Positions 1 to 64,000 of a DNA stretch of 64,000 bases are shown here, one piece after another (positions within the stretch are counted from its first letter, which is position 1; every line of letters begins with the position of its first letter). A model generated the notes under the pieces. That model had not been told where the DNA came from, made no database searches, and saw only the letters and a list, made by a program, of their open reading frames with translations. Made by a program: the position numbers and the translations under genes. This DNA is from Onishia taeanensis (lineage in GTDB: Bacteria > Pseudomonadota > Gammaproteobacteria > Pseudomonadales > Halomonadaceae): the NCBI RefSeq assembly GCF_003268885.1, contig NZ_QLSX01000003.1:124001-188000 (forward strand), given 5' to 3'.

Positions 1-769
1 TCTCCCAGTCGAAGTGACAGTCGCGGGCCTTGATGTTGATCGCCGTGCCGCCCTGGATACGGCCCACATGCAGGCTCGAATGCGCCACGTTGAAGGCCTC
101 ATCGATGCGCCCCTCGGCCTTGAGCTCCTCCATGATGTCCTCGATGCGGGTGACCAGCCGCGCGGCGACGTGGATCGCCGAGACGCCCTGATACACCTGG
201 CTCGAGTGGGCCGCCTGGCCGGTGACAGTGGTGCGCAGATTGGTGATGCCCTTGTGGGCCACTACCGGCGCCATCAGCGTCGGCTCACCGACGATCACTG
301 CCGCCGGGCGAGGCTCGTCGGCCATCAGCCGTTCGATCAGCCGCGGCGCGCCCAGGCAGCCGATTTCTTCATCGTAAGACAACGCGAGATAGATCGGCCG
401 TTCGAGGGTCTGCTCGACCCAGTGCGGCACCTGGGCCAACGCGCAGGCAATAAAGCCCTTCATGTCACAGGTGCCGCGGCCATAGAGGCGACCATCGTCG
501 CCGTCGCGCAGCGTGAACGGATCACTCGTCCAGGGCTGACCATCGACCGGTACCACATCGGTGTGCCCGGATAGCACCACCCCGCCCTCGACCGCCGGGC
601 CGATGCGTGCCAGCAGGTTGGCCTTGCTGCCATCGTCGTTTTCAATCCGCTGGTAGGGCACGCCGTACTCGTCGAGATAGGATTCGATGAAGCGAATCAG
701 CTCAAGGTTGGAATCGCGTGAGACGGTGGCAAAGCCCACCAGCGTCTCGAGCAGGGCGGTGGCGGTCAT
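1..769 (-). CDS. argE: Acetylornithine deacetylase, M20 family (3' part beyond left edge)
   Basis: The minus-strand frame opens at 769 with MTATALLETLVGFATVSRD and runs off the left edge, giving about 256 N-terminal residues of a family that is usually near 385. M20 metal-site motifs are present: GHTDVVPVDGQPW (His ligand), GRGTCDMKG (bridging Asp), SYDEEIG (general base and ligand Glu pair) and IVGEPT. ArgE hydrolyses N-acetylornithine to ornithine and acetate in the cytoplasm, in the linear arginine pathway. A CAGGAG ribosome site lies just upstream of the ATG. The gene is divergent from the TRAP operon at 960. The GTCDMKG/VVPVDGQPW combination favours ArgE over DapE, but another M20 amidohydrolase is possible because the C-terminus is missing. 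Confidence 0.88.
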   Translation of the reverse strand, partial: MTATALLETLVGFATVSRDSNLELIRFIESYLDEYGVPYQRIENDDGSKANLLARIGPAVEGGVVLSGHTDVVPVDGQPWTSDPFTLRDGDDGRLYGRGTCDMKGFIACALAQVPHWVEQTLERPIYLALSYDEEIGCLGAPRLIERLMADEPRPAAVIVGEPTLMAPVVAHKGITNLRTTVTGQAAHSSQVYQGVSAIHVAARLVTRIEDIMEELKAEGRIDEAFNVAHSSLHVGRIQGGTAINIKARDCHFDWE

Positions 770-860
770 GATCTGACTCCTGAGAAAGGGGCGGACCAAA
801 GTCTATCATGGGGCTGCATACTGATGAGGTGGTCGCACAATTGGAGTGTTCTTAATTTTG

Positions 861-873
861 AACGCTGAGCGTT
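861..873. promoter_or_regulatory. Perfect palindrome, candidate operator
   Basis: AACGCT-G-AGCGTT is a perfect 6-bp-arm inverted repeat in the argE/TRAP divergent region. It lies just upstream of a possible promoter for the TRAP operon: TTGCGA at 885-890, an 18-bp spacer, and TACTAT at 909-914. The position suits a transcription factor site. No regulator gene is next to it, so the binding protein is unknown. Confidence 0.35.
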
Positions 874-959
874 GAACGAAGGATTTGCGATCTATTGCTT
901 GCTTATCCTACTATCATCGGCTTGGGCCCTACTCCATTTGTTCTTAGAAGGATAATAAT

Positions 960-1985
960 ATGTTGAATAAATTCAGCAGTCTGAAGAAAAACCTTTCCAC
1001 ATCGGCGCTGGGGTTGGGACTGGCACTCAGCGTCGTGGCCACTGACGTGGCGGCAGCGGATTACAACTGGCGTTTCAGCAACCTTTATAGCCGAGGCACC
1101 GCCTTTGGCGAGCTGTACGAAAATCTGGGCAAGAACATCGAGGAGCTCTCTGATGGCCGCATCAAGGTCCAGGTCCTCTATTCAGGCGAAGGGGTTGGAA
1201 CCAGCGGGCTGCTGGGTGCCGTCAAATCTGGCCTGATCACCATGGGCGCTCCGTTCCAGTCGATGCACGCGGGTGAGCTGCCGGCGGGTGTCGTCGAGAT
1301 CGGCCTGCCTGGTGGCACCGCCGATACCGATGAGCTCTACAGCCTTTTTCACGAAAAGGGATGGGGAGACGTCCTGGAAGAGGCGTATGGCTCCCAGGGA
1401 CTGGTATGGCTCGAGCCGTACATCCAGCCGCCGGTCTACATCCTGACCAAGGAACCGATCGAGTCGGTGGAAGATTTCGAGGGTCTCAAGATCCGCGCCC
1501 CCGGCGCTTACGGCAAGTTCCTGCGTAACCTGGGGGCCTCGCCGGTTTCGCTGGCCTGGAGCGAGATTTACACCAGCCTGGCCACTGGCGTCATCGACGG
1601 TTCTATCGGTAGCAACATGATCGACCACCGCGACGGTAACCATGTTGAAGTCGCCAAATACATGTACCCCTTGCCGCTGGCCGGCGCTCAGGTGCTGCCG
1701 ATCGTCGTCAACCGCAGTGCGTGGAACAAGCTGCCCGATGATCTCAAGGACGCCGTGCGCAAGGCCACCGAGATCCATGCTGAAGAGCAGTTGACCATGT
1801 CCAAGCAGTGGGAAAGCGAGGCGGTGGCAGAAATGGAAGCCAATGGGCTGAAGTGGAGCCCGGAGCCGAGCGAAGCTGACAAGGAGGCTTGGGCCGAAGC
1901 CGCTGCGACGCTGCGTGAAGAGTACGCTCAGCAGGACAAGTACAGCGAGCGGTTGATCGAAATCCTGAATGAGACCGGTTATTGA
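960..1985 (+). CDS. TRAP transporter substrate-binding protein, DctP family
   Basis: This 341-residue periplasmic protein has an N-terminal signal peptide (basic start, hydrophobic core, cleavage likely after the Ala run near residue 33). The mature part follows the DctP pattern. R179 in GLKIRAPGAYG is the conserved arginine that usually salt-bridges a substrate carboxylate, and LAWSEIYTSLATGVIDG is the typical following segment. It should capture an organic acid or related solute and deliver it to the DctQM pair downstream. The sequence does not resemble ectoine-binding TeaA as I recall it, so the ligand is unknown. A GAAGGATAATAAT leader precedes the ATG. A hairpin after the gene may keep its expression above that of the membrane subunits. 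Confidence 0.9.
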   Translation: MLNKFSSLKKNLSTSALGLGLALSVVATDVAAADYNWRFSNLYSRGTAFGELYENLGKNIEELSDGRIKVQVLYSGEGVGTSGLLGAVKSGLITMGAPFQSMHAGELPAGVVEIGLPGGTADTDELYSLFHEKGWGDVLEEAYGSQGLVWLEPYIQPPVYILTKEPIESVEDFEGLKIRAPGAYGKFLRNLGASPVSLAWSEIYTSLATGVIDGSIGSNMIDHRDGNHVEVAKYMYPLPLAGAQVLPIVVNRSAWNKLPDDLKDAVRKATEIHAEEQLTMSKQWESEAVAEMEANGLKWSPEPSEADKEAWAEAAATLREEYAQQDKYSERLIEILNETGY

Positions 1986-2053
1986 TGATATGGCAGGCAC
2001 ATCGCCCGCCGTATCATCGCTCTTGAAAACGGGCAGAACGTTAAGACGCTCCC

Positions 2054-2158
2054 ATGTTTTCAATTGTCAGTATCGGTCTTGTAGCCAATCGAGAGGCACT
2101 GCAGCACCTCATCGAGATTGGCATATATCTTGGCTTGCTGATTCTCAGCGGTGAGTAA
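2054..2158 (+). CDS. Possible 34-residue membrane microprotein
   Basis: This short frame between the SBP gene and dctQ starts MFSIVSIGLVAN and ends in a hydrophobic stretch, EIGIYLGLLILSGE. One membrane helix near residues 20-32 is plausible. The ribosome site is weak. It lies in the same direction as the TRAP genes and stops just before the hairpin at 2167. It may be a real small subunit, a leader peptide, or chance. I do not recognise a family. Confidence 0.3.
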   Translation: MFSIVSIGLVANREALQHLIEIGIYLGLLILSGE

Positions 2159-2166
2159 GTCAAGAG

Positions 2167-2200
2167 AAGGCGGAAAGCACATGGTGCTTTCCGCCTTTTA
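2167..2200 (+). terminator. Intra-operon hairpin after the TRAP SBP gene
   Basis: A perfect 14-bp stem, AAGGCGGAAAGCAC with its complement at 2184-2197, closes a 3-nt loop and is followed by TTTTA. It lies between the SBP gene and dctQ, 22 bp before the dctQ start. It could be a partial terminator or an mRNA-stabilising 3' end that gives excess binding protein, a known arrangement in binding-protein-dependent transporters. Confidence 0.75.
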
Positions 2201-2221
2201 CATGATTTCAGGAGATCCCTT

Positions 2222-2770
2222 ATGTTCCTCACCCTGCTGAGGGGGCTCTGCCACGGTATTGATCTTATCGTCATGCTGACCGGCAAAGCAGCTTCCTACC
2301 TAATGCCGGTACTGGCCGGTATCGTCGTCTTCGAAGTGTTCGCCCGTTATGTGCTCGGTAGTCCCACGATCTGGGCCTACGACCTGTCACTGTTTCTGTT
2401 TGGCTACATCACGGCGCTGGGCGGTGCTTATGCCCAGCAGAAACGAGCACACATCAATGTCGACATCCTCTATCTGAAGGTCTCGCCCAAGGCCAAGAGC
2501 GTCTTCAACCTCCTTGGTTACGCCCTGGCCATCTTCTTCCTGGCCATCATCATCAAAGTGAGCATGGGTAAGTTTTTCGAGGCCATCGAGTTCGACTATC
2601 GCCGCCAGAGCGAGTGGGCACCGCCCATGTATCACTTCTGGGTAATGATGGTCATCGCCTGTGCGCTATTCATTGCGCAATTTGTGCGAGACGCGCTGAA
2701 CGACATTTTTTACCTGGCGACGGGTACCCCGCTGCTAAAACAAAAAGAGGGGGTCCATCATGGACATTGA
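2222..2770 (+). CDS. TRAP transporter small permease, DctQ family
   Basis: This 182-residue inner-membrane protein has about four hydrophobic helices. It carries DctQ-type features: VFARYVLGSP after the first helix, ITALGGAYAQQKRAHINVDI in the middle, and a last helix near residues 140-160. It pairs with DctM to form the sodium-driven permease. CAGGAG precedes the ATG at good spacing. Its 3' end overlaps dctM by 11 bp, so the two are likely translationally coupled. Confidence 0.9.
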   Translation: MFLTLLRGLCHGIDLIVMLTGKAASYLMPVLAGIVVFEVFARYVLGSPTIWAYDLSLFLFGYITALGGAYAQQKRAHINVDILYLKVSPKAKSVFNLLGYALAIFFLAIIIKVSMGKFFEAIEFDYRRQSEWAPPMYHFWVMMVIACALFIAQFVRDALNDIFYLATGTPLLKQKEGVHHGH

Positions 2771-4082
2771 ACTGCTGACTGGGGTGCTGTTGCTGTGCAT
2801 CCTGATCTTCTTCGCGCTGGGGGCCGCCGTGGGCCTTGCGCTGGGCGGTATCGCCATGGCCATTGGTTACATGACCTGGGGCGAGGGCATCTTCAACGTG
2901 ATTCCCACCACCCTGGAATCGACCTTCTTCAGCTTTATCCTCCTGGCCATCCCGCTCTATATCTACATGGGGCAGCTGCTGACCAAGTCTGGGATCGGCG
3001 ATGCCATGTTCAACGCCAGCCAGCTGTTGATCGGCAAGGTACGCGGTTCCCTGGCCATCAGCGTTATCGGGGTGTGCTCGATGATCGGTGCCATGGTCGG
3101 CATCATCGGTGCCGGCATCATGACCTCCGGCAGCATTGCGCTGCGCCCCATGCTGGACCGCGGGTATAACCGGCGCCTGGCGCTGGGCGTCATCATGGCG
3201 GGTGGCGGTCTGGGTATCCTGATTCCCCCCAGCATCCCCATGATCATGTTTGCCGCGGCGACTCAGAACTCGGTCGGGCGCATGTTCCTGGGCGCCATGA
3301 TGCCGGCCTTGTTGACGATCGTGCTTCTGATTACCTATGTGGTTGTCAGCTGCTGGCTTAACCCGTCCCGCGCGCCCAAGGACGATGAGCATGACGACGC
3401 ACCGGATCGCACACCTCGGCAGACATTCGTCATTCTTCGCGATGGCCTTTCCGCGCTGTTGCTGATCTTCGTCGTGCTGGGCAGCATCATCTCCGGCATT
3501 GCCACGCCGACCGAGTCGGGGGCTATCGGCGTCTTCGGTGCCATTCTGCTGGCGATTCTCTACAAGCGCTTCCGGCCGGCCATGTTTCAGTCTGCCGGTC
3601 TCCAGACCGCCACCCTGGTCAGCGTGGCCATGTGGATCATCTTCGGCGCCTCGGTGTTCAGCAATTTCCATCTGCTGATGGGGGTGCAGAGCATGGTGGC
3701 CGATCTCGCTGCAAGCCTGGACCTGCCGCCTATCATGATCATTATCCTGTTTCAGGTGATCATGCTGCTGCTGGGCTTCATTATTGACGAGTTCATCATC
3801 GTGCTGATGTGTGCGCCGCTGTTTACGCCCATCGCCGTATCCATGGGCTATGACCCCATCTGGTTCGGTGTACTGATGATTCTCAATATATTGATCGCTG
3901 TGCAGACGCCGCCCTATGGGTTCGCCTTGTTCTACCTGAAAGGCATTGCGCCACCTGATGTCGGGATGGGAGAGATCTACCGGTCAGTCACGCCCTTTGT
4001 GGCCGTGAACTTAGTGGTACTGATCCTGTGCATGGTCTTCCCGGAAATCGTGCTATGGCTACCTAATAAAGTCATGGGTTGA
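2760..4082 (+). CDS. TRAP transporter large permease, DctM family
   Basis: This 440-residue polytopic protein is the transport channel of the TRAP system. Characteristic segments are GAGIMTSGSIALRPML, the GGLGILIPPSIPMIM loop near residues 145-160, GIATPTESGAIGVFGA, and VQTPPYGFALFYLKG near the end. Length and motif order match the DctM family. The start overlaps dctQ. The UspA gene follows after 9 bp, so SBP, DctQ, DctM and UspA appear to be one operon. Confidence 0.93.
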   Translation: MDIELLTGVLLLCILIFFALGAAVGLALGGIAMAIGYMTWGEGIFNVIPTTLESTFFSFILLAIPLYIYMGQLLTKSGIGDAMFNASQLLIGKVRGSLAISVIGVCSMIGAMVGIIGAGIMTSGSIALRPMLDRGYNRRLALGVIMAGGGLGILIPPSIPMIMFAAATQNSVGRMFLGAMMPALLTIVLLITYVVVSCWLNPSRAPKDDEHDDAPDRTPRQTFVILRDGLSALLLIFVVLGSIISGIATPTESGAIGVFGAILLAILYKRFRPAMFQSAGLQTATLVSVAMWIIFGASVFSNFHLLMGVQSMVADLAASLDLPPIMIIILFQVIMLLLGFIIDEFIIVLMCAPLFTPIAVSMGYDPIWFGVLMILNILIAVQTPPYGFALFYLKGIAPPDVGMGEIYRSVTPFVAVNLVVLILCMVFPEIVLWLPNKVMG

Positions 4083-4091
4083 GGTGACACT

Positions 4092-4517
4092 ATGTTCAAT
4101 CACATCTTGATTCCCGTCGATCTCGTTCATCAAGAGCAGCTCGCTAGGCTAAAGGAGTCCGCCCGTTTGTTGATCGATGGTGCGGGCAGCATCACCTTGC
4201 TTTATGTGGACCCGATCACGGTCCACAAGGAAGCGCTGATGACTCAGTTGGGGGAAGACCAATACGCTGAGCATCAACGGGAGGCCGAGGCCCAGCTGCA
4301 GAGCCTGTCCGAGTCGCTGCAGCTGGAGAACGTCGCCATGAATGTCGTTACCCGAGAAGGCAGCGCTCATGATCAGATTCTCGAGTACGCCTCGGAGATC
4401 AGTGCCGACGCCATTCTGATGATGGCCAGCCGTCCTGGGCTCACCGACTACTTCATTGGTTCCACAGCCGAACGGGTGGTGCGACATGCCGATTGCTCGG
4501 TCTTCGTGATTCGCTAA
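4092..4517 (+). CDS. Universal stress protein, UspA family (TeaD-like position)
   Basis: This 141-residue protein begins MFNHILIPVDL, the usual UspA first strand. It ends with ASRPGLTDYFIGSTAERVVR and CSVFVIR, the nucleotide-binding tail of the ATP-type USPs. It is the last gene of the TRAP operon, the place held by TeaD beside the ectoine TRAP transporter TeaABC of Halomonas elongata. There TeaD is an ATP-binding USP that negatively affects uptake. The same regulatory role here is an inference from position. A strong terminator follows. Confidence 0.87.
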   Translation: MFNHILIPVDLVHQEQLARLKESARLLIDGAGSITLLYVDPITVHKEALMTQLGEDQYAEHQREAEAQLQSLSESLQLENVAMNVVTREGSAHDQILEYASEISADAILMMASRPGLTDYFIGSTAERVVRHADCSVFVIR

Positions 4518-4538
4518 GTCGTTAACCTCGTCGGAAAG

Positions 4539-4572
4539 CGGCCGTCAGATGTTTCTGGCGGCCGTTTTTTTT
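4539..4572 (+). terminator. Rho-independent terminator of the TRAP-usp operon
   Basis: The stem CGGCCGTCAG (4539-4548) pairs with CTGGCGGCCG (4555-4564), with one G-T pair, closes the loop ATGTTT and is followed by eight T residues. It ends the operon 21 bp after the usp stop codon. Confidence 0.93.
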
Positions 4573-4696
4573 GTGCCGACAATCGAGACGCCATGGCCAG
4601 CAATGGATAGTCTTCGGCTGTGTCACAATTGCTATACGGCACCTAGCGCTGCCTGATATGTTTAGCTGGAAAACGACACTCCACGAGGAAGGCTGC

Positions 4697-5386
4697 ATGC
4701 AGCACACCGAACGACATAGAACGCACCGCATTGGTTGGCTTCGCGCGGCTGTGCTCGGCGCGAATGACGGCATTGTCTCCACGGCGAGCCTGGTGTTGGG
4801 CGTGGCGGCATCGGGGGCGACGACGCAGACGATTCTGGTGGCGGGTGTGGCCGGCCTTGTCGCCGGTGCCATGTCGATGGCGGCCGGCGAGTACGTGTCG
4901 GTCAGCTCTCAATCCGATACCGAAAGCGCGGACCTGGCGCGGGAGAAACAAGAGCTCGCCGACAACCCCAGGCAAGAGCACGCGGAACTGAAAGCCATCT
5001 ATGTCGAACGTGGTCTCGATGAGCAACTGGCCGGCCAGGTCGCAACGCAACTGATGGAACACGACTCGCTTGGCGCCCATGCGCGAGATGAGCTCGGCAT
5101 ATCGGACACCTTGGCCGCCAAGCCAGTGCAAGCCGCTTTCGCGTCGGCGGCCACCTTTGCGGTGGGTGCGGCAATGCCGCTATTGATGGTCGCGTTACTG
5201 CCGGCTGCCACGCTCATGTGGGGGCTGTCCGGCAGCTCGCTGGTTTTCCTGGCGCTATTGGGTCTGTTGGCTGCTCGGGCGGGTGGTGCCCCGATCGTTA
5301 CTTCGGTGGTGCGCGTCGCCTTTTGGGGCGCCTTGGCGATGGGGTTAACCGCCGGGGTAGGGGCGCTCTTTGGTGTGGCGGCGTGA
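4697..5386 (+). CDS. VIT1/CCC1-family metal (Fe/Mn) transporter
   Basis: This is a 229-residue membrane protein. The first helix pair contains GANDGIVSTASLVLGV and AGAMSMAAGEYVSVSSQ, the signature of the CCC1/VIT family, whose members move Fe2+ or Mn2+ out of the cytosol. A charged helical segment (about residues 75-135) carries many Glu residues, as in the metal-binding cytosolic domain of plant VIT1. Three more hydrophobic segments follow. I chose the ATG at 4697 over upstream starts because GAGGA lies 7 bp before it and the conserved protein begins there. The gene stands alone. Confidence 0.88.
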   Translation: MQHTERHRTHRIGWLRAAVLGANDGIVSTASLVLGVAASGATTQTILVAGVAGLVAGAMSMAAGEYVSVSSQSDTESADLAREKQELADNPRQEHAELKAIYVERGLDEQLAGQVATQLMEHDSLGAHARDELGISDTLAAKPVQAAFASAATFAVGAAMPLLMVALLPAATLMWGLSGSSLVFLALLGLLAARAGGAPIVTSVVRVAFWGALAMGLTAGVGALFGVAA

Positions 5387-5451
5387 TTGGGAAATCGCAT
5401 GGACCGTGACGCCTACCGACGTGAGCCGTCGAAACTAAAACTCCACCGCCG

Positions 5452-5484
5452 CTTATTTTAAGTTCGGATGGAAAATAAAATAAG
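5452..5484. repeat. AT-rich inverted repeat upstream of hsdM
   Basis: CTTATTTTA (5452-5460) and TAAAATAAG (5476-5484) are perfect inverted 9-mers 15 bp apart. They lie in an otherwise G+C-rich 248-bp gap before hsdM. They could be a regulator site or an old junction of the restriction island. Nothing else was recognised in this gap. Confidence 0.4.
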
Positions 5485-5634
5485 GTGCCTAGCGGGGCAC
5501 GGATGAGCCGCCCTCGGCGATTGGCGCCCTGAGACGCTGCAGCGTAGCATTGCCGCCAAGATTCTCCTGCGGCTGCCGACACTACGTCCGGCGGCCGTCT
5601 GCATGACACCCTTTGATAAGGACCTGCGAACCCC

Positions 5635-7107
5635 ATGTTCGAGCAGACCTTCAAGAACATCGACGATGTGCTGTGGAAAGAAGCCGGCTGCGCCACCGAG
5701 CTGGACTACACCGAACAGACCTCCTGGTTGCTGTTCCTCAAGTACCTGGACGACCTCGAGCAGCGCCGGGCCGTCAACGCCACTCTTTCCGGCAAGCCCT
5801 TCGACTTCATCATCGACACAGCCTATCAATGGTCGACCTGGGCGGCGCCCCGCAAGCGCGATGGCACCCTGGACCATGACAGAGCCCTGACCGGCGATGA
5901 CCTGCTCGACTTCGTCAATCGCGAGCTCTTCCCCTACCTGCAGGGCTTTCGCGAGCGCGCCAGCGGCCCCGATACCATCGAGTACAAGATCGGCGAGATC
6001 TTCGGCGAGGTGCGCAACAAGTTCCAGAGTGGCTACAGCCTGCGCGATGCCCTGGAGCTGGTGGACAGCCTTCAGTTCCGCTCCCAGGCCGAGAAGCACG
6101 AGCTCTCGCACCTCTATGAAGCCAAGATCAAGAACATGGGCAACGCCGGGCGCAACGGCGGCGAGTACTACACCCCGCGCCCGCTGATCCGCGCCATGAT
6201 CCGGGTGATCGATCCCAGGATCGGCGAGCGCCTCTACGACGGCGCGGCCGGGTCGGCGGGCTTTCTCTGCGAGGCCCACGAATACCTGCGCTACGGCTTC
6301 GGCAGCGACGAGCCGCGAAGGCTCACCACCGAGCAGCTCGACACCCTGCAGAACCGCACCTTCTCCGGCAAGGAGAAGAAGAGCCTGCCCTATGTAATCG
6401 GCATCATGAACATGATCCTGCATGGCATCGAGGCGCCCAACCTGGTGCACACCAACACCCTGACCGAGAACCTCGCCGACCTGCAGGAGAAGGACCGTTT
6501 CGACGTGATCCTCGCCAACCCGCCCTTCGGCGGCAAGGAGCGCAAGGAGGTCCAGCAGAACTTCCCGATCAAGACCGGCGAGACGGCCTTCCTCTTCCTG
6601 CAGCACTTCATCAAGCGCTTGAAGGCCGGCGGCCGCGCCGCGGTGGTGATCAAGAACACCTTCCTCTCGAATGCCGACAACGCCTCGAAGGCGCTGCGCC
6701 AGGAGCTCTTGGAGAGCTGCAACCTGCACACCGTGCTCGACTGCCCCGGCGGCACCTTCCTCGGCGCCGGCGTGAAGACGGTGGTGCTGTTCTTCGAGAA
6801 GGGCGCCCCGACCCGCGATATCTGGTACTACCAGCTCGACCCCGGCCGCAGCCTGGGCAAGACCAATCCGCTCAACGACGATGATCTCGCCGAGTTCGTC
6901 GACCTGCAGGCCAGCTTCGCCGACTCCGACAACTCCTGGAAGGTCAGCGTCGATGATCTGGACCGCGAGACCTTCGATCTGTCGGTGAAGAACCCCAACA
7001 AGGCAGAAGAAGCCCCGCTGCGCGACCCCGAGGTGATCATCAACGAGATCGAGACGCTAGACCGCGAGGCCGAGGAGATCCTGGAAGGGATTCGGGGGAT
7101 GTTATGA
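5635..7107 (+). CDS. hsdM: Type I restriction-modification DNA methyltransferase subunit
   Basis: This 490-residue N6-adenine methyltransferase has an N-terminal HsdM helical domain (about 5-130), then GEYYTPRPLIRAMI (177-190). Motif I reads YDGAAGSAGFL (201-211), a variant of the DPACGTGGF pattern, and binds SAM. Motif IV is NPPFGG (295-300), the catalytic loop. With HsdS it methylates host DNA at the recognition sequence, and with HsdR it forms the restriction complex. The stop overlaps the hsdS start (ATGA at 7104-7107), typical of coupled hsdMS genes. Confidence 0.95.
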   Translation: MFEQTFKNIDDVLWKEAGCATELDYTEQTSWLLFLKYLDDLEQRRAVNATLSGKPFDFIIDTAYQWSTWAAPRKRDGTLDHDRALTGDDLLDFVNRELFPYLQGFRERASGPDTIEYKIGEIFGEVRNKFQSGYSLRDALELVDSLQFRSQAEKHELSHLYEAKIKNMGNAGRNGGEYYTPRPLIRAMIRVIDPRIGERLYDGAAGSAGFLCEAHEYLRYGFGSDEPRRLTTEQLDTLQNRTFSGKEKKSLPYVIGIMNMILHGIEAPNLVHTNTLTENLADLQEKDRFDVILANPPFGGKERKEVQQNFPIKTGETAFLFLQHFIKRLKAGGRAAVVIKNTFLSNADNASKALRQELLESCNLHTVLDCPGGTFLGAGVKTVVLFFEKGAPTRDIWYYQLDPGRSLGKTNPLNDDDLAEFVDLQASFADSDNSWKVSVDDLDRETFDLSVKNPNKAEEAPLRDPEVIINEIETLDREAEEILEGIRGML

Positions 7108-8285
7108 ATGAGGAGTGGACAAGGAAAAGCCTGGGTGAAGTCTGCGAAATTCTGGATAGCAGGCGTAAGCCAATCACCAAGAGAAACAGAGTCGCGGGCC
7201 CTTACCCGTACTACGGTGCTACAGGAGTTCTGGATTATGTAGATGGATATATCTTCGATGAGCTATTAGTGCTTATTGGAGAAGATGGCGCAAAGTGGGG
7301 CGCAGGCGATAATACGGCCTATGCCGTAGAAGGAAAGTGCTGGGTGAATAATCACGCTCACGTGATCCGTCCCAATCGAAATGTGATGCTTGATTCATGG
7401 GTTATTTATTATCTTAACACGACGGATTTAGCTCCTTTCATTTCCGGATTAACGGTACCAAAACTAAATCAGGGAAGGCTGCGTGAGATTCCGATCCCAA
7501 TTCCGCCTCTCCCCGAACAAGAACGCATCGTCGCCATCCTCAATGAAGCCTTCACCGGGATCGATACGGTCGTTGCTAATACCGAAAAAAACCTCGCTAA
7601 CGCCCGCGAGTTGTTCGATGAGTTCGTGGTTTCTTCTTTGAAAGATAATAGTCGTGAGTGGACTACATTGGGCGAACTATCTGAGAGGATGGAGTACGGA
7701 TCTTCCTCGAAATCTGCAGGCGATGGATTGGTTCCCGTGCTACGCATGGGAAATATCGCAAGGGGAAGATTTTCCTGGTCTGACCTCAAATACTCTAGTA
7801 ACCCTAGCGAGATTGAAAAGTATAAACTTGATTGCAATGATGTGCTTTTCAATCGGACAAATAGTCCAGAGTTGGTCGGAAAGACTGCAATTTATAAAGG
7901 AGAAAAAGAGGCAATATTTGCCGGCTACTTGATTCGAATTCACAGGAATAAGGCGTTGTTAGACCCTGATTTTCTCTGTTACTTCTTGAATAGCTCGCTT
8001 GCAATGAACTATGGGCGTTCAGTAATGAGCAGTAGCGTAAATCAAGCCAATATCAATGCTACGAAGCTTAAATCTTACCCCATGCCGGCACTCTCTATTG
8101 ACGAACAGCAAAGCCTGGTTGAAATTTTCGAAGAGTTTTCTTCTGAAACCCAACGACTTGAGGTCATCTACCAGCAAAAACTCACCGCCCTGGCCGAGCT
8201 CAAGCAGTCCCTGCTGCAGAAGGCCTTCTCCGGCGAGCTGACGGCCAATGTGGCCGAAGCGTCGGTGGAGGAGGCGACGGCATGA
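7104..8285 (+). CDS. hsdS: Type I restriction-modification specificity subunit
   Basis: This 393-residue specificity subunit has two target-recognition domains (about 5-130 and 185-330). A conserved segment follows the first, PPLPEQERIVAILNEAF, and a helical end follows the second, LAELKQSLLQKAFSGEL. DNA from about 7110 to 8160 is clearly richer in A+T than the flanks, as is usual for exchanged recognition domains. The first and last codon stretches return to the high G+C of the neighbours. Its four-base overlaps with hsdM and the next gene indicate one operon. The target sequence cannot be read from the protein alone. Confidence 0.93.
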   Translation: MNEEWTRKSLGEVCEILDSRRKPITKRNRVAGPYPYYGATGVLDYVDGYIFDELLVLIGEDGAKWGAGDNTAYAVEGKCWVNNHAHVIRPNRNVMLDSWVIYYLNTTDLAPFISGLTVPKLNQGRLREIPIPIPPLPEQERIVAILNEAFTGIDTVVANTEKNLANARELFDEFVVSSLKDNSREWTTLGELSERMEYGSSSKSAGDGLVPVLRMGNIARGRFSWSDLKYSSNPSEIEKYKLDCNDVLFNRTNSPELVGKTAIYKGEKEAIFAGYLIRIHRNKALLDPDFLCYFLNSSLAMNYGRSVMSSSVNQANINATKLKSYPMPALSIDEQQSLVEIFEEFSSETQRLEVIYQQKLTALAELKQSLLQKAFSGELTANVAEASVEEATA

Positions 8286-9289
8286 GTACCGAGAGCCAGG
8301 CCCCCATCGTCATCTACCAGGGGGCCGACCAGGCGGTCGAGGTGCGGCTGGATGCCGAGCATGAGACGGTCTGGCTCACGCAGGCACAGATGGCCGAACT
8401 GTTCGACGTCAAGCCTCAGAACATCACCATGCACCTGAAGAACGTTTACGCGGATGGCGAACTGGTGGAGGAGGCAACCTGTAAGGATTTCTTACAAGTT
8501 CGGCAGGAGGGGCAGCGAGAGGTTAAACGCAAGCGCAAACACTACAGCCTGGATGCGGTGATCTCGGTCGGATACCGGGTCAGCTCCACACGGGCGACCC
8601 GCTTCCGGATATGGGCGACGCGCACCCTGCGCGAGCACCTGACACAGGGCTGGACGCTGAACCGCCAGCGCTTCGAGGAGAACGCCCGCGAGCTGGAGGC
8701 CGCCATGGCGCTGGTGCGCAAGACGGCCGGCAGCCCGGCGCTGGATGCGGCAAGCGGCCGTGGCCTCGTCGATATCGTCACCCGCTATGCCCAGACCTTC
8801 CTGCTGCTGCAACGCTATGACGAGGGCCTACTGACCGAGCCCCATGCTCAGGCTGGCGGCCGACTGCCGACGATTGAGGAAGCCCGCTCGGCGGTCACCA
8901 CGCTCAAGGCCGAGCTGATCGCTAAGGGTGAGGCCACCGACCTGTTCGCCCGGGAGCGCGGCGACGGCCTCGAGGCGCTGCTCGGCAACCTCGACCAGAC
9001 GGTCTTCGGCGAGCCGGCCTACCCCTCTGTGGAGGCCAAGGCGGCGCACCTCCTTTACTTCGTGGTCAAGAACCACCCCTTCGCCGACGGCAACAAGCGC
9101 AGTGCGGCCTATCTGTTCGTGGACTTCCTCTACCGTAATGATCGCCTGCTCGATGCTCACGGCGAGGTAGTGGTCAACGACGTGGGCCTCGCCGCCCTGA
9201 CGCTGTTGATCGCCGAGTCCGACCCGGCCAACAAGGCGACCATGGTCCGGCTGGTTATGAACATGCTGGCCAGCCCTGTAGAAGACTGA
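8282..9289 (+). CDS. RhuM-type N-terminal domain fused to Fic/Doc domain
   Basis: This 335-residue protein starts with the RhuM/virulence-protein pattern (WLTQAQMAELFDVKPQNI and KRKHYSLDAVISVGYRVSS, about residues 30-110). It ends with a Fic fold whose active loop is HPFADGNKRSAAY (about 265-277). The loop keeps the catalytic His and the D-G-N core. It has Lys-Arg where AMP-transferring Fic proteins have Gly-Arg, and it lacks the later Arg, so it looks more like Doc. AMP transfer or phosphorylation of a target is possible. The gene is in the hsd operon, with a four-base overlap with hsdS. It may be a toxin-like guard of the locus. Confidence 0.85.
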   Translation: MSTESQAPIVIYQGADQAVEVRLDAEHETVWLTQAQMAELFDVKPQNITMHLKNVYADGELVEEATCKDFLQVRQEGQREVKRKRKHYSLDAVISVGYRVSSTRATRFRIWATRTLREHLTQGWTLNRQRFEENARELEAAMALVRKTAGSPALDAASGRGLVDIVTRYAQTFLLLQRYDEGLLTEPHAQAGGRLPTIEEARSAVTTLKAELIAKGEATDLFARERGDGLEALLGNLDQTVFGEPAYPSVEAKAAHLLYFVVKNHPFADGNKRSAAYLFVDFLYRNDRLLDAHGEVVVNDVGLAALTLLIAESDPANKATMVRLVMNMLASPVED

Positions 9290-9407
9290 AGGGATGGCTC
9301 GTTGGGAAAGGCCAAAGCTGGCTTCGCCCGCCAGAAACCCATATGTTGTGAAGGGTTACGGAGCTGGAAGGCTCCCGATCGTGCACCGACCGGACAAGGA
9401 TTGACCG

Positions 9408-11813
9408 ATGAATGAAGCCGATACCCGCGCCGAGCTGATCGACCCCGCCCTCAAGGAAGCCGGCTGGGGCAGGGTAGCAGGCAGCCGGGTACGGCGTGAG
9501 GTGATCACCCTGGGGCGACTGCAGGGCGGCGGGCAGCGCACCCGCGGCGACATCGCCGATTACGTGCTCTTCTACCAGGGCCAGAAGCTGGCGGTGATCG
9601 AGGCCAAGAAGCGTGATCTTCCCGTCACCGAGGGCCTGGCTCAGGCCAAGCGCTACGCCGAGCGGCTGCAAACACGCTTCGCCTATGCCACCAACGGGGT
9701 GGGCCTCTACCGTGTCGACCTGCACACCGGCGAGGAAGGCCCGGTAGCCGGCTATCCCACGCCGGAGGCGCTGTGGGCCGAGACTTTCCCCGAGCCCAAT
9801 CCCTGGCGCGAACGCTTCGGCGAGGTGGCCTTCCACGACAACGGCAGCCAGTGGCAGGCGCGTTACTACCAGCATAACGCCATCAACCAGGCGCTGGAGG
9901 CCATCGCCGCCGGCCGTCGCCGCGTGTTGCTGACCCTGGCCACCGGCACCGGCAAGACGGCCATTGCCTTCCAGCTCGCCTGGAAGCTGTTCCACAGCCG
10001 CTGGAACCTGGCGGCCTGGCAGGGCGACGACGGTACTCGCCGTCGGCCGCGCATTTTATTCCTCGCCGACCGCAATATCCTCGCCGACCAGGCCTACAAC
10101 AGCTTCTCCGCCTTTCCTGAGGACGCCCTGGTGCGCATCGCGCCCGATGCGATCCGCAAGCAGGGCAGGGTGCCCAAGAACGGTAACCTCTTCTTCACCA
10201 TCTTCCAGACCTTCATGAGCGGTTGCGACGCGGTAGGTAACCCAGCCCCCAGCTTCGGTGACTACCCGCCGGACTTCTTCGATCTGATCATCATCGATGA
10301 ATGCCACCGCGGCGGTGCCAACGACGAGAGCAGCTGGCGGGCCATCCTCGAGTACTTTGCCCCGGCGGTGCAGCTGGGCCTGACCGCCACGCCCAAGCGC
10401 ACCACCAATACCGACACCTACGCCTACTTCGGCGAGCCGGCCTACGTCTACTCGCTGAAGGAGGGCATCAACGACGGCTTCCTGACGCCGTTCAAGGTAC
10501 GCCAGATCGCCACCACCCTGGACGACTATGTCTATACGCCCGACGACGCGGTGGTTCAGGGAGAAGTCGAGCAGGGCCGGCGCTATACCGAAGCCGACTT
10601 CAACCGTCTCATCAAGATCAGGGAACGAGAGCAGTACCGGGTGCAGGTGTTCATGGAGATGATCGACCCGCGCGAGAAGACGCTGGTGTTCTGCGCCAAC
10701 CAGGAGCACGCCCTGGCGGTGCGCGATCTGATCAACCAGATGAAGACGAGCCCCGATCCCAACTACTGCGTGCGGGTGACGGCCGATGACGGCGCCGAGG
10801 GCGAGCGGTTCCTGCGCCGCTTCCAGGACAACGAGAAGACCATTCCCACCATCCTGACCACCTCGCAGAAACTTTCCACCGGCGTAGACGCCCGCAACAT
10901 CCGCAACATCGTGCTGATGCGCCCGGTGAACTCGATGATCGAGTTCAAGCAGATCATCGGCCGCGGCACGCGACTGTTCGATGGCAAGGACTACTTCACC
11001 ATTCTCGATTTCGTGCGTGCCTACGAGCACTTCAGCGACCCGGAGTGGGACGGCGAGCCCGTCGCTCCCGAGCCGTGTTCCCGTTGCGGTGAGATCCCCT
11101 GTGTGTGCGAGGTGACCCCGCCCGAGCCTTGCGAACAATGCGGCAAACGCCCCTGCACCTGCGAAAAGGAGTCGCCGGAGCCTTGCGCGGTGTGCGGCGA
11201 GATGCCCTGCCAGTGCGAGGGAGGAGGGCAACAGGTGCTGGTGATCGAACTCGCGCCGGGCAAGGTGCGTCAGCTGCAGCACATGAGCGCGACCACCTTC
11301 TGGAGCCCGGACGGCAAGCCGATGTCCGCTGCCGACTTCATCCGTCAGCTCTACGGTGACCTGCCGGCACTCTTCCATGATGAGGAGACCCTACGCGAAC
11401 TCTGGAGCCGACCGGATACCCGCCAGGGCCTACTAGATAGCTTGGCCGAAAAGGGCTACGGCGCCGAGCAGCTCAAGGATATTGGCCGCCTGGTAAACGC
11501 CGAAAACAGCGATCTTTTCGACGTGCTGGCCTACATCGCCTTCGCACTGCCGCCGCTCAGCCGCGAGCAGCGGGTGGCTACCCACCGCGAAAGGCTCTTC
11601 TCCGACTACGACTACCGCCAGCGCGAGTTTCTGAACTTCGTCATAGACCACTATATTCAGGACGGCGTTGGTGAGCTTGCCCAAGACAAGCTGCCTCAAC
11701 TGATCGAACTCAAATACCAGACCCCGACGGATGCTATCGCCGAACTCGGCAGCGTCGAGAATATTCGCGAGGCCTTCATCGGGTTTCAGGCGAGGCTTTA
11801 TGAGCCTGCATAG
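9408..11813 (+). CDS. hsdR: Type I restriction endonuclease subunit, EcoEI-like
   Basis: This 801-residue motor and nuclease subunit has an N-terminal PD-(D/E)XK nuclease region (D48 to EAK at 65-67). It then has an SF2 translocase with Walker A TGTGKT (179-184), DECHRGG (about 296-302), LTATPKR, and a late RGTRLFDGKDYF helicase motif. Residues 555-605 hold three tandem Cys-rich units with pattern EPCxxCGxxPCxCE. A C-terminal HsdR domain follows. It cuts unmodified DNA after ATP-driven translocation in complex with HsdM and HsdS. GGA lies upstream of the ATG. The 118-bp gap before it holds nothing recognised. Confidence 0.94.
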   Translation: MNEADTRAELIDPALKEAGWGRVAGSRVRREVITLGRLQGGGQRTRGDIADYVLFYQGQKLAVIEAKKRDLPVTEGLAQAKRYAERLQTRFAYATNGVGLYRVDLHTGEEGPVAGYPTPEALWAETFPEPNPWRERFGEVAFHDNGSQWQARYYQHNAINQALEAIAAGRRRVLLTLATGTGKTAIAFQLAWKLFHSRWNLAAWQGDDGTRRRPRILFLADRNILADQAYNSFSAFPEDALVRIAPDAIRKQGRVPKNGNLFFTIFQTFMSGCDAVGNPAPSFGDYPPDFFDLIIIDECHRGGANDESSWRAILEYFAPAVQLGLTATPKRTTNTDTYAYFGEPAYVYSLKEGINDGFLTPFKVRQIATTLDDYVYTPDDAVVQGEVEQGRRYTEADFNRLIKIREREQYRVQVFMEMIDPREKTLVFCANQEHALAVRDLINQMKTSPDPNYCVRVTADDGAEGERFLRRFQDNEKTIPTILTTSQKLSTGVDARNIRNIVLMRPVNSMIEFKQIIGRGTRLFDGKDYFTILDFVRAYEHFSDPEWDGEPVAPEPCSRCGEIPCVCEVTPPEPCEQCGKRPCTCEKESPEPCAVCGEMPCQCEGGGQQVLVIELAPGKVRQLQHMSATTFWSPDGKPMSAADFIRQLYGDLPALFHDEETLRELWSRPDTRQGLLDSLAEKGYGAEQLKDIGRLVNAENSDLFDVLAYIAFALPPLSREQRVATHRERLFSDYDYRQREFLNFVIDHYIQDGVGELAQDKLPQLIELKYQTPTDAIAELGSVENIREAFIGFQARLYEPA
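11070..11219 (+). repeat. Three tandem Cys-rich coding units within hsdR
   Basis: Three units of about 18 residues each read EPCSRCGEIPCVCE, EPCEQCGKRPCTCE and EPCAVCGEMPCQCE. Each has four Cys in the pattern CxxCGxxPCxC, suited to binding one zinc ion per unit or to interdomain contacts. They sit in the linker between the helicase and the C-terminal domain. Confidence 0.85.
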
Positions 11814-11821
11814 TATTAAGA

Positions 11822-11869
11822 GTTAGTCGTATAGAGGGTTAGTCGTATAGAGGGTTAGTCGTATTGCGG
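11822..11869. repeat. 16-bp tandem repeat, three copies, after hsdR
   Basis: GTTAGTCGTATAGAGG occurs at 11822 and 11838, with a third variant copy, GTTAGTCGTATTGCGG, at 11854 and a decayed start of a fourth at 11870. The array begins 8 bp after the hsdR stop and ends at the edge of the hsdS remnant. Confidence 0.92.
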
Positions 11870-11870
11870 G

Positions 11871-12085
11871 TTAGCCGATGGCCGCGTCGACGAGCTTTTC
11901 GCTTTTGCCGATCAGGCGAACATCAGATGAAGAATGCCCTGGCCCGCGTCAACAAGCTGACTCAGTCGATCCTCGCCAAGGCCTTCCGTGGTGAGTTGAC
12001 CGCCGACTGGCGCGCCGCTAGTCCCGAGTTGATCAGCGGTGAACATTCCGCCGAGGCGCTGCTGGGGCGCATCAAGGCCGAGTAA
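11871..12085 (+). pseudogene. Remnant of a second hsdS, C-terminal end, frameshifted
   Basis: The frame at 11877 gives [17 protein letters not shown] and stops at 11930. The next frame starts ATG at 11927 and gives [13 protein letters not shown], then [15 protein letters not shown], ending IKAE at 12085. Together they match the usual HsdS end, in which an ELFAFADQ segment and a [17 protein letters not shown] segment are in one frame. The intact hsdS here ends differently (SLLQKAFSGEL), so this is not a recent copy of it. The second frame could still be translated as 52 residues through the ATGA overlap. Most likely it is debris from exchange at the locus. Confidence 0.8.
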
Positions 12086-12148
12086 TGAACAACTGAAGCG
12101 GGCAACAATACGGTGCAGCACCGCCATACTCGCAAGAGGAGACGCCTG

Positions 12149-13879
12149 ATGCCACAGCAGGATGAACGGGAACTTCTGTCCGACCGGCAGCTGCGCAAGC
12201 TGGCCGGCGAGGCGGCCTTCGGTCGCGGCGTGGAGTATTTCCGTGAGGGCATGGTGGTGGGCTGGAACCAGAGCGGCACCACCATCAACGCCGACGTGGA
12301 GGGCACCGAGCGCTACCGCGTGATCCTGAAACTGAGCAAGCGCAGCCTGGAAGGCGGCTGCGACTGCCCGGCCTCCGAGGGCATCGATTTCTGCAAGCAC
12401 TGCGTGGCGGTAGCCCTGGCGTACCGGACGAATCAGGCCGAGGAGGCTCGCCTGACGGAAGGCGATGCTACGGACCGGATACAGGCCTACCTGCAGCAGA
12501 TGGACAAGCCGTCGTTGATCGAGGCGCTGCAGTCGCTGATCGCACAGGACCCGATGCTGCGCCAACAGTGGTCGTTGCGGGCCGATGCGGTGCTCGGAGT
12601 GCTGGATCACAAGGCGCTGAAGAAGCGCATCACGGCGGCCTTCCCCCTCAACCGTGACCTGTACCGTTACGGCCAGGTCAGCGCCTACTTCGCCAGGGCC
12701 GAGGTCATCGTCGAGCAGCTTGCCGAGCAGGCCCCGCAGCTGCCGGCGGACAAGTGTCTGGCGCTGGTGGACCATGCGCTGTCGCGCATGGCTAGGGCGC
12801 TGGAGACCATCGATGACTCTGGCGGCTTTCGCTTTCACTGCGAGCAGACCCTGCAAGACACGCATGTCAGGACCGTCAGGCGCCTCGATTGGTCCCCCGC
12901 TAAGCTGGCGACCTATCTCTATGACAAGGCGTTCGGCGGCAGCGAGGATAGCTATCCGTCGATACCCGATGCCTATGCCGAGGCGCTGGGTGACGCGGGC
13001 ATGGCGGCCTATCATGCCTGCCTGCAGCGCGCCTGGGATGACCTGCCGGCCCTGCCGACAAAGGCTGGCTGGATGACGAAGTATCGCTATATTCGTCTGC
13101 GTGATCCCCTGCTCAAGCGCGCCGAGGCCGCCGGCGACCTGCCCGCCATGCTGGCGCTCTACCAGAAGACGGCCAGCGATGAGCGGGATTGCCTGGACGC
13201 TGCCCAGCGGTGTATCGCCCATGAGGCCTGGGATGAGCTGGAGACGTGGCTGGCGCGAGCGAAGCAGGCGGCATCCCGCGAGTTTCCGCATCAGCAGGTG
13301 GAACGCCAGCGGCTCGAGGTGCGCTTGTACCTGCAGCGTGGTGAGGAAGAGGCCGCCGCAGCGCTGCAATGGGAGATCTACCAGAGCACCCGGAAGCTGG
13401 GGGATTATCGCCAGCTGGTGAACCTGGCTACCGAGCATAACCTGGCCGTCGATTATCGTCGGCGTGCCCACGACTGGCTGGTGGACGGGCTGGACAAGAC
13501 GCCTCAGTTACCCTTTGGCTGGGGCCCGCGGATGGTCGACAGCCTGCTGGAGATCTATCTGTTCGAGGGGCGCTGGGACGAGGCCCAGGCCTTGTGCGCC
13601 GAGCGGGCGGTGTCGCCCACGCTGCTGCATCAGCTGGCCCAGGCGCTGAAGGCGCCCGACGAGAGCCTGCCGCTCTACCTGCGCCTGGTGCGTCATGAGG
13701 TGCAACAGACCAACAACCAGGGCTACCGGGATGGCATCGCCCTGTTGCGGGAGCTGCAGGGCCGGCTCGAAACTGCGCCTCAGCGCGATGCGTTCGAGGC
13801 GGCGCTGGCGCAGCTGCGTAGCGAATTCAAGCCCAAGCGCAACTTCATCAAGTGGCTGAACGAGGCCTTCTCCGGGTAA
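12149..13879 (+). CDS. SWIM zinc-finger protein
   Basis: This 576-residue protein has a SWIM motif, CxCx8CxH, formed by C71, C73, C82 and H84 (CDCPASEGIDFCKH). A long, mostly helical region rich in Leu, Ala and Glu follows, with repeat-like pairs suggestive of TPR or HEAT folding. SWIM domains bind DNA or proteins. The role is unknown. I chose the ATG at 12149 because AGAGGAG lies 8 bp upstream. It follows the hsd operon directly and shares its orientation, so it may belong to the restriction island. The ending FIKWLNEAF is common in this family. Confidence 0.8.
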   Translation: MPQQDERELLSDRQLRKLAGEAAFGRGVEYFREGMVVGWNQSGTTINADVEGTERYRVILKLSKRSLEGGCDCPASEGIDFCKHCVAVALAYRTNQAEEARLTEGDATDRIQAYLQQMDKPSLIEALQSLIAQDPMLRQQWSLRADAVLGVLDHKALKKRITAAFPLNRDLYRYGQVSAYFARAEVIVEQLAEQAPQLPADKCLALVDHALSRMARALETIDDSGGFRFHCEQTLQDTHVRTVRRLDWSPAKLATYLYDKAFGGSEDSYPSIPDAYAEALGDAGMAAYHACLQRAWDDLPALPTKAGWMTKYRYIRLRDPLLKRAEAAGDLPAMLALYQKTASDERDCLDAAQRCIAHEAWDELETWLARAKQAASREFPHQQVERQRLEVRLYLQRGEEEAAAALQWEIYQSTRKLGDYRQLVNLATEHNLAVDYRRRAHDWLVDGLDKTPQLPFGWGPRMVDSLLEIYLFEGRWDEAQALCAERAVSPTLLHQLAQALKAPDESLPLYLRLVRHEVQQTNNQGYRDGIALLRELQGRLETAPQRDAFEAALAQLRSEFKPKRNFIKWLNEAFSG

Positions 13880-13921
13880 GCGGCGATGCACGACCCGAGC
13901 GGGGTGCCGACGCGTATCGGC

Positions 13922-14785
13922 TCACTCCCGCTCGTCCTTAGTGGAACGCAGTAGCACCCGGTCCATGCCGCGGGTGCTCAGTATCCGCTTGAGCGCTGCG
14001 AACAGATGAGTGGGCACCGTTACCGCATATCGGGGTCGCGGACGTGGGCTTTCTAGCGCGTGGATCAGCTTTTTCACCACGGCCTCGGGGCCGAGGGTGA
14101 AGGCGCCGCCACTGTCGCTGCCGGCTAGCCGTGCCTCGACCTTCTGGTAAGTGTTGGCATGGGCGCTGTGGGCGGTATCGATATGTGCCTGGAAGGCGCG
14201 ATGCGCATTCTCGCGAAACCGGCTGGTGATGGGGCCGGGCTCGATCAGGCTGACATGAATGCCGCTGCCCTTGAGCTCCATGCGCAGGGTGTCGGTGAGG
14301 CCTTCGAGGGCGAACTTGGAACACACGTAGGCGCCACGATAGGGCAGCGCGGCAATGCCGAGTACCGAGCTGTTCTGCACGATGCGGCCGTGCCCCTGGG
14401 CGCGCATCATCGGCAGCACCAGGGTGGTGAGTTCATGGGTGCCCAGCAGGTTGGTTTCCAGTTGGGCCCGCAGAACGTCACGGGACAGATCCTCCACCGC
14501 GCCGGGCTGGCCGTAGGCGCCGTTATTGAATAAGGCCGTCAGTTGCCCGCCGGTGCGCTCTTTTATCGCCTCCACCGCGGCCTCGATCGAGGCGCTGCTG
14601 GCAAGGTCCAGCGGCAGGGTTTCCAGGCCTTCCTCCTTGAGCCGCTCGACATCCGCTTCGGCCCGCGCCGTGGCGAACACCCGCCAGCTGCGGGCCGTCA
14701 GGGCATGCGCCGCGGCGTGGCCGATGCCGCTCGAGCACCCGGTGATCAGTATGCTCTTTGTCGTCGTGTCTGGGGCCTGTGACAT
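13922..14785 (-). CDS. SDR-family NAD(P)-dependent oxidoreductase
   Basis: This 287-residue classical short-chain dehydrogenase has the cofactor loop TGCSSGIG (15-22), an NNGAYG segment (88-93, the usual NNAG motif), S140, and the catalytic Y153 and K157 in YVCSKFALEGL. IEPGPITSRF follows, as usual. The substrate is unknown. The longer C-terminal part (about 200-287) resembles retinol- or sterol-type SDRs. CAGGAG precedes the ATG. The gene stands alone on the minus strand between the restriction island and sbcC. Confidence 0.87.
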   Translation of the reverse strand: MSQAPDTTTKSILITGCSSGIGHAAAHALTARSWRVFATARAEADVERLKEEGLETLPLDLASSASIEAAVEAIKERTGGQLTALFNNGAYGQPGAVEDLSRDVLRAQLETNLLGTHELTTLVLPMMRAQGHGRIVQNSSVLGIAALPYRGAYVCSKFALEGLTDTLRMELKGSGIHVSLIEPGPITSRFRENAHRAFQAHIDTAHSAHANTYQKVEARLAGSDSGGAFTLGPEAVVKKLIHALESPRPRPRYAVTVPTHLFAALKRILSTRGMDRVLLRSTKDERE

Positions 14786-14937
14786 CCGTTGCTCCTGATA
14801 GCTTTTTTGTTTGTGGCGGCTGGCTTGCGGTGCCTGTCAACGTTGTTGGTCGGCTCGCCATGCGCACGCTTGTGTTCCGCGCTCTCGTGGCAATATGGGA
14901 GCGTAACCCGTATGTGATAGCTCACTCTTGGGTTTGC

Positions 14938-17900
14938 TCAGTCTCCCACCAGCGTCAGTCTGCTGGCGCCGTTGCCCAGCGGATTGACCTGGATCTGTAC
15001 CGGGATGCGTTCGTGCATTTCCTGAATATGCGAGATCACGCCGACTCGACGCCCCTGCGCCTGTAGGCCATCCAGCGCTTCCATGGCCAGCGCCAGGGAC
15101 TGAGGGTCGAGGCTACCGAAACCTTCGTCGATGAACAGCGATTCGATGGCGAGTTCGCCGGAGGCCATCGAGGCGAGTCCGAGGGCCAGGGCCAGCGACA
15201 CCAGGAAGGTCTCGCCGCCGGAGAGTGAATGCACCGAGCGCTGTTCGTCGGCCATGTCGTGATCCTCGACCAGCAGCCCGAGCGGGCTGCCACCCCGGCG
15301 CAGCCGATAGCGGGGCGCGAGGTTGTGGAGGTGGGCATTGGCGTGGTCGAGCAGCAGTTCGAGATTGTAGGCCTGGGCAATGCGCCGGAAGGCCTTGCCG
15401 TCGGCGGAGCCGATCAGGGCGCTGATGCGGCCCCAGCGTTGCTGCTCGGCCCGGGCGGCATCGAGTTCGGCCTGAGCGGCCTGCTGGCGGGCGCGGCGGC
15501 GGTCGTCGTCGCGCAGGGCATGAACGGCGTCATCCCGGTGCTGCTGCGCGGACTCTCGCTTGGGCGCTAGCTCGGTGAGCTCATCCGCAAGCTTTGCCTT
15601 ACGCTGCTGAATTTCCGTCTCCGTGTCGTCACTCAGCAGGGCATTATTCAAAAGCCCATCGCTTAGACGGTCATCGCTCACAGAGTCATTGTCTTCGGCG
15701 CCTGTTTCGTCGACCAGCGCTTGCCCGCGGCGGTGCGCAAGCAGCGCCTGGCGGCGCTCGTTCAGGCTGGCATCGCTGCGCTGAAGGGCTTGCTCTGCCT
15801 CGCGGATGTCCCGCTCCTGGCGGTGGGCTTCGTCCTCGGGCTGCGCCAGCAGGCGGGCGAGGGTGTCATCATCCAGTGCCGGATTTGCCTGGCGCCATTC
15901 TTGAAGCTCTCGCTCCAGGGGGGCGCGTTCCTCTTCAAGGCGTTTTAGCTGGGCGGCTTCGTGGCGCTCTTGCTGAGTGAGCTCTCCCTGGCGGCGCTCT
16001 GCCTCATGCAGGGCTGCCAGGGCGCTATTCAGTGCCTGCTGGGCGTTGGCTTGGCGGTTATCGAGCTGCTGCTGCCAGGCATCGGCGCTGTCATGTTCGC
16101 CGAGCCGTTGGTTGAGTTCGCGGGCAACCTCGTCGCGCTCTTGTTTGAGGGGCGGCAGTCGCTCGGAGAGTGCCTGAAGCTCTGTTTCGACGCTTTTCCG
16201 CTGGGTGTCCAACTGCGTCAGGGTTAGCTCGTCCTGTCGTAAGGCTTCCTGCAGCGGTGCCAGTTCGGTTTCGGCGCGCGTCAGTGCCTCGAGTGCCTGC
16301 TCATGGTGTTGGCGGTCGCTGTCGTTTTGCTGGCGCTGCTGGCTTAGCCAGGCCTCGCGCTCGGCGGCATCAATGGCGTCGAGTTCGGCGCTTAGCGGCT
16401 GTTCGGCTAGGGCCTTTTGTGCACTGGTCAGGCGCTGCTCGGCGGCCTGAAGGTCGCGGCGCTGCTGCTCGAGCGAGCTTTCCAGGGCACGATACTGGCC
16501 CAGCAATTCATCGCGGGCCTGCTGGGCTTGTTCCCAGTCGCTCTGTGCCTCACTGAGCTGGCGGTCCTCGTCGGCCTGCTGGGCGGCAAGCTGCGCGGCT
16601 TCGGGGGTTTCCGGCGGCTGGTGACGCCAGGGATGATCCTGGCCGCCGCATACCGGGCAGGGTTCATCCTCCTGAAGCTGCTCGCGCAGCTTGATCACGC
16701 TCTCGCTGCGCACGGCGCGGCTGCGTTCGATAAAGGCCTGCACGCTTGTATAATGCTGGTGTCGTTCATCGAGCCGTTGCCGAGCGGCCTTGCCCTTTTC
16801 CATGAGCTGGGCCTTGCGCGCCTCGTCACTCTCCAAGCGCTTTACCAGCGATTGCTGGGTATCAACGGCCTGCAGGTGTTCCTGCCAGCGGCTGTGCAAG
16901 GTGCTCAATGAAAGCTGGCGCTTTGAGGCCCGATCGTGGGCCTGCTGGGCCGCCTGGCGGGCGTCGCTTAACTGGCTGTGCTCACCCATCAGCTCTCGAA
17001 GCTTTGCCTGCCATTCGTCGCGGCGGCGCCGGTGTTCCTGCTGCTGGGCCTCGGCCTTTCGCTGGGCCTCATCGATCTGGTTGGCCTGACGCTGGTACTG
17101 CTCGTGGCTCGTCTCAATATCCGCCAGCCGCTGAGCCAGGCTGTCGCGCCGCTGTGCCTGTTCCCGGGCCTGGCGCAGTGCCGGCTCGGCGTCCTTTCGT
17201 GCCTGGCTGGCCGCCGTCAGTGCTTGCTGGGCCTTGGCGTGTTCCTGAGCAGCGCTTTGTTGCGCCGCCTGGGCGTCTTCCCGTGCTTTCCGGGTGTTGG
17301 CAAGGGCCTTTTCGAGCCTGTTGATCTCGCTGGGCAGCTCGGCCTGGCGGGCGAGGCGATGGCGCTTCGGGGCGATCAGGCGTCGCCACTCCTGGTCGGC
17401 ACGAGCGGGGTCGAGCGCCTGCCAGCGGCTTTCGGCCTCTTGCTGCTGCTGGCGACCTTCCTGGTAGGCCGCGTTCAGCCGTTCATCGGCACTATGCCAT
17501 TGCTGGCGGGCCTCCAGGCGTTTGGCTTCTTGCAGTCTGGCATCCAGTTCGCGCTCGGCGGCATCAACACTGCGTTCCAGCTCGGCGCGGGCCTCGGGCT
17601 CGGCGGGCAGGTCGTCGGCGAGGTGGGTATTGAGTTCGGCAACGGCCTGATTAGCGGCCTTGGCGCGCTGGAAGGCGGCGATGGAAAGCTGTGAGTACTC
17701 GGCGGTATCGGTGAGCTTTTCGAGTAGCTCGCTTCTGGCATTGTCGTCGGCCTTGAGGAAGGCGGCGAACTCGCTTTGGGCGAGCATGACGGCGCGAGTG
17801 AACTGGTCGAAATTGAGCCCCAGGCGTTCCGGCAGCAGGTCCTTGAATTCATTTTTCTGAGCGGTCAGCAGGCGGTCGTCGTCGAGGTCAGTGAGCGATT

Positions 17901-18291
17901 GCTCCGCGCCCTGAAGGCGGCCATTGGGCTTGCCGCGAGCACGGCGGACCGCCCAGCGGGCGCGGTAGCGTCGACCATCGCGGCCCAGAAAGTCGACCTC
18001 GGCATGGCCCTGGCTGGTGCCGCGCCGCAGCAGGGTGCGAGGGTCGAAGCTGGTCACATCGGTGTCGCCGCTGTCCGGCACCCGGGCCTGATCCTGGCGG
18101 GCGCCGCGCAGCCGCGGGGTGTTGCCATAAAGGGCCAGACACAGGGCGTCGAGCAGGGTGCTCTTGCCCGCGCCGGTGGAGCCGGTGATGGCGAACAGGC
18201 CGGCGTCTCTGAGGGGCGCGGCGGTGAAGTCGAGTTCCTGACTGCCAGCCAGCGAGGTGAGATTTTCGAGGCGGATGGCGAGAATCTTCAT
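14938..18291 (-). CDS. sbcC: Exonuclease subunit SbcC (SMC-like ATPase)
   Basis: This 1117-residue ATPase has Walker A GSTGAGKSTLLDALCLALYG (about 36-55) and long coiled coils on both sides of a zinc hook, CPVCG (C near 544 and 547). The signature LSGGETFLVSLALALGLASM is near 1020, followed by Walker B LFIDEGFGSLD. With SbcD it forms the Mre11-Rad50-type nuclease that opens DNA hairpins and trims blocked ends. The start overlaps the sbcD stop by 4 bp. One coiled-coil segment (15626-15700) carries a 5-residue repeat of xLSDD type encoded by 15-bp DNA units. Confidence 0.95.
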   Translation of the reverse strand: MKILAIRLENLTSLAGSQELDFTAAPLRDAGLFAITGSTGAGKSTLLDALCLALYGNTPRLRGARQDQARVPDSGDTDVTSFDPRTLLRRGTSQGHAEVDFLGRDGRRYRARWAVRRARGKPNGRLQGAEQSLTDLDDDRLLTAQKNEFKDLLPERLGLNFDQFTRAVMLAQSEFAAFLKADDNARSELLEKLTDTAEYSQLSIAAFQRAKAANQAVAELNTHLADDLPAEPEARAELERSVDAAERELDARLQEAKRLEARQQWHSADERLNAAYQEGRQQQQEAESRWQALDPARADQEWRRLIAPKRHRLARQAELPSEINRLEKALANTRKAREDAQAAQQSAAQEHAKAQQALTAASQARKDAEPALRQAREQAQRRDSLAQRLADIETSHEQYQRQANQIDEAQRKAEAQQQEHRRRRDEWQAKLRELMGEHSQLSDARQAAQQAHDRASKRQLSLSTLHSRWQEHLQAVDTQQSLVKRLESDEARKAQLMEKGKAARQRLDERHQHYTSVQAFIERSRAVRSESVIKLREQLQEDEPCPVCGGQDHPWRHQPPETPEAAQLAAQQADEDRQLSEAQSDWEQAQQARDELLGQYRALESSLEQQRRDLQAAEQRLTSAQKALAEQPLSAELDAIDAAEREAWLSQQRQQNDSDRQHHEQALEALTRAETELAPLQEALRQDELTLTQLDTQRKSVETELQALSERLPPLKQERDEVARELNQRLGEHDSADAWQQQLDNRQANAQQALNSALAALHEAERRQGELTQQERHEAAQLKRLEEERAPLERELQEWRQANPALDDDTLARLLAQPEDEAHRQERDIREAEQALQRSDASLNERRQALLAHRRGQALVDETGAEDNDSVSDDRLSDGLLNNALLSDDTETEIQQRKAKLADELTELAPKRESAQQHRDDAVHALRDDDRRRARQQAAQAELDAARAEQQRWGRISALIGSADGKAFRRIAQAYNLELLLDHANAHLHNLAPRYRLRRGGSPLGLLVEDHDMADEQRSVHSLSGGETFLVSLALALGLASMASGELAIESLFIDEGFGSLDPQSLALAMEALDGLQAQGRRVGVISHIQEMHERIPVQIQVNPLGNGASRLTLVGD
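15626..15700. repeat. In-frame 15-bp degenerate repeat within sbcC
   Basis: Five consecutive 15-nt units, such as TCATCGCTCACAGAG followed by TCATTGTCTTCGGCG, encode SVSDD, RLSDG, LLNNA and LLSDD on the minus strand. The unit is 15 nt, so the frame is kept. Confidence 0.7.
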
Positions 18292-19619
18292 ACGTCAGCC
18301 TCCGCGTCCATCACGTCCTGCATCAGTAGCGCGAAGTCGCGTTTTACCTGGTCATCGGCGGGTTCGCCGTACTCCTCTTCCCAGGCGCGGGCGAACAGCG
18401 CCTGGGGCCCCAGGCTATCCAGCGTGACGCGGCGCGAGCCAGGCGCCTCGCCGCCTGCCTTGGGGTAGCGGGTGTGGATGCGCAGCAGCCGCAGCGCTCG
18501 GCCTTCGAGGGCGGCATCGACCCGGCCGCGCAGGTCAGGCTGCGGACCATCGAGATCGATGCGCAGCTCGAGCCACGGCCAGCGCTCAGTGGCGAGATCG
18601 GGGTCGTCATCGAGGGCATCGAGCTCGGTGAGCACGCTGTCGAGATCGGCGGGGCCCAGGCGCTTGAGCTCAACGCTACGGGGAATCAGCAGCGTTTCGG
18701 TAGCGGCGAGGGTCTCGCCTTCGAGCACCACTTCGACCACCTGGTGGGGGTAGTCGACTTCGCTGAAGTCGAGCGGGATGGGGCTGCCGCTGTAGCGGAT
18801 GCGCGCTTCGCCGACCTGCTGGGGCCGATGTAGATGGCCCAGTGCCACGTAGGCGATATCGTCGGGAAAGAGGCTCGCTGAAAGCGATTCTTCGCCACCG
18901 ATCACGATCGGCCGCTCGCTGCCCTCGGACACGGCGGCGCCACGCAGGTGGGCATGGCTCATGGCGACCAATGCCTGATCCGGCTGGCGCTTGTCACGTG
19001 CAGCAGCGATCAGCTGTTCATGGACGGCGCTTATACCGGCCACGTAGTCATTACGAACACCGTCATTACGGCCACCGCTATTGAGAGCAGCATCATCGCG
19101 GCCATTGGAGCCCTTTCGCTCGCCGTCGTTCGCCGTCAGGCCCGTGCGACCGGTGACCTCGGCAGGGCGCAGGAAGGGCAGCGCCAGGCACCAAGCGCGG
19201 GTCTCGCCGGCGGCATCGGTGAGGGGCACTAGCAGACGCTCGGCGTCGAGCTGGCCGTCGTCTCGCCAGTGAACGCGGCCCAGGGCATGGGTGTTGAGGC
19301 GGCGCATCAGCGGGGCGGGCAGCTCGACTCGATTACCGCTGTCGTGGTTGCCGGCGATCAGCACGATGTCCAGCGACGGCAGACGCCGATGTGCCTCGAC
19401 GATGAAGTCGTAAAGCAGCTCCTGAGCTTTCAGCGAGGGATTGACCACATCGAACAGGTCGCCGGCGACCAGCAGGGCGTCGGCCTGGCGGGCGTCCAGG
19501 GTATCGAGCAGCCAGGTGAGAAAAGCCCGGTGCTCAACGTGGCGCTCCTGGCCGTGAAAGGTCTGGCCGAGGTGCCAGTCCGAGGTGTGAATCAGCTTCA
19601 AGGCGGGCTCCGCGTCCAT
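18288..19619 (-). CDS. sbcD: Exonuclease subunit SbcD (Mre11-like)
   Basis: This 443-residue metallophosphoesterase-fold nuclease has metal-site motifs in order: HTSDWHLGQTFHG near 11-23, VAGDLFDVVNPS, IAGNHDSGNR, and ALGHLHRPQ near 265. It is the Mn2+-dependent nuclease of SbcCD. The start at 19619 gives MDAEPALKLIHTSDWH, close to the family start. Residues about 170-195 form an extra hydrophilic loop with units NGRDD, AALNS, GGRND and GVRND, absent from typical SbcD and encoded by 15-bp DNA units. Confidence 0.95.
   Translation of the reverse strand: MDAEPALKLIHTSDWHLGQTFHGQERHVEHRAFLTWLLDTLDARQADALLVAGDLFDVVNPSLKAQELLYDFIVEAHRRLPSLDIVLIAGNHDSGNRVELPAPLMRRLNTHALGRVHWRDDGQLDAERLLVPLTDAAGETRAWCLALPFLRPAEVTGRTGLTANDGERKGSNGRDDAALNSGGRNDGVRNDYVAGISAVHEQLIAAARDKRQPDQALVAMSHAHLRGAAVSEGSERPIVIGGEESLSASLFPDDIAYVALGHLHRPQQVGEARIRYSGSPIPLDFSEVDYPHQVVEVVLEGETLAATETLLIPRSVELKRLGPADLDSVLTELDALDDDPDLATERWPWLELRIDLDGPQPDLRGRVDAALEGRALRLLRIHTRYPKAGGEAPGSRRVTLDSLGPQALFARAWEEEYGEPADDQVKRDFALLMQDVMDAEADV
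19048..19107. repeat. In-frame 15-bp degenerate repeat within sbcD
   Basis: TCATTACGAACACCG (19048) and TCATTACGGCCACCG (19063) are followed by two more diverged 15-nt units to 19107. They encode a four-unit, 5-residue repeat in an inserted loop of SbcD. Confidence 0.8.
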
Positions 19620-20010
19620 GAATAGCAGGTCACCATCATACTGCCAATGAGCAACCCGCTGCAGGGGCCATCGCAGATTGGTGTACGTGGATTAAGCGTT
19701 CATCGCCTGGGGCAATGGGCCTCTGTGGCGACTTGCAAAGGCCGGGAATGTGAACTTGACTAAAGGCTAGTTGCTAAGAATGCATATTTTGCTAGCGAAG
19801 CCTGTGCATGGCAGCTATCAAGCCACAGATCATGGTTCTTAGGGGCCGTGGCATGGTTTTCGGACGCTGACACTACAGGGCCATGCCGTTTCACCCACAT
19901 GGCGTCTCATGCAAGAACGGGATTAATCCGCACTGGCCTAATCCGCTGGGCATTAGCCACAAGCGAATAACAACCGCATAACACGCGAACAGAACCGAAG
20001 GATGCAGCCT

Positions 20011-20427
20011 ATGATGACCAATCCGCTAACCAGCAAGCGGCCCGCCAACTTGGGTATCCATGAGGGTCGTCTCGCCAACTGTGATGAGCGCCACAGCAGC
20101 GTTTCAAGCCAGGCTGAAGATGATGCCCACTACATCGCGCCATTGGAGCCGGGTGACCGTACGACGGCACAGTTGATGAAGCGCCTGCAGACGGCTCTTG
20201 CCGGCTGTGAACAGGCCGAGGTCATCACGGTTACCGACACTTATCTGCATGCCGAATGCCATTCACCGCTGGGGTTCATCGACGATTTGGAATTCTTCTG
20301 GTCGGATGAAGAGGGCGTCTGCCATGTGCGGAGTGCCTCGCGTCTTGGTGTGACCGACCTCGGCAAAAACCGTGCGCGGGTCGAGAAGCTGCGCATGCTG
20401 CTCGAGGGCTGGGGTTTCTGCGATTAA
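20011..20427 (+). CDS. DUF1499 family protein
   Basis: This 138-residue protein has the DUF1499 pattern: RPANLGIHEGRLANC near the start, VSSQAEDDAHYIAP, and ending RSASRLGVTDLGKNRARVEK. The function is unknown. The family is found in many proteobacteria. ATGs occur at 20002, 20011 and 20014. The GAAGG site at 19997-20001 abuts the first and is 9 nt from the second, so I take 20011. The last 56 bases overlap the only standard start of the next gene. The 391-bp stretch before it, back to sbcD, has no gene I can support. Confidence 0.83.
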   Translation: MMTNPLTSKRPANLGIHEGRLANCDERHSSVSSQAEDDAHYIAPLEPGDRTTAQLMKRLQTALAGCEQAEVITVTDTYLHAECHSPLGFIDDLEFFWSDEEGVCHVRSASRLGVTDLGKNRARVEKLRMLLEGWGFCD

Positions 20428-21163
20428 TTCAGATGATGTTTCTACACGGCGCTGGCCTCTGACGGCGGACCTCCACGATTGGGCGCTGGAACCTCGTGAG
20501 GCCATCGCGCTGCAGAAGCGCCTGGCGTCTCAACTTGAAACAGCGGACCGGTTACCCCGAGAGGGCCATCGGCCAGAGGTAGAGCGTATTGCCGGTGTGG
20601 ACATCGGTTTCGAGGACGGCGGTGCGATCACTCGCGCCGCCGTCGTCGTGTTGGCCTGGCCGGGGCTTGCGGTGCTCGAAGAGGTCGTGCATCGCGAGCC
20701 CACGCGCTTTCCCTATGTGCCGGGGCTGCTGGCCTTTCGTGAATTGCCGGCGGCGTTGGCTGCTTTCTCCCAGCTTTTAAGGCGTCCCGATCTGGTGATG
20801 GTAGACGGCCAGGGGATTGCTCACCCGCGGCGGCTCGGTATCGCCGCCCATCTGGGCCTATGGCTCGACCTGCCCACCCTGGGTATCGCCAAGAAGCGAC
20901 TCTGTGGCCGCCATGGCGAGGTGCCCGACACGCGCGGTGACTGGACGCCGCTGCTCGATGACGATGAGGTCATCGGCGCGGTGCTGCGCTCGCGCTTGGG
21001 TGTCAAACCGGTGTACGTGTCGCCGGGGCATCGGCTGTCGCTGGCATCTGCCGTCGAGTGGACGGTGGCTTGCTTGGGGCGCACCAAGCTTCCCGAACCA
21101 ACGCGGCTGGCGGATCGCCTGGCGTCGCGGCGTGGCCGCAGGGCGGGCAACGGTCAGGCTTGA
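20372..21163 (+). CDS. nfi: Endonuclease V (deoxyinosine 3'-endonuclease)
   Basis: The frame matches endonuclease V along its length: IAGVDIGFEDGG (catalytic Asp in the first strand), FPYVPGLLAFRELPA, VDGQGIAHPRRLGIA, GIAKKRLCG, and the late KLPEPTRLADR. It nicks DNA near deoxyinosine. Family members start about 10 residues before the EPREAIALQ-like helix, but no ATG, GTG or TTG occurs there. The only standard start is a GTG at 20372, which overlaps the DUF1499 gene by 56 bp. A rarer start (ATT 20423 or CTG 20459) is possible. Confidence 0.9.
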   Translation: MRGSRSCACCSRAGVSAINSDDVSTRRWPLTADLHDWALEPREAIALQKRLASQLETADRLPREGHRPEVERIAGVDIGFEDGGAITRAAVVVLAWPGLAVLEEVVHREPTRFPYVPGLLAFRELPAALAAFSQLLRRPDLVMVDGQGIAHPRRLGIAAHLGLWLDLPTLGIAKKRLCGRHGEVPDTRGDWTPLLDDDEVIGAVLRSRLGVKPVYVSPGHRLSLASAVEWTVACLGRTKLPEPTRLADRLASRRGRRAGNGQA

Positions 21164-21284
21164 GCTTGAACAGGCGCTTTGTATCGCGGCATTGCGACAG
21201 GCGTCATTCATGATGTGTCACGCTTGAAGAGGGGCTATCGGCTACAATGTGGGTTCTTCACATTTTCCTGCCGCCGAGCCGCCG

Positions 21285-21905
21285 ATGTCCTCTGCTTCTT
21301 TATCGTCCACTACCGTTATCGGTGAGCATGCGCTTGCCAACCGTGCCCTTGCCGATCAGGCCATCGCTGCCTCCCGTGCTTGGGTCGAAGCCATGGTAGT
21401 AGGCCACAACCTATGCCCTTTCGCCGGCCGCGAGGTGAAGCGCGATACCATTCGCTACGTGGCGGTGTCGGCCCATGATTGGAACGAGACCCTGGGTGCG
21501 CTGCTGGCTGAGTGCCAGCGACTCGACGAGGACGCCACCCTTGCCACCACGCTGCTGGTATTGAGCGATGGGGTAAACGACTTCGACGACTATCTGGATC
21601 TGCTAGGCGTTGCCGAGGCGCTATTCGAGGAACAGGGCTACGAGGGCGTCTACCAGTTGGCGAGTTTTCACCCGGACTATTGCTTCGATGGCGTCGAGGA
21701 AGACGATCCCGCCAATTACACCAATCGCTCGCCCTGGCCGATGCTGCATCTGCTGCGCGAAGACGCCATCGCCGAAGCCTTGGCCCACTACCCCGACCCT
21801 GAAGCCATTCCTGAGCGCAATGCCGCTGCCATGACGGCGCTGGGGGGCGAGGCGCTGGCAAGCAAGCTGGCGACATTGATGAAGACGGGTGAGCCACGCA
21901 CTTGA
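21285..21905 (+). CDS. DUF1415 family protein
   Basis: This 206-residue protein has the DUF1415 features: WVEAMVVGHNLCPFAGREV near residues 30-50, LVLSDGVNDFDDYLDLL, and LASFHPDYCFDGVEEDDPAN with NRSPWPMLHLLRE. The function is unknown. The invariant Cys and His residues hint at catalysis or metal binding. The start at 21285 is the ATG before MSSASL. The ribosome site is weak. Its final codons ACT TGA lie inside the first unit of a 14-bp tandem repeat. Confidence 0.85.
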   Translation: MSSASLSSTTVIGEHALANRALADQAIAASRAWVEAMVVGHNLCPFAGREVKRDTIRYVAVSAHDWNETLGALLAECQRLDEDATLATTLLVLSDGVNDFDDYLDLLGVAEALFEEQGYEGVYQLASFHPDYCFDGVEEDDPANYTNRSPWPMLHLLREDAIAEALAHYPDPEAIPERNAAAMTALGGEALASKLATLMKTGEPRT

Positions 21906-21955
21906 AAGACAGTACTTAAGAGACGGTGCCTGAGAGACGGCACTTGATTAGCGGC
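21900..21955. repeat. 14-bp degenerate tandem repeat spanning a stop codon
   Basis: Units are ACTTGAAAGACAGT, ACTTAAGAGACGGT, GCCTGAGAGACGGC and ACTTGATTAGCGGC, each 14 nt. The TGA of the DUF1415 gene is inside the first unit. Confidence 0.85.
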
Positions 21956-22032
21956 GCCATCATCGCCATTGATGATAGTAGATGACGTTTTACGGGCCTT
22001 CATCCCGAGGGCCTTACTCCACAGGAGGTGAC

Positions 22033-22533
22033 ATGACGCAGATCACCCGTGCCGGTACTCCCGTCGAGGTCGATGGTGACCTTCCCCAGAGCGGCCAGTC
22101 GGCCCCGGCTTTTACTCTGACTAATCAGGCCCTTGAGGACGTGACCCTTGCCAACTACGCCGGCAAGCGCAAGGTGCTGAACATCATTCCGAGCGTCGAT
22201 ACGCCGACCTGCGCCACCTCGACGCGCAAGTTCAATGAGTACGCCTCCCAGCTCGATAATACCGTGGTGCTGGTGGTCTCGGCGGACCTGCCGTTCGCTG
22301 CCAAGCGTTTCTGTGGCGCCGAGGGCCTGGACAACGTCGAAACGCTCTCGACGTTTCGTCACCCCGACTTCCATAAAGCCTATGGCGTGGCGCTGTCATC
22401 CGGGCCGATGACCGGGCTGACCGCGCGTGCGGTAGTGGTTGTCGATGAGCAGGACCAGGTGATCCATAGCCAACTGGTCGGCGAGCTGAAAGAGGAGCCT
22501 GACTATCAGGCGGCCATGGATGCCCTGGGGTAA
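22033..22533 (+). CDS. tpx: Thiol peroxidase, Tpx family
   Basis: This 166-residue atypical 2-Cys peroxiredoxin has the peroxidatic C60 in [14 protein letters not shown] and the resolving C94 in [10 protein letters not shown], as in E. coli Tpx. It reduces hydroperoxides using thioredoxin. AGGAGGTG is 4 bp before the ATG at 22033, which fixes the start against the upstream in-frame ATG. It is followed on the same strand by osmC, another peroxide-defence gene, but the repeat-filled gap of 255 bp suggests separate promoters. Confidence 0.95.
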
Positions 22534-22579
22534 AGGCACTCACCTTGGCGCCTGGTGGAGTGACGTATTACGCCCCCTG

Positions 22580-22778
22580 ATCGAGCGCCTCGAGCAAGCA
22601 CTCTAAGCGAATGCTTTGAGTAAGTACGCGGAGCGAGTACCTTGAGTAATGTCGCTTGAGTAGTCGCTTCAGTCAGTACCTTCAAATGGTAAATCAGTCC
22701 CTTCACGAGTCGCACGGTCAGTACTCAAGATCCGTGCCCACGATACGTACTCATGATACGTACTCATGATAAGTACTA
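22580..22778. repeat. Degenerate 12-14-bp repeat array with AGTAC core
   Basis: The tpx-osmC gap is filled by short units around AGTACT/AGTACC. The last ones are perfect: GATACGTACTCAT at 22742 and 22755, then GATAAGTACTA at 22768. Earlier units are diverged (for example GCGAGTACCTTGAG and TCAGTACCTTCAAA). The array runs up to the osmC ribosome site. Confidence 0.75.
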
Positions 22779-22788
22779 AGGAGACAGT

Positions 22789-23220
22789 ATGAGCATCAAG
22801 AAGAAAGGTTCTGCAGAATGGCAAGGCAGCCTGAAAGATGGCAAGGGCACGGTTTCGACAGAAAGCGGTGCACTCTCCTCTAATCCCTACGGCTTCAAGC
22901 AGCGCTTCGAGGGGCAGGCCGGTACCAACCCTGAAGAGCTGATCGGCGCCGCCCATGCCAGCTGTTTCTCCATGGCGTTCTCGATGATGCTGGGCGAGGC
23001 CGGCCTCGAGCCTGAAAGCATCAAGACGGAGGCTACCGTTAGCCTCGATCAGGACGACAGCGGTTTCACCATCTCTGCCATACACTTGAGCTGCGTGGCG
23101 AAGATTCCCGGTGCCGATCAGGCCACCTTCGATGATGCCGCGAACAAGGCCAAGGAAGGGTGCCCGGTCTCGAAGCTGTTCAATGCCGAGATCACGCTGG
23201 ATGCGCGCCTGGAAAGCTAA
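22789..23220 (+). CDS. osmC: OsmC-family peroxiredoxin
   Basis: This 143-residue protein matches OsmC: TNPEELIGAAHASCFSMAFS with the catalytic C59, and the second Cys C125 in EGCPVSKLFNAEI. OsmC proteins reduce organic hydroperoxides in the cytoplasm. AAGGAGA precedes the ATG. It is likely stress-induced in relatives; here the upstream region consists of tandem repeats, so the promoter could not be placed. A long hairpin follows. Confidence 0.92.
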   Translation: MSIKKKGSAEWQGSLKDGKGTVSTESGALSSNPYGFKQRFEGQAGTNPEELIGAAHASCFSMAFSMMLGEAGLEPESIKTEATVSLDQDDSGFTISAIHLSCVAKIPGADQATFDDAANKAKEGCPVSKLFNAEITLDARLES

Positions 23221-23302
23221 CGCCTAGATCAGCGACCAGCCTGGCTCGCCCAAGCGCTAGCCTTGGCCGGTGAATCATGAGCGTCTGCTAGCGCTCAATC
23301 AA

Positions 23303-23340
23303 ACGACGGCCATTCCGGTGACACCGGAATGGCCGTCGTC
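23303..23340. terminator. Long hairpin between convergent osmC and GATase genes
   Basis: ACGACGGCCATTCCGG (23303-23318) pairs perfectly with 23324-23339 around the loop TGACA. Short T runs flank it (CGTTTC on the plus strand, CGTTTG on the minus strand). It lies between convergent genes and may stop transcription from both. Confidence 0.7.
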
Positions 23341-23442
23341 GTTTCTGCAGGGCTTCTTGTCAGACCTGGCGGAAAGCGTGTGCAGCAAGAATGGGTCGAA
23401 AGAACGCCCCGTCAGCAACCTTGGAAGTTGCCCGGCGAGCGT

Positions 23443-24102
23443 TCAGGCGGCAGCGTCGACCAGTGCTCGGATCAGTCGCTGCTGTGGGCGATTGAAAATC
23501 AACCATTCGGGATGCCACTGCACGCCCATCAGGAAATCGTGCTCCCGGGATTCGATACCCTGCACCAGACCGTCTCTATCCCTTGCGACGATTTCGATGC
23601 CGCGACCGGCATCCTGTACCGCCTGGTGGTGGAGGCTGTTGATGCGACACCAACTGACGCCGAGAATACGATGCAGCTTGCTGTCGGCGACGATGTCGAC
23701 GGTCTTGCGCGGCAGCACGGTACGCCGGCGTTTGAGCCCCTCGTAGGTGGTGTAGATGTCGCTGTCCAGTGTGCCGCCCATATAGACGTTGATCAGCTGG
23801 GCGCCGCGGCAGATGCCGAGCACCGGGCAGCGGCTGGGGATGAAGCGCTCCAGCAGGTCGAGCTCCAGGGCGTCACGTTCGGGGTCGACGCGGACGTCGA
23901 ACCGTACTTCGCCGCCGTACAGGTGCGCTTCAATATCATCGCCGCCGCCGATGATCAGGCCGTCGAGTGTTTCCGGCACCGGGCGAGACGGCGATAGCCT
24001 CAGCGGGCGACCGCCGTGGCGCCAGACCGCCAGCCAGTCGAAGAACCAGGCGAGGCGGCTCTTGCGGTCCGAGGTGGTGATACCGATCAGTGGTCGGGTC
24101 AT
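23443..24102 (-). CDS. Class I glutamine amidotransferase-like (gamma-glutamyl hydrolase type)
   Basis: This 219-residue protein has the peptidase C26 catalytic set: nucleophile C98 in VLGICRGAQLINV, and H197 and E199 in GVQWHPEW. LIIGGGDDIEAHLY is near residue 49. PuuD-type enzymes cleave gamma-glutamyl bonds. It has no synthase partner domain, so it probably acts as a hydrolase. The start overlaps the upstream amidoligase stop by 4 bp, so the two are coupled. It could trim or recycle the amide made by that enzyme. No signal peptide is seen. Confidence 0.86.
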   Translation of the reverse strand: MTRPLIGITTSDRKSRLAWFFDWLAVWRHGGRPLRLSPSRPVPETLDGLIIGGGDDIEAHLYGGEVRFDVRVDPERDALELDLLERFIPSRCPVLGICRGAQLINVYMGGTLDSDIYTTYEGLKRRRTVLPRKTVDIVADSKLHRILGVSWCRINSLHHQAVQDAGRGIEIVARDRDGLVQGIESREHDFLMGVQWHPEWLIFNRPQQRLIRALVDAAA

Positions 24103-25106
24103 TCGTCCTTCATCCAGTGCCTGAGCTTATCGAGCCAGCGTGACATGGGCGAGCGGGCATGATGGGTGAGAAAGTCATTAGCGCGCTCGGCGAGCCGCTC
24201 GGGGTCGGCGGCGAGGCGCTCCACCGTCAGCCAGCGGTTCCACTCCACCACCGAGCCCCAGTCCCTGGCCGAGAGGTGGGCGTTGGGCAGGCGGTAGTGG
24301 AAGGTCGGCCGCGGCTTGACCAGCTCGTTCTTGAGCAGGGCATTGGGGTGGTCCGGTCGCAGCCAGGCGAACAGCGGCAAAAAATCGAGCTCGCGGTTGC
24401 GGGTCGGGTTGTCGTGCAGGTAGTCAGCAATCAGGGTGTCGAGATCCGGCGCATAGTTGGGGTCGAGCACCTTGAGGGCATAGGCCTTGGGGAAGGGGTT
24501 GGCGTGGGGCAGCACTTCGCGGGTGATGTCGATGTCGATCTGGTCGCGCAGCCAGGGCGCCAGTAGCAGGTAGGCACGCAGGTGAGCGAGCAGGCTGTCG
24601 ATATCGGTGCCCGGCACCTCGGGGTTGAGGTGCAGCCCGAAGCCGTAGAGCAGGCTATCGTCGGTGCCCTTGGCGCCATGGCGGCGCAATGCGCCGAAAA
24701 GCGCATCGAGCTCGCCGAGTTCATTCCAGGGCACCGGTGGACAGACGATCTCGGTGGGCACCAGGCCGGCCACTACGTCCCCCAGCAGCTCACGAGAGCG
24801 CGTGTGAAGCTCGATATGCCACTGATGCCGCTGGCGGGCCCATTCGTCGTCACTGCTCGGTTGGGCGGCGGTTACCTTGTCGTCCGGATGCACCATCTTG
24901 GCATCGAGCTCGATGGTGAACTCTCCCCAACGGGTGCCTTCCACTCGCCAGCGATGTGGGCTGAGTGCGATGACCTGACCGCCAAACTGCTCGGCCACCA
25001 GACTCGCTGCCGCAGCTGGCGAGACGCAGGCAAATTCTATCTCGACGCCGACACGGCGGAGGTTGCCTTCCCCGGTAGTGGTAACAGGGGGCGATTGCGG
25101 ATCCAT
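24099..25106 (-). CDS. Amidoligase family protein (GS-like COOH-NH2 ligase)
   Basis: This 335-residue protein fits the Amidoligase_2 group, distant relatives of glutamine synthetase and gamma-glutamylcysteine ligase. Visible marks are the metal-binding strand RRVGVEIEF (E22, E24), GEFTIELD near 61-68, TEIVCPPVPW near 118-127, and YGFGLHLNPEV (H159, N161). Such enzymes use ATP to join a carboxylate to an amine. The family was described by comparative genomics as often paired with class I GATase genes, as here. The substrates are unknown. GGGAG is upstream of the ATG. Confidence 0.82.
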   Translation of the reverse strand: MDPQSPPVTTTGEGNLRRVGVEIEFACVSPAAAASLVAEQFGGQVIALSPHRWRVEGTRWGEFTIELDAKMVHPDDKVTAAQPSSDDEWARQRHQWHIELHTRSRELLGDVVAGLVPTEIVCPPVPWNELGELDALFGALRRHGAKGTDDSLLYGFGLHLNPEVPGTDIDSLLAHLRAYLLLAPWLRDQIDIDITREVLPHANPFPKAYALKVLDPNYAPDLDTLIADYLHDNPTRNRELDFLPLFAWLRPDHPNALLKNELVKPRPTFHYRLPNAHLSARDWGSVVEWNRWLTVERLAADPERLAERANDFLTHHARSPMSRWLDKLRHWMKDE

Positions 25107-25320
25107 GCCACACTCCCGTAAGCCTGAATTGGCACCGCAAGACTATCATACCTCGGCCGGCGACCCACCAGGGGCGCAGGTGCTTGTCGGTAGGCAGTGA
25201 CAGGGTGCCTCGGCGCGGGCATTCCTTTACCCTGAGGTCCGGGCGTCACGGGTCTTATTGATGACAGACCTGCTTTCTTTTCTCGCTTTCTTTTCACTTT
25301 CAGTCACGTAGGGAGTCTTC

Positions 25321-27675
25321 ATGAGCGAGCCTGCTCCATGCTCTTCGCTTGTCAGCCATCGGTTGATCTGGGGGCTGCTGACCCTGTTGACCATGCTGCT
25401 GTTGCCATCGATGGCGCAGGCACAGGCGCCGGGCCTGGGGCTCACGGGACTTGCTGGTGACTCATCCAGCAGCCAGCCGAATCCCAAGGCGGTGGTGGAG
25501 TCCTTGGATACTGTGATCGCGACGCTCGACAACGCGGAGCGGCGGGGCGCGCTGTTGGAAGAGCTGAAGGCGCTGCGCGACAGCACCGCTCAGGTCGACG
25601 GTGGCAGTCCTGATGCCGGGCCTCAGGGGTTGCTGGGCGCTCTAGCGGATACCTTCAACGAACTGGGGGAGCAGGCCGATGATGGACAGTCGCCGCTTGA
25701 CCTGTGGCAGCAGCGACTGATTCAGGCCTGGCAGGATGTTGGAGAGCTTGCCAGTAACGCCGGCAATGCGGCGTTGCTGCGCCTGGCCGTTGAAGCCACA
25801 GTGATGCTGTCGGTGTGGGTCGGGCTGCTGCTACTACTGATGGCGCTTGCCCGTCTGGTGGTGCGCCGCGTCGGCGTGCCGCTGGAACTGCCGCGCGAAC
25901 CTAAGGCATGGCTGCTTGGCGTGCATTTCCTGCGCCGCCTGCTGCCCTGGGCGGTGGCCTTTGCCATCATGCTGGCACTGTCACAGTTCGTGGAACCCAA
26001 TGCCGCGGTCAGCCTGGCGCTGGTCACCGCCTATGTGTCGCTGTGCGGACGGCTGCTGGCGTCGGCCTGCGAGGTGGTGTTCTCGGCCTTTACCCGCGGG
26101 CATCGTTATATCGCCGTGCGCTTCCTGCGGACTCGGGCCTTGCGGCGACTGTTCCTGATCGGTGCATTGATGGCGCTGGGTGACGCACTGGACTCCCCGC
26201 AGCTGATCGCCCAGTTGGGCAGCGATCTGGCGGGTTTCCTGTCGATCGTCACTAACCTGCTGGCGGCGATGATGAGCGGTATCTTCATTCTGCGCTTCAA
26301 GCAGCCGATCAAGCACCTGATCCGCAACCGCCCGTATTCGCAGCGTAAGGCGCAAAGCACGATCAATTACGTGGTGCGGGTACTCGGCGGTCTGTGGCAT
26401 GTCCCCGCCCTGCTGCTGGTGGGGGTCTCGCTGGTGGCGCTGGTGGTCACCGTGGGCGATGCTGGCGGTGCCTTGCCCCGGGCCATCGGCACCGCGGCGC
26501 TGCTGATCCTGACGTTGGTGATCAATGGCCTGCTGCGCCGTTACGGCGCGACACTCGAAGGGCGCAGGCGGGTTTCCCAGTATCGACGCCGCCTTGAGCG
26601 CTTCGGGTATGCCCTGGCGCACATGCTGTGCTGGGCGACCTTTGCCGAGCTATCGATGCGCGTATGGGGCGGTTCGCTGCTGGGTGTCGGCCAGGAGGCG
26701 GCCGGCGCGCGTATTGGCCAGGCGTTGATCAGCATCGGTTTTACCTTGCTGATCGCCTGGCTGGCCTGGATCTTTGCCGATACCGCTATCCAGCGGGCGT
26801 TGGCGAGCTCGGCCCGCTCCCGAGGGCGGCGCGTCAACAGTGCCCGGGCTCAGACCATCACTCCGCTGATCCGCAACGTGGTCTTCGCGACCATCGTGGT
26901 GATCGCTTCGATCGTTGCCCTGGCCAACCTGGGGGTCAACGTCACGCCGCTGCTGGCCGGTGCCGGTGTGATCGGCCTGGCGATCGGCTTCGGCGCCCAG
27001 ACGCTGGTGCAGGACCTGATCACGGGTATCTTTATCCTGATTGAGGATTCGTTGGCCATCGATGACTTCGTCGATCTGGGCGGTCACCTGGGCACCGTCG
27101 AGGGGCTGACCCTGCGCACCGTGCGGCTGCGCGATCTCGATGGCATTGTCCACACCATCACCTTCAGCCAGATCAAATCGATCCACAACATGTCGCGCCA
27201 ATTCGGTATCGCCTTGATGCGCTTGCGCATTCCCCATGAGATGAAGATCGATGATGGCATTACGCTGGTGCGGGAAGTCGCCGACGATCTGCGCCATGAC
27301 CCCCTGATGCGCCATCACATCTGGTCGGCGCTTGAGATGCAGGGCATCGAGCGCTTCGAGGAGGGTGCTGCGGTGCTGCGCATGCGCATGCGCACGGCGC
27401 CGGTCATGCAATGGGACGTGGCGCGCGCCTTCAACCTGCGGTTCAAGCAGCGCCTGGAAGAGGATGGCCTGGATCTTGCGATGCCGCGTTTGAGCGTGCA
27501 GATGGAAGGTCGCGGTGGCGAGGCGCTGGATGAGCAGGCGCCGGAACCGGAAGCCGAAACGGAGACAGCGAGCGAAGACTCAGGGCGTGATGTGTTGGGT
27601 CGTTCGCCGGGCGAGGCTGGGCGTGCCGCACCGCCGGGGGCCAGGCGTGATCAGGGGACACCCGGAGTAGGCTAA
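25321..27675 (+). CDS. Mechanosensitive ion channel, MscS family (YbiO-like size)
   Basis: This 784-residue inner-membrane channel has a signal peptide (cleavage after SMAQA near residue 35) and a periplasmic region to about 155. Several membrane helices follow, and then the MscS core: GVNVTPLLAGAGVIGLAIGFG (pore helix, about 541-561), with FILIEDSLAIDDFVDLGG and GTVEGLTLRTVRLRDLDG after it. The C-terminal tail (about 715-784) is acidic and low in complexity. Length and layout resemble E. coli YbiO. It should release solutes on hypo-osmotic shock, which suits a halophile. GGGAG is upstream of the ATG. Confidence 0.92.
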   Translation: MSEPAPCSSLVSHRLIWGLLTLLTMLLLPSMAQAQAPGLGLTGLAGDSSSSQPNPKAVVESLDTVIATLDNAERRGALLEELKALRDSTAQVDGGSPDAGPQGLLGALADTFNELGEQADDGQSPLDLWQQRLIQAWQDVGELASNAGNAALLRLAVEATVMLSVWVGLLLLLMALARLVVRRVGVPLELPREPKAWLLGVHFLRRLLPWAVAFAIMLALSQFVEPNAAVSLALVTAYVSLCGRLLASACEVVFSAFTRGHRYIAVRFLRTRALRRLFLIGALMALGDALDSPQLIAQLGSDLAGFLSIVTNLLAAMMSGIFILRFKQPIKHLIRNRPYSQRKAQSTINYVVRVLGGLWHVPALLLVGVSLVALVVTVGDAGGALPRAIGTAALLILTLVINGLLRRYGATLEGRRRVSQYRRRLERFGYALAHMLCWATFAELSMRVWGGSLLGVGQEAAGARIGQALISIGFTLLIAWLAWIFADTAIQRALASSARSRGRRVNSARAQTITPLIRNVVFATIVVIASIVALANLGVNVTPLLAGAGVIGLAIGFGAQTLVQDLITGIFILIEDSLAIDDFVDLGGHLGTVEGLTLRTVRLRDLDGIVHTITFSQIKSIHNMSRQFGIALMRLRIPHEMKIDDGITLVREVADDLRHDPLMRHHIWSALEMQGIERFEEGAAVLRMRMRTAPVMQWDVARAFNLRFKQRLEEDGLDLAMPRLSVQMEGRGGEALDEQAPEPEAETETASEDSGRDVLGRSPGEAGRAAPPGARRDQGTPGVG

Positions 27676-27758
27676 AACGGCTCAATGAGGGGAGTGCGAA
27701 AATAGCGGGGGCAGTTCAGAGGCTACTGGCGAGGTGAACGGTTGGCGGTAGTGTGCGT

Positions 27759-28187
27759 TCAGACCAGCCAGTAATGGTAGAGCGCCGCGCCTGCTGCCGC
27801 GCCGAGCACCGTGGCCCCGATCAGCAGCATCGCCAACAGCCAGGGGGCGCGCCACTTCCGCCAACCGTCGTGCAAGCCGACGGCGCGCTCGACCCGTGCT
27901 ATCAGCAGGTCGTGACGGGCGCCGGTGTTATCCGGCGGCAGCGAGAAGTCGTTGGCGGTATTGTCCTGCCAGAAGGGGCCGTGGGTCAGACCGAGTCTTG
28001 CGCGCAGCAGGCCGATATCGCGCAGGGTGCCGTGCAGGGCATCGTATTCTTCACGGCGCTCGGGTTCGCCCAGCACTATTCTGGCATCGGCCTTGAGGGC
28101 GTTGTGATGGCAGGCCTCGATAGCCCGCTGGATGTCCTTATCGTTGGCATCATTGGGCAGTCCCAGTCGCTGATAGAGATCCCGCAT
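27759..28187 (-). CDS. Degenerate J-domain-like protein with C-terminal membrane helix
   Basis: This 142-residue protein begins MRDLYQRLGLPNDANDKDIQ, like a J-domain, and has LGEPERREEYDALH like its fourth helix. The HPD triplet needed to stimulate Hsp70 is absent (the region reads ACHHNALKADARIV). A hydrophobic segment near residues 115-138 is a likely membrane anchor. It starts 2 bp after the stop of the DnaJ-like gene upstream and is probably co-transcribed with it. It may be a pseudo-J scaffold. Confidence 0.7.
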   Translation of the reverse strand: MRDLYQRLGLPNDANDKDIQRAIEACHHNALKADARIVLGEPERREEYDALHGTLRDIGLLRARLGLTHGPFWQDNTANDFSLPPDNTGARHDLLIARVERAVGLHDGWRKWRAPWLLAMLLIGATVLGAAAGAALYHYWLV

Positions 28188-28189
28188 GC

Positions 28190-29182
28190 TCAGCTAGCTC
28201 GCATTAGATATTCATAGGCGTTCTTGATCCGCTGGAAACGCTGAGAGGCCGTTGCCATGCGTGCCTCGCCCTCGGCGAAGAAACGGTCGGGATGGTGGGT
28301 CTGGGCCATGCGGCGATAGGCCTTGCGAATCTCGCCGCGGCTAGCCCCGGGAGGCAAGCCAAGCACCGCCAGGGCGCGATGGGCGCGCGCATCGTTGGGT
28401 GGCGCCTGCTGCCAGCGTTGGTTCTGGCCCGCGTTGCTACGCTCCTGGCGAGCTTTTTCCTGGCGTTGCCGTTCTTGCCGAGCCCGTTCCTCTCGAGCCT
28501 GGTCCTGCCTCGCTCTTTCCTGCTGCGCTCTTTCCCGATGAGCCCTTTCTTGGCGAGCATTCTCCTGGCGCTGTCTTTCGCGCTCGCGGGCTTCCTGTTC
28601 GCGTCGCTCACGCTGCCGGCGAAGCTCCTGTTCCTGTCGTTCTCGTGCTTCCTGCTCGCGGCGTCTCTCATCTTGCTCGTGTTGTCGTGCCTCTTCCTGC
28701 TGGCGCTGGTGTTCCTTGGCCAGCCAGTAATCGCGGCGACTGGGGTCCTCGGGCACGGCGTAGGGTCGCCCTGCCTGTTCGGCATAGAGAGTGGCGAACA
28801 AGGAAGGGATGACGCCCAGCAGGTCGGCAAGAAAGCGCAGCACATGATGTTGGGAAATGCTGGGCTCGCCGTCGACGACGGACACGGCGATCGCCTGGCG
28901 CAGAAAGGGATAGGCCTGTTCGCCGCCACGGTCCTTTTGCATCACCTCGGCGGCAAGCTGGATGGCATCGAAGTCCTGACGGTCGGCCAGGGCGAAGATC
29001 GGTTCCAGGTCATGGCCGTGGCGGCATTCGCTGGCCAATTCCGTGAGGTGACGGCGCTGTGCTTCATTGAGAGGCCCCCGACAGGCCATCACCCAAGCAA
29101 GCAGCAGCAGCCCGGCGGTATCGGCCTGGCTTCGACTGGTCAGCAATAGGGTCTCGAAGGGGTTGAAGCGACCGCTGGGCAT
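28190..29182 (-). CDS. TerB-like and J-domain protein (DjlA-like, soluble)
   Basis: This 330-residue protein has an N-terminal helical TerB-like region (about 10-130, including LTELASECRHGHDLEPIF). An extreme charged Arg/Glu/Gln coiled-coil stretch follows (about 150-255). A C-terminal J-domain carries the intact HPD in MAQTHHPDRFF. The order is like DjlA but with no membrane segment and an inserted charged helix. It should stimulate DnaK. I take the ATG at 29182 over 29230 because CGGAG lies 5 bp upstream of it and the TerB-like part begins there. It is followed at once by the pseudo-J gene. Confidence 0.8.
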   Translation of the reverse strand: MPSGRFNPFETLLLTSRSQADTAGLLLLAWVMACRGPLNEAQRRHLTELASECRHGHDLEPIFALADRQDFDAIQLAAEVMQKDRGGEQAYPFLRQAIAVSVVDGEPSISQHHVLRFLADLLGVIPSLFATLYAEQAGRPYAVPEDPSRRDYWLAKEHQRQQEEARQHEQDERRREQEARERQEQELRRQRERREQEARERERQRQENARQERAHRERAQQERARQDQAREERARQERQRQEKARQERSNAGQNQRWQQAPPNDARAHRALAVLGLPPGASRGEIRKAYRRMAQTHHPDRFFAEGEARMATASQRFQRIKNAYEYLMRAS

Positions 29183-29262
29183 TCTGGCTCCGAAGTGTCT
29201 CACGGGACAATTATTGTCATGATGCGGCATCTGCAGCCGTGAGGCGTCGACAGCCGGTTACT

Positions 29263-29330
29263 ACTTATGCCGGTCAAGAAATACGTATGCCGATCAAGAG
29301 TGACAGATCCTATCGACAAATACGTATCCA
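29263..29330. repeat. Approximately 20-bp degenerate tandem repeat
   Basis: Related units are TATGCCGGTCAAGAAATACG, TATGCCGATCAAGAGTGACA and a weaker ATCCTATCGACAAATACG. They lie in the gap between the DjlA-like gene and cdd. I see no gene in this 246-bp gap. Confidence 0.65.
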
Positions 29331-29428
29331 AAGAGTATCGGCGTCAGGCGTCAGGGCTTTAATCCGTCCCACGGCCCCGTCGGCATGCTACGTCGAGGGG
29401 GTGGCGCTTTCCAGTCTAGGGTCTGGGG

Positions 29429-29863
29429 TCAGGTACTCATCGGCGAGGACTTGCCGATGTTTTCCGGGCCGAAAGAATCAGGCAGCAGGGTCTCCATATC
29501 GTAGCTCTTGAGTACCTGGCCCTCGGCGTTAAGCACATGAATGCGCGTGGCCGGGGAGGCAAATTCGCGAATGCGCTGGCGACAGTCGCCGCAGGGCGTG
29601 CACAAGTGCTCGCCCGGGCCGATCACGTAAAGCGTGGCGATCTGTTGGGTGCCTGAAGAGACCATGGCGGCGATCGCCGAAGCCTCGGCGCAAAGCCCCT
29701 TGTAGTTGGCAATCTCGACGTTGCAACCGAGAAACCATTCTCCTTCGGGCGTTTGCAACGCCGCACCCACCGGGTGCTGTGAATAGGGCACATAGGCGCG
29801 GTTGCGGGTGGCGATCAACTGCGCACGCAGCGAGGCATCGAGGGTAGCGGAAGCGTCGGGCAT
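29429..29863 (-). CDS. cdd: Cytidine deaminase
   Basis: This 144-residue protein has the zinc deaminase motifs: ANYKGLCAEASA (C58, A59, catalytic E60) and TPCGDCRQRIR (C91, C94), with FLGCNVEIANYKG before. It has the size of the homotetrameric type. It deaminates cytidine and deoxycytidine. I take the ATG at 29863 because the family begins there and AAGAGAG lies upstream. nupC and tsx upstream provide uptake of its substrate. Confidence 0.95.
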   Translation of the reverse strand: MPDASATLDASLRAQLIATRNRAYVPYSQHPVGAALQTPEGEWFLGCNVEIANYKGLCAEASAIAAMVSSGTQQIATLYVIGPGEHLCTPCGDCRQRIREFASPATRIHVLNAEGQVLKSYDMETLLPDSFGPENIGKSSPMST

Positions 29864-29880
29864 GGGAGCGGCTCTCTTGG

Positions 29881-29966
29881 CAGTACTTATTTGGTAGTAC
29901 TTAATTTCATAGTACTTATTTGGCTGTACTTGTTTGGGCAGTACTCGTTGGGCCGTACTCTTCAGG
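29881..29966. repeat. 14-15-bp degenerate tandem repeat, six units, upstream of cdd
   Basis: Units include CAGTACTTATTTGG, TAGTACTTAATTTCA, TAGTACTTATTTGG, CTGTACTTGTTTGGG, CAGTACTCGTTGGG and CCGTACTCTTCAGG. All share the core GTACT. The array occupies most of the nupC-cdd gap, so a message from nupC would include it. Confidence 0.88.
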
Positions 29967-30093
29967 TTAGGGCGCGTCGGCAGGGCGAGCTTTTTCCAGC
30001 ATATCGCCAAAAAAGCATGGCTGCTGGCGGGCGCTCAACCAGTACCGCCCCGGCCAGGGGCTCGGGGCGGCAGGAGGGGTGAAAGGCGCTGCG

Positions 30094-31362
30094 TCAGCCG
30101 GCGGCCAGTGCGATGAAGAAGCCCGCGATGGTGGCCGACATCAGGTTGGACAAGGTGCCCGCCAATACGGCCTTGACGCCGAAGCGGGCAATCTCGTGGC
30201 GACGCCCCGGTGCCAGGCTGCCCAGGCCGCCGAGCAGGATGGCGATCGAGGACAGGTTGGCGAAGCCGCACAGGGCAAAGGAAAGGATGGCCACGGTGTG
30301 CACCGACATGGCCGCACCGGTGGCGGCAACCATCTGCTCGCCTTCGATGTAGGGCGCCAGGTTGATGTAGGCGACGAACTCGTTGACCACCAGCTTCTGG
30401 CCGATGAAGGAGCCTGCCAGGTTGGCTTCCTCCCAGGGAATGCCGAGCAGGAAGGCCAGTGGCGAGAAAAGCCAGCCTAGCAGCTGCTCAAGGCTCAGCG
30501 ACTCCAGACCGAACCAGCCGCCGACGCCGCCGAGAATGCCGTTGATCAGTGCGATCAGGCCGATGAAGGCCAGCAGCATGGCGCCGACGTTGGCGGCCAG
30601 GCGCATACCGGAGCTGGCGCCGGAGGCGGCCGCATCAAGCACGTTGGCTGGCTGGTCGTCATCCTGGACGTGCTGGATGGAGTCGGCATCGTCATCCTTG
30701 GGCGTCTCGGTCTCTGGCATCAGCAGCTTGGCGAATAGCAGGCCACCCGGCGCCGCCATGAAAGAGGCCGCGACCAGATATTCCATGGGAATGCCCAGCG
30801 CCGCATAGCCCGCCAGCACCGAGCCCGCCACCGAGGCAAGGCCACCACACATCACCGCAAACAGCTGCGAGGAGGTCATGTTGTTGATGAAGGGGCGCAC
30901 CACTAGCGGTGCTTCGGTCTGGCCAACGAAGATGTTGGCGGTGGCCGATAGCGACTCGGTGCGCGAGGTGCCGAGCACCTTCTGCAGCGCGCCGCCAAGC
31001 AGGCGGATCACCCACTGCATGATGCCCAGGTAGTAGAGCACCGCGATCAGCGACGAGAAAAAGATGATGACCGGCAGGACCTTGATGGCAAAGATGAAGC
31101 CCACGCCGGAGGGGTCGGCCAGCCCGCCGAACAGGAAGTCGATGCCGTCGTTGGCATAGCTCACCACCTGACTGACGGCATCCGAGATGGTCTTGAGGAC
31201 TGACTGGCCGAAAGGCACGTACAGCACGAAGGCGCCGATGCCGGCCTGGATAGCGAAGGCGCCACCCACGGTGCGCAGGCGGATAGCGCGCCGGTTGGAG
31301 GAAAACACGAGGGCGATCAGGATGAGCGTCGCCATCCCCACCAAGCTCATGATTATGGTCAT
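30094..31362 (-). CDS. nupC: Nucleoside transporter, NupC/CNT family
   Basis: This 422-residue inner-membrane protein has 8-10 hydrophobic segments. CNT-type segments are [38 protein letters not shown] and [10 protein letters not shown]. It moves nucleosides inward with H+ or Na+. It lies 60 bp after tsx and before cdd, which points to a nucleoside salvage operon. The segment near residues 220-240 is acidic and hydrophilic, an uncommon loop (EDDQPANV-like region), but the rest is typical. Confidence 0.92.
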
Positions 31363-31422
31363 GGGAAGTCCTTCATGGGAGCGAATGCTGCCCGGGCGGC
31401 GAGGCGACCCGGGCCCTGGGCA

Positions 31423-32241
31423 TTACAGGAAGTTGTACTTGAGCGTGTAGATGACGGCGTTCTGATAGTCCTCGGGGGTGCCTAGCTTATTGTCCGAGTA
31501 ACGGTACTGAACGCCGGTGGTCACGCTTGAAATCGGGTGCCACCATAATGAAACCGCTCCATTGGTGCCAACGCTTTCCGCCTTGTCGCCGACATAATTC
31601 TGCGCGAGGTAGTCATCGTCGCGCGCGAAGGTCTGTTCATGCCAGTTGGTGACGCTGAACTGCTGGCCGAGTGCCTCGAAGCCATAGCCCAGAACCCAGC
31701 CGGCCATGTAACCGTTCATGCCGGTGTAGCCATCACTCTGCACGCGCGCCGCACCCAGGAAGGGCTTGAACCACAGGCCGTTGTCGAAGGTCTGGATATA
31801 GCCCACACCCAGGACCTGGTCCTGTTCGCGGCCGTTGTAGCCATAGTCACGGAAGTCATAAAGGTGAGCGTAGATCGTGAAGGGCGAGTCACCCAGATAG
31901 ATATGGGAGGTGAGCTTGCCGGCGGTACGGAAGTTGTCCTTGCCACCGCTCTGTTCGTCGAACTGATCGTTGCCCGGGTTCTCCAGGTCGAAGAAGCCGT
32001 AGAACTCGCCCCAGGCGAAGCCGGCGCCACCCTCTAGTTCGAGAAAGGTGAAGTCGCTCTTGGCGGCGTTGGTCGAGGTGCGCTCCTCCGTGCCGGCTGA
32101 CCAGTCGAGGTAGTTCACCGAGACGTTGGCGAAGGACCAGATCGGGTCCATGTCTGCGGCCTGGACCGGCGCACTGCAAAATGCCAGAAGGGCGCTTGTG
32201 CAGAGCAGAGTGGACGCTCGGCGCAGGGAAGGGGAGGACAT
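31423..32241 (-). CDS. tsx: Nucleoside-specific outer membrane channel, Tsx/OmpK family
   Basis: This 272-residue protein has a signal peptide (cleavage near AFCSAPVQA-A) and a beta-rich body ending in the outer-membrane signal KYNFL. Tsx-like strands include FANVSVNYLDWSAGTEERT, FTFLELEGGAGFAWGEFYGF and WLGYGFEA-type patterns. It should let nucleosides cross the outer membrane, feeding NupC. It is the first gene of the minus-strand operon with nupC and cdd. Upstream there is a palindrome and a 14-bp repeat. The length fits Tsx (about 270 mature-plus-signal residues). Confidence 0.88.
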   Translation of the reverse strand: MSSPSLRRASTLLCTSALLAFCSAPVQAADMDPIWSFANVSVNYLDWSAGTEERTSTNAAKSDFTFLELEGGAGFAWGEFYGFFDLENPGNDQFDEQSGGKDNFRTAGKLTSHIYLGDSPFTIYAHLYDFRDYGYNGREQDQVLGVGYIQTFDNGLWFKPFLGAARVQSDGYTGMNGYMAGWVLGYGFEALGQQFSVTNWHEQTFARDDDYLAQNYVGDKAESVGTNGAVSLWWHPISSVTTGVQYRYSDNKLGTPEDYQNAVIYTLKYNFL

Positions 32242-32274
32242 GATAGCAATTGCCTTGGTTCGTCTATTGTTTTG

Positions 32275-32316
32275 GAAATGCGTGTTCTGTAAATGCGTGT
32301 TTTGAGAACGCGTGTT
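32275..32316. repeat. 14-bp degenerate tandem repeat upstream of tsx
   Basis: Units are GAAATGCGTGTTCT, GTAAATGCGTGTTT and TGAGAACGCGTGTT, with a weaker fourth, GCTGTAACGCTAGA. They lie 34 bp before the tsx start, in its 5' leader or promoter. Confidence 0.8.
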
Positions 32317-32365
32317 GCTGTAACGCTAGAGCACCCGGAGAAGCAGGAACCTGCTGGTGGAAATA

Positions 32366-32379
32366 ATACCAAATGGTAT
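32366..32379. promoter_or_regulatory. 14-bp palindrome upstream of tsx, candidate operator
   Basis: ATACCA-AA-TGGTAT is a perfect inverted repeat about 125 bp before the tsx start. The position is suitable for a repressor of nucleoside uptake. The binding protein is unknown. Confidence 0.4.
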
Positions 32380-32699
32380 GACGCATCTAACAATTTTTTG
32401 CACCAACGCTAGGTTGCGCTTTCTCATGCTCTCATGATCAGCTGCTTGCTCAGCGATACAGCGGGACGAGCCGATATTGCTGATGAAGAAGCAGGGTCAG
32501 CAGGGCATGTTGTCGCAGGCTCGGGATTCCTTCCTGCAAGCATTTCGCCCTTCCCTCCTTCTCAACCCTCCCTACGGCGCCTCGTGTTAGGCTTTCCTGG
32601 CATCTCGCGTCGCCTCACCTGTGCGCTACCTGCGACACCCCTGCGACAAATCGTCACTGTTGCGTGGGGGGTATTTCTCCGACGATACGCGGTCAGTGT

Positions 32700-32745
32700 A
32701 GCCAGACCTTTGTGGTAGCTGAGCGTTTGCTCATAAGGTCTGGCT
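32700..32745 (+). other. Nested hairpin upstream of cyoA
   Basis: AGCCAGACCTT (32700-32710) pairs with AAGGTCTGGCT (32735-32745). Inside it TGAGC-GTTT-GCTCA (32720-32733) makes a second stem. It lies about 180 bp before cyoA in a 680-bp gap with no gene I can support. It may be part of the cyo leader or the end of another transcript. Confidence 0.55.
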
Positions 32746-32850
32746 GCGATGCGTGATAGCCCTTTGCTGCATCGGATGCTGCTTGCGGTCATGGATAAGG
32801 ACCCAGGACGCGACGGTTGTGGCATTTGTTGTGCGCATACATTAGCCGGC

Positions 32851-32884
32851 TAATTTTCAACCAGTACTAATTTTCAACCAGTAC
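32851..32884. repeat. 17-bp perfect tandem repeat upstream of cyoA
   Basis: TAATTTTCAACCAGTAC occurs twice in direct succession (32851 and 32868), 40 bp before the cyoA start. It again contains the AGTAC core seen at other loci. Confidence 0.9.
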
Positions 32885-32923
32885 TAAGGTTAGCCTGATT
32901 TCGTGCCCTGACGAGGTCGTAGG

Positions 32924-33919
32924 ATGAGAAGAAAGAAGTACTTACGTGTGCTGAGTCCGCTGGTGCTCGTGTCGCTTGCCCTGTTACTGACAGGGTGTGA
33001 CTCGGCGCTGATGGATCCTAAGGGGCAGGTCGGGGAAGAGCAGCGAACCCTGATTCTGACTGCGTTCGGTCTGATGCAGATCGTTGTCATTCCGGTAATC
33101 GTGATGACTATCGCCTTCGCTTGGCGCTATCGCCGCAGCAACCGGAATGCCACTTATAGCCCCGACTGGCACCACTCCAACAAAGTCGAAGCGGTGGTGT
33201 GGTTCGTGCCCTGCGTGATCGTTGCCTTCCTGGCGGTGTTGACCTGGTATACCTCACACAGCCTGGATCCTCACAAGCCCATTCAGGCCGAAGGGGACAA
33301 TGCTCAGGAGCCGATCGTCATCGAGGCGGTCTCACTGGACTGGAAATGGCTGTTCATCTATCCGGAACAGGGCATTGCCACGGTCAACGAGCTGGCCTTC
33401 CCAGAGGATACTCCGGTGCGCTTCCGCGTCACCTCTGGCTCGGTGATGAACTCTTTCTTCATTCCTCGCCTGGGCAGCCAGATCTACGCCATGGCCGGCA
33501 TGGATAACGATGTTCATCTGATCGCCGATGAGCAAGGGGTCTATCCCGGTCGCTCCACAAACTACAGTGGTGCTGGCTTCTCGGATATGACGTTCGATGC
33601 TCACGTCGGCTCCCAGCAAGACTTCGAGGCTTGGGTGTCCAAGGTACGTGAGTCGTCTGAGTCACTGACCTTCCCTGATGAGTATTACGACCTCGCTGCG
33701 CCCACCGAGGTCAACGAGATCCAGTACTTTTCTGAGGTATCCCCGGCTCTCTACGAGAGCATCATCAAGAGCTTCCATGCCGGCGGTGACCACGAAGAGC
33801 GTGTGGCAAAATATGCCGACAGCTATGCCGATGGCTTTGGCCATGGTCACAGCGACGAAAGTCATGGCGAATCGGACGAGTCTCACGGCGAGCCCATGAG
33901 CGCGGAGGCAGCGGAGTAA
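32924..33919 (+). CDS. cyoA: Cytochrome o ubiquinol oxidase subunit II
   Basis: This 331-residue membrane-anchored lipoprotein has the lipobox LLTGC (C25), two helices, and a periplasmic cupredoxin-like domain. The CuA Cys pair is absent: the region reads PRLGSQIYAMAGM, as in quinol oxidases, so it takes electrons from ubiquinol and not cytochrome c. The C-terminal tail is rich in His, Ser, Asp and Glu (GHGHSDESHGESDESHG). It is the first gene of cyoABCDE. The stop at 33919 is 3 bp from cyoB. Confidence 0.95.
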   Translation: MRRKKYLRVLSPLVLVSLALLLTGCDSALMDPKGQVGEEQRTLILTAFGLMQIVVIPVIVMTIAFAWRYRRSNRNATYSPDWHHSNKVEAVVWFVPCVIVAFLAVLTWYTSHSLDPHKPIQAEGDNAQEPIVIEAVSLDWKWLFIYPEQGIATVNELAFPEDTPVRFRVTSGSVMNSFFIPRLGSQIYAMAGMDNDVHLIADEQGVYPGRSTNYSGAGFSDMTFDAHVGSQQDFEAWVSKVRESSESLTFPDEYYDLAAPTEVNEIQYFSEVSPALYESIIKSFHAGGDHEERVAKYADSYADGFGHGHSDESHGESDESHGEPMSAEAAE

Positions 33920-33922
33920 ATT

Positions 33923-35941
33923 ATGTTCGGAAAACTCAGTCTAGAGGCGGTCCCGTACGACGAGCCGATCATCATGGTGACCGTTGCGGCCATCGTGTTG
34001 GGCGGGCTCGGGATGACGGGCGCCATCACGTACTTCAAGAAGTGGGGCTACTTGTGGAAGGAATGGATCACCTCCATTGACCACAAGAAGCTTGGCATCA
34101 TGTACTTCATCGTTGCCTTGGTGATGCTGATTCGCGGCTTCGCGGACGCCCTTATGATGCGCTCCCAGCTGGCCATGGCGTCGGCCGGGGCGGAGGGCTT
34201 CTTGCCGCCTTCGCACTACGACCAGATCTTCACCGCCCACGGCGTGATCATGATCTTCTTCGTTGCCATGCCCATGGTCATCGGCCTGATGAACTTGGTG
34301 GTGCCGTTGCAGATCGGTGCGCGTGACGTGGCCTTCCCGTTCCTTAACAACCTGAGCTTCTGGTTGTTCGCGGCGGGTGTGATCCTAGTCAACGTGTCAC
34401 TTTTCGTCGGTGAGTTCGCCAAGACGGGCTGGTTAGCCTACGCGCCACTATCGGGACTCGACTACAGTCCCGGCGTCGGCGTGGACTACTGGATATGGGC
34501 GTTACAGATATCGGGGATAGGTACGACCATGACGGGGATCAACTTCTTCGTCACGATCATCAAGATGCGTACCAAGGGCATGACGATGTTCCGTCTGCCG
34601 ATCTTTACTTGGACGTCGCTCTGCGCCAACGTGTTGATCATTGCCTCCTTCCCGATCCTGACCGCGACCATCGCGTTGCTGACCCTCGATCGTTACCTGG
34701 GCATGCACTTCTTCACCACCGACCTCGGTGGCAACATGATGATGTACGTCAACCTCATCTGGGCCTGGGGCCATCCTGAGGTGTACATCCTGATCCTGCC
34801 GGCATTCGGTGTCTTCTCAGAGGTCATCGCGACCTTCGCCAAGAAGCGCCTGTTCGGCTACAACACCATGGTCTGGGCCACGGTGGCGATCACAGTTCTG
34901 TCGTTCGTGGTCTGGCTGCACCACTTCTTCACCATGGGCGCCGGCGCCAACGTCAATGCCTTCTTTGGCATCATGACGATGATCATCGCCATCCCCACCG
35001 GTGTTAAGATCTTCAACTGGCTGTTCACCATGTACCGCGGCCGTCTGGAGATCACGTCCCCGGTGCTGTGGACCCTGGGCTTCATCATTACCTTCACCAT
35101 TGGCGGCATGACCGGCGTGATGCTGTCGGTGCCGGCGGCGAACTTCGTGCTGCACAACAGCCTGTTCGTCATCGCCCACTTCCACAACGTCATCATCGGC
35201 GGCGTGGTGTTCGGCATGATGGCGGGTCTGACCTACTGGTTCCCGAAGGCCTTCGGCTTCACCCTGAACGAAAAGTGGGGCAAGCGTTCCTTCTGGTGCT
35301 GGATCACCGGCTTCTATGTGGCCTTCATGCCGCTGTATGTACTGAGCTTCTTTGGTGCCGTGCGTCGCATGCAGTCCTATAACAACCCCGAGTGGCAGCC
35401 ACTGATGATTGTGGCCTGGGTGGGTGCATTGATTATCGCGGCCGGTATTGCCTGCACCTTGATCCAGTTCTACGTCAGCATCCGTGATCGCAAGCAGAAC
35501 GAAGATGTGTCTGGCGATCCGTGGGACGCACGTACCCTCGAGTGGGCTACCTCTTCGCCGGCGCCGTTCTATAACTTCGCGCACCTGCCTGAAGTGACGG
35601 ACGTGGATGGGTTCTGGGATGCCAAGAAGGCTAACGGTGGCGTGCCGCCGCTGTCCGAGGCGCCCTACGAGGATATCCACATGCCGAAGAACACCTGGGA
35701 AGGCCCGGTCATGGCACTGTTTGCGACCATCGCCGGCTTTGCTCTGGTGTGGCACATCTGGTGGTTGGCTATCGTGGGTGGCATTGGTGTGTTTGCGACC
35801 TTCATGGCGCGGATCTTCAACGATGACGTCGACTACTACGTCCCTGCGGCGGAAGTGGAGCGCATCGAGCGCGAGCATCGTCAGCGCTTGAAGCAGAAGG
35901 GTGATCTCGCGCACTCAACTCGGCTGGAGACGCAGAGCTAA
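33923..35941 (+). CDS. cyoB: Cytochrome o ubiquinol oxidase subunit I
   Basis: This 672-residue catalytic subunit has about 15 helices and holds haem b, haem o3 and CuB. Motifs are [18 protein letters not shown] (haem ligand His), [20 protein letters not shown] (CuB His, Tyr), [10 protein letters not shown] (His pair), and [13 protein letters not shown] (haem ligands). It reduces O2 to water and pumps protons. Length equals the E. coli subunit (663). It follows cyoA after 3 bp. Confidence 0.97.
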
Positions 35942-35943
35942 TC

Positions 35944-36573
35944 ATGGCAACCGATACTCTTAGCAACCAAGGTCATGCCCACGGGCATGACCAGGATCAT
36001 CACGACGATCACCACGATACCGCGGGCACCAAACTGTTCGGTTTCTGGGTCTACCTGATGAGCGACCTGGTGATCTTCGGGTCGCTGTTTGCCACCTTTG
36101 CCGTGCTACTGAAGGGCACGGCTGGTGGGCCGACACCGGGCGAGATCTTTGAGCTACCGTTTGTGCTGGTCGAGACCTTCCTGCTGCTGTTCTCGAGCTT
36201 TACTTACGGTATGGCCGTGCTGGCAATGAACGCCAATCAGGCGGCCAAGGTCAGCCGCTGGCTGTGGATCACCTTCGTCCTGGGTGCTTCGTTCGTGGCG
36301 ATGGAGATCTACGAATTCCAGCACCTGATCCATGAAGGCTTCGGTCCGGATCGTAGTGCCTTCCTGTCGGCCTTCTTTACCCTGGTCGGCACCCACGGCC
36401 TGCACGTGACCTTCGGCTTGATCTGGATTCTGGTGATGCTGATTCAGGTCAAGAAAAAAGGTCTGAATGAATTCACTCGTCCTCGGATCATGTGCCTGAG
36501 CCTTTTCTGGCACTTCCTGGACATCGTCTGGATCTGCGTATTCTCCTTCGTTTATCTGATGGGAGTCCTGTGA
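35944..36573 (+). CDS. cyoC: Cytochrome o ubiquinol oxidase subunit III
   Basis: This 209-residue protein has five helices. Family marks are [40 protein letters not shown], and [18 protein letters not shown]. The N-terminus is His-rich ([13 protein letters not shown]). It lies 2 bp after cyoB. It supports stability of subunit I in the inner membrane. Confidence 0.96.
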
Positions 36574-36574
36574 T

Positions 36575-36904
36575 ATGAGCGGCTCACAAACGTCTCACGA
36601 CAACAGTCATGGCAGCGTCAAGTCCTATGTGACGGGCTTGGTTCTGTCCATCGTCCTGACCATCATTCCCTTCGGGGTAGTGATGAGCGGCGACTTCAGC
36701 CCCTTGGCGATGGTCGGCGTCATCACTGTGACAGCGGTGCTGCAGGTGCTGGTTCAGCTGGTGCTGTTCATGCACATGAGCGCTAAGACTGACGAAGGCT
36801 GGAACTTGACGTCGTTCGTCTTCGCCGTGGCGATCCTGGTTCTAGTCATCGGAGGTTCCCTGTGGATCATGCATCATCTAAACCTCAACATGATGATCGG
36901 ATAA
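36575..36904 (+). CDS. cyoD: Cytochrome o ubiquinol oxidase subunit IV
   Basis: This 109-residue protein has three helices and the CyoD-like [18 protein letters not shown] and [11 protein letters not shown]. It lies 1 bp after cyoC. It helps assembly of the CuB site in E. coli. Its last 43 bases overlap the GTG start proposed for cyoE. Confidence 0.95.
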
Positions 36905-37803
36905 CGCAGCCCTCCATGCTCAAGGACTACCTGACACTCACCAAGCCGGGGATCATCGGCGGTAACTTGATCTCCGTTCTGGGCGGCTACTTTCTAGCCG
37001 CCCAGGGCGGGTTCGATCTGCCGCTGTTTCTCTCTGCCGTGGTGGGTCTGGCGCTGGTGATTGCCTCTGGATGTGCCTTCAACAACGTCATCGACCAAGA
37101 TATCGATCGCGTGATGCGGCGCACTCAGAATCGTCCGCTGGTACAGGGGCGCGTCACCGCGGGTGCTACGCTGTGGTTCGCCACGGCGCTGGGGCTGGCA
37201 GGCTTTGCCCTGCTGGCTCTGGGCACCAACGCCTTGACGGTTGGGCTGGCCACGTTTGGCTTCGTTATCTATGTCGTCGTCTACAGCCTGTGGATGAAGC
37301 GTCATTCCGAATACGGCACCCTGGTCGGTAGCCTCTCTGGGGCCATACCGCCGGTAGTGGGCTACTGTGCCGTCAGCGGCACCTTCGATACCGGTGCCAT
37401 GACGCTGCTGACCATCTTCTGCCTGTGGCAGATGCCGCATTCCTATGCGATTGCCATCTTCCGCCTGGAAGACTATCGCGCTGCATCGATTCCGGTATTG
37501 CCGGTGGTGCGTGGCATTCACCGTGCCAAGCATCACATCCTCGGCTATATCCTGGCGTTCATTCCGGCGACCCTGGCGCTGAGCATTGCGGGCTATGCCG
37601 GCCCCGGCTACTTCATCGTCGCTCTGGGTATGGGAGTCTATTGGCTGTACCTGGCGTGTAAGGGCTATCGTGCCCAAGACGAGGAGCGCTGGGCCAAGAG
37701 CGTGTTCGGATTTTCCATTCTCACCATCACGGCACTGAGTCTGATGATGTCATTGGATGCCGCCCTCCCTAATGCGCCGCTTTTATGGACTTCGCTGCGC
37801 TGA
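36862..37803 (+). CDS. cyoE: Protohaem IX farnesyltransferase (haem O synthase)
   Basis: This UbiA-family membrane protein, 313 residues from the GTG start, has polyprenyl-diphosphate motifs: [20 protein letters not shown] (the first Asp-rich motif) and [17 protein letters not shown]. It makes haem O from haem B for CyoB. The GTG at 36862 follows GGAGG by 6 bp and overlaps cyoD by 43 bp. An ATG at 36916 would remove the overlap but has no good ribosome site. The conserved protein starts at [11 protein letters not shown], after both. Confidence 0.95.
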
Positions 37804-37853
37804 TCTCACCCTGATCTCTTTCAGAGCTCTCCCCGAACAATCCAAAGCGTTGA

Positions 37854-37875
37854 GACGACGGTGATAACCGTCGTC
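37854..37875 (+). terminator. Hairpin after cyoE
   Basis: GACGACGGT pairs with ACCGTCGTC around GATA, 50 bp after cyoE. The tail is pyrimidine-rich but not a T run, so termination strength is uncertain. Confidence 0.5.
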
Positions 37876-37982
37876 GACGCTTCCTCCTTCCTTCTGACTA
37901 TACTGCTGATAAGGCACGCTTCATGTGTGTGCTTGAGGTCGGTTCATGACGATCTCTCCTGCTGATAGATGGAGGTATCCGG

Positions 37983-38594
37983 ATGCTGACGCATGTCTGG
38001 GGCTTGATGGCCCATCCGCAACGCGAATGGAAACAGATCAAGGGAGAGCGCGAGACGCTCACCCACCTCTACGAGCATCATGTGCTGCTGCTGGCAGCCA
38101 TCCCGGTCATCTGCTCCTATATCGGCACCACCCAGGTGGGCTGGGGGCTGGGGGGCGAGACCACGATACAGCTCGGCTACCTGGATGCTTTGGGGGCCGG
38201 CGTCGTTTTTTATCTGGTGATACTCTCGGCGGTGTATGCGGTGGGCAAGGTGATCCGTGCCATGGCCAAGCGTTTTACGCCCAACCCGCCGAAACAGAGC
38301 GAGTGCATCGTGTTCGCTGGCTATGTGGCCACGCCGATGTTCATCAGCGGTCTTGTGGCTATCTATCCCATTATCTGGCTGTGCCTGCTGGCCGGTATTC
38401 TTGGGCTCTGCTACACCGCCTATCTGCTTTACCTGGGCATTCCGGCTTTTCTCGACATCAGTCGCGAAGAAGGCTTCATCGTCTCCAGTTCCACACTCGG
38501 CATCGGGGTGCTCCTGCTAGAGGTGCTGCTGGGCCTGACAGTCCTGCTCTGGGGCTACGGGGAGCGCATCATCCTGGCACTGCTCGGGAACTGA
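37983..38594 (+). CDS. Yip1-domain inner-membrane protein
   Basis: This 203-residue protein has five hydrophobic helices and the Yip1 N-terminal pattern MLTHVWGLMAHPQREWKQI, with AGYVATPMFISGL in the middle. Bacterial Yip1 proteins are of unknown role. It stands alone after cyoE. The start is the ATG at 37983, near GAGGTATCCGG. Confidence 0.82.
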   Translation: MLTHVWGLMAHPQREWKQIKGERETLTHLYEHHVLLLAAIPVICSYIGTTQVGWGLGGETTIQLGYLDALGAGVVFYLVILSAVYAVGKVIRAMAKRFTPNPPKQSECIVFAGYVATPMFISGLVAIYPIIWLCLLAGILGLCYTAYLLYLGIPAFLDISREEGFIVSSSTLGIGVLLLEVLLGLTVLLWGYGERIILALLGN

Positions 38595-38666
38595 GGCGCC
38601 AAAGGGTCGCATGTCCGCGCAGGAAGCGCTGGTTCGCGACCCATCATTACCGATACGCATGACAGA

Positions 38667-38702
38667 CATGAACAGGGCAGCCCATTGGCCGCCCTGTTCA
38701 TG
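38667..38702 (+). terminator. Inverted repeat after the yip1 gene
   Basis: CATGAACAGGGC (38667-38678) pairs with GCCCTGTTCATG (38691-38702) around a 12-nt loop. It has no T run. The remaining gap to 38998 shows nothing I can support. Confidence 0.55.
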
Positions 38703-38998
38703 TGCCGGGTTCTGTCATCTGCCTGGGCTCTGCGCTGTCGTTTACTGAAAGAGCTGGCGCTGCCGACCTTAGGCAAGACGCCGAGCCGATACCTGGCGAT
38801 TGTCGGCTTATCTCCCATGATACGGGGTGCGGCATGTCGCCATCCCGCCTTGTGGCTATCTCGGGGCAGCACTAGAGTTTAAGTAGGCCCTGGCGAAACC
38901 ATCCCCCTTGCGCGCGTCGCATTCAGGCCATGCCAAGCATCGAGCGCGAGGCTTGCCAGACCATTCTGTGCCATCAGCATTCATCAGGAGGATGTACC

Positions 38999-39682
38999 AT
39001 GCACGCTGTCGATGTCATGACGCCAACGGTTATCAGTGTTTCCCCCGAGACAGGTGTCCAGGAAATTGCTCGCCTGTTGCTGGATCACCATATCAGTGCG
39101 GTACCCGTGATCGATGATGACCAGCATCTGCTGGGTATGGTCAGCGAAGGCGACCTGATGGGACGCGCCGAAAATCAGGCAGAGAAGCCCACGCCTTGGT
39201 GGCTGGCGCTGGTCTCTTCGGGGCCCGAAACGGCGGCCAGCTACATCAAGACACATGGCCATACGGCACGAGACATCATGTCCCACCCGGTGGTCGAGGT
39301 GGAGGAAGATGTCCGCGTCGCTGATATTGCCCGGCTACTCGAGAAGCGCCATATCAAGCGGGTGCCGGTGACCCGGGACGGCAAGTTGGTAGGCATCGTC
39401 AGTCGTTCCAACCTGCTGCAAGGCCTGGCCATCACTCCGCCGGCCAGCGAGGGAACGGTCGATGACCGCAGCCTGCGTGAAGCGCTCAGCAAGGAGATCG
39501 AGGACAAGCTCAACACCGTACGCGTCAACGTTATCGTCAAGGACGGAGTCGTCGAGCTGTGGGGCCTGGTCGCCAGTGATGAGGAAATGAAGGCGGTACA
39601 GCTGGCCGCCGAGAACCAGCCAGGCGTCAAACGGGTCGAGAACAATATGAGCCGCATGCCGCTGGGGTTTGGCGCCTTGTAG
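38999..39682 (+). CDS. CBS-domain pair with C-terminal BON domain
   Basis: This 227-residue cytoplasmic protein has two CBS domains (residues about 5-60 and 90-145, each starting with DVMTP- or DIMSH-type motifs) and then a BON domain (about 160-220, ending PGVKRVENNMSRMPLG). CBS pairs sense adenine nucleotides. BON domains bind lipids or interact at membranes. The function is unknown. AGGAGG lies 6 bp before the ATG at 38999, so earlier starts are rejected. Confidence 0.88.
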   Translation: MHAVDVMTPTVISVSPETGVQEIARLLLDHHISAVPVIDDDQHLLGMVSEGDLMGRAENQAEKPTPWWLALVSSGPETAASYIKTHGHTARDIMSHPVVEVEEDVRVADIARLLEKRHIKRVPVTRDGKLVGIVSRSNLLQGLAITPPASEGTVDDRSLREALSKEIEDKLNTVRVNVIVKDGVVELWGLVASDEEMKAVQLAAENQPGVKRVENNMSRMPLGFGAL

Positions 39683-39999
39683 TATCTAGTAGTGTATTGC
39701 CTTAAGTGGCCTGCATTTCGTCAATTGCGACTAATCTGCGAGTGAGTGGTCGCTTTCTCGCGGTGATCGCCAACCGCTGTCGATCACATAATTTACTGGC
39801 GCAATCATGGAAAATGATCCACGTTAGAATAGGGATATAAAACACTGTTTGAAAATCCGGCTTGATTAGCGTTGTTAGTCAATTCGGTGAGTCGGAATGG
39901 TTGTTCAATGCGGTTGGCTGCGGCAGTCGATTAAGCGCGTTGGACGACATCGTCGGATAACAGTGCCGTGATCGGGATTTCTAACGGAGGAGATGAGTC

Positions 40000-40536
40000 A
40001 TGAAGCGATTGATAGCGCCGGTGGCGGCTTGCGCCGTGGTGGGGGCCTTGGGTGTGTCGGGCAGTGCACAGGCAGAACAGATGAGTATTACACCGGCGGC
40101 CTACCTTGGCGCCGATGTCATGTTCTGGAACTTCGATCCGCAGGGAAGCTCCTCCGCCGAGAGCGAAGCGTTACGACTGAGAGCCGGCATGCAGTTCAAC
40201 GACTACTTTGCCATTGAGGGCCACCTGGCCACCGGCGGGTCGGATTCGATTGGTGGCGTGGATATCGATCTGGATTACCTGGCAGGCATCTTCGCCAAGG
40301 GCTTCCTGCCGGTCTCCCGGGAATTCCGGCTCTATGCATTGCTGGGTGCCAGTGAGGTTTCCTTCAATGACGTCACTTTCAACGGCGATGACAGTGAGAG
40401 CGGTTTCTCCGGCGGTGTCGGCGCAGAGTTTGATATGAGCCGTAACCTGTCTTTCGGCGCCGACTACATCCGCTATCTCGATGAAGACAATTTCACCTTC
40501 GACGGTTTCAGTCTGGGCGCTACCTACCGCTTCTGA
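40000..40536 (+). CDS. Outer-membrane beta-barrel protein (OmpA/OmpX-like)
   Basis: This 178-residue protein has a signal peptide ending SAQA-E near residue 26 and eight amphipathic strands, with terminal aromatic YRF for barrel insertion. GGVGAEFDMSRNLSFGADY is the typical sixth/seventh strand of small barrels. Its role is unknown. It follows a 317-bp gap in which I could not place a promoter with confidence. GGAGGAG precedes the ATG. Confidence 0.8.
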   Translation: MKRLIAPVAACAVVGALGVSGSAQAEQMSITPAAYLGADVMFWNFDPQGSSSAESEALRLRAGMQFNDYFAIEGHLATGGSDSIGGVDIDLDYLAGIFAKGFLPVSREFRLYALLGASEVSFNDVTFNGDDSESGFSGGVGAEFDMSRNLSFGADYIRYLDEDNFTFDGFSLGATYRF

Positions 40537-40591
40537 TGCCGGCAGACGCTGCTGTGTTCTGGCGTCATGCATGACGCCAGCGGCCACAACC

Positions 40592-40626
40592 AGGCCCCGT
40601 CCATGTCAGTCATGGCGGGGCCTTTT
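40592..40626 (+). terminator. Terminator after the outer-membrane barrel gene
   Basis: AGGCCCCG pairs with CGGGGCCT, with CCATG/CATGG inside, followed by TTT. A second palindrome, CTGGCGTCATGCATGACGCCAG (40559-40580), lies just before. It separates the gene from convergent thiC. Confidence 0.75.
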
Positions 40627-40651
40627 GCCGAAGTGAGCGTGGGCGGGTGTC

Positions 40652-42831
<2,180 letters not shown>

Positions 42832-42920
42832 GTGGTGGGAGCCTTGGCTCCCGGTGGTGGCTTGCAATGGCCGTTCGGCACCACCAAACCGAGCGGTCTT
42901 TTCCAGCGAGCCCATTTTGG

Positions 42921-42966
42921 CAGGCCCTGTGCGACAGGCCCTATGCGACAGGCCCTGTGAGACAGG
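42921..42966. repeat. 14-bp tandem repeat abutting the tenA stop codon
   Basis: On the minus strand the units after the TGA are GCCTGTCTCACAGG, GCCTGTCGCATAGG, GCCTGTCGCACAGG and a decayed GCCTGCCAAAATGG. The first begins immediately after the stop codon of tenA. Confidence 0.88.
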
Positions 42967-42967
42967 C

Positions 42968-43636
42968 TCAGTTGCGCTGATCGAGGCCCATCTGCCAGAA
43001 ATCGATCTCGAGCCGTGTGGCCTCGCTGAATATCTGGCTCAGTTCCTGGAAGCGTCGCGGCCCGACCTCCGCTAGGCGCGCATCGAGCCAGGCCATTTCA
43101 TCCACCATGGCCTGCTGAAACTCGGGGCCTTCGTACAGCGTGATCCAGGCGTCAAAAGGGTTGGCCGCGCCGCGCACCGTGGTGGGTTGGGTATTGAGCC
43201 AGGTCGCGATTTCGCCGTAGCCGATCAGGCAGGGCGCCAACGCCACGTGGAGGTCCAGAAGGTCGCCGCGGTGGCCGGCCTCGAGCACATAGCGGGTATA
43301 AGCCAGTGTCTCGCGGGCCTCGGGCACTGCGGCCAGATCGGTCTCGGAAATGCCCCAATCGCGGCAGAAACCGACATGCAGGTCTAGTTCGGTATCCAGA
43401 ATGGTCGAAAGCCCCGCCTTGGCCTGGCGCAGGTCGCTCAGGGTACGGCTCTTGTAGGCGGCCAGCGCGTAGGCGCGGGCAAAGTGGATCAGGAACAGGT
43501 AGTCTTGTTGTAGATAGCAGCGAAAGGCGTTTTGATCGAGGGTGCCGGCGCCGAGGGTGCGCACGAAGTCGTGCTCGATATAGCGGTGCCAATCCTGTTG
43601 GCAGGTGGCGGTGAGATCGCTGAAGCAGTAGCCCAT
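42968..43636 (-). CDS. tenA: Thiaminase II (TenA family)
   Basis: This 222-residue all-helical protein has the TenA active-site set: D45 in YLQQDYLFLI, C136 in LAPCLIGYGEIATW, and E205-type late acidic residue in IFSEATRLEIDFW. It hydrolyses aminopyrimidine to hydroxymethylpyrimidine, salvaging degraded thiamine. GGAGG lies 5 bp before the ATG at 43636, which excludes earlier starts inside the riboswitch. A TPP riboswitch is upstream. It shares orientation with thiC, but each has its own switch. Confidence 0.92.
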   Translation of the reverse strand: MGYCFSDLTATCQQDWHRYIEHDFVRTLGAGTLDQNAFRCYLQQDYLFLIHFARAYALAAYKSRTLSDLRQAKAGLSTILDTELDLHVGFCRDWGISETDLAAVPEARETLAYTRYVLEAGHRGDLLDLHVALAPCLIGYGEIATWLNTQPTTVRGAANPFDAWITLYEGPEFQQAMVDEMAWLDARLAEVGPRRFQELSQIFSEATRLEIDFWQMGLDQRN

Positions 43637-43735
43637 CTGGCCTCCGGTGACGGTCGTGATCCGGGGCACGGGCAGGGTAGGCGTATCGGGGGCAAGGCGT
43701 AACCGGGCGAGACTGGTGCAGCCGTGCCCTGCCAC

Positions 43736-43850
43736 CGCTTGATTCCTACGCCGGTACGAGCCGGATCAGGTTCAACGGGATCCCCCCTGTCGCGTGCGCT
43801 GGCACGGCGTTGGGCGGTCTCAGCCGGTATCACCGGCACCCCGTCAAGCG
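43736..43850 (-). promoter_or_regulatory. TPP riboswitch upstream of tenA
   Basis: The same THI-box signature as at thiC is present: P1 TCAAGCG/CGCTTGA (43844-43850 and 43736-43742), GGTGCC, CTGAGA, and the GAACCTGA core. The tenA start is 100 bp downstream. A separate switch suggests tenA is controlled on its own. Confidence 0.94.
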
Positions 43851-43951
43851 AGTGGCGACAGTCTAGCAGCTTGTCGTGTCCTTGCCAGTCCGCGCTATGC
43901 TTGCGCCGTATCCTGCACAACGACTCTTCCACTGAAATGAGGATGTCACGG

Positions 43952-45031
43952 ATGATGTCAGCCGCTTCCCGGACGCCCGCTTTGACCCTGCTGGTAGCCG
44001 GCGACCCCGACCAGCTCACCGGCAGCTACGTCTATGACGCCCGCATCGCCGAGGCGCTGCGCGAGCGCGGCTGGGAGGTTGTGGTAGAAGGGCTCGCCGG
44101 GCGCTTCCCGACACCCGATCAGCAGGCGATCGAGAGTCTTGAGCGCGCCCTGACGCGACAGCCCGAAGGCGCTCGGGTGGTGCTCGATGCCATGGTGATG
44201 GCAGGTCTGCCCGAAGTAGTGGCGCGTCATGCCAACCTGCTCGAGCTCACCGCCCTGATGCATCATCCGCTGGCCGACGAGACCGGCCTGAGCGATATCC
44301 AGCGGGAAAGCTTTCGCGTCAGCGAGACGCTGGCACTAAGGGCGATGCATCGGGTGATCGCGACCAGCACCTTCACCGCCGAGCGGCTGGCCGATTTCGG
44401 TGTGCTGCCATCGCGCCTTCACGTGGTCGAGCCGGGGGTCACGCCAGTGCCATTGGCGAACAGCGTCGATCGCCATGTCGATGGTACTGAGCCCGCTCGG
44501 TTGCTTTGTGTGGCGAGCCTGACGCCACGCAAAGGGTATGAGGTGCTGATCGAGGCGCTCTCCGAGCTTTCCGACCTCAGTTGGCAGTGCGACTGTATCG
44601 GCGGCTTGGAGCTCGACCCTGACCATGCGAGTCGGGTCGAGGCGATGATTGAGTCAAAAGGGCTGGGTGAGTGGGTCTACCTGCTGGGGACCCGCTCGCC
44701 TGAGGCGCTTTCATCCTACTACGCAGAGGCGGATCTCTTCGTGCTGCCGTCCTATTACGAAGGCTACGGTATGGTGGTGACCGAAGCGCTGGCCCGTGGC
44801 CTGCCAGTGATTACCACCACCGGCGGCGCATTGCGTCATACCCTGCCTGAAGGCGCGGGTATGGCCGTAGAACCGGGAGATGCCAAGGCCTTGGCGACGG
44901 CACTGCGCCGCTGGTTCGAAGACGGCGAGCTTCGGGCTCAGTTACGTAAGGGAGCCGTTGAGGCCAGGCGCCAGCAGCAGGATTGGCACAGCGCTGCGCA
45001 GGCCTTCGCCGAGGCGCTCGGCGAAGGCTAG
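43952..45031 (+). CDS. Glycosyltransferase, GT4 family
   Basis: This 359-residue enzyme has a GT-B fold with VASLTPRKGYEVLIEAL (donor-site Lys, about residue 185-205) and the E-x7-E motif in SYYEGYGMVVTEALARGLPV. GT4 transfers a sugar from a nucleotide donor. The acceptor is unknown. Spacing from GAGGA at 43939-43943 favours the ATG at 43952 over 43937. It is divergent from tenA and convergent with opgG, with no linked pathway genes. Confidence 0.85.
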   Translation: MMSAASRTPALTLLVAGDPDQLTGSYVYDARIAEALRERGWEVVVEGLAGRFPTPDQQAIESLERALTRQPEGARVVLDAMVMAGLPEVVARHANLLELTALMHHPLADETGLSDIQRESFRVSETLALRAMHRVIATSTFTAERLADFGVLPSRLHVVEPGVTPVPLANSVDRHVDGTEPARLLCVASLTPRKGYEVLIEALSELSDLSWQCDCIGGLELDPDHASRVEAMIESKGLGEWVYLLGTRSPEALSSYYAEADLFVLPSYYEGYGMVVTEALARGLPVITTTGGALRHTLPEGAGMAVEPGDAKALATALRRWFEDGELRAQLRKGAVEARRQQQDWHSAAQAFAEALGEG

Positions 45032-45052
45032 CGCTTTTCGCTACTGTCGCTA

Positions 45053-46918
45053 TCAGCGGGCAGCGCCGGGGTACCAGACATAGTTCCAGGTTTCCGTCAG
45101 CGGTTGGCCACGCAGGGTTAGCGATAGCCGCATGTCGGCTGGCTGATCGCCGTCGGGCTGGAGGCGAAAACTCGCCCGCCATGTCTTGCCGTCGGGCAGC
45201 AGCTGCACCTGCGGCGTGAGGGTCTCGCCGCTGGACGTGGTCAGCGTCATCTCCACGGGTTGGCTGGCATCCAGGCTCGACAGCTCGCCGCCGCGAAAGT
45301 CGACGATGAAATGACGGCGACTCCTGGGCGGAGGATCGTCCTGGCCGGGTACGCCTCCCCAACCCTGGCGGGTATGCACCACACCGGCACGCTCGAGAGT
45401 CGGCGGATAGGCGCCGAAGGTCGAAGTGCGGTAGCGGTAGGTTCGTGACTCGCCGGCCTTGAAGGGCGCATCGGGCACCCAGTAGGCGATGATATTGTCG
45501 TTGGTCTCGTTCTCGGTGGGAATCTCTACCAGTTCCACACCGCCGGACCCCCAGTCACCGCCCTGTGGCGTTACCCACTGGCTGGGGCGCAGATCATAGC
45601 GCGCTTCCATGTCCAAATAATCGTCGAATGCACGAAGGCGTTGCACCAGGCCGAAGCCTTGGGGCGTGTCGTCGCGCAGTGAGGAGATATGCAGCTGCGA
45701 GGGATTGCTCAGCGGACGCCAGATCCACTCCCCCTTGGCGGTGTGCATCGACAGGCCGTTCGAGTCATGGACGCGGGGCCGATAGTCATCGTCGTGCACG
45801 CGCTCCAGACTCCCGTGCCAGAACATGCTGGTCAGCGGGGCGATGCCGAGCTTCTTCACGTCCTCGCGGGCAAAGAGACGTGCCTGAACATCGACGGTAC
45901 TGGACTCGCCAGGGGTGATATCGAAGCGGTAGGCGCCACTGACCGAGGGACTGTCGAGCAGTGCTAGCACCTGGATATGCGTGGCGTCTGGTGCCGGCTG
46001 GACCAGCCAGAAGTCCGTGAACGCCGGAAACTCCTCGCCCTGTGGCGAGGCGGTGTCGATGGCCAGCCCGCGCGCCGATAGGCCGTAGCTCTGGTCGCGG
46101 CCGATCAGACGGAAATAGGACGCGCCGAGGAAGACCATAAATTCGTCGCGGTAGTCGCCGTGGTTGAGCGGGTAATGCAGGCGAAAGCCCGCGTAGCCGA
46201 TATCGTTCCGGGCCTGGTCGTCGCTGGACTGTTTGGCCAGCGCCTCGCCGATGGGGGCCGCCGCATCGTCATAGCGGAAATACCCCTGATCGAAGGGCAG
46301 CGGTGACACGTCGACCTGGCCGCTGTTGTCGAGCGACTCGACCAGGTTCAGGCCTACCGGCTGGTTGTAGAGAAAACCGGTGTGGAATAGCTGCACCTCG
46401 AAGAGAGACTGATCGCGCCACAGGGCCTTTTCGGGACGGAAGCGAATCTGTCGGTAACGGTCATAATTTATGTCCTGCAAGGCTTCCGGCAAGGCGTTAT
46501 CGTGAGCCTCGAACGGGGCCTGAGCGAGCTGTTTGGCCCGCGAGGTGACCTCGGCATACAGCGCGTCCAAAGACGCCATGCTGGTCTTGGCGCCGGTAGC
46601 TGACTGGCTTGTGGTGGCGTCGGTGGCTGCGGTGTCACTGCTCTGGGATTCCAGGCCCTGGGCGCCAGGGCTCTGCTCATCAGGGCTCTGAACATCGGAG
46701 CTTTGCGCATCAGAGCTTTGCGCATCGAGATTGGCATCTGCCGATGCATCGGCTGTCGGCGCTTCGGCCCAGGCCGGCGTTGCTATGCCGAGTCCAAGCC
46801 CAAACGAGGCGAGCCCCGTCCAGAGCAGGGTGGTGGTCAACAGGGTCGTCGCAAGACGTCCTGCCTGATCCGGGCGAGCATGGCTGGCTCGCCCTGACAT
46901 CCCGCGTTGTATCAGCAT
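45053..46918 (-). CDS. opgG: Periplasmic glucan biosynthesis protein OpgG
   Basis: This 621-residue periplasmic protein has a signal peptide (cleavage after PAWA near residue 51), then a low-complexity linker with 5-residue repeats of AQSSD type (about 65-95). The OpgG domain follows: INYDRYRQIRFRPEKALWRD, YFRYDDAAAPIG, GASYFRLIGRDQSYGLSARG, WIWRPLSNPS and DRRPSQW-like WVTPQGGDWGSGGVELVEIP. OpgG builds or branches osmoregulated periplasmic glucans. It follows opgH by 111 bp in the same direction. The linker lengthens the protein compared with E. coli (511). Confidence 0.94.
   Translation of the reverse strand: MLIQRGMSGRASHARPDQAGRLATTLLTTTLLWTGLASFGLGLGIATPAWAEAPTADASADANLDAQSSDAQSSDVQSPDEQSPGAQGLESQSSDTAATDATTSQSATGAKTSMASLDALYAEVTSRAKQLAQAPFEAHDNALPEALQDINYDRYRQIRFRPEKALWRDQSLFEVQLFHTGFLYNQPVGLNLVESLDNSGQVDVSPLPFDQGYFRYDDAAAPIGEALAKQSSDDQARNDIGYAGFRLHYPLNHGDYRDEFMVFLGASYFRLIGRDQSYGLSARGLAIDTASPQGEEFPAFTDFWLVQPAPDATHIQVLALLDSPSVSGAYRFDITPGESSTVDVQARLFAREDVKKLGIAPLTSMFWHGSLERVHDDDYRPRVHDSNGLSMHTAKGEWIWRPLSNPSQLHISSLRDDTPQGFGLVQRLRAFDDYLDMEARYDLRPSQWVTPQGGDWGSGGVELVEIPTENETNDNIIAYWVPDAPFKAGESRTYRYRTSTFGAYPPTLERAGVVHTRQGWGGVPGQDDPPPRSRRHFIVDFRGGELSSLDASQPVEMTLTTSSGETLTPQVQLLPDGKTWRASFRLQPDGDQPADMRLSLTLRGQPLTETWNYVWYPGAAR
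46636..46725. repeat. In-frame 15-bp repeat within opgG
   Basis: Units CAGGGCTCTGCTCAT, CAGGGCTCTGAACAT, CGGAGCTTTGCGCAT and CAGAGCTTTGCGCAT (46666-46725), preceded by two diverged units, encode AQSSD, AQSSD, VQSPD, EQSPG, AQGLE and SQSSD in the linker after the signal peptide. Confidence 0.9.
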
Positions 46919-47029
46919 TCCATGGCTCCAAGCGGTTCGGGTATAGGTAACAACGATGTTCGTTGTGTATCACGTCGTGCAACACGTTGTAGGCGGTTGG
47001 CTGAGGCTTGGCCACTACGAGAGGCCTCG

Positions 47030-48955
47030 CTAGGCGGCGTCGTGCCGAGGGGCGGCGAAGGTCTGTTCCGGCATTTCGCCGGGTAGCTCCTGCGGAGGTG
47101 GCCAGGGCTGCTCGCCATCTGGCACTTCTTCAGACGAGGACTGCGCTTGCAGCACAGCGGGCGGGCAGGTCTCGCTGGGCACCAGCAGCAGGCCGGCGCG
47201 GCGCAGGCTGCGGCCAAGCGTGAGGCTGCTGCTGAATCGGATCAGTGGCGCGGCCAGCATCAGGCCCAGCCACACAGGAGTCAGCCACCAGAAGAACACT
47301 GGGGTGTACCACCAAGTGACGCCGGCCCAGGCAAGTCCGACCAGACTGGCCTGCCAGGTATGCCGCCACGCCTCTCGCCACGCCACGGCGCGTCCTTCTC
47401 GGGATTGAGGGTCCCAGGCCACGGTGCGCCCGCTCAGTACGTTGATCACGAACAGGCTGTGGAACACCATCATCAGAGGCGCGATAAGCATCGCGAACAG
47501 GCTTTCGAGCACCACGCTGACGGCCAGCCGTGTGCGACCGCCGAAGGCGCGGGGACGGCGAGCCATCGCCAGACACATGCCCAGCACCTTGGGCATCAGC
47601 AGCATGGCCAGGGTGCCGCCCAGCAGGGGCATGATCAGGGGCGGTGGCGCAATCGGCCAGTCGGGAAACAGCTGGGCGTTGGAAGTGAAAAAATTGGGTT
47701 CGGCGATGGCGCGGATCAAGGCGTCGGCGGTGCTGATCACCAGGATCGACAGCCAGACCAGTGAGGAGATGTAGGCAAAGGCCCCGAACAGGAAGTGCAG
47801 CCGGCTCAGCGGGTGCAGGCCATGTCCGCCCAGCAGGCGCAGGTGCTGCAGATTGCCCTGCACCCAACGCCGGTCCCGTTTGGCGTAGTCGAGGATATGG
47901 CTGGGCATTTCCTCGAAGCTGCCGTCCAGGTCGGTCTGCATCTGCACCTGCCAGCCGCCACGCCGCATCAGTGCCGCCTCGACGAAATCATGGCTGAGGA
48001 TGTCGCCTCCCAGCGGCGGCGATCCGGGCAGCTGCGGCAGACCGCAGTGGGCCATGAACGCTTCGGTGCGCATGATGGCGTTGTGGCCGAAGTAGTTGGC
48101 GGCGTCGGCATGCCAGAAGCTCAGGCCGGCGGCGAGCATCGGCGAGTAGAGCGAGGCGGCAAACTGGTTGGCTCGACCGAACAGGCTTTGCTGGTGCACA
48201 GGAATGGGGACAGTCTGCAGCAGGCCCAGCCGCGGGTTGGCCTCCATGGCGTCGATGAGCGCTGACACTGTGCTGCCGCTCATCACGCTGTCGGCATCCA
48301 GCACCAGCATGAAGTCGTAGCGCTTTCCCCAGCGACGGCAGAACTCCCCGAGGTTGCCGGCCTTGCGGCCGCTGTTGCTGTCCCGGTGGCGATAGTGCAA
48401 CTGACAGGCGCCGTTCAGGCGACGCTGCAGGGCACCGATCGCAAGATGCTCCTGATCGACAATGGCATCGTCGGTACTGTCGCTCAGGACAAAGACTTCC
48501 AGCTGGCGCTGAGGCGTGTCGCCGGGCAGGTCGCGGCAGGTCGCCTCCAGCCCGGCGATGACCCCGCTGATGTTTTCATTGTGAATTGGCATCACCAGCG
48601 CGGTTTTCGATTGGGCGTCGCTGGGCGGTTGCGCTGGCTGGAGGCGGGCCAGAGTCACCGGATCGCGGCGGCACAGGCTCAGCACGAAGCCGATCACGGC
48701 ACTCCAGAAGGCAATGATGATCCAACTGAACGTCAGGGCAAACAGCCCCAGGATGACCAGCTCCAGCGGCGTGATGCCGCCGACATAGAGGATCTGAAAC
48801 ATTGCCCAGATGCCCAGCGCGGCGGTGCCGGCGAACAGTCCGGCAAACAGGGCACGCCGGCTACGTCGCCAAGGGGGCCTGAACTGACGGCGGTTGGCGT
48901 GGGCAGAGGAACTGGGCGTCGTCGGGGCGCTGCGAAGTTCGTCAAGAGAACTCAT
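47030..48955 (-). CDS. opgH: Glucans biosynthesis glucosyltransferase OpgH
   Basis: This 641-residue inner-membrane GT2 enzyme has two N-terminal helices, a cytosolic transferase domain (PIHNENISGV, DSTDD, VLDADSVMSG, GGDILSHDFVEAALM, RRWVQGN) and about six C-terminal helices. It polymerises glucose for periplasmic glucans. It lacks much of the N-terminal cytosolic part of the 847-residue E. coli protein, the part that acts on FtsZ there. It is transcribed before opgG, the reverse of E. coli. The 650-bp gap upstream, to 49610, holds no gene I can support. Confidence 0.93.
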   Translation of the reverse strand: MSSLDELRSAPTTPSSSAHANRRQFRPPWRRSRRALFAGLFAGTAALGIWAMFQILYVGGITPLELVILGLFALTFSWIIIAFWSAVIGFVLSLCRRDPVTLARLQPAQPPSDAQSKTALVMPIHNENISGVIAGLEATCRDLPGDTPQRQLEVFVLSDSTDDAIVDQEHLAIGALQRRLNGACQLHYRHRDSNSGRKAGNLGEFCRRWGKRYDFMLVLDADSVMSGSTVSALIDAMEANPRLGLLQTVPIPVHQQSLFGRANQFAASLYSPMLAAGLSFWHADAANYFGHNAIMRTEAFMAHCGLPQLPGSPPLGGDILSHDFVEAALMRRGGWQVQMQTDLDGSFEEMPSHILDYAKRDRRWVQGNLQHLRLLGGHGLHPLSRLHFLFGAFAYISSLVWLSILVISTADALIRAIAEPNFFTSNAQLFPDWPIAPPPLIMPLLGGTLAMLLMPKVLGMCLAMARRPRAFGGRTRLAVSVVLESLFAMLIAPLMMVFHSLFVINVLSGRTVAWDPQSREGRAVAWREAWRHTWQASLVGLAWAGVTWWYTPVFFWWLTPVWLGLMLAAPLIRFSSSLTLGRSLRRAGLLLVPSETCPPAVLQAQSSSEEVPDGEQPWPPPQELPGEMPEQTFAAPRHDAA

Positions 48956-49441
48956 CGGCGTACCACGCTGCGCTGCAGGAGACGGCTAGGGCTTGACTGT
49001 TCGTAGGCAGATGGCCTGGGCCGACCGACCCATGACCGACGGCGGCGCTGAGGTGCGCTGCGCGTCGAAAGTCTGGGTGCTGGGGCACCTGCTGTCCGGG
49101 GCGTACCTGCGCCGCACAGCGGGTGTTGTGGAGTCATCATCACTTCCAGTGGTTCTCCATTAGCCCCCGCCGGCAGTCCCTGCGCAATCCGGGGAGGAGA
49201 TTTAAGTAAGCATCGGGGCGAGCTGTGGCATTAGGTGCGCTGTTCTTGTACTGCCCAGATGCGGATCTTGGTCTTGCCATGGTCGCGACAAACAGCGCGA
49301 TTTGACGCTGAGCGAACGCAAAAAGCTTATCGGTGCTGCCTTTACCTGGGAAGCCAGTCAGGCGTGGCCGGTTCGCTCTGGCGTGGTGATGGCAACGCTC
49401 AGTGCATGTCGGACCTTCTATATTGGGCTCGTTACATCGAG

Positions 49442-49479
49442 CTCTGTATATCGGCTCTGTATATCGGCGCTATATCAGG
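49442..49479. repeat. 13-bp tandem repeat in the opgH upstream gap
   Basis: CTCTGTATATCGG occurs at 49442 and 49455 and a diverged CGCTATATCAGG follows. It is in the gene-free region between opgH and the DUF4870 gene. Confidence 0.85.
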
Positions 49480-49610
49480 ATCAGGCTCGGTATAAACGCG
49501 TCTTTGTAAATAGCTTACGATCTATATTAGACGGAATCCGGCGCCGCATGTTCCCCATGCGGAGGCGTTCCAGGTGGACCCCGTTCTTCAGCACGCTCAC
49601 TAAAGCCGTT

Positions 49611-49961
49611 TCACCACAACCACGTGCTGGGCTTGGCCGGTGCCTGGTCGGCGCGCACGGCCTTGAGGCCGATCACGCAGCGCAAGATCAGCCACAGCGC
49701 CAGCAGCGGCATGATCAGAAAGCCAATACCGATCACCCCGAGCAAAAAGGCGATGCAGCCGTAGAGAGCCCCGATCCAGAAGGTGCGGATCAGGTAGCGA
49801 TAGTGTTCACGCAGCCAGGGTGAGGCATCGCCGCGGTAGACATAGGCCATGATGGCGCCGATCAGCGTGGTCACGCTGCCGGTGATCAGGCCGGCCAGAT
49901 AGAGGACATAGATGATTTGAGTGACACGGGTGTCCTGCTCGGGCAGATAGGTCTGAGTCAT
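49611..49961 (-). CDS. DUF4870 family membrane protein
   Basis: This 116-residue protein has three hydrophobic segments and the family pattern YRGDASPWLREHYRYLIRTFW. The function is unknown. It is a paralogue of the protein at 50913-51296 and follows the acyltransferase gene by 14 bp, so the three genes seem to form one operon. The start is the ATG at 49961, after GAGAGAG. Confidence 0.83.
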   Translation of the reverse strand: MTQTYLPEQDTRVTQIIYVLYLAGLITGSVTTLIGAIMAYVYRGDASPWLREHYRYLIRTFWIGALYGCIAFLLGVIGIGFLIMPLLALWLILRCVIGLKAVRADQAPAKPSTWLW

Positions 49962-49975
49962 GAGCTCTCTCGGCG

Positions 49976-50905
49976 TCAGTAGATGCGCGCACGGCGGAAG
50001 TCCGGGTCGCCGGCGGCTTCCTCGGGCGTCTTGCGGTAACGCTTGTATTCCCACTGGTACTGGGCTGGGTCCAGGGCGATGGCGGCCTCGACGCTTGCGT
50101 TCACGCCACTGGCCGAGGCGGTCTCGTCGGTATCAAAGACCCGTTCATCGGCGGCCAGGAAATGAAGCGCGAAGCCGCGCCCGGGGAGACGCCTGGCGAC
50201 CCCGGTGACCACTCGCGCCTGGGTGCGGGCCACCAGTTTCGGCAGTAGGGTGGCGGTGTAGGCGGGGCGGCCATAGAAGGGGGCGAAGACGCCGCTGCCC
50301 CAGTCAGGCTCCTGATCCGGCAGGATACCGACGGCTTCGCAGCGCTTTAGCGCCTTGAGCAGTGCTGCCACACCGCGCGGGTTGGTCGGCACCAGCTGGG
50401 CGCCGCGCCGTTCGCGGCCATGGCGAATCACCGGGTCCAGCGGGGCGATTTTGGGCGGTTCGTACATGGCGGTGAACGGAAAGTGGCCCGAGAGCCAGAA
50501 GTTCAGCACCTCCCAGTTGCCAAAGTGGGGCGCCAGCACAATGACTCCTCGCCCCTCGGACCGGGCCTCATCGAGCAGTTCGCGGCCATGCACTTCGACG
50601 ATCGATGCCTCGACCCGCTCGGGGTCGCCCATCCAGGCAAACCCCAGTTCGAGCATGGTGGCGGTGGAGTGGGTAAGGCTCTCGCTTGCCAGCCGGCGTC
50701 GCTCGGCGTCGCTTGCCTGGGGATAGACGACCGTCAGGTTGGTCTCGGTGATCTGGCGCTCGCGCTTGCTGAAACGGTGCACCAATGGGCCTGCGAACGT
50801 CGACAGCCGCCACAGGGTGCTCAGCCGGCGCCCGGCCAGACTACGCCACAGGGCGGTGATGGCGGTGGCCTGGAGGCGGTTGCGGCGGGAGGTGTCTTCA
50901 CTCAT
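49976..50905 (-). CDS. Lysophospholipid/lipid A acyltransferase family (LpxL/HtrB-like)
   Basis: This 309-residue protein has the acyltransferase H-x4-E motif in APHFGNWEVL, later GILPDQEPDWGSGVFAPFYG, and a basic, membrane-proximal N-terminus. The family moves an acyl chain from ACP to a lipid A or similar glycolipid at the inner membrane. Which acceptor is used cannot be told here. It lies between two DUF4870 genes, 7 bp after one and 14 bp before the other. The ATG at 50905 is preferred over the GTG at 50980, as the family begins there. Confidence 0.87.
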   Translation of the reverse strand: MSEDTSRRNRLQATAITALWRSLAGRRLSTLWRLSTFAGPLVHRFSKRERQITETNLTVVYPQASDAERRRLASESLTHSTATMLELGFAWMGDPERVEASIVEVHGRELLDEARSEGRGVIVLAPHFGNWEVLNFWLSGHFPFTAMYEPPKIAPLDPVIRHGRERRGAQLVPTNPRGVAALLKALKRCEAVGILPDQEPDWGSGVFAPFYGRPAYTATLLPKLVARTQARVVTGVARRLPGRGFALHFLAADERVFDTDETASASGVNASVEAAIALDPAQYQWEYKRYRKTPEEAAGDPDFRRARIY

Positions 50906-50912
50906 CGACAAT

Positions 50913-51296
50913 TCAGACCAGCCAGGTGGTGATATTGGCGGGTGGGCGTTGCTCCTGCAGGCCCTTGAAGCCCTTAACACAGCGGATGATCATCCACACC
51001 GCCAGAGCGATCAGCAGCGGGACGCCGATCACCACCAGCGTCAGGAGCGTAGCGATTAGGCCGTACAGCAGGCCGATCCAGAAGGTGCGGATCTGGTAGC
51101 GATAGTGTGCCTCGAGCCAGTCAGGCCCCTTGCCGCGGTAGACATAGGCGATGACCACGCCAATAAGCGGCGTGAAGCCAATCACCATGCCAGCCAGTAA
51201 GAGGCCGTAGACCACCATGGCCATGGTGGTGTCTGCCTGTTGAGGGGAGGGAGGCATCTCGGAAGGAGGCGTCTCGGGTGCGGGCGTCTGGGGCAT
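50913..51296 (-). CDS. DUF4870 family membrane protein
   Basis: This 127-residue protein has a Pro-rich N-terminus (PQTPAPETPPSEMPPSPQQ), three hydrophobic segments, and YRGKGPDWLEAHYRYQIRTFW, closely alike the 49611 protein. The function is unknown. AAGGA precedes the ATG at 51296. It is first in the three-gene operon with the acyltransferase. Confidence 0.82.
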   Translation of the reverse strand: MPQTPAPETPPSEMPPSPQQADTTMAMVVYGLLLAGMVIGFTPLIGVVIAYVYRGKGPDWLEAHYRYQIRTFWIGLLYGLIATLLTLVVIGVPLLIALAVWMIIRCVKGFKGLQEQRPPANITTWLV

Positions 51297-51385
51297 GACA
51301 TCGTCCTTGAATGAAACGGTTTGAGTGGAAATAGGCGAAAAAGCGAGCCTGGGCAATATGATACCTGCCCAGACAGGTGTTGCCA

Positions 51386-51766
51386 TCACCGACGCGGGCG
51401 GGTGATCTCCAGCAGGTTGCCTTCCGGGTCGCGCAGATAGAGCGAGTCCACCGGCCCCTTGCCGCCAGCCCGGGCCACTGGACCAAGCTCCACTGGGATA
51501 GAAAGGGCGGTCAGGTGGCGCTCGACCTCGTCGAGCGGCAGGCGACTGGCGAAAGACAGCTCCATGCCGCCGGTGGCGGGCGTCGCTGCCTTGGGCGCAG
51601 CGGCGCTATCGGTGAGCTGCAGGCGCAGGGTCAGGTTGCCGAGGTGCAGGTCGGCATGGCCGGCGTCCTGCTCCTTGGCGTCCATGTCCAGGACGCGGCT
51701 GTAGAAATCCACGGCTCGCGGTAAGTCATCGACGTACATCACCAGGTGATCCAGAGCTGACAGCAT
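51386..51766 (-). CDS. VOC-family protein (glyoxalase/dioxygenase fold)
   Basis: This 126-residue protein has two beta-alpha-beta-beta-beta halves: LDHLVMYVDDLPRAVDFYS and DSLYLRDPEGNLLEITRPR, with His and Glu metal ligands in place (H7, E near 121). Members include glyoxalases and fosfomycin-modifying enzymes. The reaction is unknown. AGGAGG lies just upstream. It is divergent from the methyltransferase gene. Confidence 0.87.
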   Translation of the reverse strand: MLSALDHLVMYVDDLPRAVDFYSRVLDMDAKEQDAGHADLHLGNLTLRLQLTDSAAAPKAATPATGGMELSFASRLPLDEVERHLTALSIPVELGPVARAGGKGPVDSLYLRDPEGNLLEITRPRR

Positions 51767-51837
51767 GGGGTTCCTCCTTGGGTCGCCTGGGCGATCAGAG
51801 TAGGCTTGGCGGCGAATATTTTCATGAGCATACGACG

Positions 51838-52497
51838 ATGACCCAGCCTCTGTCCTGCCCGCTGTGCGACGCGCCTGATGCGGTGGCCTACCATCGGGAT
51901 GCGCGGCGCGACTACCTGCAGTGTCAGGTCTGCACCCTGGTCTTCGTGCCGCCTCATCAGCATCTGGATGCCGATGCCGAGCGTGCGGTCTATGACCAGC
52001 ACCAGAATTCGCCGCAGGATGCCGGCTATCGACGCTTCCTGTCGAGGCTGCAGGCGCCCCTGCTTGCGCGGCTGACGCCCGGCGCAGAGGGACTCGATGT
52101 CGGCAGCGGCCCGGGGCCGACGCTCTCGGTCATGTTCGAGGAGGCGGGTCATCCGATGGCCATCTTCGACCCCTACTACGCTCCGGACCCGGCGCCGCTG
52201 TCACGAAGCTTCGATTTCATCACCGCCACCGAGGTGGTCGAGCACATGGCAGCCCCCGGTGACGAGCTCATCCGCCTGGCCGGGCTGCTGCGTCCAGGCG
52301 GCTGGCTGGGGCTGATGACCAAGCGGGTCACCAGCCACGAGGCCTTCGCCGGCTGGCACTATATTCTCGATCCCACCCATGTCTGCTTCTTCAGCGAAGC
52401 GAGCTTTAGCTGGCTCGCCGAGCGACTCGCCATGGACGTGACCTTTCCCGACCATGACGTCGTTCTCCTAAGGCGGTCTTCTAAGACTCTCTTCTAA
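51838..52497 (+). CDS. Class I SAM-dependent methyltransferase with N-terminal Cys pairs
   Basis: This 219-residue protein starts with CPLCDAPDA and QCQVCTLVF, two CxxC pairs likely to bind zinc. It then has SAM motif I GLDVGSGPGPTLS, and VVEHMAAPGDELIRLAGLL with LRPGGWLGLMTKR. The substrate is unknown. It begins at the ATG at 51838. The ribosome site is weak. Its last 36 bases are part of a 14-bp tandem repeat, so the C-terminus may have been remade by the repeat. Confidence 0.85.
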   Translation: MTQPLSCPLCDAPDAVAYHRDARRDYLQCQVCTLVFVPPHQHLDADAERAVYDQHQNSPQDAGYRRFLSRLQAPLLARLTPGAEGLDVGSGPGPTLSVMFEEAGHPMAIFDPYYAPDPAPLSRSFDFITATEVVEHMAAPGDELIRLAGLLRPGGWLGLMTKRVTSHEAFAGWHYILDPTHVCFFSEASFSWLAERLAMDVTFPDHDVVLLRRSSKTLF

Positions 52498-52517
52498 GAA
52501 TCTCTACTAAGACGTAT
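52462..52517. repeat. 14-bp repeat running through a stop codon
   Basis: Units GTTCTCCTAAGGCG, GTCTTCTAAGACTC, TCTTCTAAGAATCT and CTACTAAGACGTAT cover the end of the methyltransferase gene and 20 bp beyond. Each has CTAAG at the same place; only the third reads it in the stop frame. Confidence 0.85.
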
Positions 52518-52777
52518 TGATCAGGCGCACTGCTGAAACGTGCTGATTAAGCGTGTTGCCTCGGCGCCATGATCGTGCATGAACGAAGACGCAAATAGCG
52601 CTTGGCGACGAGCCGGGCCAAGCGTATATTCGCCGCGCGATTGCCCACATTGCGCCGGTGATGGCCGGCTTCTAGCCTGATGACGAGGTGGTGGAAACTT
52701 CCCCGCCGGCAAGATGATTATCGCGACTCACCCGCCGGGAGCGGCGGTGTTTCCCTCTCGTAGATGCGAGGCATGTC

Positions 52778-54217
52778 ATGTCCCGGCAATTGCTTTCCTT
52801 GGCCCTTGCGCCCCTGCTGGGGCTCTTCATTCTCTGCATCGGCAATGGCTTCCTGGCCTCCCTGATCACCCTGCGCCTGGACGCGGCGGGTGAGTCCGCC
52901 GTGGTGATCGGCTGGGTGTCGTCAGCCTACTTCATCGGCTTGGCGCTGGGGGCGCTGTTCAATGACCGCCTGCTGCTTCGCATCGGGCACATCCGCGCCT
53001 ATGGCTGCTTTGCTTCGCTGGTCGCGGTCACGGTGCTGCTGCAGGGCCTGTGGCTCGACCCTGTCAGCTGGTTCGCACTGCGCCTGATTGGCGGCTGGGC
53101 CACGGTGGGGGTCTATCTGGTCATCGAGAGCTGGCTGCTGGCCAGTGCCGATACCAAGGTACGTGGTCGCCTGCTAGCCATGTACATGATCTCTCTTTAC
53201 GCCGCCGGCGTGATTGGTCAACTGCTGCTCGGCGCAACCAACGCCATGAGCGATGCCGCGCCCTTCATGGTGGTGGGCATGCTGGCCTCGCTGTCGGTGC
53301 TGCCCATGGCGATGATTCCGCGGGTATCGCCGCTGATCGAGCACGCCGAGCCGCTGTCACCGCTGCGGCTGATCACGCTGACGCCCACCGGGGTGATGGG
53401 CTGTTTCGGCTCGGGACTGGTCGTGGCAGCGGTTTATAGCCTGCTGCCCCTCTACCTACAGCGCAGCGGTCTGGGTGTCGCGCAGATCGGACAGATGATG
53501 GCGGTGGTGGTACTCGGGGCCATGCTGCTGCAATACCCGATCGGGCGCTGGTCGGACAAGCACGACCGTCAGTTGGTGCTGATCATCATCGGCGCCAGTA
53601 CGGCGGGGCTGTCGATGGCGCTGCTGATGGTGCCGGGGGAGTCGTGGCTGACGGGCGGGCTGCTGTTCCTGCTGGGTGGTGGCGTCTTTTCACTGTATCC
53701 GGTCGCGGTCAGCCATGCTGCCGACCGGGCCCCGGCCGGTGCCCTGGTGCGCATGAGCCAGGGCTTGCTGCTGATCAATGCGTTGGGGTCCACGGTCAGC
53801 CCGCCGTTGATCACTCCGGTGATGGCAGCGTTCGGCGACGGAGGCCTGTTCTGGTCGATGGGCGCCGTGGGGCTTGGTCTGGTCGGCTTTTTCGTCTGGC
53901 GACGCAGCGTCCGCCCGGCGCCGCTGCCCATGGCGCCCTTCGTGGCCACCCAGACTCAGACCCTGGCAGGGGCTGAGCTTGGCGTCACCGACGCGCAGAT
54001 ACAGGGAGCCGTCGAGCACGAATACCTCGAGGACCTTTCTTTGGCAGTGCCGGATGTCGCCGTCGCCGAGCCTATCGTCGGCCCGCCGCCGGCCGATGAG
54101 GCGCATATCGCCTACTACGACGATGCCGACCCGCAAGATGTGTCGGAGGAAAAGCCGCATGGGATGTCCGGTGATGGCGGGCCGATCCGCAGTGAGACCG
54201 CGTCGAGCTCGCATTGA
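52778..54217 (+). CDS. MFS transporter (YcaD-like)
   Basis: This 479-residue protein has 12 helices and MFS cytosolic loops such as GALFNDRLLLRIGHIRAYG (loop 2-3) and GRWSDKHDRQ (loop 8-9). It resembles the YcaD group. The last 80 residues are an acidic, Pro-rich tail without helices. The substrate is unknown. It stands alone in the same direction as the acyl-CoA dehydrogenase. The stop is in the first unit of a 14-bp repeat. Confidence 0.87.
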   Translation: MSRQLLSLALAPLLGLFILCIGNGFLASLITLRLDAAGESAVVIGWVSSAYFIGLALGALFNDRLLLRIGHIRAYGCFASLVAVTVLLQGLWLDPVSWFALRLIGGWATVGVYLVIESWLLASADTKVRGRLLAMYMISLYAAGVIGQLLLGATNAMSDAAPFMVVGMLASLSVLPMAMIPRVSPLIEHAEPLSPLRLITLTPTGVMGCFGSGLVVAAVYSLLPLYLQRSGLGVAQIGQMMAVVVLGAMLLQYPIGRWSDKHDRQLVLIIIGASTAGLSMALLMVPGESWLTGGLLFLLGGGVFSLYPVAVSHAADRAPAGALVRMSQGLLLINALGSTVSPPLITPVMAAFGDGGLFWSMGAVGLGLVGFFVWRRSVRPAPLPMAPFVATQTQTLAGAELGVTDAQIQGAVEHEYLEDLSLAVPDVAVAEPIVGPPPADEAHIAYYDDADPQDVSEEKPHGMSGDGGPIRSETASSSH

Positions 54218-54267
54218 GATCAACGACTGAGGTCGACTATTGAGATCAACGACACGAGGCCAACGAC
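54213..54267. repeat. 14-bp degenerate repeat spanning the MFS stop codon
   Basis: ATTGAGATCAACGAC is found at 54213 and 54239. Related units, CTGAGGTCGACT and CACGAGGCCAACGA, lie between and after. The first unit holds the stop codon TGA. Confidence 0.75.
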
Positions 54268-54351
54268 AGTCGCTGCGGCTTTCGCCTAATGGCTTAGGTC
54301 CCGGTCGCCAACCTACTATCGCGGTTAACCTTTTCTCAAGAGATGCCCGCG

Positions 54352-56157
54352 ATGACGCCCTATCACGCTCCGCTGCGCGACACCCGTTTCGTGCTCGAGG
54401 AACTCCTAGAGCACACCTCTCTCGACCTGCCCGGCTTCGAGGACACCAGCCCCGAGCTGCTCGATGCCGTGCTTGACGAAGCCGCTCGGCTGGCCGGTGA
54501 GGTCTGGGCGCCGCTCAACCTGCCCGGTGATCGCCAGGGCTGCCGCCGCCAGCCGGATGGCAGCGTGACGGTACCCGATGGCTTCATCGAGGCCTATCAG
54601 GCCTATGCCGAGGGCGGTTGGAACGGCATCGGCGTCGCCGAGGCCCAGGGGGGGCAAGGGCTCCCCGAGGTGGCGGCCAGTGCGGTGCAGGAAATGCTGC
54701 ATGGTGCCAACATGGCGCTGGGGCTGTGTCCGATGCTCACCGCCGGTGCTATCGAGGCACTGTCGCATCACGGCAGCGAGGCGCTCAAGGCGCGCTACCT
54801 GCCGAAGCTGATCGAGGGCGTCTGGACCGGCACCATGAATCTCACCGAGCCTCAGGCGGGCTCGGACCTGTCTCGGGTTCGCACCAAGGCCATTCCCTGT
54901 GCTGACGGTGAGGGCGACCACTATCGCCTCCACGGCCAGAAGATCTACATCACTTGGGGCGAGCACGAGGCGGCCGAGAACATCATCCATTTGGTGCTGG
55001 CGCGCACCCCGGATGCTCCTGAGGGCAACAAGGGCATCTCCCTGTTCCTGGTGCCCAAGTTCCTGGTCGATGATAACGGTGCGCTGGGGGCCCGCAACGA
55101 TGTCACCTGTGCGTCTATCGAGCACAAGCTCGGCATCCACGGCTCGCCCACCTGCACCCTGAGTTTCGGCGAAGGCGAGGGGGCTATCGGCTATCTGGTC
55201 GGTGAGCTCGGCCGCGGGCTCAATCATATGTTCACGATGATGAACGAGGCCCGCCACAAGGTCGGCATCCAGGGCATCGGCGTCGCCGAACGCGCCACCC
55301 AGCAGGCCTTTGCCTACGCCGCCGAGCGCAGCCAGGGCCGTGCGCCTGGTTCGCGCGGCGGCGAGTCGGCCGCGATCATCGACCACTTCGACGTGCGCCG
55401 CATGCTGCTGTCGATGCGCTCGCGCACCGATGCCCTGCGCGCTCTGGCACTTTATTGTGCAGCGCAGATGGATGTTGCCCGCCATCACGGCGATGCGGCG
55501 ACCCGCGATGCCGCTCAGGCACGGGTCGACGTGCTGATCCCGGTGGTCAAGGCGTTCTCCACCGACCAGGCCGTCGATATCGCCTCGCAGGGGATACAGG
55601 TGCATGGTGGCATGGGCTATGTGGAAGAGACCGGTGCCGCTCAGCTGTGGCGCGACGCCCGCATTGCACCGATCTATGAGGGCACCAACGGTATCCAGGC
55701 GCTGGATCTCGCCGGGCGCAAGCTGGCCCGGGATGAGGGGGCCGCCCTTGCGGCTCTGCTCGATGAGGTAGAAGCCACCGCCGGGCAGCTCGCCGATAAG
55801 CTGGCGCTCAGCGCCCAGGGCGCCGCGCTGAAAGCCGGTGCCGATGACCTGCGAGCCGCCACGGCAGTAGTGCTGGCCGCCGGTCGCGATCCGGCTCAGG
55901 GCGCGGATGCCGTTCAGGCCTACGCGACTCCCTTTCTGCAACTGACGGGGCATGTGCTGTGCGCCTGGCAGATGGGACGCGCAGCGCTGGCCGCTGAGGC
56001 CGCGCTTGCCGCGGGGTCTGACGATCAGGCCTTCTATCGCGCCAAGTTGGCGAGTGCCGACTTCGTCCTGCGCCACTGGCTGCCAGTGGGGCGAGCCAAC
56101 CGGGCGGTGATCGAGGCGGGGCTCGAGAGCCTGGCGATGGTGGGGCTCGATCACTGA
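54352..56157 (+). CDS. Acyl-CoA dehydrogenase with C-terminal extension (DmdC-like size)
   Basis: This 601-residue flavoenzyme has ACAD motifs: GTMNLTEPQAGSDLSRVRTKA (FAD and substrate loop), QKIYITWGEH, and APIYEGTNGIQALDLAGRK with the catalytic Glu. The last 150 residues are the extension found in longer ACADs, including 3-methylthiopropionyl-CoA dehydrogenase DmdC. It oxidises an acyl-CoA to an enoyl-CoA. Which chain cannot be told. The ATG at 54352 has AAGAG 9 bp upstream; the ATG at 54343 is too close to it. The two genes downstream catalyse the next steps. Confidence 0.92.
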   Translation: MTPYHAPLRDTRFVLEELLEHTSLDLPGFEDTSPELLDAVLDEAARLAGEVWAPLNLPGDRQGCRRQPDGSVTVPDGFIEAYQAYAEGGWNGIGVAEAQGGQGLPEVAASAVQEMLHGANMALGLCPMLTAGAIEALSHHGSEALKARYLPKLIEGVWTGTMNLTEPQAGSDLSRVRTKAIPCADGEGDHYRLHGQKIYITWGEHEAAENIIHLVLARTPDAPEGNKGISLFLVPKFLVDDNGALGARNDVTCASIEHKLGIHGSPTCTLSFGEGEGAIGYLVGELGRGLNHMFTMMNEARHKVGIQGIGVAERATQQAFAYAAERSQGRAPGSRGGESAAIIDHFDVRRMLLSMRSRTDALRALALYCAAQMDVARHHGDAATRDAAQARVDVLIPVVKAFSTDQAVDIASQGIQVHGGMGYVEETGAAQLWRDARIAPIYEGTNGIQALDLAGRKLARDEGAALAALLDEVEATAGQLADKLALSAQGAALKAGADDLRAATAVVLAAGRDPAQGADAVQAYATPFLQLTGHVLCAWQMGRAALAAEAALAAGSDDQAFYRAKLASADFVLRHWLPVGRANRAVIEAGLESLAMVGLDH

Positions 56158-56309
56158 GCACCTGCAGCATTTGGCACTGCAGCATTTTCCACAGAGAGGT
56201 AGGCTAGAGAGGATTGGGCGATGTGAGGCGCGTCGCCCGCCTTCTTGTTCCTGTCGGCGCCTCTGGCAGCAGTCGCTGCCAGCGGGGCGGCATCACGGAG
56301 ACCCTCAAC

Positions 56310-57158
56310 ATGAGCATTTCCCGCATCGGCGTCGTCGGCGCCGGCACCATGGGCCAGGGCATCGCCCAGGTGCTGATCACCAGTCACCATCAGGTCGCGC
56401 TTTATGATGTCAGCGATGATGCCCTGGCAAATGCCAAGGAGAAGATCGGCAAGGGCCTGGCCCGGCTGGTCGACAAGGAAAAGCTAAGCGACGAGGATCG
56501 CCAGGCGGCGCTCGATCGCCTTACCCTGACCACCAGCCTCGACAGTCTGCATGATCGCGAAGTGATCATCGAGGCTGCCCCGGAAGACCCGGCGCTCAAG
56601 GAGAAGCTCTTTGCTGATCTGAGCCATCTGAACCATGAGGCGATTCTCGCCTCGAACACGTCTTCGCTGTCGCTCACTCGTCTCGCGGCGGTATGCGAGC
56701 GCCCCGAGCGGGTAGTGGGCATGCACTTCTTCAACCCGGTGCCGGTATTGGGGCTGGTCGAGGTGATTCGCGCCGAGCAGACCAGTGACGCCACCGTCGC
56801 GAGGATCGAGCAACTGACCGAGGCGCTGGGCAAGACGCCGGTGGCCATCGCCGACTCACCGGGGTTTGCGGTCAACCGCCTGCTGGTGCCGATGATCAAC
56901 GAAGCCGCCTTCCTGGTGCAGGAGGGCGCCGCCAGCCCAGAGGCCATCGACGAGGCCATGCAGCTCGGTGCCGCTCACCCCATGGGCCCGCTGAAGCTCG
57001 CTGACCTGATCGGGCTGGATGTATGCCTGGCCATCATGGAGGTGCTGCAGGAGGGCTTTGGTGATCCCAAGTACCGCCCCTGCCCGCTGCTCAAGCGGAT
57101 GGTGGCCGCGGGCTATCTGGGCCGCAAGAGCGGTCGCGGTTTCCACGTCTACGAGTAG
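56310..57158 (+). CDS. 3-hydroxybutyryl-CoA dehydrogenase family protein
   Basis: This 282-residue protein has an NAD-binding GVVGAGTMGQGIAQ (about 6-19), ASNTSSLSLTRLA, the catalytic His in GMHFFNPVPVLGLVE, and PGFAVNRLLVPMINEA. It oxidises a 3-hydroxyacyl-CoA to the 3-keto form. GGAG lies upstream of the ATG at 56310. It is between the acyl-CoA dehydrogenase and enoyl-CoA hydratase genes, so the set covers three of the four beta-oxidation steps. A thiolase is not in the window. Confidence 0.93.
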   Translation: MSISRIGVVGAGTMGQGIAQVLITSHHQVALYDVSDDALANAKEKIGKGLARLVDKEKLSDEDRQAALDRLTLTTSLDSLHDREVIIEAAPEDPALKEKLFADLSHLNHEAILASNTSSLSLTRLAAVCERPERVVGMHFFNPVPVLGLVEVIRAEQTSDATVARIEQLTEALGKTPVAIADSPGFAVNRLLVPMINEAAFLVQEGAASPEAIDEAMQLGAAHPMGPLKLADLIGLDVCLAIMEVLQEGFGDPKYRPCPLLKRMVAAGYLGRKSGRGFHVYE

Positions 57159-57354
57159 GATGATGGTGATGCGCGCTTGCCGGGCCGCCTGAGGTCGGCT
57201 CGGCGCAACCTGCGGGGCTTCAGTAGCCGATTTTTCGCTTGCACAAGACCTTGTTCAAGACAAAGGTGGGATCGTTTGCCAACCGAGCGCTTGCTAGGTT
57301 GGACAGCATCGGCCCTCGGTGCCCGGGGGCGAGTCCTACCACACAGGAGTCATC

Positions 57355-58128
57355 ATGAACGACGCACCGATCCATCTGGCCATCGACGCCGGTATTGCAC
57401 GCCTGACCATGAACCGTCCCAAGGCCCTCAATGCCCTCAATTCGGCGTTGCTCAGCGAGCTTGCCGGCATCCTCGATGACCTGGAGGCCCGCGATGACCT
57501 GCGGGCGGTACTGATCACCGGCGAAGGCGAGAAGGCCTTTGTGGCCGGTGCCGATATAGCCGAGATGCGAGACAAGACCCCTGATGAAGCTCGCGCCTTC
57601 GCCAGCCAGGCGCTGACCACCATCAAGCGTCTGGAGCGTCTGCCGGTGCCGGTAGTCGCGCTGGTCAACGGCTTCTGCCTGGGCGGCGGCTGCGAGCTGG
57701 CGCTGGCTTGCGACTGGGCGGTGGCCAGCGACAACGCCGTGTTCGGCCAACCCGAAGTGTTGCTCGGCGTGATTCCCGGCTTCGGCGGCACCCAGCGCTT
57801 GCCGCGCCGGATCGGTCCTGCCATGGCACTGGATCTGGTCACCACCGGGCGCAAGATCGATGCTCAGGAAGCCCTGCGCATCGGCCTGGTCAATCAGGTG
57901 ATGCCCCAGGCCGAGCTCGAGCAATACGCCGAGACTCTCGCCAAGCAGCTCGGCGGCAACGGCCCGCAGGCCGTGCGCAGCGCCAAGCAGGCCGTACACG
58001 ACGGGATGGACCAGGATCTCGACAGCGCCTTGGCCCTGGAAACCAGCCTGTTTGCGCTGGGCTTTGCCGGTAGCGAGCAGAGCGAAGGCATGAGCGCCTT
58101 CCTCGAGAAGCGCAAGCCGAGTTTCTAG
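57355..58128 (+). CDS. Enoyl-CoA hydratase/isomerase family protein (crotonase)
   Basis: This 257-residue crotonase has the two catalytic Glu in [18 protein letters not shown] and [21 protein letters not shown], and the [10 protein letters not shown] oxyanion segment. It adds water to enoyl-CoA. CAGGAG lies upstream of the ATG at 57355. It is the last gene of the cluster and has a clear terminator after it. The 196-bp gap before it shows nothing else. Confidence 0.94.
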
Positions 58129-58154
58129 GCGGCAAGCGCCTTCCAGCAAACGTT

Positions 58155-58188
58155 AACGGCCGTGGTGATAACACCACGGCCGTTTTTT
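58155..58188 (+). terminator. Terminator after the crotonase gene
   Basis: AACGGCCGTGGTG pairs perfectly with CACCACGGCCGTT around ATAA, followed by six T residues in all. It separates the beta-oxidation genes from the minus-strand exporter gene. Confidence 0.95.
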
Positions 58189-58234
58189 ATGCGCTGGGCA
58201 TTATTTTTGCCACGTTATGCCATGCCTGCGTCGA

Positions 58235-59125
58235 TCACGGCTTTTGGGGGGCGGCGGGCCGCTTCCAGCGGAGCATACGCGTTGCAATGGCGGTGCCGAT
58301 CAGCGTGATCGCCATGCCGGCCAGTATTTGCAGGCTGAGTACCCCATCCAGCAGCAGATAGCCCCATAGCAGCGCACTCACCGGCACCAGAAAGGTGACG
58401 GTCGACGTCGCGGTGGCCCCGGCACTCGACAGCAGGCCGAAATACAAGAGGAAGGCCAGCGTGGTGCTGAAGGCCGCCAGTGCCAGGCCGTTGCTCCAGG
58501 CCACGGCGCTGATCGGCTCTGTTGGCCACAGCAGCAGTCCGGGAACCAACAGTATCAGCGCCGACATGGCGGTACTGCCCGCCGCCAGCACGCGCACCGG
58601 AAGGTGAGACAGATAGGTCTTCGAATAGTTGGTGGCGACCCCATAGCAGAAGGTCGCACCCAAAGCCGAAAGGATGAACCAGCCATCGCCGCCCAGGGCG
58701 AAATCCAGCCGATTCGCCGAGAGCACATAGACGCCGAAGAAGGCCAGGGCCAGGCCGAGATACTGCTGGCGCTGCACGGGCGTGGTGAAGAACAGCGCGC
58801 CCAGCAGGGCGGTGAAGATCGGCGTGGTGGCGTTGATCAATGAGGTGAAGCCTGCCTCCAGCCGGGTAGTCGCCAGGGCTAGCAGGCAGAACGGCAGCAC
58901 ATGATTCACAAGTCCAAGCAATAGCAGGCGGCCCTTGTTCTCCCACACCAGCTTCAGGTAGCCCACCCCTAGCAGCAGCGGCACCAACAGCAGCGCGCCC
59001 ACACCCATGCGCACCAGAATCAATGGCACCGGACCGAATTCCGGCACGGCTACCCGCATGAAGATGAATGACATGCCCCATAGGGTAGAGAGAAAGACCA
59101 AGCGAAGCGTATCGGCGGGTGACAT
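58235..59125 (-). CDS. DMT/EamA-family exporter
   Basis: This 296-residue protein has ten helices in two EamA repeats. VFLSTLWGMSFIFMRVAVPE and SALGATFCYGVATNYSKTY begin each half. The substrate is unknown (amino acids or metabolites in relatives). I take the ATG at 59125, with AAGGATG before it, over the far upstream start at 59317. It stands alone. Confidence 0.9.
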   Translation of the reverse strand: MSPADTLRLVFLSTLWGMSFIFMRVAVPEFGPVPLILVRMGVGALLLVPLLLGVGYLKLVWENKGRLLLLGLVNHVLPFCLLALATTRLEAGFTSLINATTPIFTALLGALFFTTPVQRQQYLGLALAFFGVYVLSANRLDFALGGDGWFILSALGATFCYGVATNYSKTYLSHLPVRVLAAGSTAMSALILLVPGLLLWPTEPISAVAWSNGLALAAFSTTLAFLLYFGLLSSAGATATSTVTFLVPVSALLWGYLLLDGVLSLQILAGMAITLIGTAIATRMLRWKRPAAPQKP

Positions 59126-59268
59126 CCAGCATCCTTGTGTCGGCAGGGGGAGGCAGCAGGTTACGGCCGATAGGGGGCTAACGGAAGTCTGTTTCGACCA
59201 AAGCGATGCTGGCGGTGGAACGCCGGATGACCTAGCGTAATAAGCTGATGGACAACATTCGACTATCC

Positions 59269-59299
59269 GGCAGAGGCGGCGACGCCTCTGCCTTTTTTT
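59269..59299 (+). terminator. Orphan plus-strand terminator
   Basis: GGCAGAGGCG pairs with CGCCTCTGCC around GCGA and is followed by seven T residues. No plus-strand gene ends upstream: both neighbouring genes are on the minus strand. It may end a small RNA or an antisense transcript from the exporter promoter region. Confidence 0.85.
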
Positions 59300-59448
59300 G
59301 TTGCTGAATTCATGCATGATCTGGCCATGATCATGAATGCCACGCTAACCATAGCCCATCGCAATGCAACGAGTGGCCCGGCTTTGCATTGACGCCTTGT
59401 TACCCCTTACGTCTGTCCCTTTCTCCTGGCGATATATGTCTACGCCTC

Positions 59449-60027
59449 TTATCCCCGCTCCATCAGGCGTTTGAGATCGCTGACCATCGAAGGAATCGGA
59501 TCACTGTTGCGCATCAGCAGGCGAGCGTCGCCTTGTTCGTTGAAGACGAAAATGCCGCTTGAGTGCGAGACGTCATAGTTGCCGTTTTCGTCCTTTTCGC
59601 CATAGCCGTAGCTGACCCGGTAGCGGTTGGTCAGCGCATCGAGTTGGGCGGTGCTGCCGGTAAGGCCGATGAACTGTGGCCCGAATACGTCGGTGTATTG
59701 CCGGAGCCTCGCCGGGGTATCGCGCTCCGGGTCTACGGAAACGAACAGCACCTGTATATCGTCACGAGCGGGTTCATCAAGCTTCTTGATAGCAGCCGTC
59801 ATCCGCGCCAGGGATGTGGGGCAGACATCCGGACAGTGCGTGTAGCCGAAGTACAGCAGGGTGGTCTTGCCGGTATAGGCGTCTTCTTCGACCTGCTGGC
59901 CGTTCTCGTCCATCAGGCTCAAATCAAGGGCCGGCATGATGTCGGAGATATCCGAGGTGTGCCAGTTGGGGTCTTCGCAACCTGCCAGCAACACTGACAA
60001 GAGGATCGGAGAAAGCCACTTGAGCAT
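59449..60027 (-). CDS. SCO1/SenC-family copper-handling protein
   Basis: This 192-residue protein has a lipobox LLAGC (C17), a thioredoxin-like fold with copper-binding CPDVC (C65, C69) and a His in YDVSHSSGIFVF. SCO proteins place copper in CuA sites of cytochrome oxidases. It lies 20 bp after the PCu(A)C gene in the same direction, so the two are likely one operon. The bo3 oxidase in this window has no CuA, so its target is probably elsewhere. Confidence 0.93.
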   Translation of the reverse strand: MLKWLSPILLSVLLAGCEDPNWHTSDISDIMPALDLSLMDENGQQVEEDAYTGKTTLLYFGYTHCPDVCPTSLARMTAAIKKLDEPARDDIQVLFVSVDPERDTPARLRQYTDVFGPQFIGLTGSTAQLDALTNRYRVSYGYGEKDENGNYDVSHSSGIFVFNEQGDARLLMRNSDPIPSMVSDLKRLMERG

Positions 60028-60047
60028 CAGGGGGCTCCTGGACGTGG

Positions 60048-60518
60048 TCAGTGCATGGTCACGGGGGAAACGACCTCAAAAGTGGCAGGCAACTGCTGGC
60101 CGTCTGCGAAGAGCAGCACCACCTCGACGTCATCACCCACTTCCAAGGGGGCGACGCGGTTCATGAACATAAGGTGATAGCCTTTCGGCGCAAACTCAAA
60201 GCTTTTACCGGCGGCAATGTCGATTGCCGGCACGGCCTGCATGCTGGCCATCCCGTCCTTTTCCATGCTCATGTGAATCTCGGTATTTTTGAAGGCGTCG
60301 GTCTGAGCGCCCACCAGCGTCACGTCTTCAGCGCTATCGTTTTGCAGGCTGAAGTAGCCGGCGCCTGGCATATCGCCCGGCAGAAGGCTGAGCCGAGCAT
60401 CCTGAAGGGAAAGCTCTTGTGCGTGCGCCATGCCGCCGGTCAGCAGTAGTGCCAACAGTCCGCAGGCCCACTTGCCACGCGCGTGTGTCAGAGCACGGGT
60501 TCTTTGCTTGTTCGCCAT
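60048..60518 (-). CDS. Periplasmic copper chaperone PCu(A)C
   Basis: This 156-residue protein has a signal peptide (cleavage near MAHAQ, residue 33), and the copper motif H-M-x-MEKDG-M-x2-M with the later GYHLMFM. PCu(A)C hands copper to SCO and the oxidase. The 60048 gene is upstream of SCO in transcription order. Length is typical. Confidence 0.92.
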   Translation of the reverse strand: MANKQRTRALTHARGKWACGLLALLLTGGMAHAQELSLQDARLSLLPGDMPGAGYFSLQNDSAEDVTLVGAQTDAFKNTEIHMSMEKDGMASMQAVPAIDIAAGKSFEFAPKGYHLMFMNRVAPLEVGDDVEVVLLFADGQQLPATFEVVSPVTMH

Positions 60519-60678
60519 CAGGATGTTCTCCGCTGGGGTGGTGTCAACGCCATGCCATGATGATACGGCGCTTCAGGGGGATCTCGCCGATCCAGACCTG
60601 ACCGACCACTGTGAAGGTTTGGACCGGCAGGCCGGACAAGACAAGCGTATGTCGTGAAGCCGGGTAGTCGTTTCTTGA

Positions 60679-61023
60679 TCAGCAGATAGCCGACAGGCCA
60701 CAGTTCGAGGTGTATTCGCGCGAGTTCACGTCGAGCGTGAGGCGCTTACGACTGGTGTCGTAGAAAAAGGAAGCATAGCCGTCGTCGTCTGCCGTCTTGT
60801 AGGCGCCGCAGATGCCATAGCCGTACTGCACTTCCTGCAGGTTTTGCAGTTCGATCGCGCTGGAGGTATCGAGGGAGGTGGCCAGCGCCTGCTGGATTTC
60901 GCCGTCCACACTGTCGTCAGATATGGCTTGGCCGCCAAAGATCAATGCTGCGAGGGCAATAGTGCCGATCACAGGGACGATGATCATGAGTAAAAACGGG
61001 CGTGAAATAGTCATGACGAGCAT
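60679..61023 (-). CDS. Hypothetical protein with N-terminal membrane segment
   Basis: This 114-residue protein has one hydrophobic segment (residues about 9-30) and a small, probably periplasmic domain with C72, C108 and C114. The end reads SNCGLSAIC. I do not recognise a family. No clear ribosome site is visible for either ATG (61023 or 61014). It stands apart from the PCu(A)C gene. Confidence 0.6.
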   Translation of the reverse strand: MLVMTISRPFLLMIIVPVIGTIALAALIFGGQAISDDSVDGEIQQALATSLDTSSAIELQNLQEVQYGYGICGAYKTADDDGYASFFYDTSRKRLTLDVNSREYTSNCGLSAIC

Positions 61024-61161
61024 TTTATGGAGAATCCAGCAGGCCGGGCAAGCGGGCCGCTATGCGGCGGATTGTCCTACCTGACGTTCGGCCATGACAG
61101 GCGCCGGTCGACAAGGGTAGCGTGGAGCTCTACGTCTTAAGCCCTAAGCCAGGAGGCGATG

Positions 61162-61503
61162 ATGAACCATCCCGAACTCGACATGGACGACGTGCAGCGT
61201 CGCTTGCTGGAACAGCGTAAGCAACTGGTGGAAGAGAGCGATGCCAGCGCCGATAGCCGCGATACGGTGGCGCTTGACCAGACCAGCACCGGGCGACTGA
61301 CGCGTATGGATGCGTTGCAGACACAGGCCATGGCGCAGGCTGCCCAGCGGCGTCGTGAGGCGGCGATTCGCTTCATTGACCTGGCGCTCAAGCGTATCGA
61401 CGACGACTGCTTTGGTGAATGCATCGAATGTGGTGAGTACATCGCGACCAAGCGACTGGGGCTGAATTACGCCACCCTGAAGTGCATCGACTGCGCTGAA
61501 TAG
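61162..61503 (+). CDS. TraR/DksA-type C4 zinc-finger protein
   Basis: This 113-residue protein has a helical hairpin and zinc finger C87-x2-C90 and C108-x2-C111 (CIECGEYIATKRLGLNY). Such proteins bind RNA polymerase in the secondary channel. It lacks the length of DksA (151), so it is nearer to the TraR/YbiI group. AGGAGG is 5 bp before the ATG at 61162 and 2 bp before the ATG at 61159, so I take the former. Confidence 0.87.
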   Translation: MNHPELDMDDVQRRLLEQRKQLVEESDASADSRDTVALDQTSTGRLTRMDALQTQAMAQAAQRRREAAIRFIDLALKRIDDDCFGECIECGEYIATKRLGLNYATLKCIDCAE

Positions 61504-61628
61504 CGCGCTGCGCCTGGGCAACGACATGGCGTCAATGATTCAATAGCGCCTCTGGATCGCACTTCTGATCGCGTTGCTGACAGAAATGTTGATCGCGCTT
61601 TGGTTTCAACCTCTTCAGGACGCTTCTC

Positions 61629-62042
61629 ATGCCTATTCCTCCACCTTCCAAGCCCGGTAGCGACGAGACTGCTCGCACCATGTTGCGCCTGCTCGGCGGT
61701 TTCGCTGCGCCGGCGGCCATCTATCTGGTTGTCTGGGAGGCTGTGGCACGCTGGGTGTTGCCCAATATTGCCGCAAGCGGCAAAGGCTTCGTTATCGACC
61801 TGTCTAGCGTGTTGATTCCCTGCGTCGGCGTGCTGGCAAGCATCTTCATCACGGGCGTAAAGGCCGGCCGGATGCTGGGCGGCGGCGTGATGGCGGTGTT
61901 CTTCCTGATCCTGTATTTCTCGTCCGGCGTGGCGTTCAGCTGGTCGCCGGTCGGCCTTACCTTCGCGGGCATCGCGTTGGCATGGGGGCTTGCTCGCTTC
62001 TGCCCGACGATGAAGCCTGATCTGAGCACCGCGTTTGGCTAG
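61629..62042 (+). CDS. Small inner-membrane protein of unknown function
   Basis: This 137-residue protein has four hydrophobic segments (about 20-42, 53-76, 82-100, 105-122) and no motif I recognise. CAGGA lies upstream of the ATG. It follows the DksA-like gene by 125 bp in the same direction. Confidence 0.72.
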   Translation: MPIPPPSKPGSDETARTMLRLLGGFAAPAAIYLVVWEAVARWVLPNIAASGKGFVIDLSSVLIPCVGVLASIFITGVKAGRMLGGGVMAVFFLILYFSSGVAFSWSPVGLTFAGIALAWGLARFCPTMKPDLSTAFG

Positions 62043-62132
62043 TCCGGGCCTCAATCCGCTATTTCCAAGACACCTACACGACAATCTCAACACACGCCCA
62101 AGCACGCATCAGACCCTCCTGGCGCCGGCAAT

Positions 62133-62186
62133 CAGCTGCTCATCTAAGTATCTAAGTATCTAAGTATCTAAGTATCTGAGCAGCTG
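62133..62186. repeat. Four 8-bp repeats inside a perfect inverted repeat
   Basis: TCTAAGTA is repeated four times (62143-62174). The block is framed by CAGCTGCTCA (62133-62142) and its exact complement TGAGCAGCTG (62177-62186). The rest of the 200-bp gap between the membrane protein and App1 genes shows nothing I can support. Confidence 0.9.
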
Positions 62187-62241
62187 GGCACCATGCATCA
62201 TGGCAATCAGCGGCGTTGGCAGGACGGTAACGCTCGCGCCG

Positions 62242-63339
62242 TCATTGCTCTTCGCGAACGGACGCCAGTCCCTCAGCGGAGATATAGCCGTGCGCCTTGG
62301 CATGCTCGGCCATGCTGAGGCTGCTGTCGGCGAGGACCAGCGTGCAGCCGGTATGGCTGACCTCGGCGGCCAGCCGCTCGATTGCGGCATCGCGTTTGGG
62401 GTCGTTATCCACCTTGCGGATGTATATCGCTAACACTCGCTCGGGGTGCTCCTTGACGATCTCGGTGTAGACCTCGGGGTCTCGCTGACCGCTATCACCG
62501 ATGAGAATGAACGGCAGGTCGGCGTAGAGCGAGAGCATGTTGCGAATGACGTCCGACTTGTGGTCCTCGGCCTTGCGGGGCCACGGGCGCGAAAGGCGTA
62601 GTCCCCATTCGCGCAGGAACAGGATCGGCCCCACCGGTATCCGGTTGAGGTTGAAGAACAGGTCGAGCATTTCATATATGCACCAGGGGCCTCGCGACAC
62701 GTAGAGCATCGGACGCTTGCGGTTGCCTTCGACGCCCCCATAGAGTGCCTGATAGAAGGCGGCGACCCCGGGAAAGGCCGTGCGTCGCTGCGCTTTTTCC
62801 ATGAACAGCCGGTAGAGCATCTTCAGCTTGTTGGCGACGCCGGTGTGCATCACCGTGTCGTCGATATCGCTGATCACGATCAGGTCGGCGTTGGCTGGCG
62901 GGATATAGACCTGCGTCTGGGTGCTGATGGCGTCTTTTTCCGAGAGCACCTCCAGGCTGGCCGTATGCCAGACCCTGTCAGTGGGCAAGGAATGATTGAT
63001 GTCGATGTGGGCGTAAAAGTAGCCATCCCGGTCGGTAGTGACGATGGTCTTGGCATCGCCAAGACGCATGATGATGCGGGCATCGCGCACACCGCGACGA
63101 ATGATGCGTCGAGCGACATCCACCAGGTCCCGCGTGGTACCGCCTTCCTCCCACCGTTTGCCGGTGCTTGGCTGACGAAAGACCCGCCCCATGACGAAGG
63201 CTTCCTTGCGGGAGCCGTAGCCGCGATAGGGCTGGACGATGACGCCACCGCGGCCCTTGTCTCTTTTCATCGGCCGTGTGAACAGGCGCACCAGTTTTTT
63301 CGTGAAGTGCAGCAATTGGGCGATCAACAGGCGCCTCAC
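62242..63339 (-). CDS. App1-type phosphatase, DUF2183 family
   Basis: This 365-residue protein has a beta-rich N-terminal part (about 30-150) and a HAD-type catalytic domain: VISDIDDTVMHTG (D158, D160), YVSRGPWCIYEML, and FILIGDSGQRDPEVY. Yeast App1 is a phosphatidate phosphatase. The bacterial substrate is unknown. It stands alone on the minus strand. Confidence 0.9.
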   Translation of the reverse strand: MRRLLIAQLLHFTKKLVRLFTRPMKRDKGRGGVIVQPYRGYGSRKEAFVMGRVFRQPSTGKRWEEGGTTRDLVDVARRIIRRGVRDARIIMRLGDAKTIVTTDRDGYFYAHIDINHSLPTDRVWHTASLEVLSEKDAISTQTQVYIPPANADLIVISDIDDTVMHTGVANKLKMLYRLFMEKAQRRTAFPGVAAFYQALYGGVEGNRKRPMLYVSRGPWCIYEMLDLFFNLNRIPVGPILFLREWGLRLSRPWPRKAEDHKSDVIRNMLSLYADLPFILIGDSGQRDPEVYTEIVKEHPERVLAIYIRKVDNDPKRDAAIERLAAEVSHTGCTLVLADSSLSMAEHAKAHGYISAEGLASVREEQ

Positions 63340-63455
63340 TAGTGGTCTGAATAAGCACGCTATCGTGGCGGGAACTGACGGGATATCGGCGACCCGGGCA
63401 GGCCGCTGGGCTCATTATGCGAAGTGCAGGGCTATCCTGCAAAAGTCTGACAGCG

Positions 63456-63483
63456 AAAAACCCATCGCCGGGGCAGCGATGGG
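63456..63483 (-). terminator. Terminator of the DJ-1/PfpI gene
   Basis: CCCATCGC pairs with GCGATGGG around a 7-nt loop. On the minus strand the stem is followed by five T residues (63460-63456). Confidence 0.9.
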
Positions 63484-63521
63484 CCTAGAGAAGTGAACCT
63501 GCGTGTAGCGCGTCAGGTCAA

Positions 63522-64000
63522 TCAGGCGTGCTGGTGGCTATGACGCCCTTCAGCCATTTCCTCCAGCAGCTTGCCATTGAAGGCATCGAGGTCTACCGGC
63601 GTGCGGCTGGTGACCAGGCCGCTATCGACGACGACCGGTTCGTCCGACCAGTGAGCGCCTGCGTTCTTCAGGTCTTGGGCCACCGAGGGTACCGATGTCA
63701 TACGGCGGCCTTCGACGACGCCTGCGTTGATCAGGATCCAGGGGGCGTGGCAGATCGCGGCCACTGGCTTGCCGGCCTCGAAAAAGGCCCTGACGAAGCT
63801 GAGTGCCTGTTCGTTGAGGCGCAGCGTGTCCGGGTTGAACAAGCCACCTGGCAGCACCAGCCCGTGATAGTCCGCGTGATGCACGTCCTCGAGGCGTTTA
63901 TCCGCGGCGTAGGTATCGCCCCAATCGGTTTCGGCCCAGGCACGGATGCCGTTGCCGTCAGGGGTGATGACATGCACCTCCACGCCTTGGCCTTGCAGTG
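63522..64000 (-). CDS. DJ-1/PfpI-family protein (5' part beyond right edge)
   Basis: About 159 C-terminal residues are present. The minus frame is open to the window end. The nucleophile elbow is AAICHAPWILINAGV, with LVLPGGLFNPDTLR earlier and SRTPVDLDAFNGKLLEEM at the end. Members include YhbO-like stress proteins and deglycases or cysteine hydratases; the activity is debated. The start is outside the window; the GTG at 63983 is probably internal. Confidence 0.87.
   Translation of the reverse strand, partial: LQGQGVEVHVITPDGNGIRAWAETDWGDTYAADKRLEDVHHADYHGLVLPGGLFNPDTLRLNEQALSFVRAFFEAGKPVAAICHAPWILINAGVVEGRRMTSVPSVAQDLKNAGAHWSDEPVVVDSGLVTSRTPVDLDAFNGKLLEEMAEGRHSHQHA

Follow-up and report, generated by a model that had tools for sequence, protein, structure and literature searches.

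The closest described counterparts of the arrays analyzed here are bacterial VNTRs or minisatellites, which are attributed to slipped-strand mispairing. The likeness lies in head-to-tail copies, degenerate units, a copy number that varies between strains, and local origin. Discussions of bacterial slippage mostly concern units of 1–6 bases; those of tandem duplication mostly concern entire genes. Unlike usual VNTRs, the arrays of the salt-loving Onishia taeanensis are very dense (49/512 intergenic stretches), restricted to 10–17 bases, and elevated in one genus without a matching rise at longer periods. Short repeats between genes also occur as REP/BIME-type dispersed elements and as CRISPR arrays. 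However, different loci here have no sequence in common, unlike REP/BIME, and the units adjoin one another, without the unique spacers of regular length that characterize CRISPR. In the endosymbiont Candidatus Portiera aleyrodidarum, intergenic tandem repeats are reported and linked to the loss of dnaQ in a reduced genome whose intergenic regions are large (PMC5322561, PMC7821994). In contrast, the present genome is of free-living size and retains dnaQ. TRF was run in PMC12226641. Titles and the beginnings of abstracts, from a literature in which subscription journals are little covered, contain no description of such arrays in free-living Halomonadaceae.

The window, i.e., the whole stretch of 64 kb that was analyzed, contains the following tandem features:

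11822–11874, no strand: array of period 16, 3.3 copies (TRF), just 3' of hsdR (type I restriction gene, 9408–11813)
21897–21950, no strand: degenerate array of period 14, at the end of gene 21249–21905 (DUF1415)
22641–22673, no strand: array of period 12–14 (TRF, 12), upstream of an osmC-family gene (22789–23220)
22713–22777, no strand: array of period 13, 4.4 copies (TRF), directly upstream of the same osmC-family gene
29877–29960, no strand: array of period 14–15 (TRF), flanked by genes for a cytidine deaminase and a nupC-type transporter
32268–32323, no strand: array of period 15, 3.7 copies (TRF)
32850–32887, no strand: array of period 17, 2.2 copies (TRF), upstream of cyoA
42921–42967, no strand: array of period 14, 3.4 copies (TRF)
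46666–46726, minus strand: coding array of period 15, 4.1 copies (TRF), in opgG (MdoG), ahead of its domain
49436–49476, no strand: array of period 13, 2.5 copies (TRF)
52465–52515, no strand: array of period 13, 2.8 copies (TRF), over the 3' end of ORF 51778–52497
54213–54252, no strand: array of period 13, 3.1 copies (TRF), over the 3' end of gene 52778–54217
56155–56195, no strand: old two-copy duplication of period 15–16 (no TRF row at score 30), 3' of gene 54343–56157
62142–62177, no strand: array of period 8, 4.5 copies (TRF), outside the 10–17 class

A sequence-only reading had listed tandem arrays at eleven loci, and all have support: TRF reports an array at nine, and the remaining two are backed by bases missing in relatives. 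The 21900 locus has no TRF row at score 30, yet four of five same-genus genomes (G004, G005, G001, G002) lack exactly 28 bases there (2 x 14), the difference in G003 being 24 bases. At 56158, G003 lacks 15 bases that are present in G004, G005, and G138, a second genome of the same species. Some of the listed periods are one base off (13 instead of 14 at 52462 and 54213, 15 instead of 14 at 32275). Of the proposed shared period, a bounded size with differing sequences survives, but not a single fixed length, since periods range from 10 to 17 with a maximum at 12–14.

The array habit is real and genome-wide. Pair counts are based on near-perfect adjacent copies, with dinucleotide shuffles as the null. 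The own-genome sample covers 806 kb out of 3.74 Mb, of which 107 kb are intergenic; since gene calls came from a simple script, some intergenic stretches are misdrawn. After removal of stretches with N, such copies are present in 49/512 intergenic stretches at periods 11–17 and in 1/512 at periods 18–40. In the 806 kb, observed and shuffled counts are 28/32.7 at period 8, 7/8.3 at 9, 9/2.7 at 10, 6/0.8 at 11, 11/0.5 at 12, 12/0.2 at 13, 11/0.0 at 14, 5/0.0 at 15, 3/0.0 at 16, and 4/0.0 at 17, and a single adjacent pair is observed over periods 18–45 pooled. TRF gives 58 intergenic arrays at a score of at least 40, vs 1.25 in shuffles, and 31 vs 0.0 at score 60 (464 kb). The own set includes the reader-picked window; without it, two 200-kb samples yield 8.3 and 6.8 arrays per 10 kb. 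The repeat habit read from the sequence alone withstands both refutation tests named for it: the shuffled controls, from which the observed counts differ strongly, as well as the comparison with genomes of similar G+C, where arrays are far fewer.

Periods 11–17 are found in 19/237 intergenic stretches of other species of the genus, 6/450 of other Halomonadaceae, 3/224 of ten genomes outside the family, and 22/899 of 67 named non-Halomonad loci, nearly all gammaproteobacteria but including one Neisseria and one Roseibacillus. Seven stretches picked beside AGTACT matches were excluded from these stretch counts and from the sets behind the 201-kb comparison of named loci; a retained G133 stretch also has an AGTACT match and holds no array. 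Per 10 kb of intergenic DNA, there are 4.86 pairs of period 11–17 in the own genome vs 0.75 in other Halomonadaceae, and 0.09 vs 0.38 pairs of period 18–40. Most family genomes were sampled over 20–40 kb, which does not suffice for a per-genome rate. The duplication rate in this genus looks several times that of other Halomonadaceae. The habit is not peculiar to the family: most sampled Halomonadaceae are without it, and some unrelated gammaproteobacteria are rich in arrays.

Copy-number change between strains, which the sequence-only reading had proposed for comparison, is evident at 8/41 arrays on the contig, which differ in length between the own genome and G138 (mostly unpolarised). Among noncoding indels of 8–60 bases in this pair, 14/23 are 10–17 long, and 8/23 sit at arrays, which, margins included, occupy 3.4 of 46 kb. 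Within the window, G138 is shorter by one unit at 42921 and by 14 bases at 49436, and longer by one unit at 52477, where G005 is unexpanded. The 22721 array has 4.4 copies in the window, 3.5 in G138, and 2.0 in G004, and is unexpanded in G005. The 32850 array has two copies in the window, G138, and G005, and one copy in G004, G003, G001, and G002. Together with 21900, these last three loci have unexpanded or single-copy orthologs in relatives. The 29877 array is equal in length in G138 and absent from G005 and G004, while the 53 bases of the 11822 array are identical in G138 and its flanks are absent from five other species of the genus. Error-prone copying of units was rejected, the share of transitions being 0.62 between array copies and 0.58 among substitutions between strains.

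With respect to genes, fewer arrays than expected lie near gene starts (15 vs 25.1 ± 4.0) or in the spaces separating divergent genes (10 vs 20.5). Up to 15 bases from gene 3' ends, arrays are mildly in excess (26 vs 16.6 ± 3.5), which can follow from this avoidance of gene starts. The suggested link to stop codons fails, because 13/76 arrays span a gene 3' end and random placement gives 11.2 ± 3.1. The proposal that coding repeats of period 15 belong to the same habit is likewise not upheld, as coding pairs generally sit at multiples of 3. At lags 12 and 15 combined there are 29 coding pairs in 392 kb of the own genome, 20/288 kb in the genus, 13/313 kb in other family members, and 28/344 kb outside, so that the count exceeds the family sample but not the outside genomes, and a special coding period was rejected. 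Of the three genes named for period 15, TRF recovers the array in opgG, which is no part of the intergenic excess, but in sbcC and sbcD it reports nothing of period 15.

These arrays are probably intergenic minisatellites that arise by slipped mispairing between short nearby repeats and are purged near gene starts. Where a short direct repeat lies by chance 10–17 bases away, the growing strand would re-pair one step back, and the intervening stretch would be copied twice. The resulting pair, being a longer repeat, would then gain and lose units until point mutations degrade the array. The slip presumably occurs at the replicating polymerase, and the size window may correspond to the distance over which a primer end can re-pair back within the polymerase-bound stretch. 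Loops of such size would be expected to escape MutS repair. This reading is supported by the size window relative to shuffles, unexpanded relatives, unit-sized changes between strains, rarity near gene starts, even decay over the unit, and a substitution spectrum between copies that resembles the one between strains. Counting against it, plain slippage alone predicts no cut-off at 17, and the raised rate has no matching difference among the genes compared. The microhomology evidence is mixed. In the own set, 16/21 exact two-copy arrays have at least two extra shared bases (chance about 17%), although two of these rows are in fact arrays of period 7 and 8, and large overlaps may represent decayed longer arrays. 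In five other species of the genus, 5/9 have no shared bases and only 3/9 have at least two. At 3/6 loci of the 10–17 class with an unexpanded relative, relatives already carry a short direct repeat with the spacing of the later units: repeats of 5–8 bases at 21900 (8 bases, spacing 14, already in G004, G005, and G001), 22721, and 52477 (5 bases, spacing 13, in unexpanded G005). None beyond background is seen in relatives at 32850, 56158, or 29877. Hairpin-driven slippage was rejected, since two units fold no better than shuffled ones (mean z 0.19, 65 arrays). The earlier 'fixed-length slip' is better described as slipped mispairing within a bounded distance.

Chance, base composition, or an assembly artefact has practically no probability and is already refuted by the counts: the own draft assembly has 30 contigs, but shuffles give near zero, and the two-contig G138 has a like density (60 arrays/56.2 kb intergenic vs 55/57.0 kb). 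Functional arrays, in which selection retains repeated sites bound by regulators or other proteins and the protein sets the period, are very unlikely. AGTACT, a candidate hallmark motif in view of several loci of the window and 21 matches in the genome, speaks for them to the extent that pairs 11–18 apart number 21 in the genome vs 10 for the reversed control, and that in the L011 array, which lies beyond the 806 kb sampled, seven AGTACT cores are intact between spacers that have diverged, a possible exception to core-less arrays. At least one such pair is present in 80/151 family genomes, with the highest counts in G138 (25), G114 (24), and the own genome (21). However, AGTACT pairs are found in only 2/512 stretches and no word dominates, the top hexamer reaching 5/512, and the hallmark was rejected for these reasons. 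No conserved core beyond chance is present in any of 19 testable arrays, decay being even over the unit, and the shortage of arrays near gene starts and between divergent genes also disfavors binding sites. Because units differ between loci and have no core, the arrays do not represent a dispersed element and, taken as a class, are not binding sites either. The mutational origin suggested at the outset is supported by the differing units, the size window, and the unexpanded relatives.

Staggered breaks, with nicks 10–17 bases apart that are filled in and ligated so that the overhang is duplicated, would yield a bounded length directly and need no shared bases, in agreement with the 5/9 two-copy arrays that have none. 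This origin is nevertheless improbable given the 16/21 own two-copy arrays that do share at least two and the lack of a Ku family match (PF02735) in the own genome, G000; 10/60 genomes searched have one. It is similarly unlikely that bacteria in general have this size class and that the genus merely tolerates or keeps more arrays through relaxed removal, not a raised origin rate. The named non-Halomonad loci do have periods centred on 12–15 and an excess at 10–17 relative to 18–40 (31.5 vs 7.0, 201 kb; retained N stretches add about 3 counts per period, observed and shuffled alike), and some of them (L173, L186) hold many arrays. Yet general tolerance should raise both classes alike, and the unraised 18–40 class (1/512 stretches vs 3/450 in other Halomonadaceae) counts against relaxed removal.

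Among Ku, dnaQ, mutS, the ExoI C-terminal domain, RecJ, XseA, and DnaE copies, no gene correlate of array density was found. The dnaQ model scores above its cut-off, and mutS, ExoI, RecJ, and ExoVII are present, in 19/19 genomes, array-rich and array-poor. RecJ scores straddle the curated cut-off: the seven own-genus genomes and G033 lie slightly over it and the remaining 11 slightly under, by a few bits in either direction, which is not taken as a difference.

A bounded middle duplication class (10–17 bases) is raised here while the 18–40 class is not, so that what sets duplication length becomes testable in a free-living bacterium. The arrays are also ready-made markers for strain typing. 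A more specific and rather unlikely reading is that a lineage-specific replication or repair state makes tandem duplications of 10–17 bases and almost none longer, the size window reporting the length of an enzyme complex, which may be the primer-end re-pairing distance, a flap, or a repair patch. If this were true, the genus, and perhaps also genus g7, would act as natural mutators with respect to a single, defined class of mutation.

At 9 of the 11 loci of the window where the sequence-only reading had placed short-period arrays, Tandem Repeats Finder (TRF) returned a row. At window positions 21900 and 56158 the arrays are so degenerate that TRF gives no row, and both are supported by comparison with relatives: exactly 28 bases are absent at 21900 in G004, G005, G001 and G002, and 15 bases at 56158 in G003, all of them other species of the genus. 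The genome, 3.74 Mb in size, is assembled into 30 contigs, and the window comes from one of 406 kb. The window and a further 400 kb of this genome contain 58 intergenic arrays with a TRF score of at least 40, against a mean of 1.25 in dinucleotide shuffles, which places the observed arrays far above the shuffled controls. Near-perfect adjacent pairs were counted in 107 kb of intergenic DNA, taken from 806 kb of the genome. They are at chance level at periods 8 and 9, number 61 against 4.2 expected when summed over periods 10–17, and amount to a single pair in total at periods 18–45. Repeat size is limited at both ends and peaks at 12–14.

Hexamer pairs 11–18 apart are about fourfold in excess in the intergenic stretches of this genome (1023 against 267 shuffled). 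The excess is scattered over many words, the top word occurring in only 5 of 512 stretches, and the view that repeat sequences are unlike between loci is thereby upheld. For the same reason AGTACT, which is common to several window loci, was rejected as a hallmark. The reversed control pattern, a TCATGA pair 11–18 apart, occurs 44 times in G200 of genus g4, the maximum of 151 family genomes, and mostly about 20 times per genome in genus g15.

The inclusion of a coding period of 15 in the habit did not hold, as coding pairs fall at multiples of 3 both in this genome and in control genomes. Coding arrays have no clear share in the excess. The following one is nevertheless real:
46666–46726, coding, opgG (MdoG family): 15-base repeat in 4.1 copies, ahead of the conserved domain.

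Orthologous sites within the genus display expansion steps. At 32850, two 17-base copies are present in the window, in G138 (a second genome of the species) and in G005, and one copy in G004, G003, G001 and G002. Copy number at 22721 is 4.4 in the window, 3.5 in G138 and 2.0 in G004, with G005 unexpanded; at 52477, the array is longer by one unit in G138 than in the window and again unexpanded in G005. Between the two same-species genomes, which differ by 2.0% noncoding substitution, 14 of 23 noncoding indels of 8–60 bases measure 10–17. Of 41 arrays aligned on the contig, 8 changed in length. The arrays, counted with margins of 20 bases, occupy 3.4 of the 46 kb of noncoding DNA that was aligned, and 8 of the 23 indels fall in them.

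Slipped mispairing is the best-supported account: short repeats lying close together would mispair to give a tandem duplication, and the array would then gain and lose units. This account was examined through k, the number of extra matching bases left by a duplication primed at a k-base repeat; by chance, k would be 0 in about 55% of cases and at least 2 in about 17%. The 21 exact two-copy arrays from this genome have k = 0 in 4 cases, 1 in 1, 2–4 in 9 and at least 5 in 7; the large values may come from decay of longer arrays. Microhomology is not favoured in the five other species of the genus (k=0 in 5/9, k≥2 in 3/9), and the named loci, from outside the family, give 5/12 and 6/12, respectively. 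In unexpanded relatives, a 5–8-base repeat at the later period already exists at 21900 (3 of 4 relatives), 22721 and 52477; at 32850, 56158 and 29877 no prior short repeat above background was found. Slippage at short repeats is favoured by these comparisons, and not proven for each locus. Among the gene correlates tested (Ku, dnaQ, mutS, ExoI, RecJ, ExoVII, DnaE copies), gene loss explains neither the 10–17 size range nor the raised rate of the genus. This range could reflect the distance for primer-end re-pairing within the polymerase-bound stretch, and loops of 10–17 would exceed the size open to MutS repair.

No conserved block beyond chance was found in any of 19 arrays, and copy-to-copy mismatches are evenly distributed. 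Compared with random placement of the 76 arrays, there is depletion within 40 bases of gene starts (15 vs 25.1 ± 4.0) and between divergent genes (10 vs 20.5), and enrichment near gene 3' ends (26 vs 16.6 ± 3.5) and between convergent genes (18 vs 12.4). The placement pattern is that of a neutral process purged close to promoters. Unlike the other arrays tested, one outside the sampled 806 kb looks core-conserved:
L011 1500–1600 (C8 of this genome, about 145587–145681), intergenic: seven intact AGTACT hexamers, 14–15 bases apart, with diverged spacers.

The sampled stretches from the other five species of the genus lack the flanks of array 11822, as would be the case for an accessory island. 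Window 9408–13879 is a type I restriction region, with an EcoAI-type hsdR at 9408–11813.

Intergenic stretches with a near-perfect adjacent pair
Sample; periods 11–17; periods 18–40
This genome; 49/512; 1/512
Other species of the genus; 19/237; 2/237
Genus g7; 3/67; 1/67
Other Halomonadaceae; 6/450; 3/450
Ten genomes outside the family; 3/224; 0/224
67 named non-Halomonad loci; 22/899; 4/899

Compared by number of pairs, this genome differs from other Halomonadaceae at periods 11–17 (p = 7e-8) and not at 18–40 (p = 0.32), under an assumption of independent pairs that multi-copy arrays slightly violate. TRF density per 10 kb intergenic varies within the genus (7.3 in G003, 7.2 in G005, 4.4 in G004, 2.4 in G001 and G002) and is 0–3.4 in most remaining family samples. 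In genus g7, a 40-kb sample of G034 reaches 12.2, and 20-kb samples hold 0 arrays in G147, 0 in G125 and 2 in G136; evidence for the habit there is thin. Outside the family, G073 (L104–L105, GC 0.70) has 4 intergenic arrays in 5.5 kb and the other nine genomes 0 or 1 apiece; G073 thus speaks against a habit peculiar to this lineage, as do the named loci. A 50-kb segment of E. coli MG1655 gave one TRF row and no near-perfect pair in 4.5 kb intergenic.

A literature search, judged by titles and abstract openings, found no paper that describes this pattern in free-living members of the Halomonadaceae. Intergenic tandem repeats of the endosymbiont Portiera are linked to dnaQ loss, and Halomonas and Chromohalobacter are named as its free-living relatives (PMC5322561, PMC7821994).

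The 79 named loci hold 65 arrays in 240 kb, and several of these loci are rich in them. Short-period intergenic arrays number 7 in about 3.3 kb of L173 (Moritella dasanensis) and 5 in about 2.4 kb of L186 (an Alteromonadaceae MAG), and lineages such as these may have the same habit. Periods in the named loci are likewise centred on 12–15; the size preference may therefore be general in bacteria, with the rate as the special feature of the present lineage.
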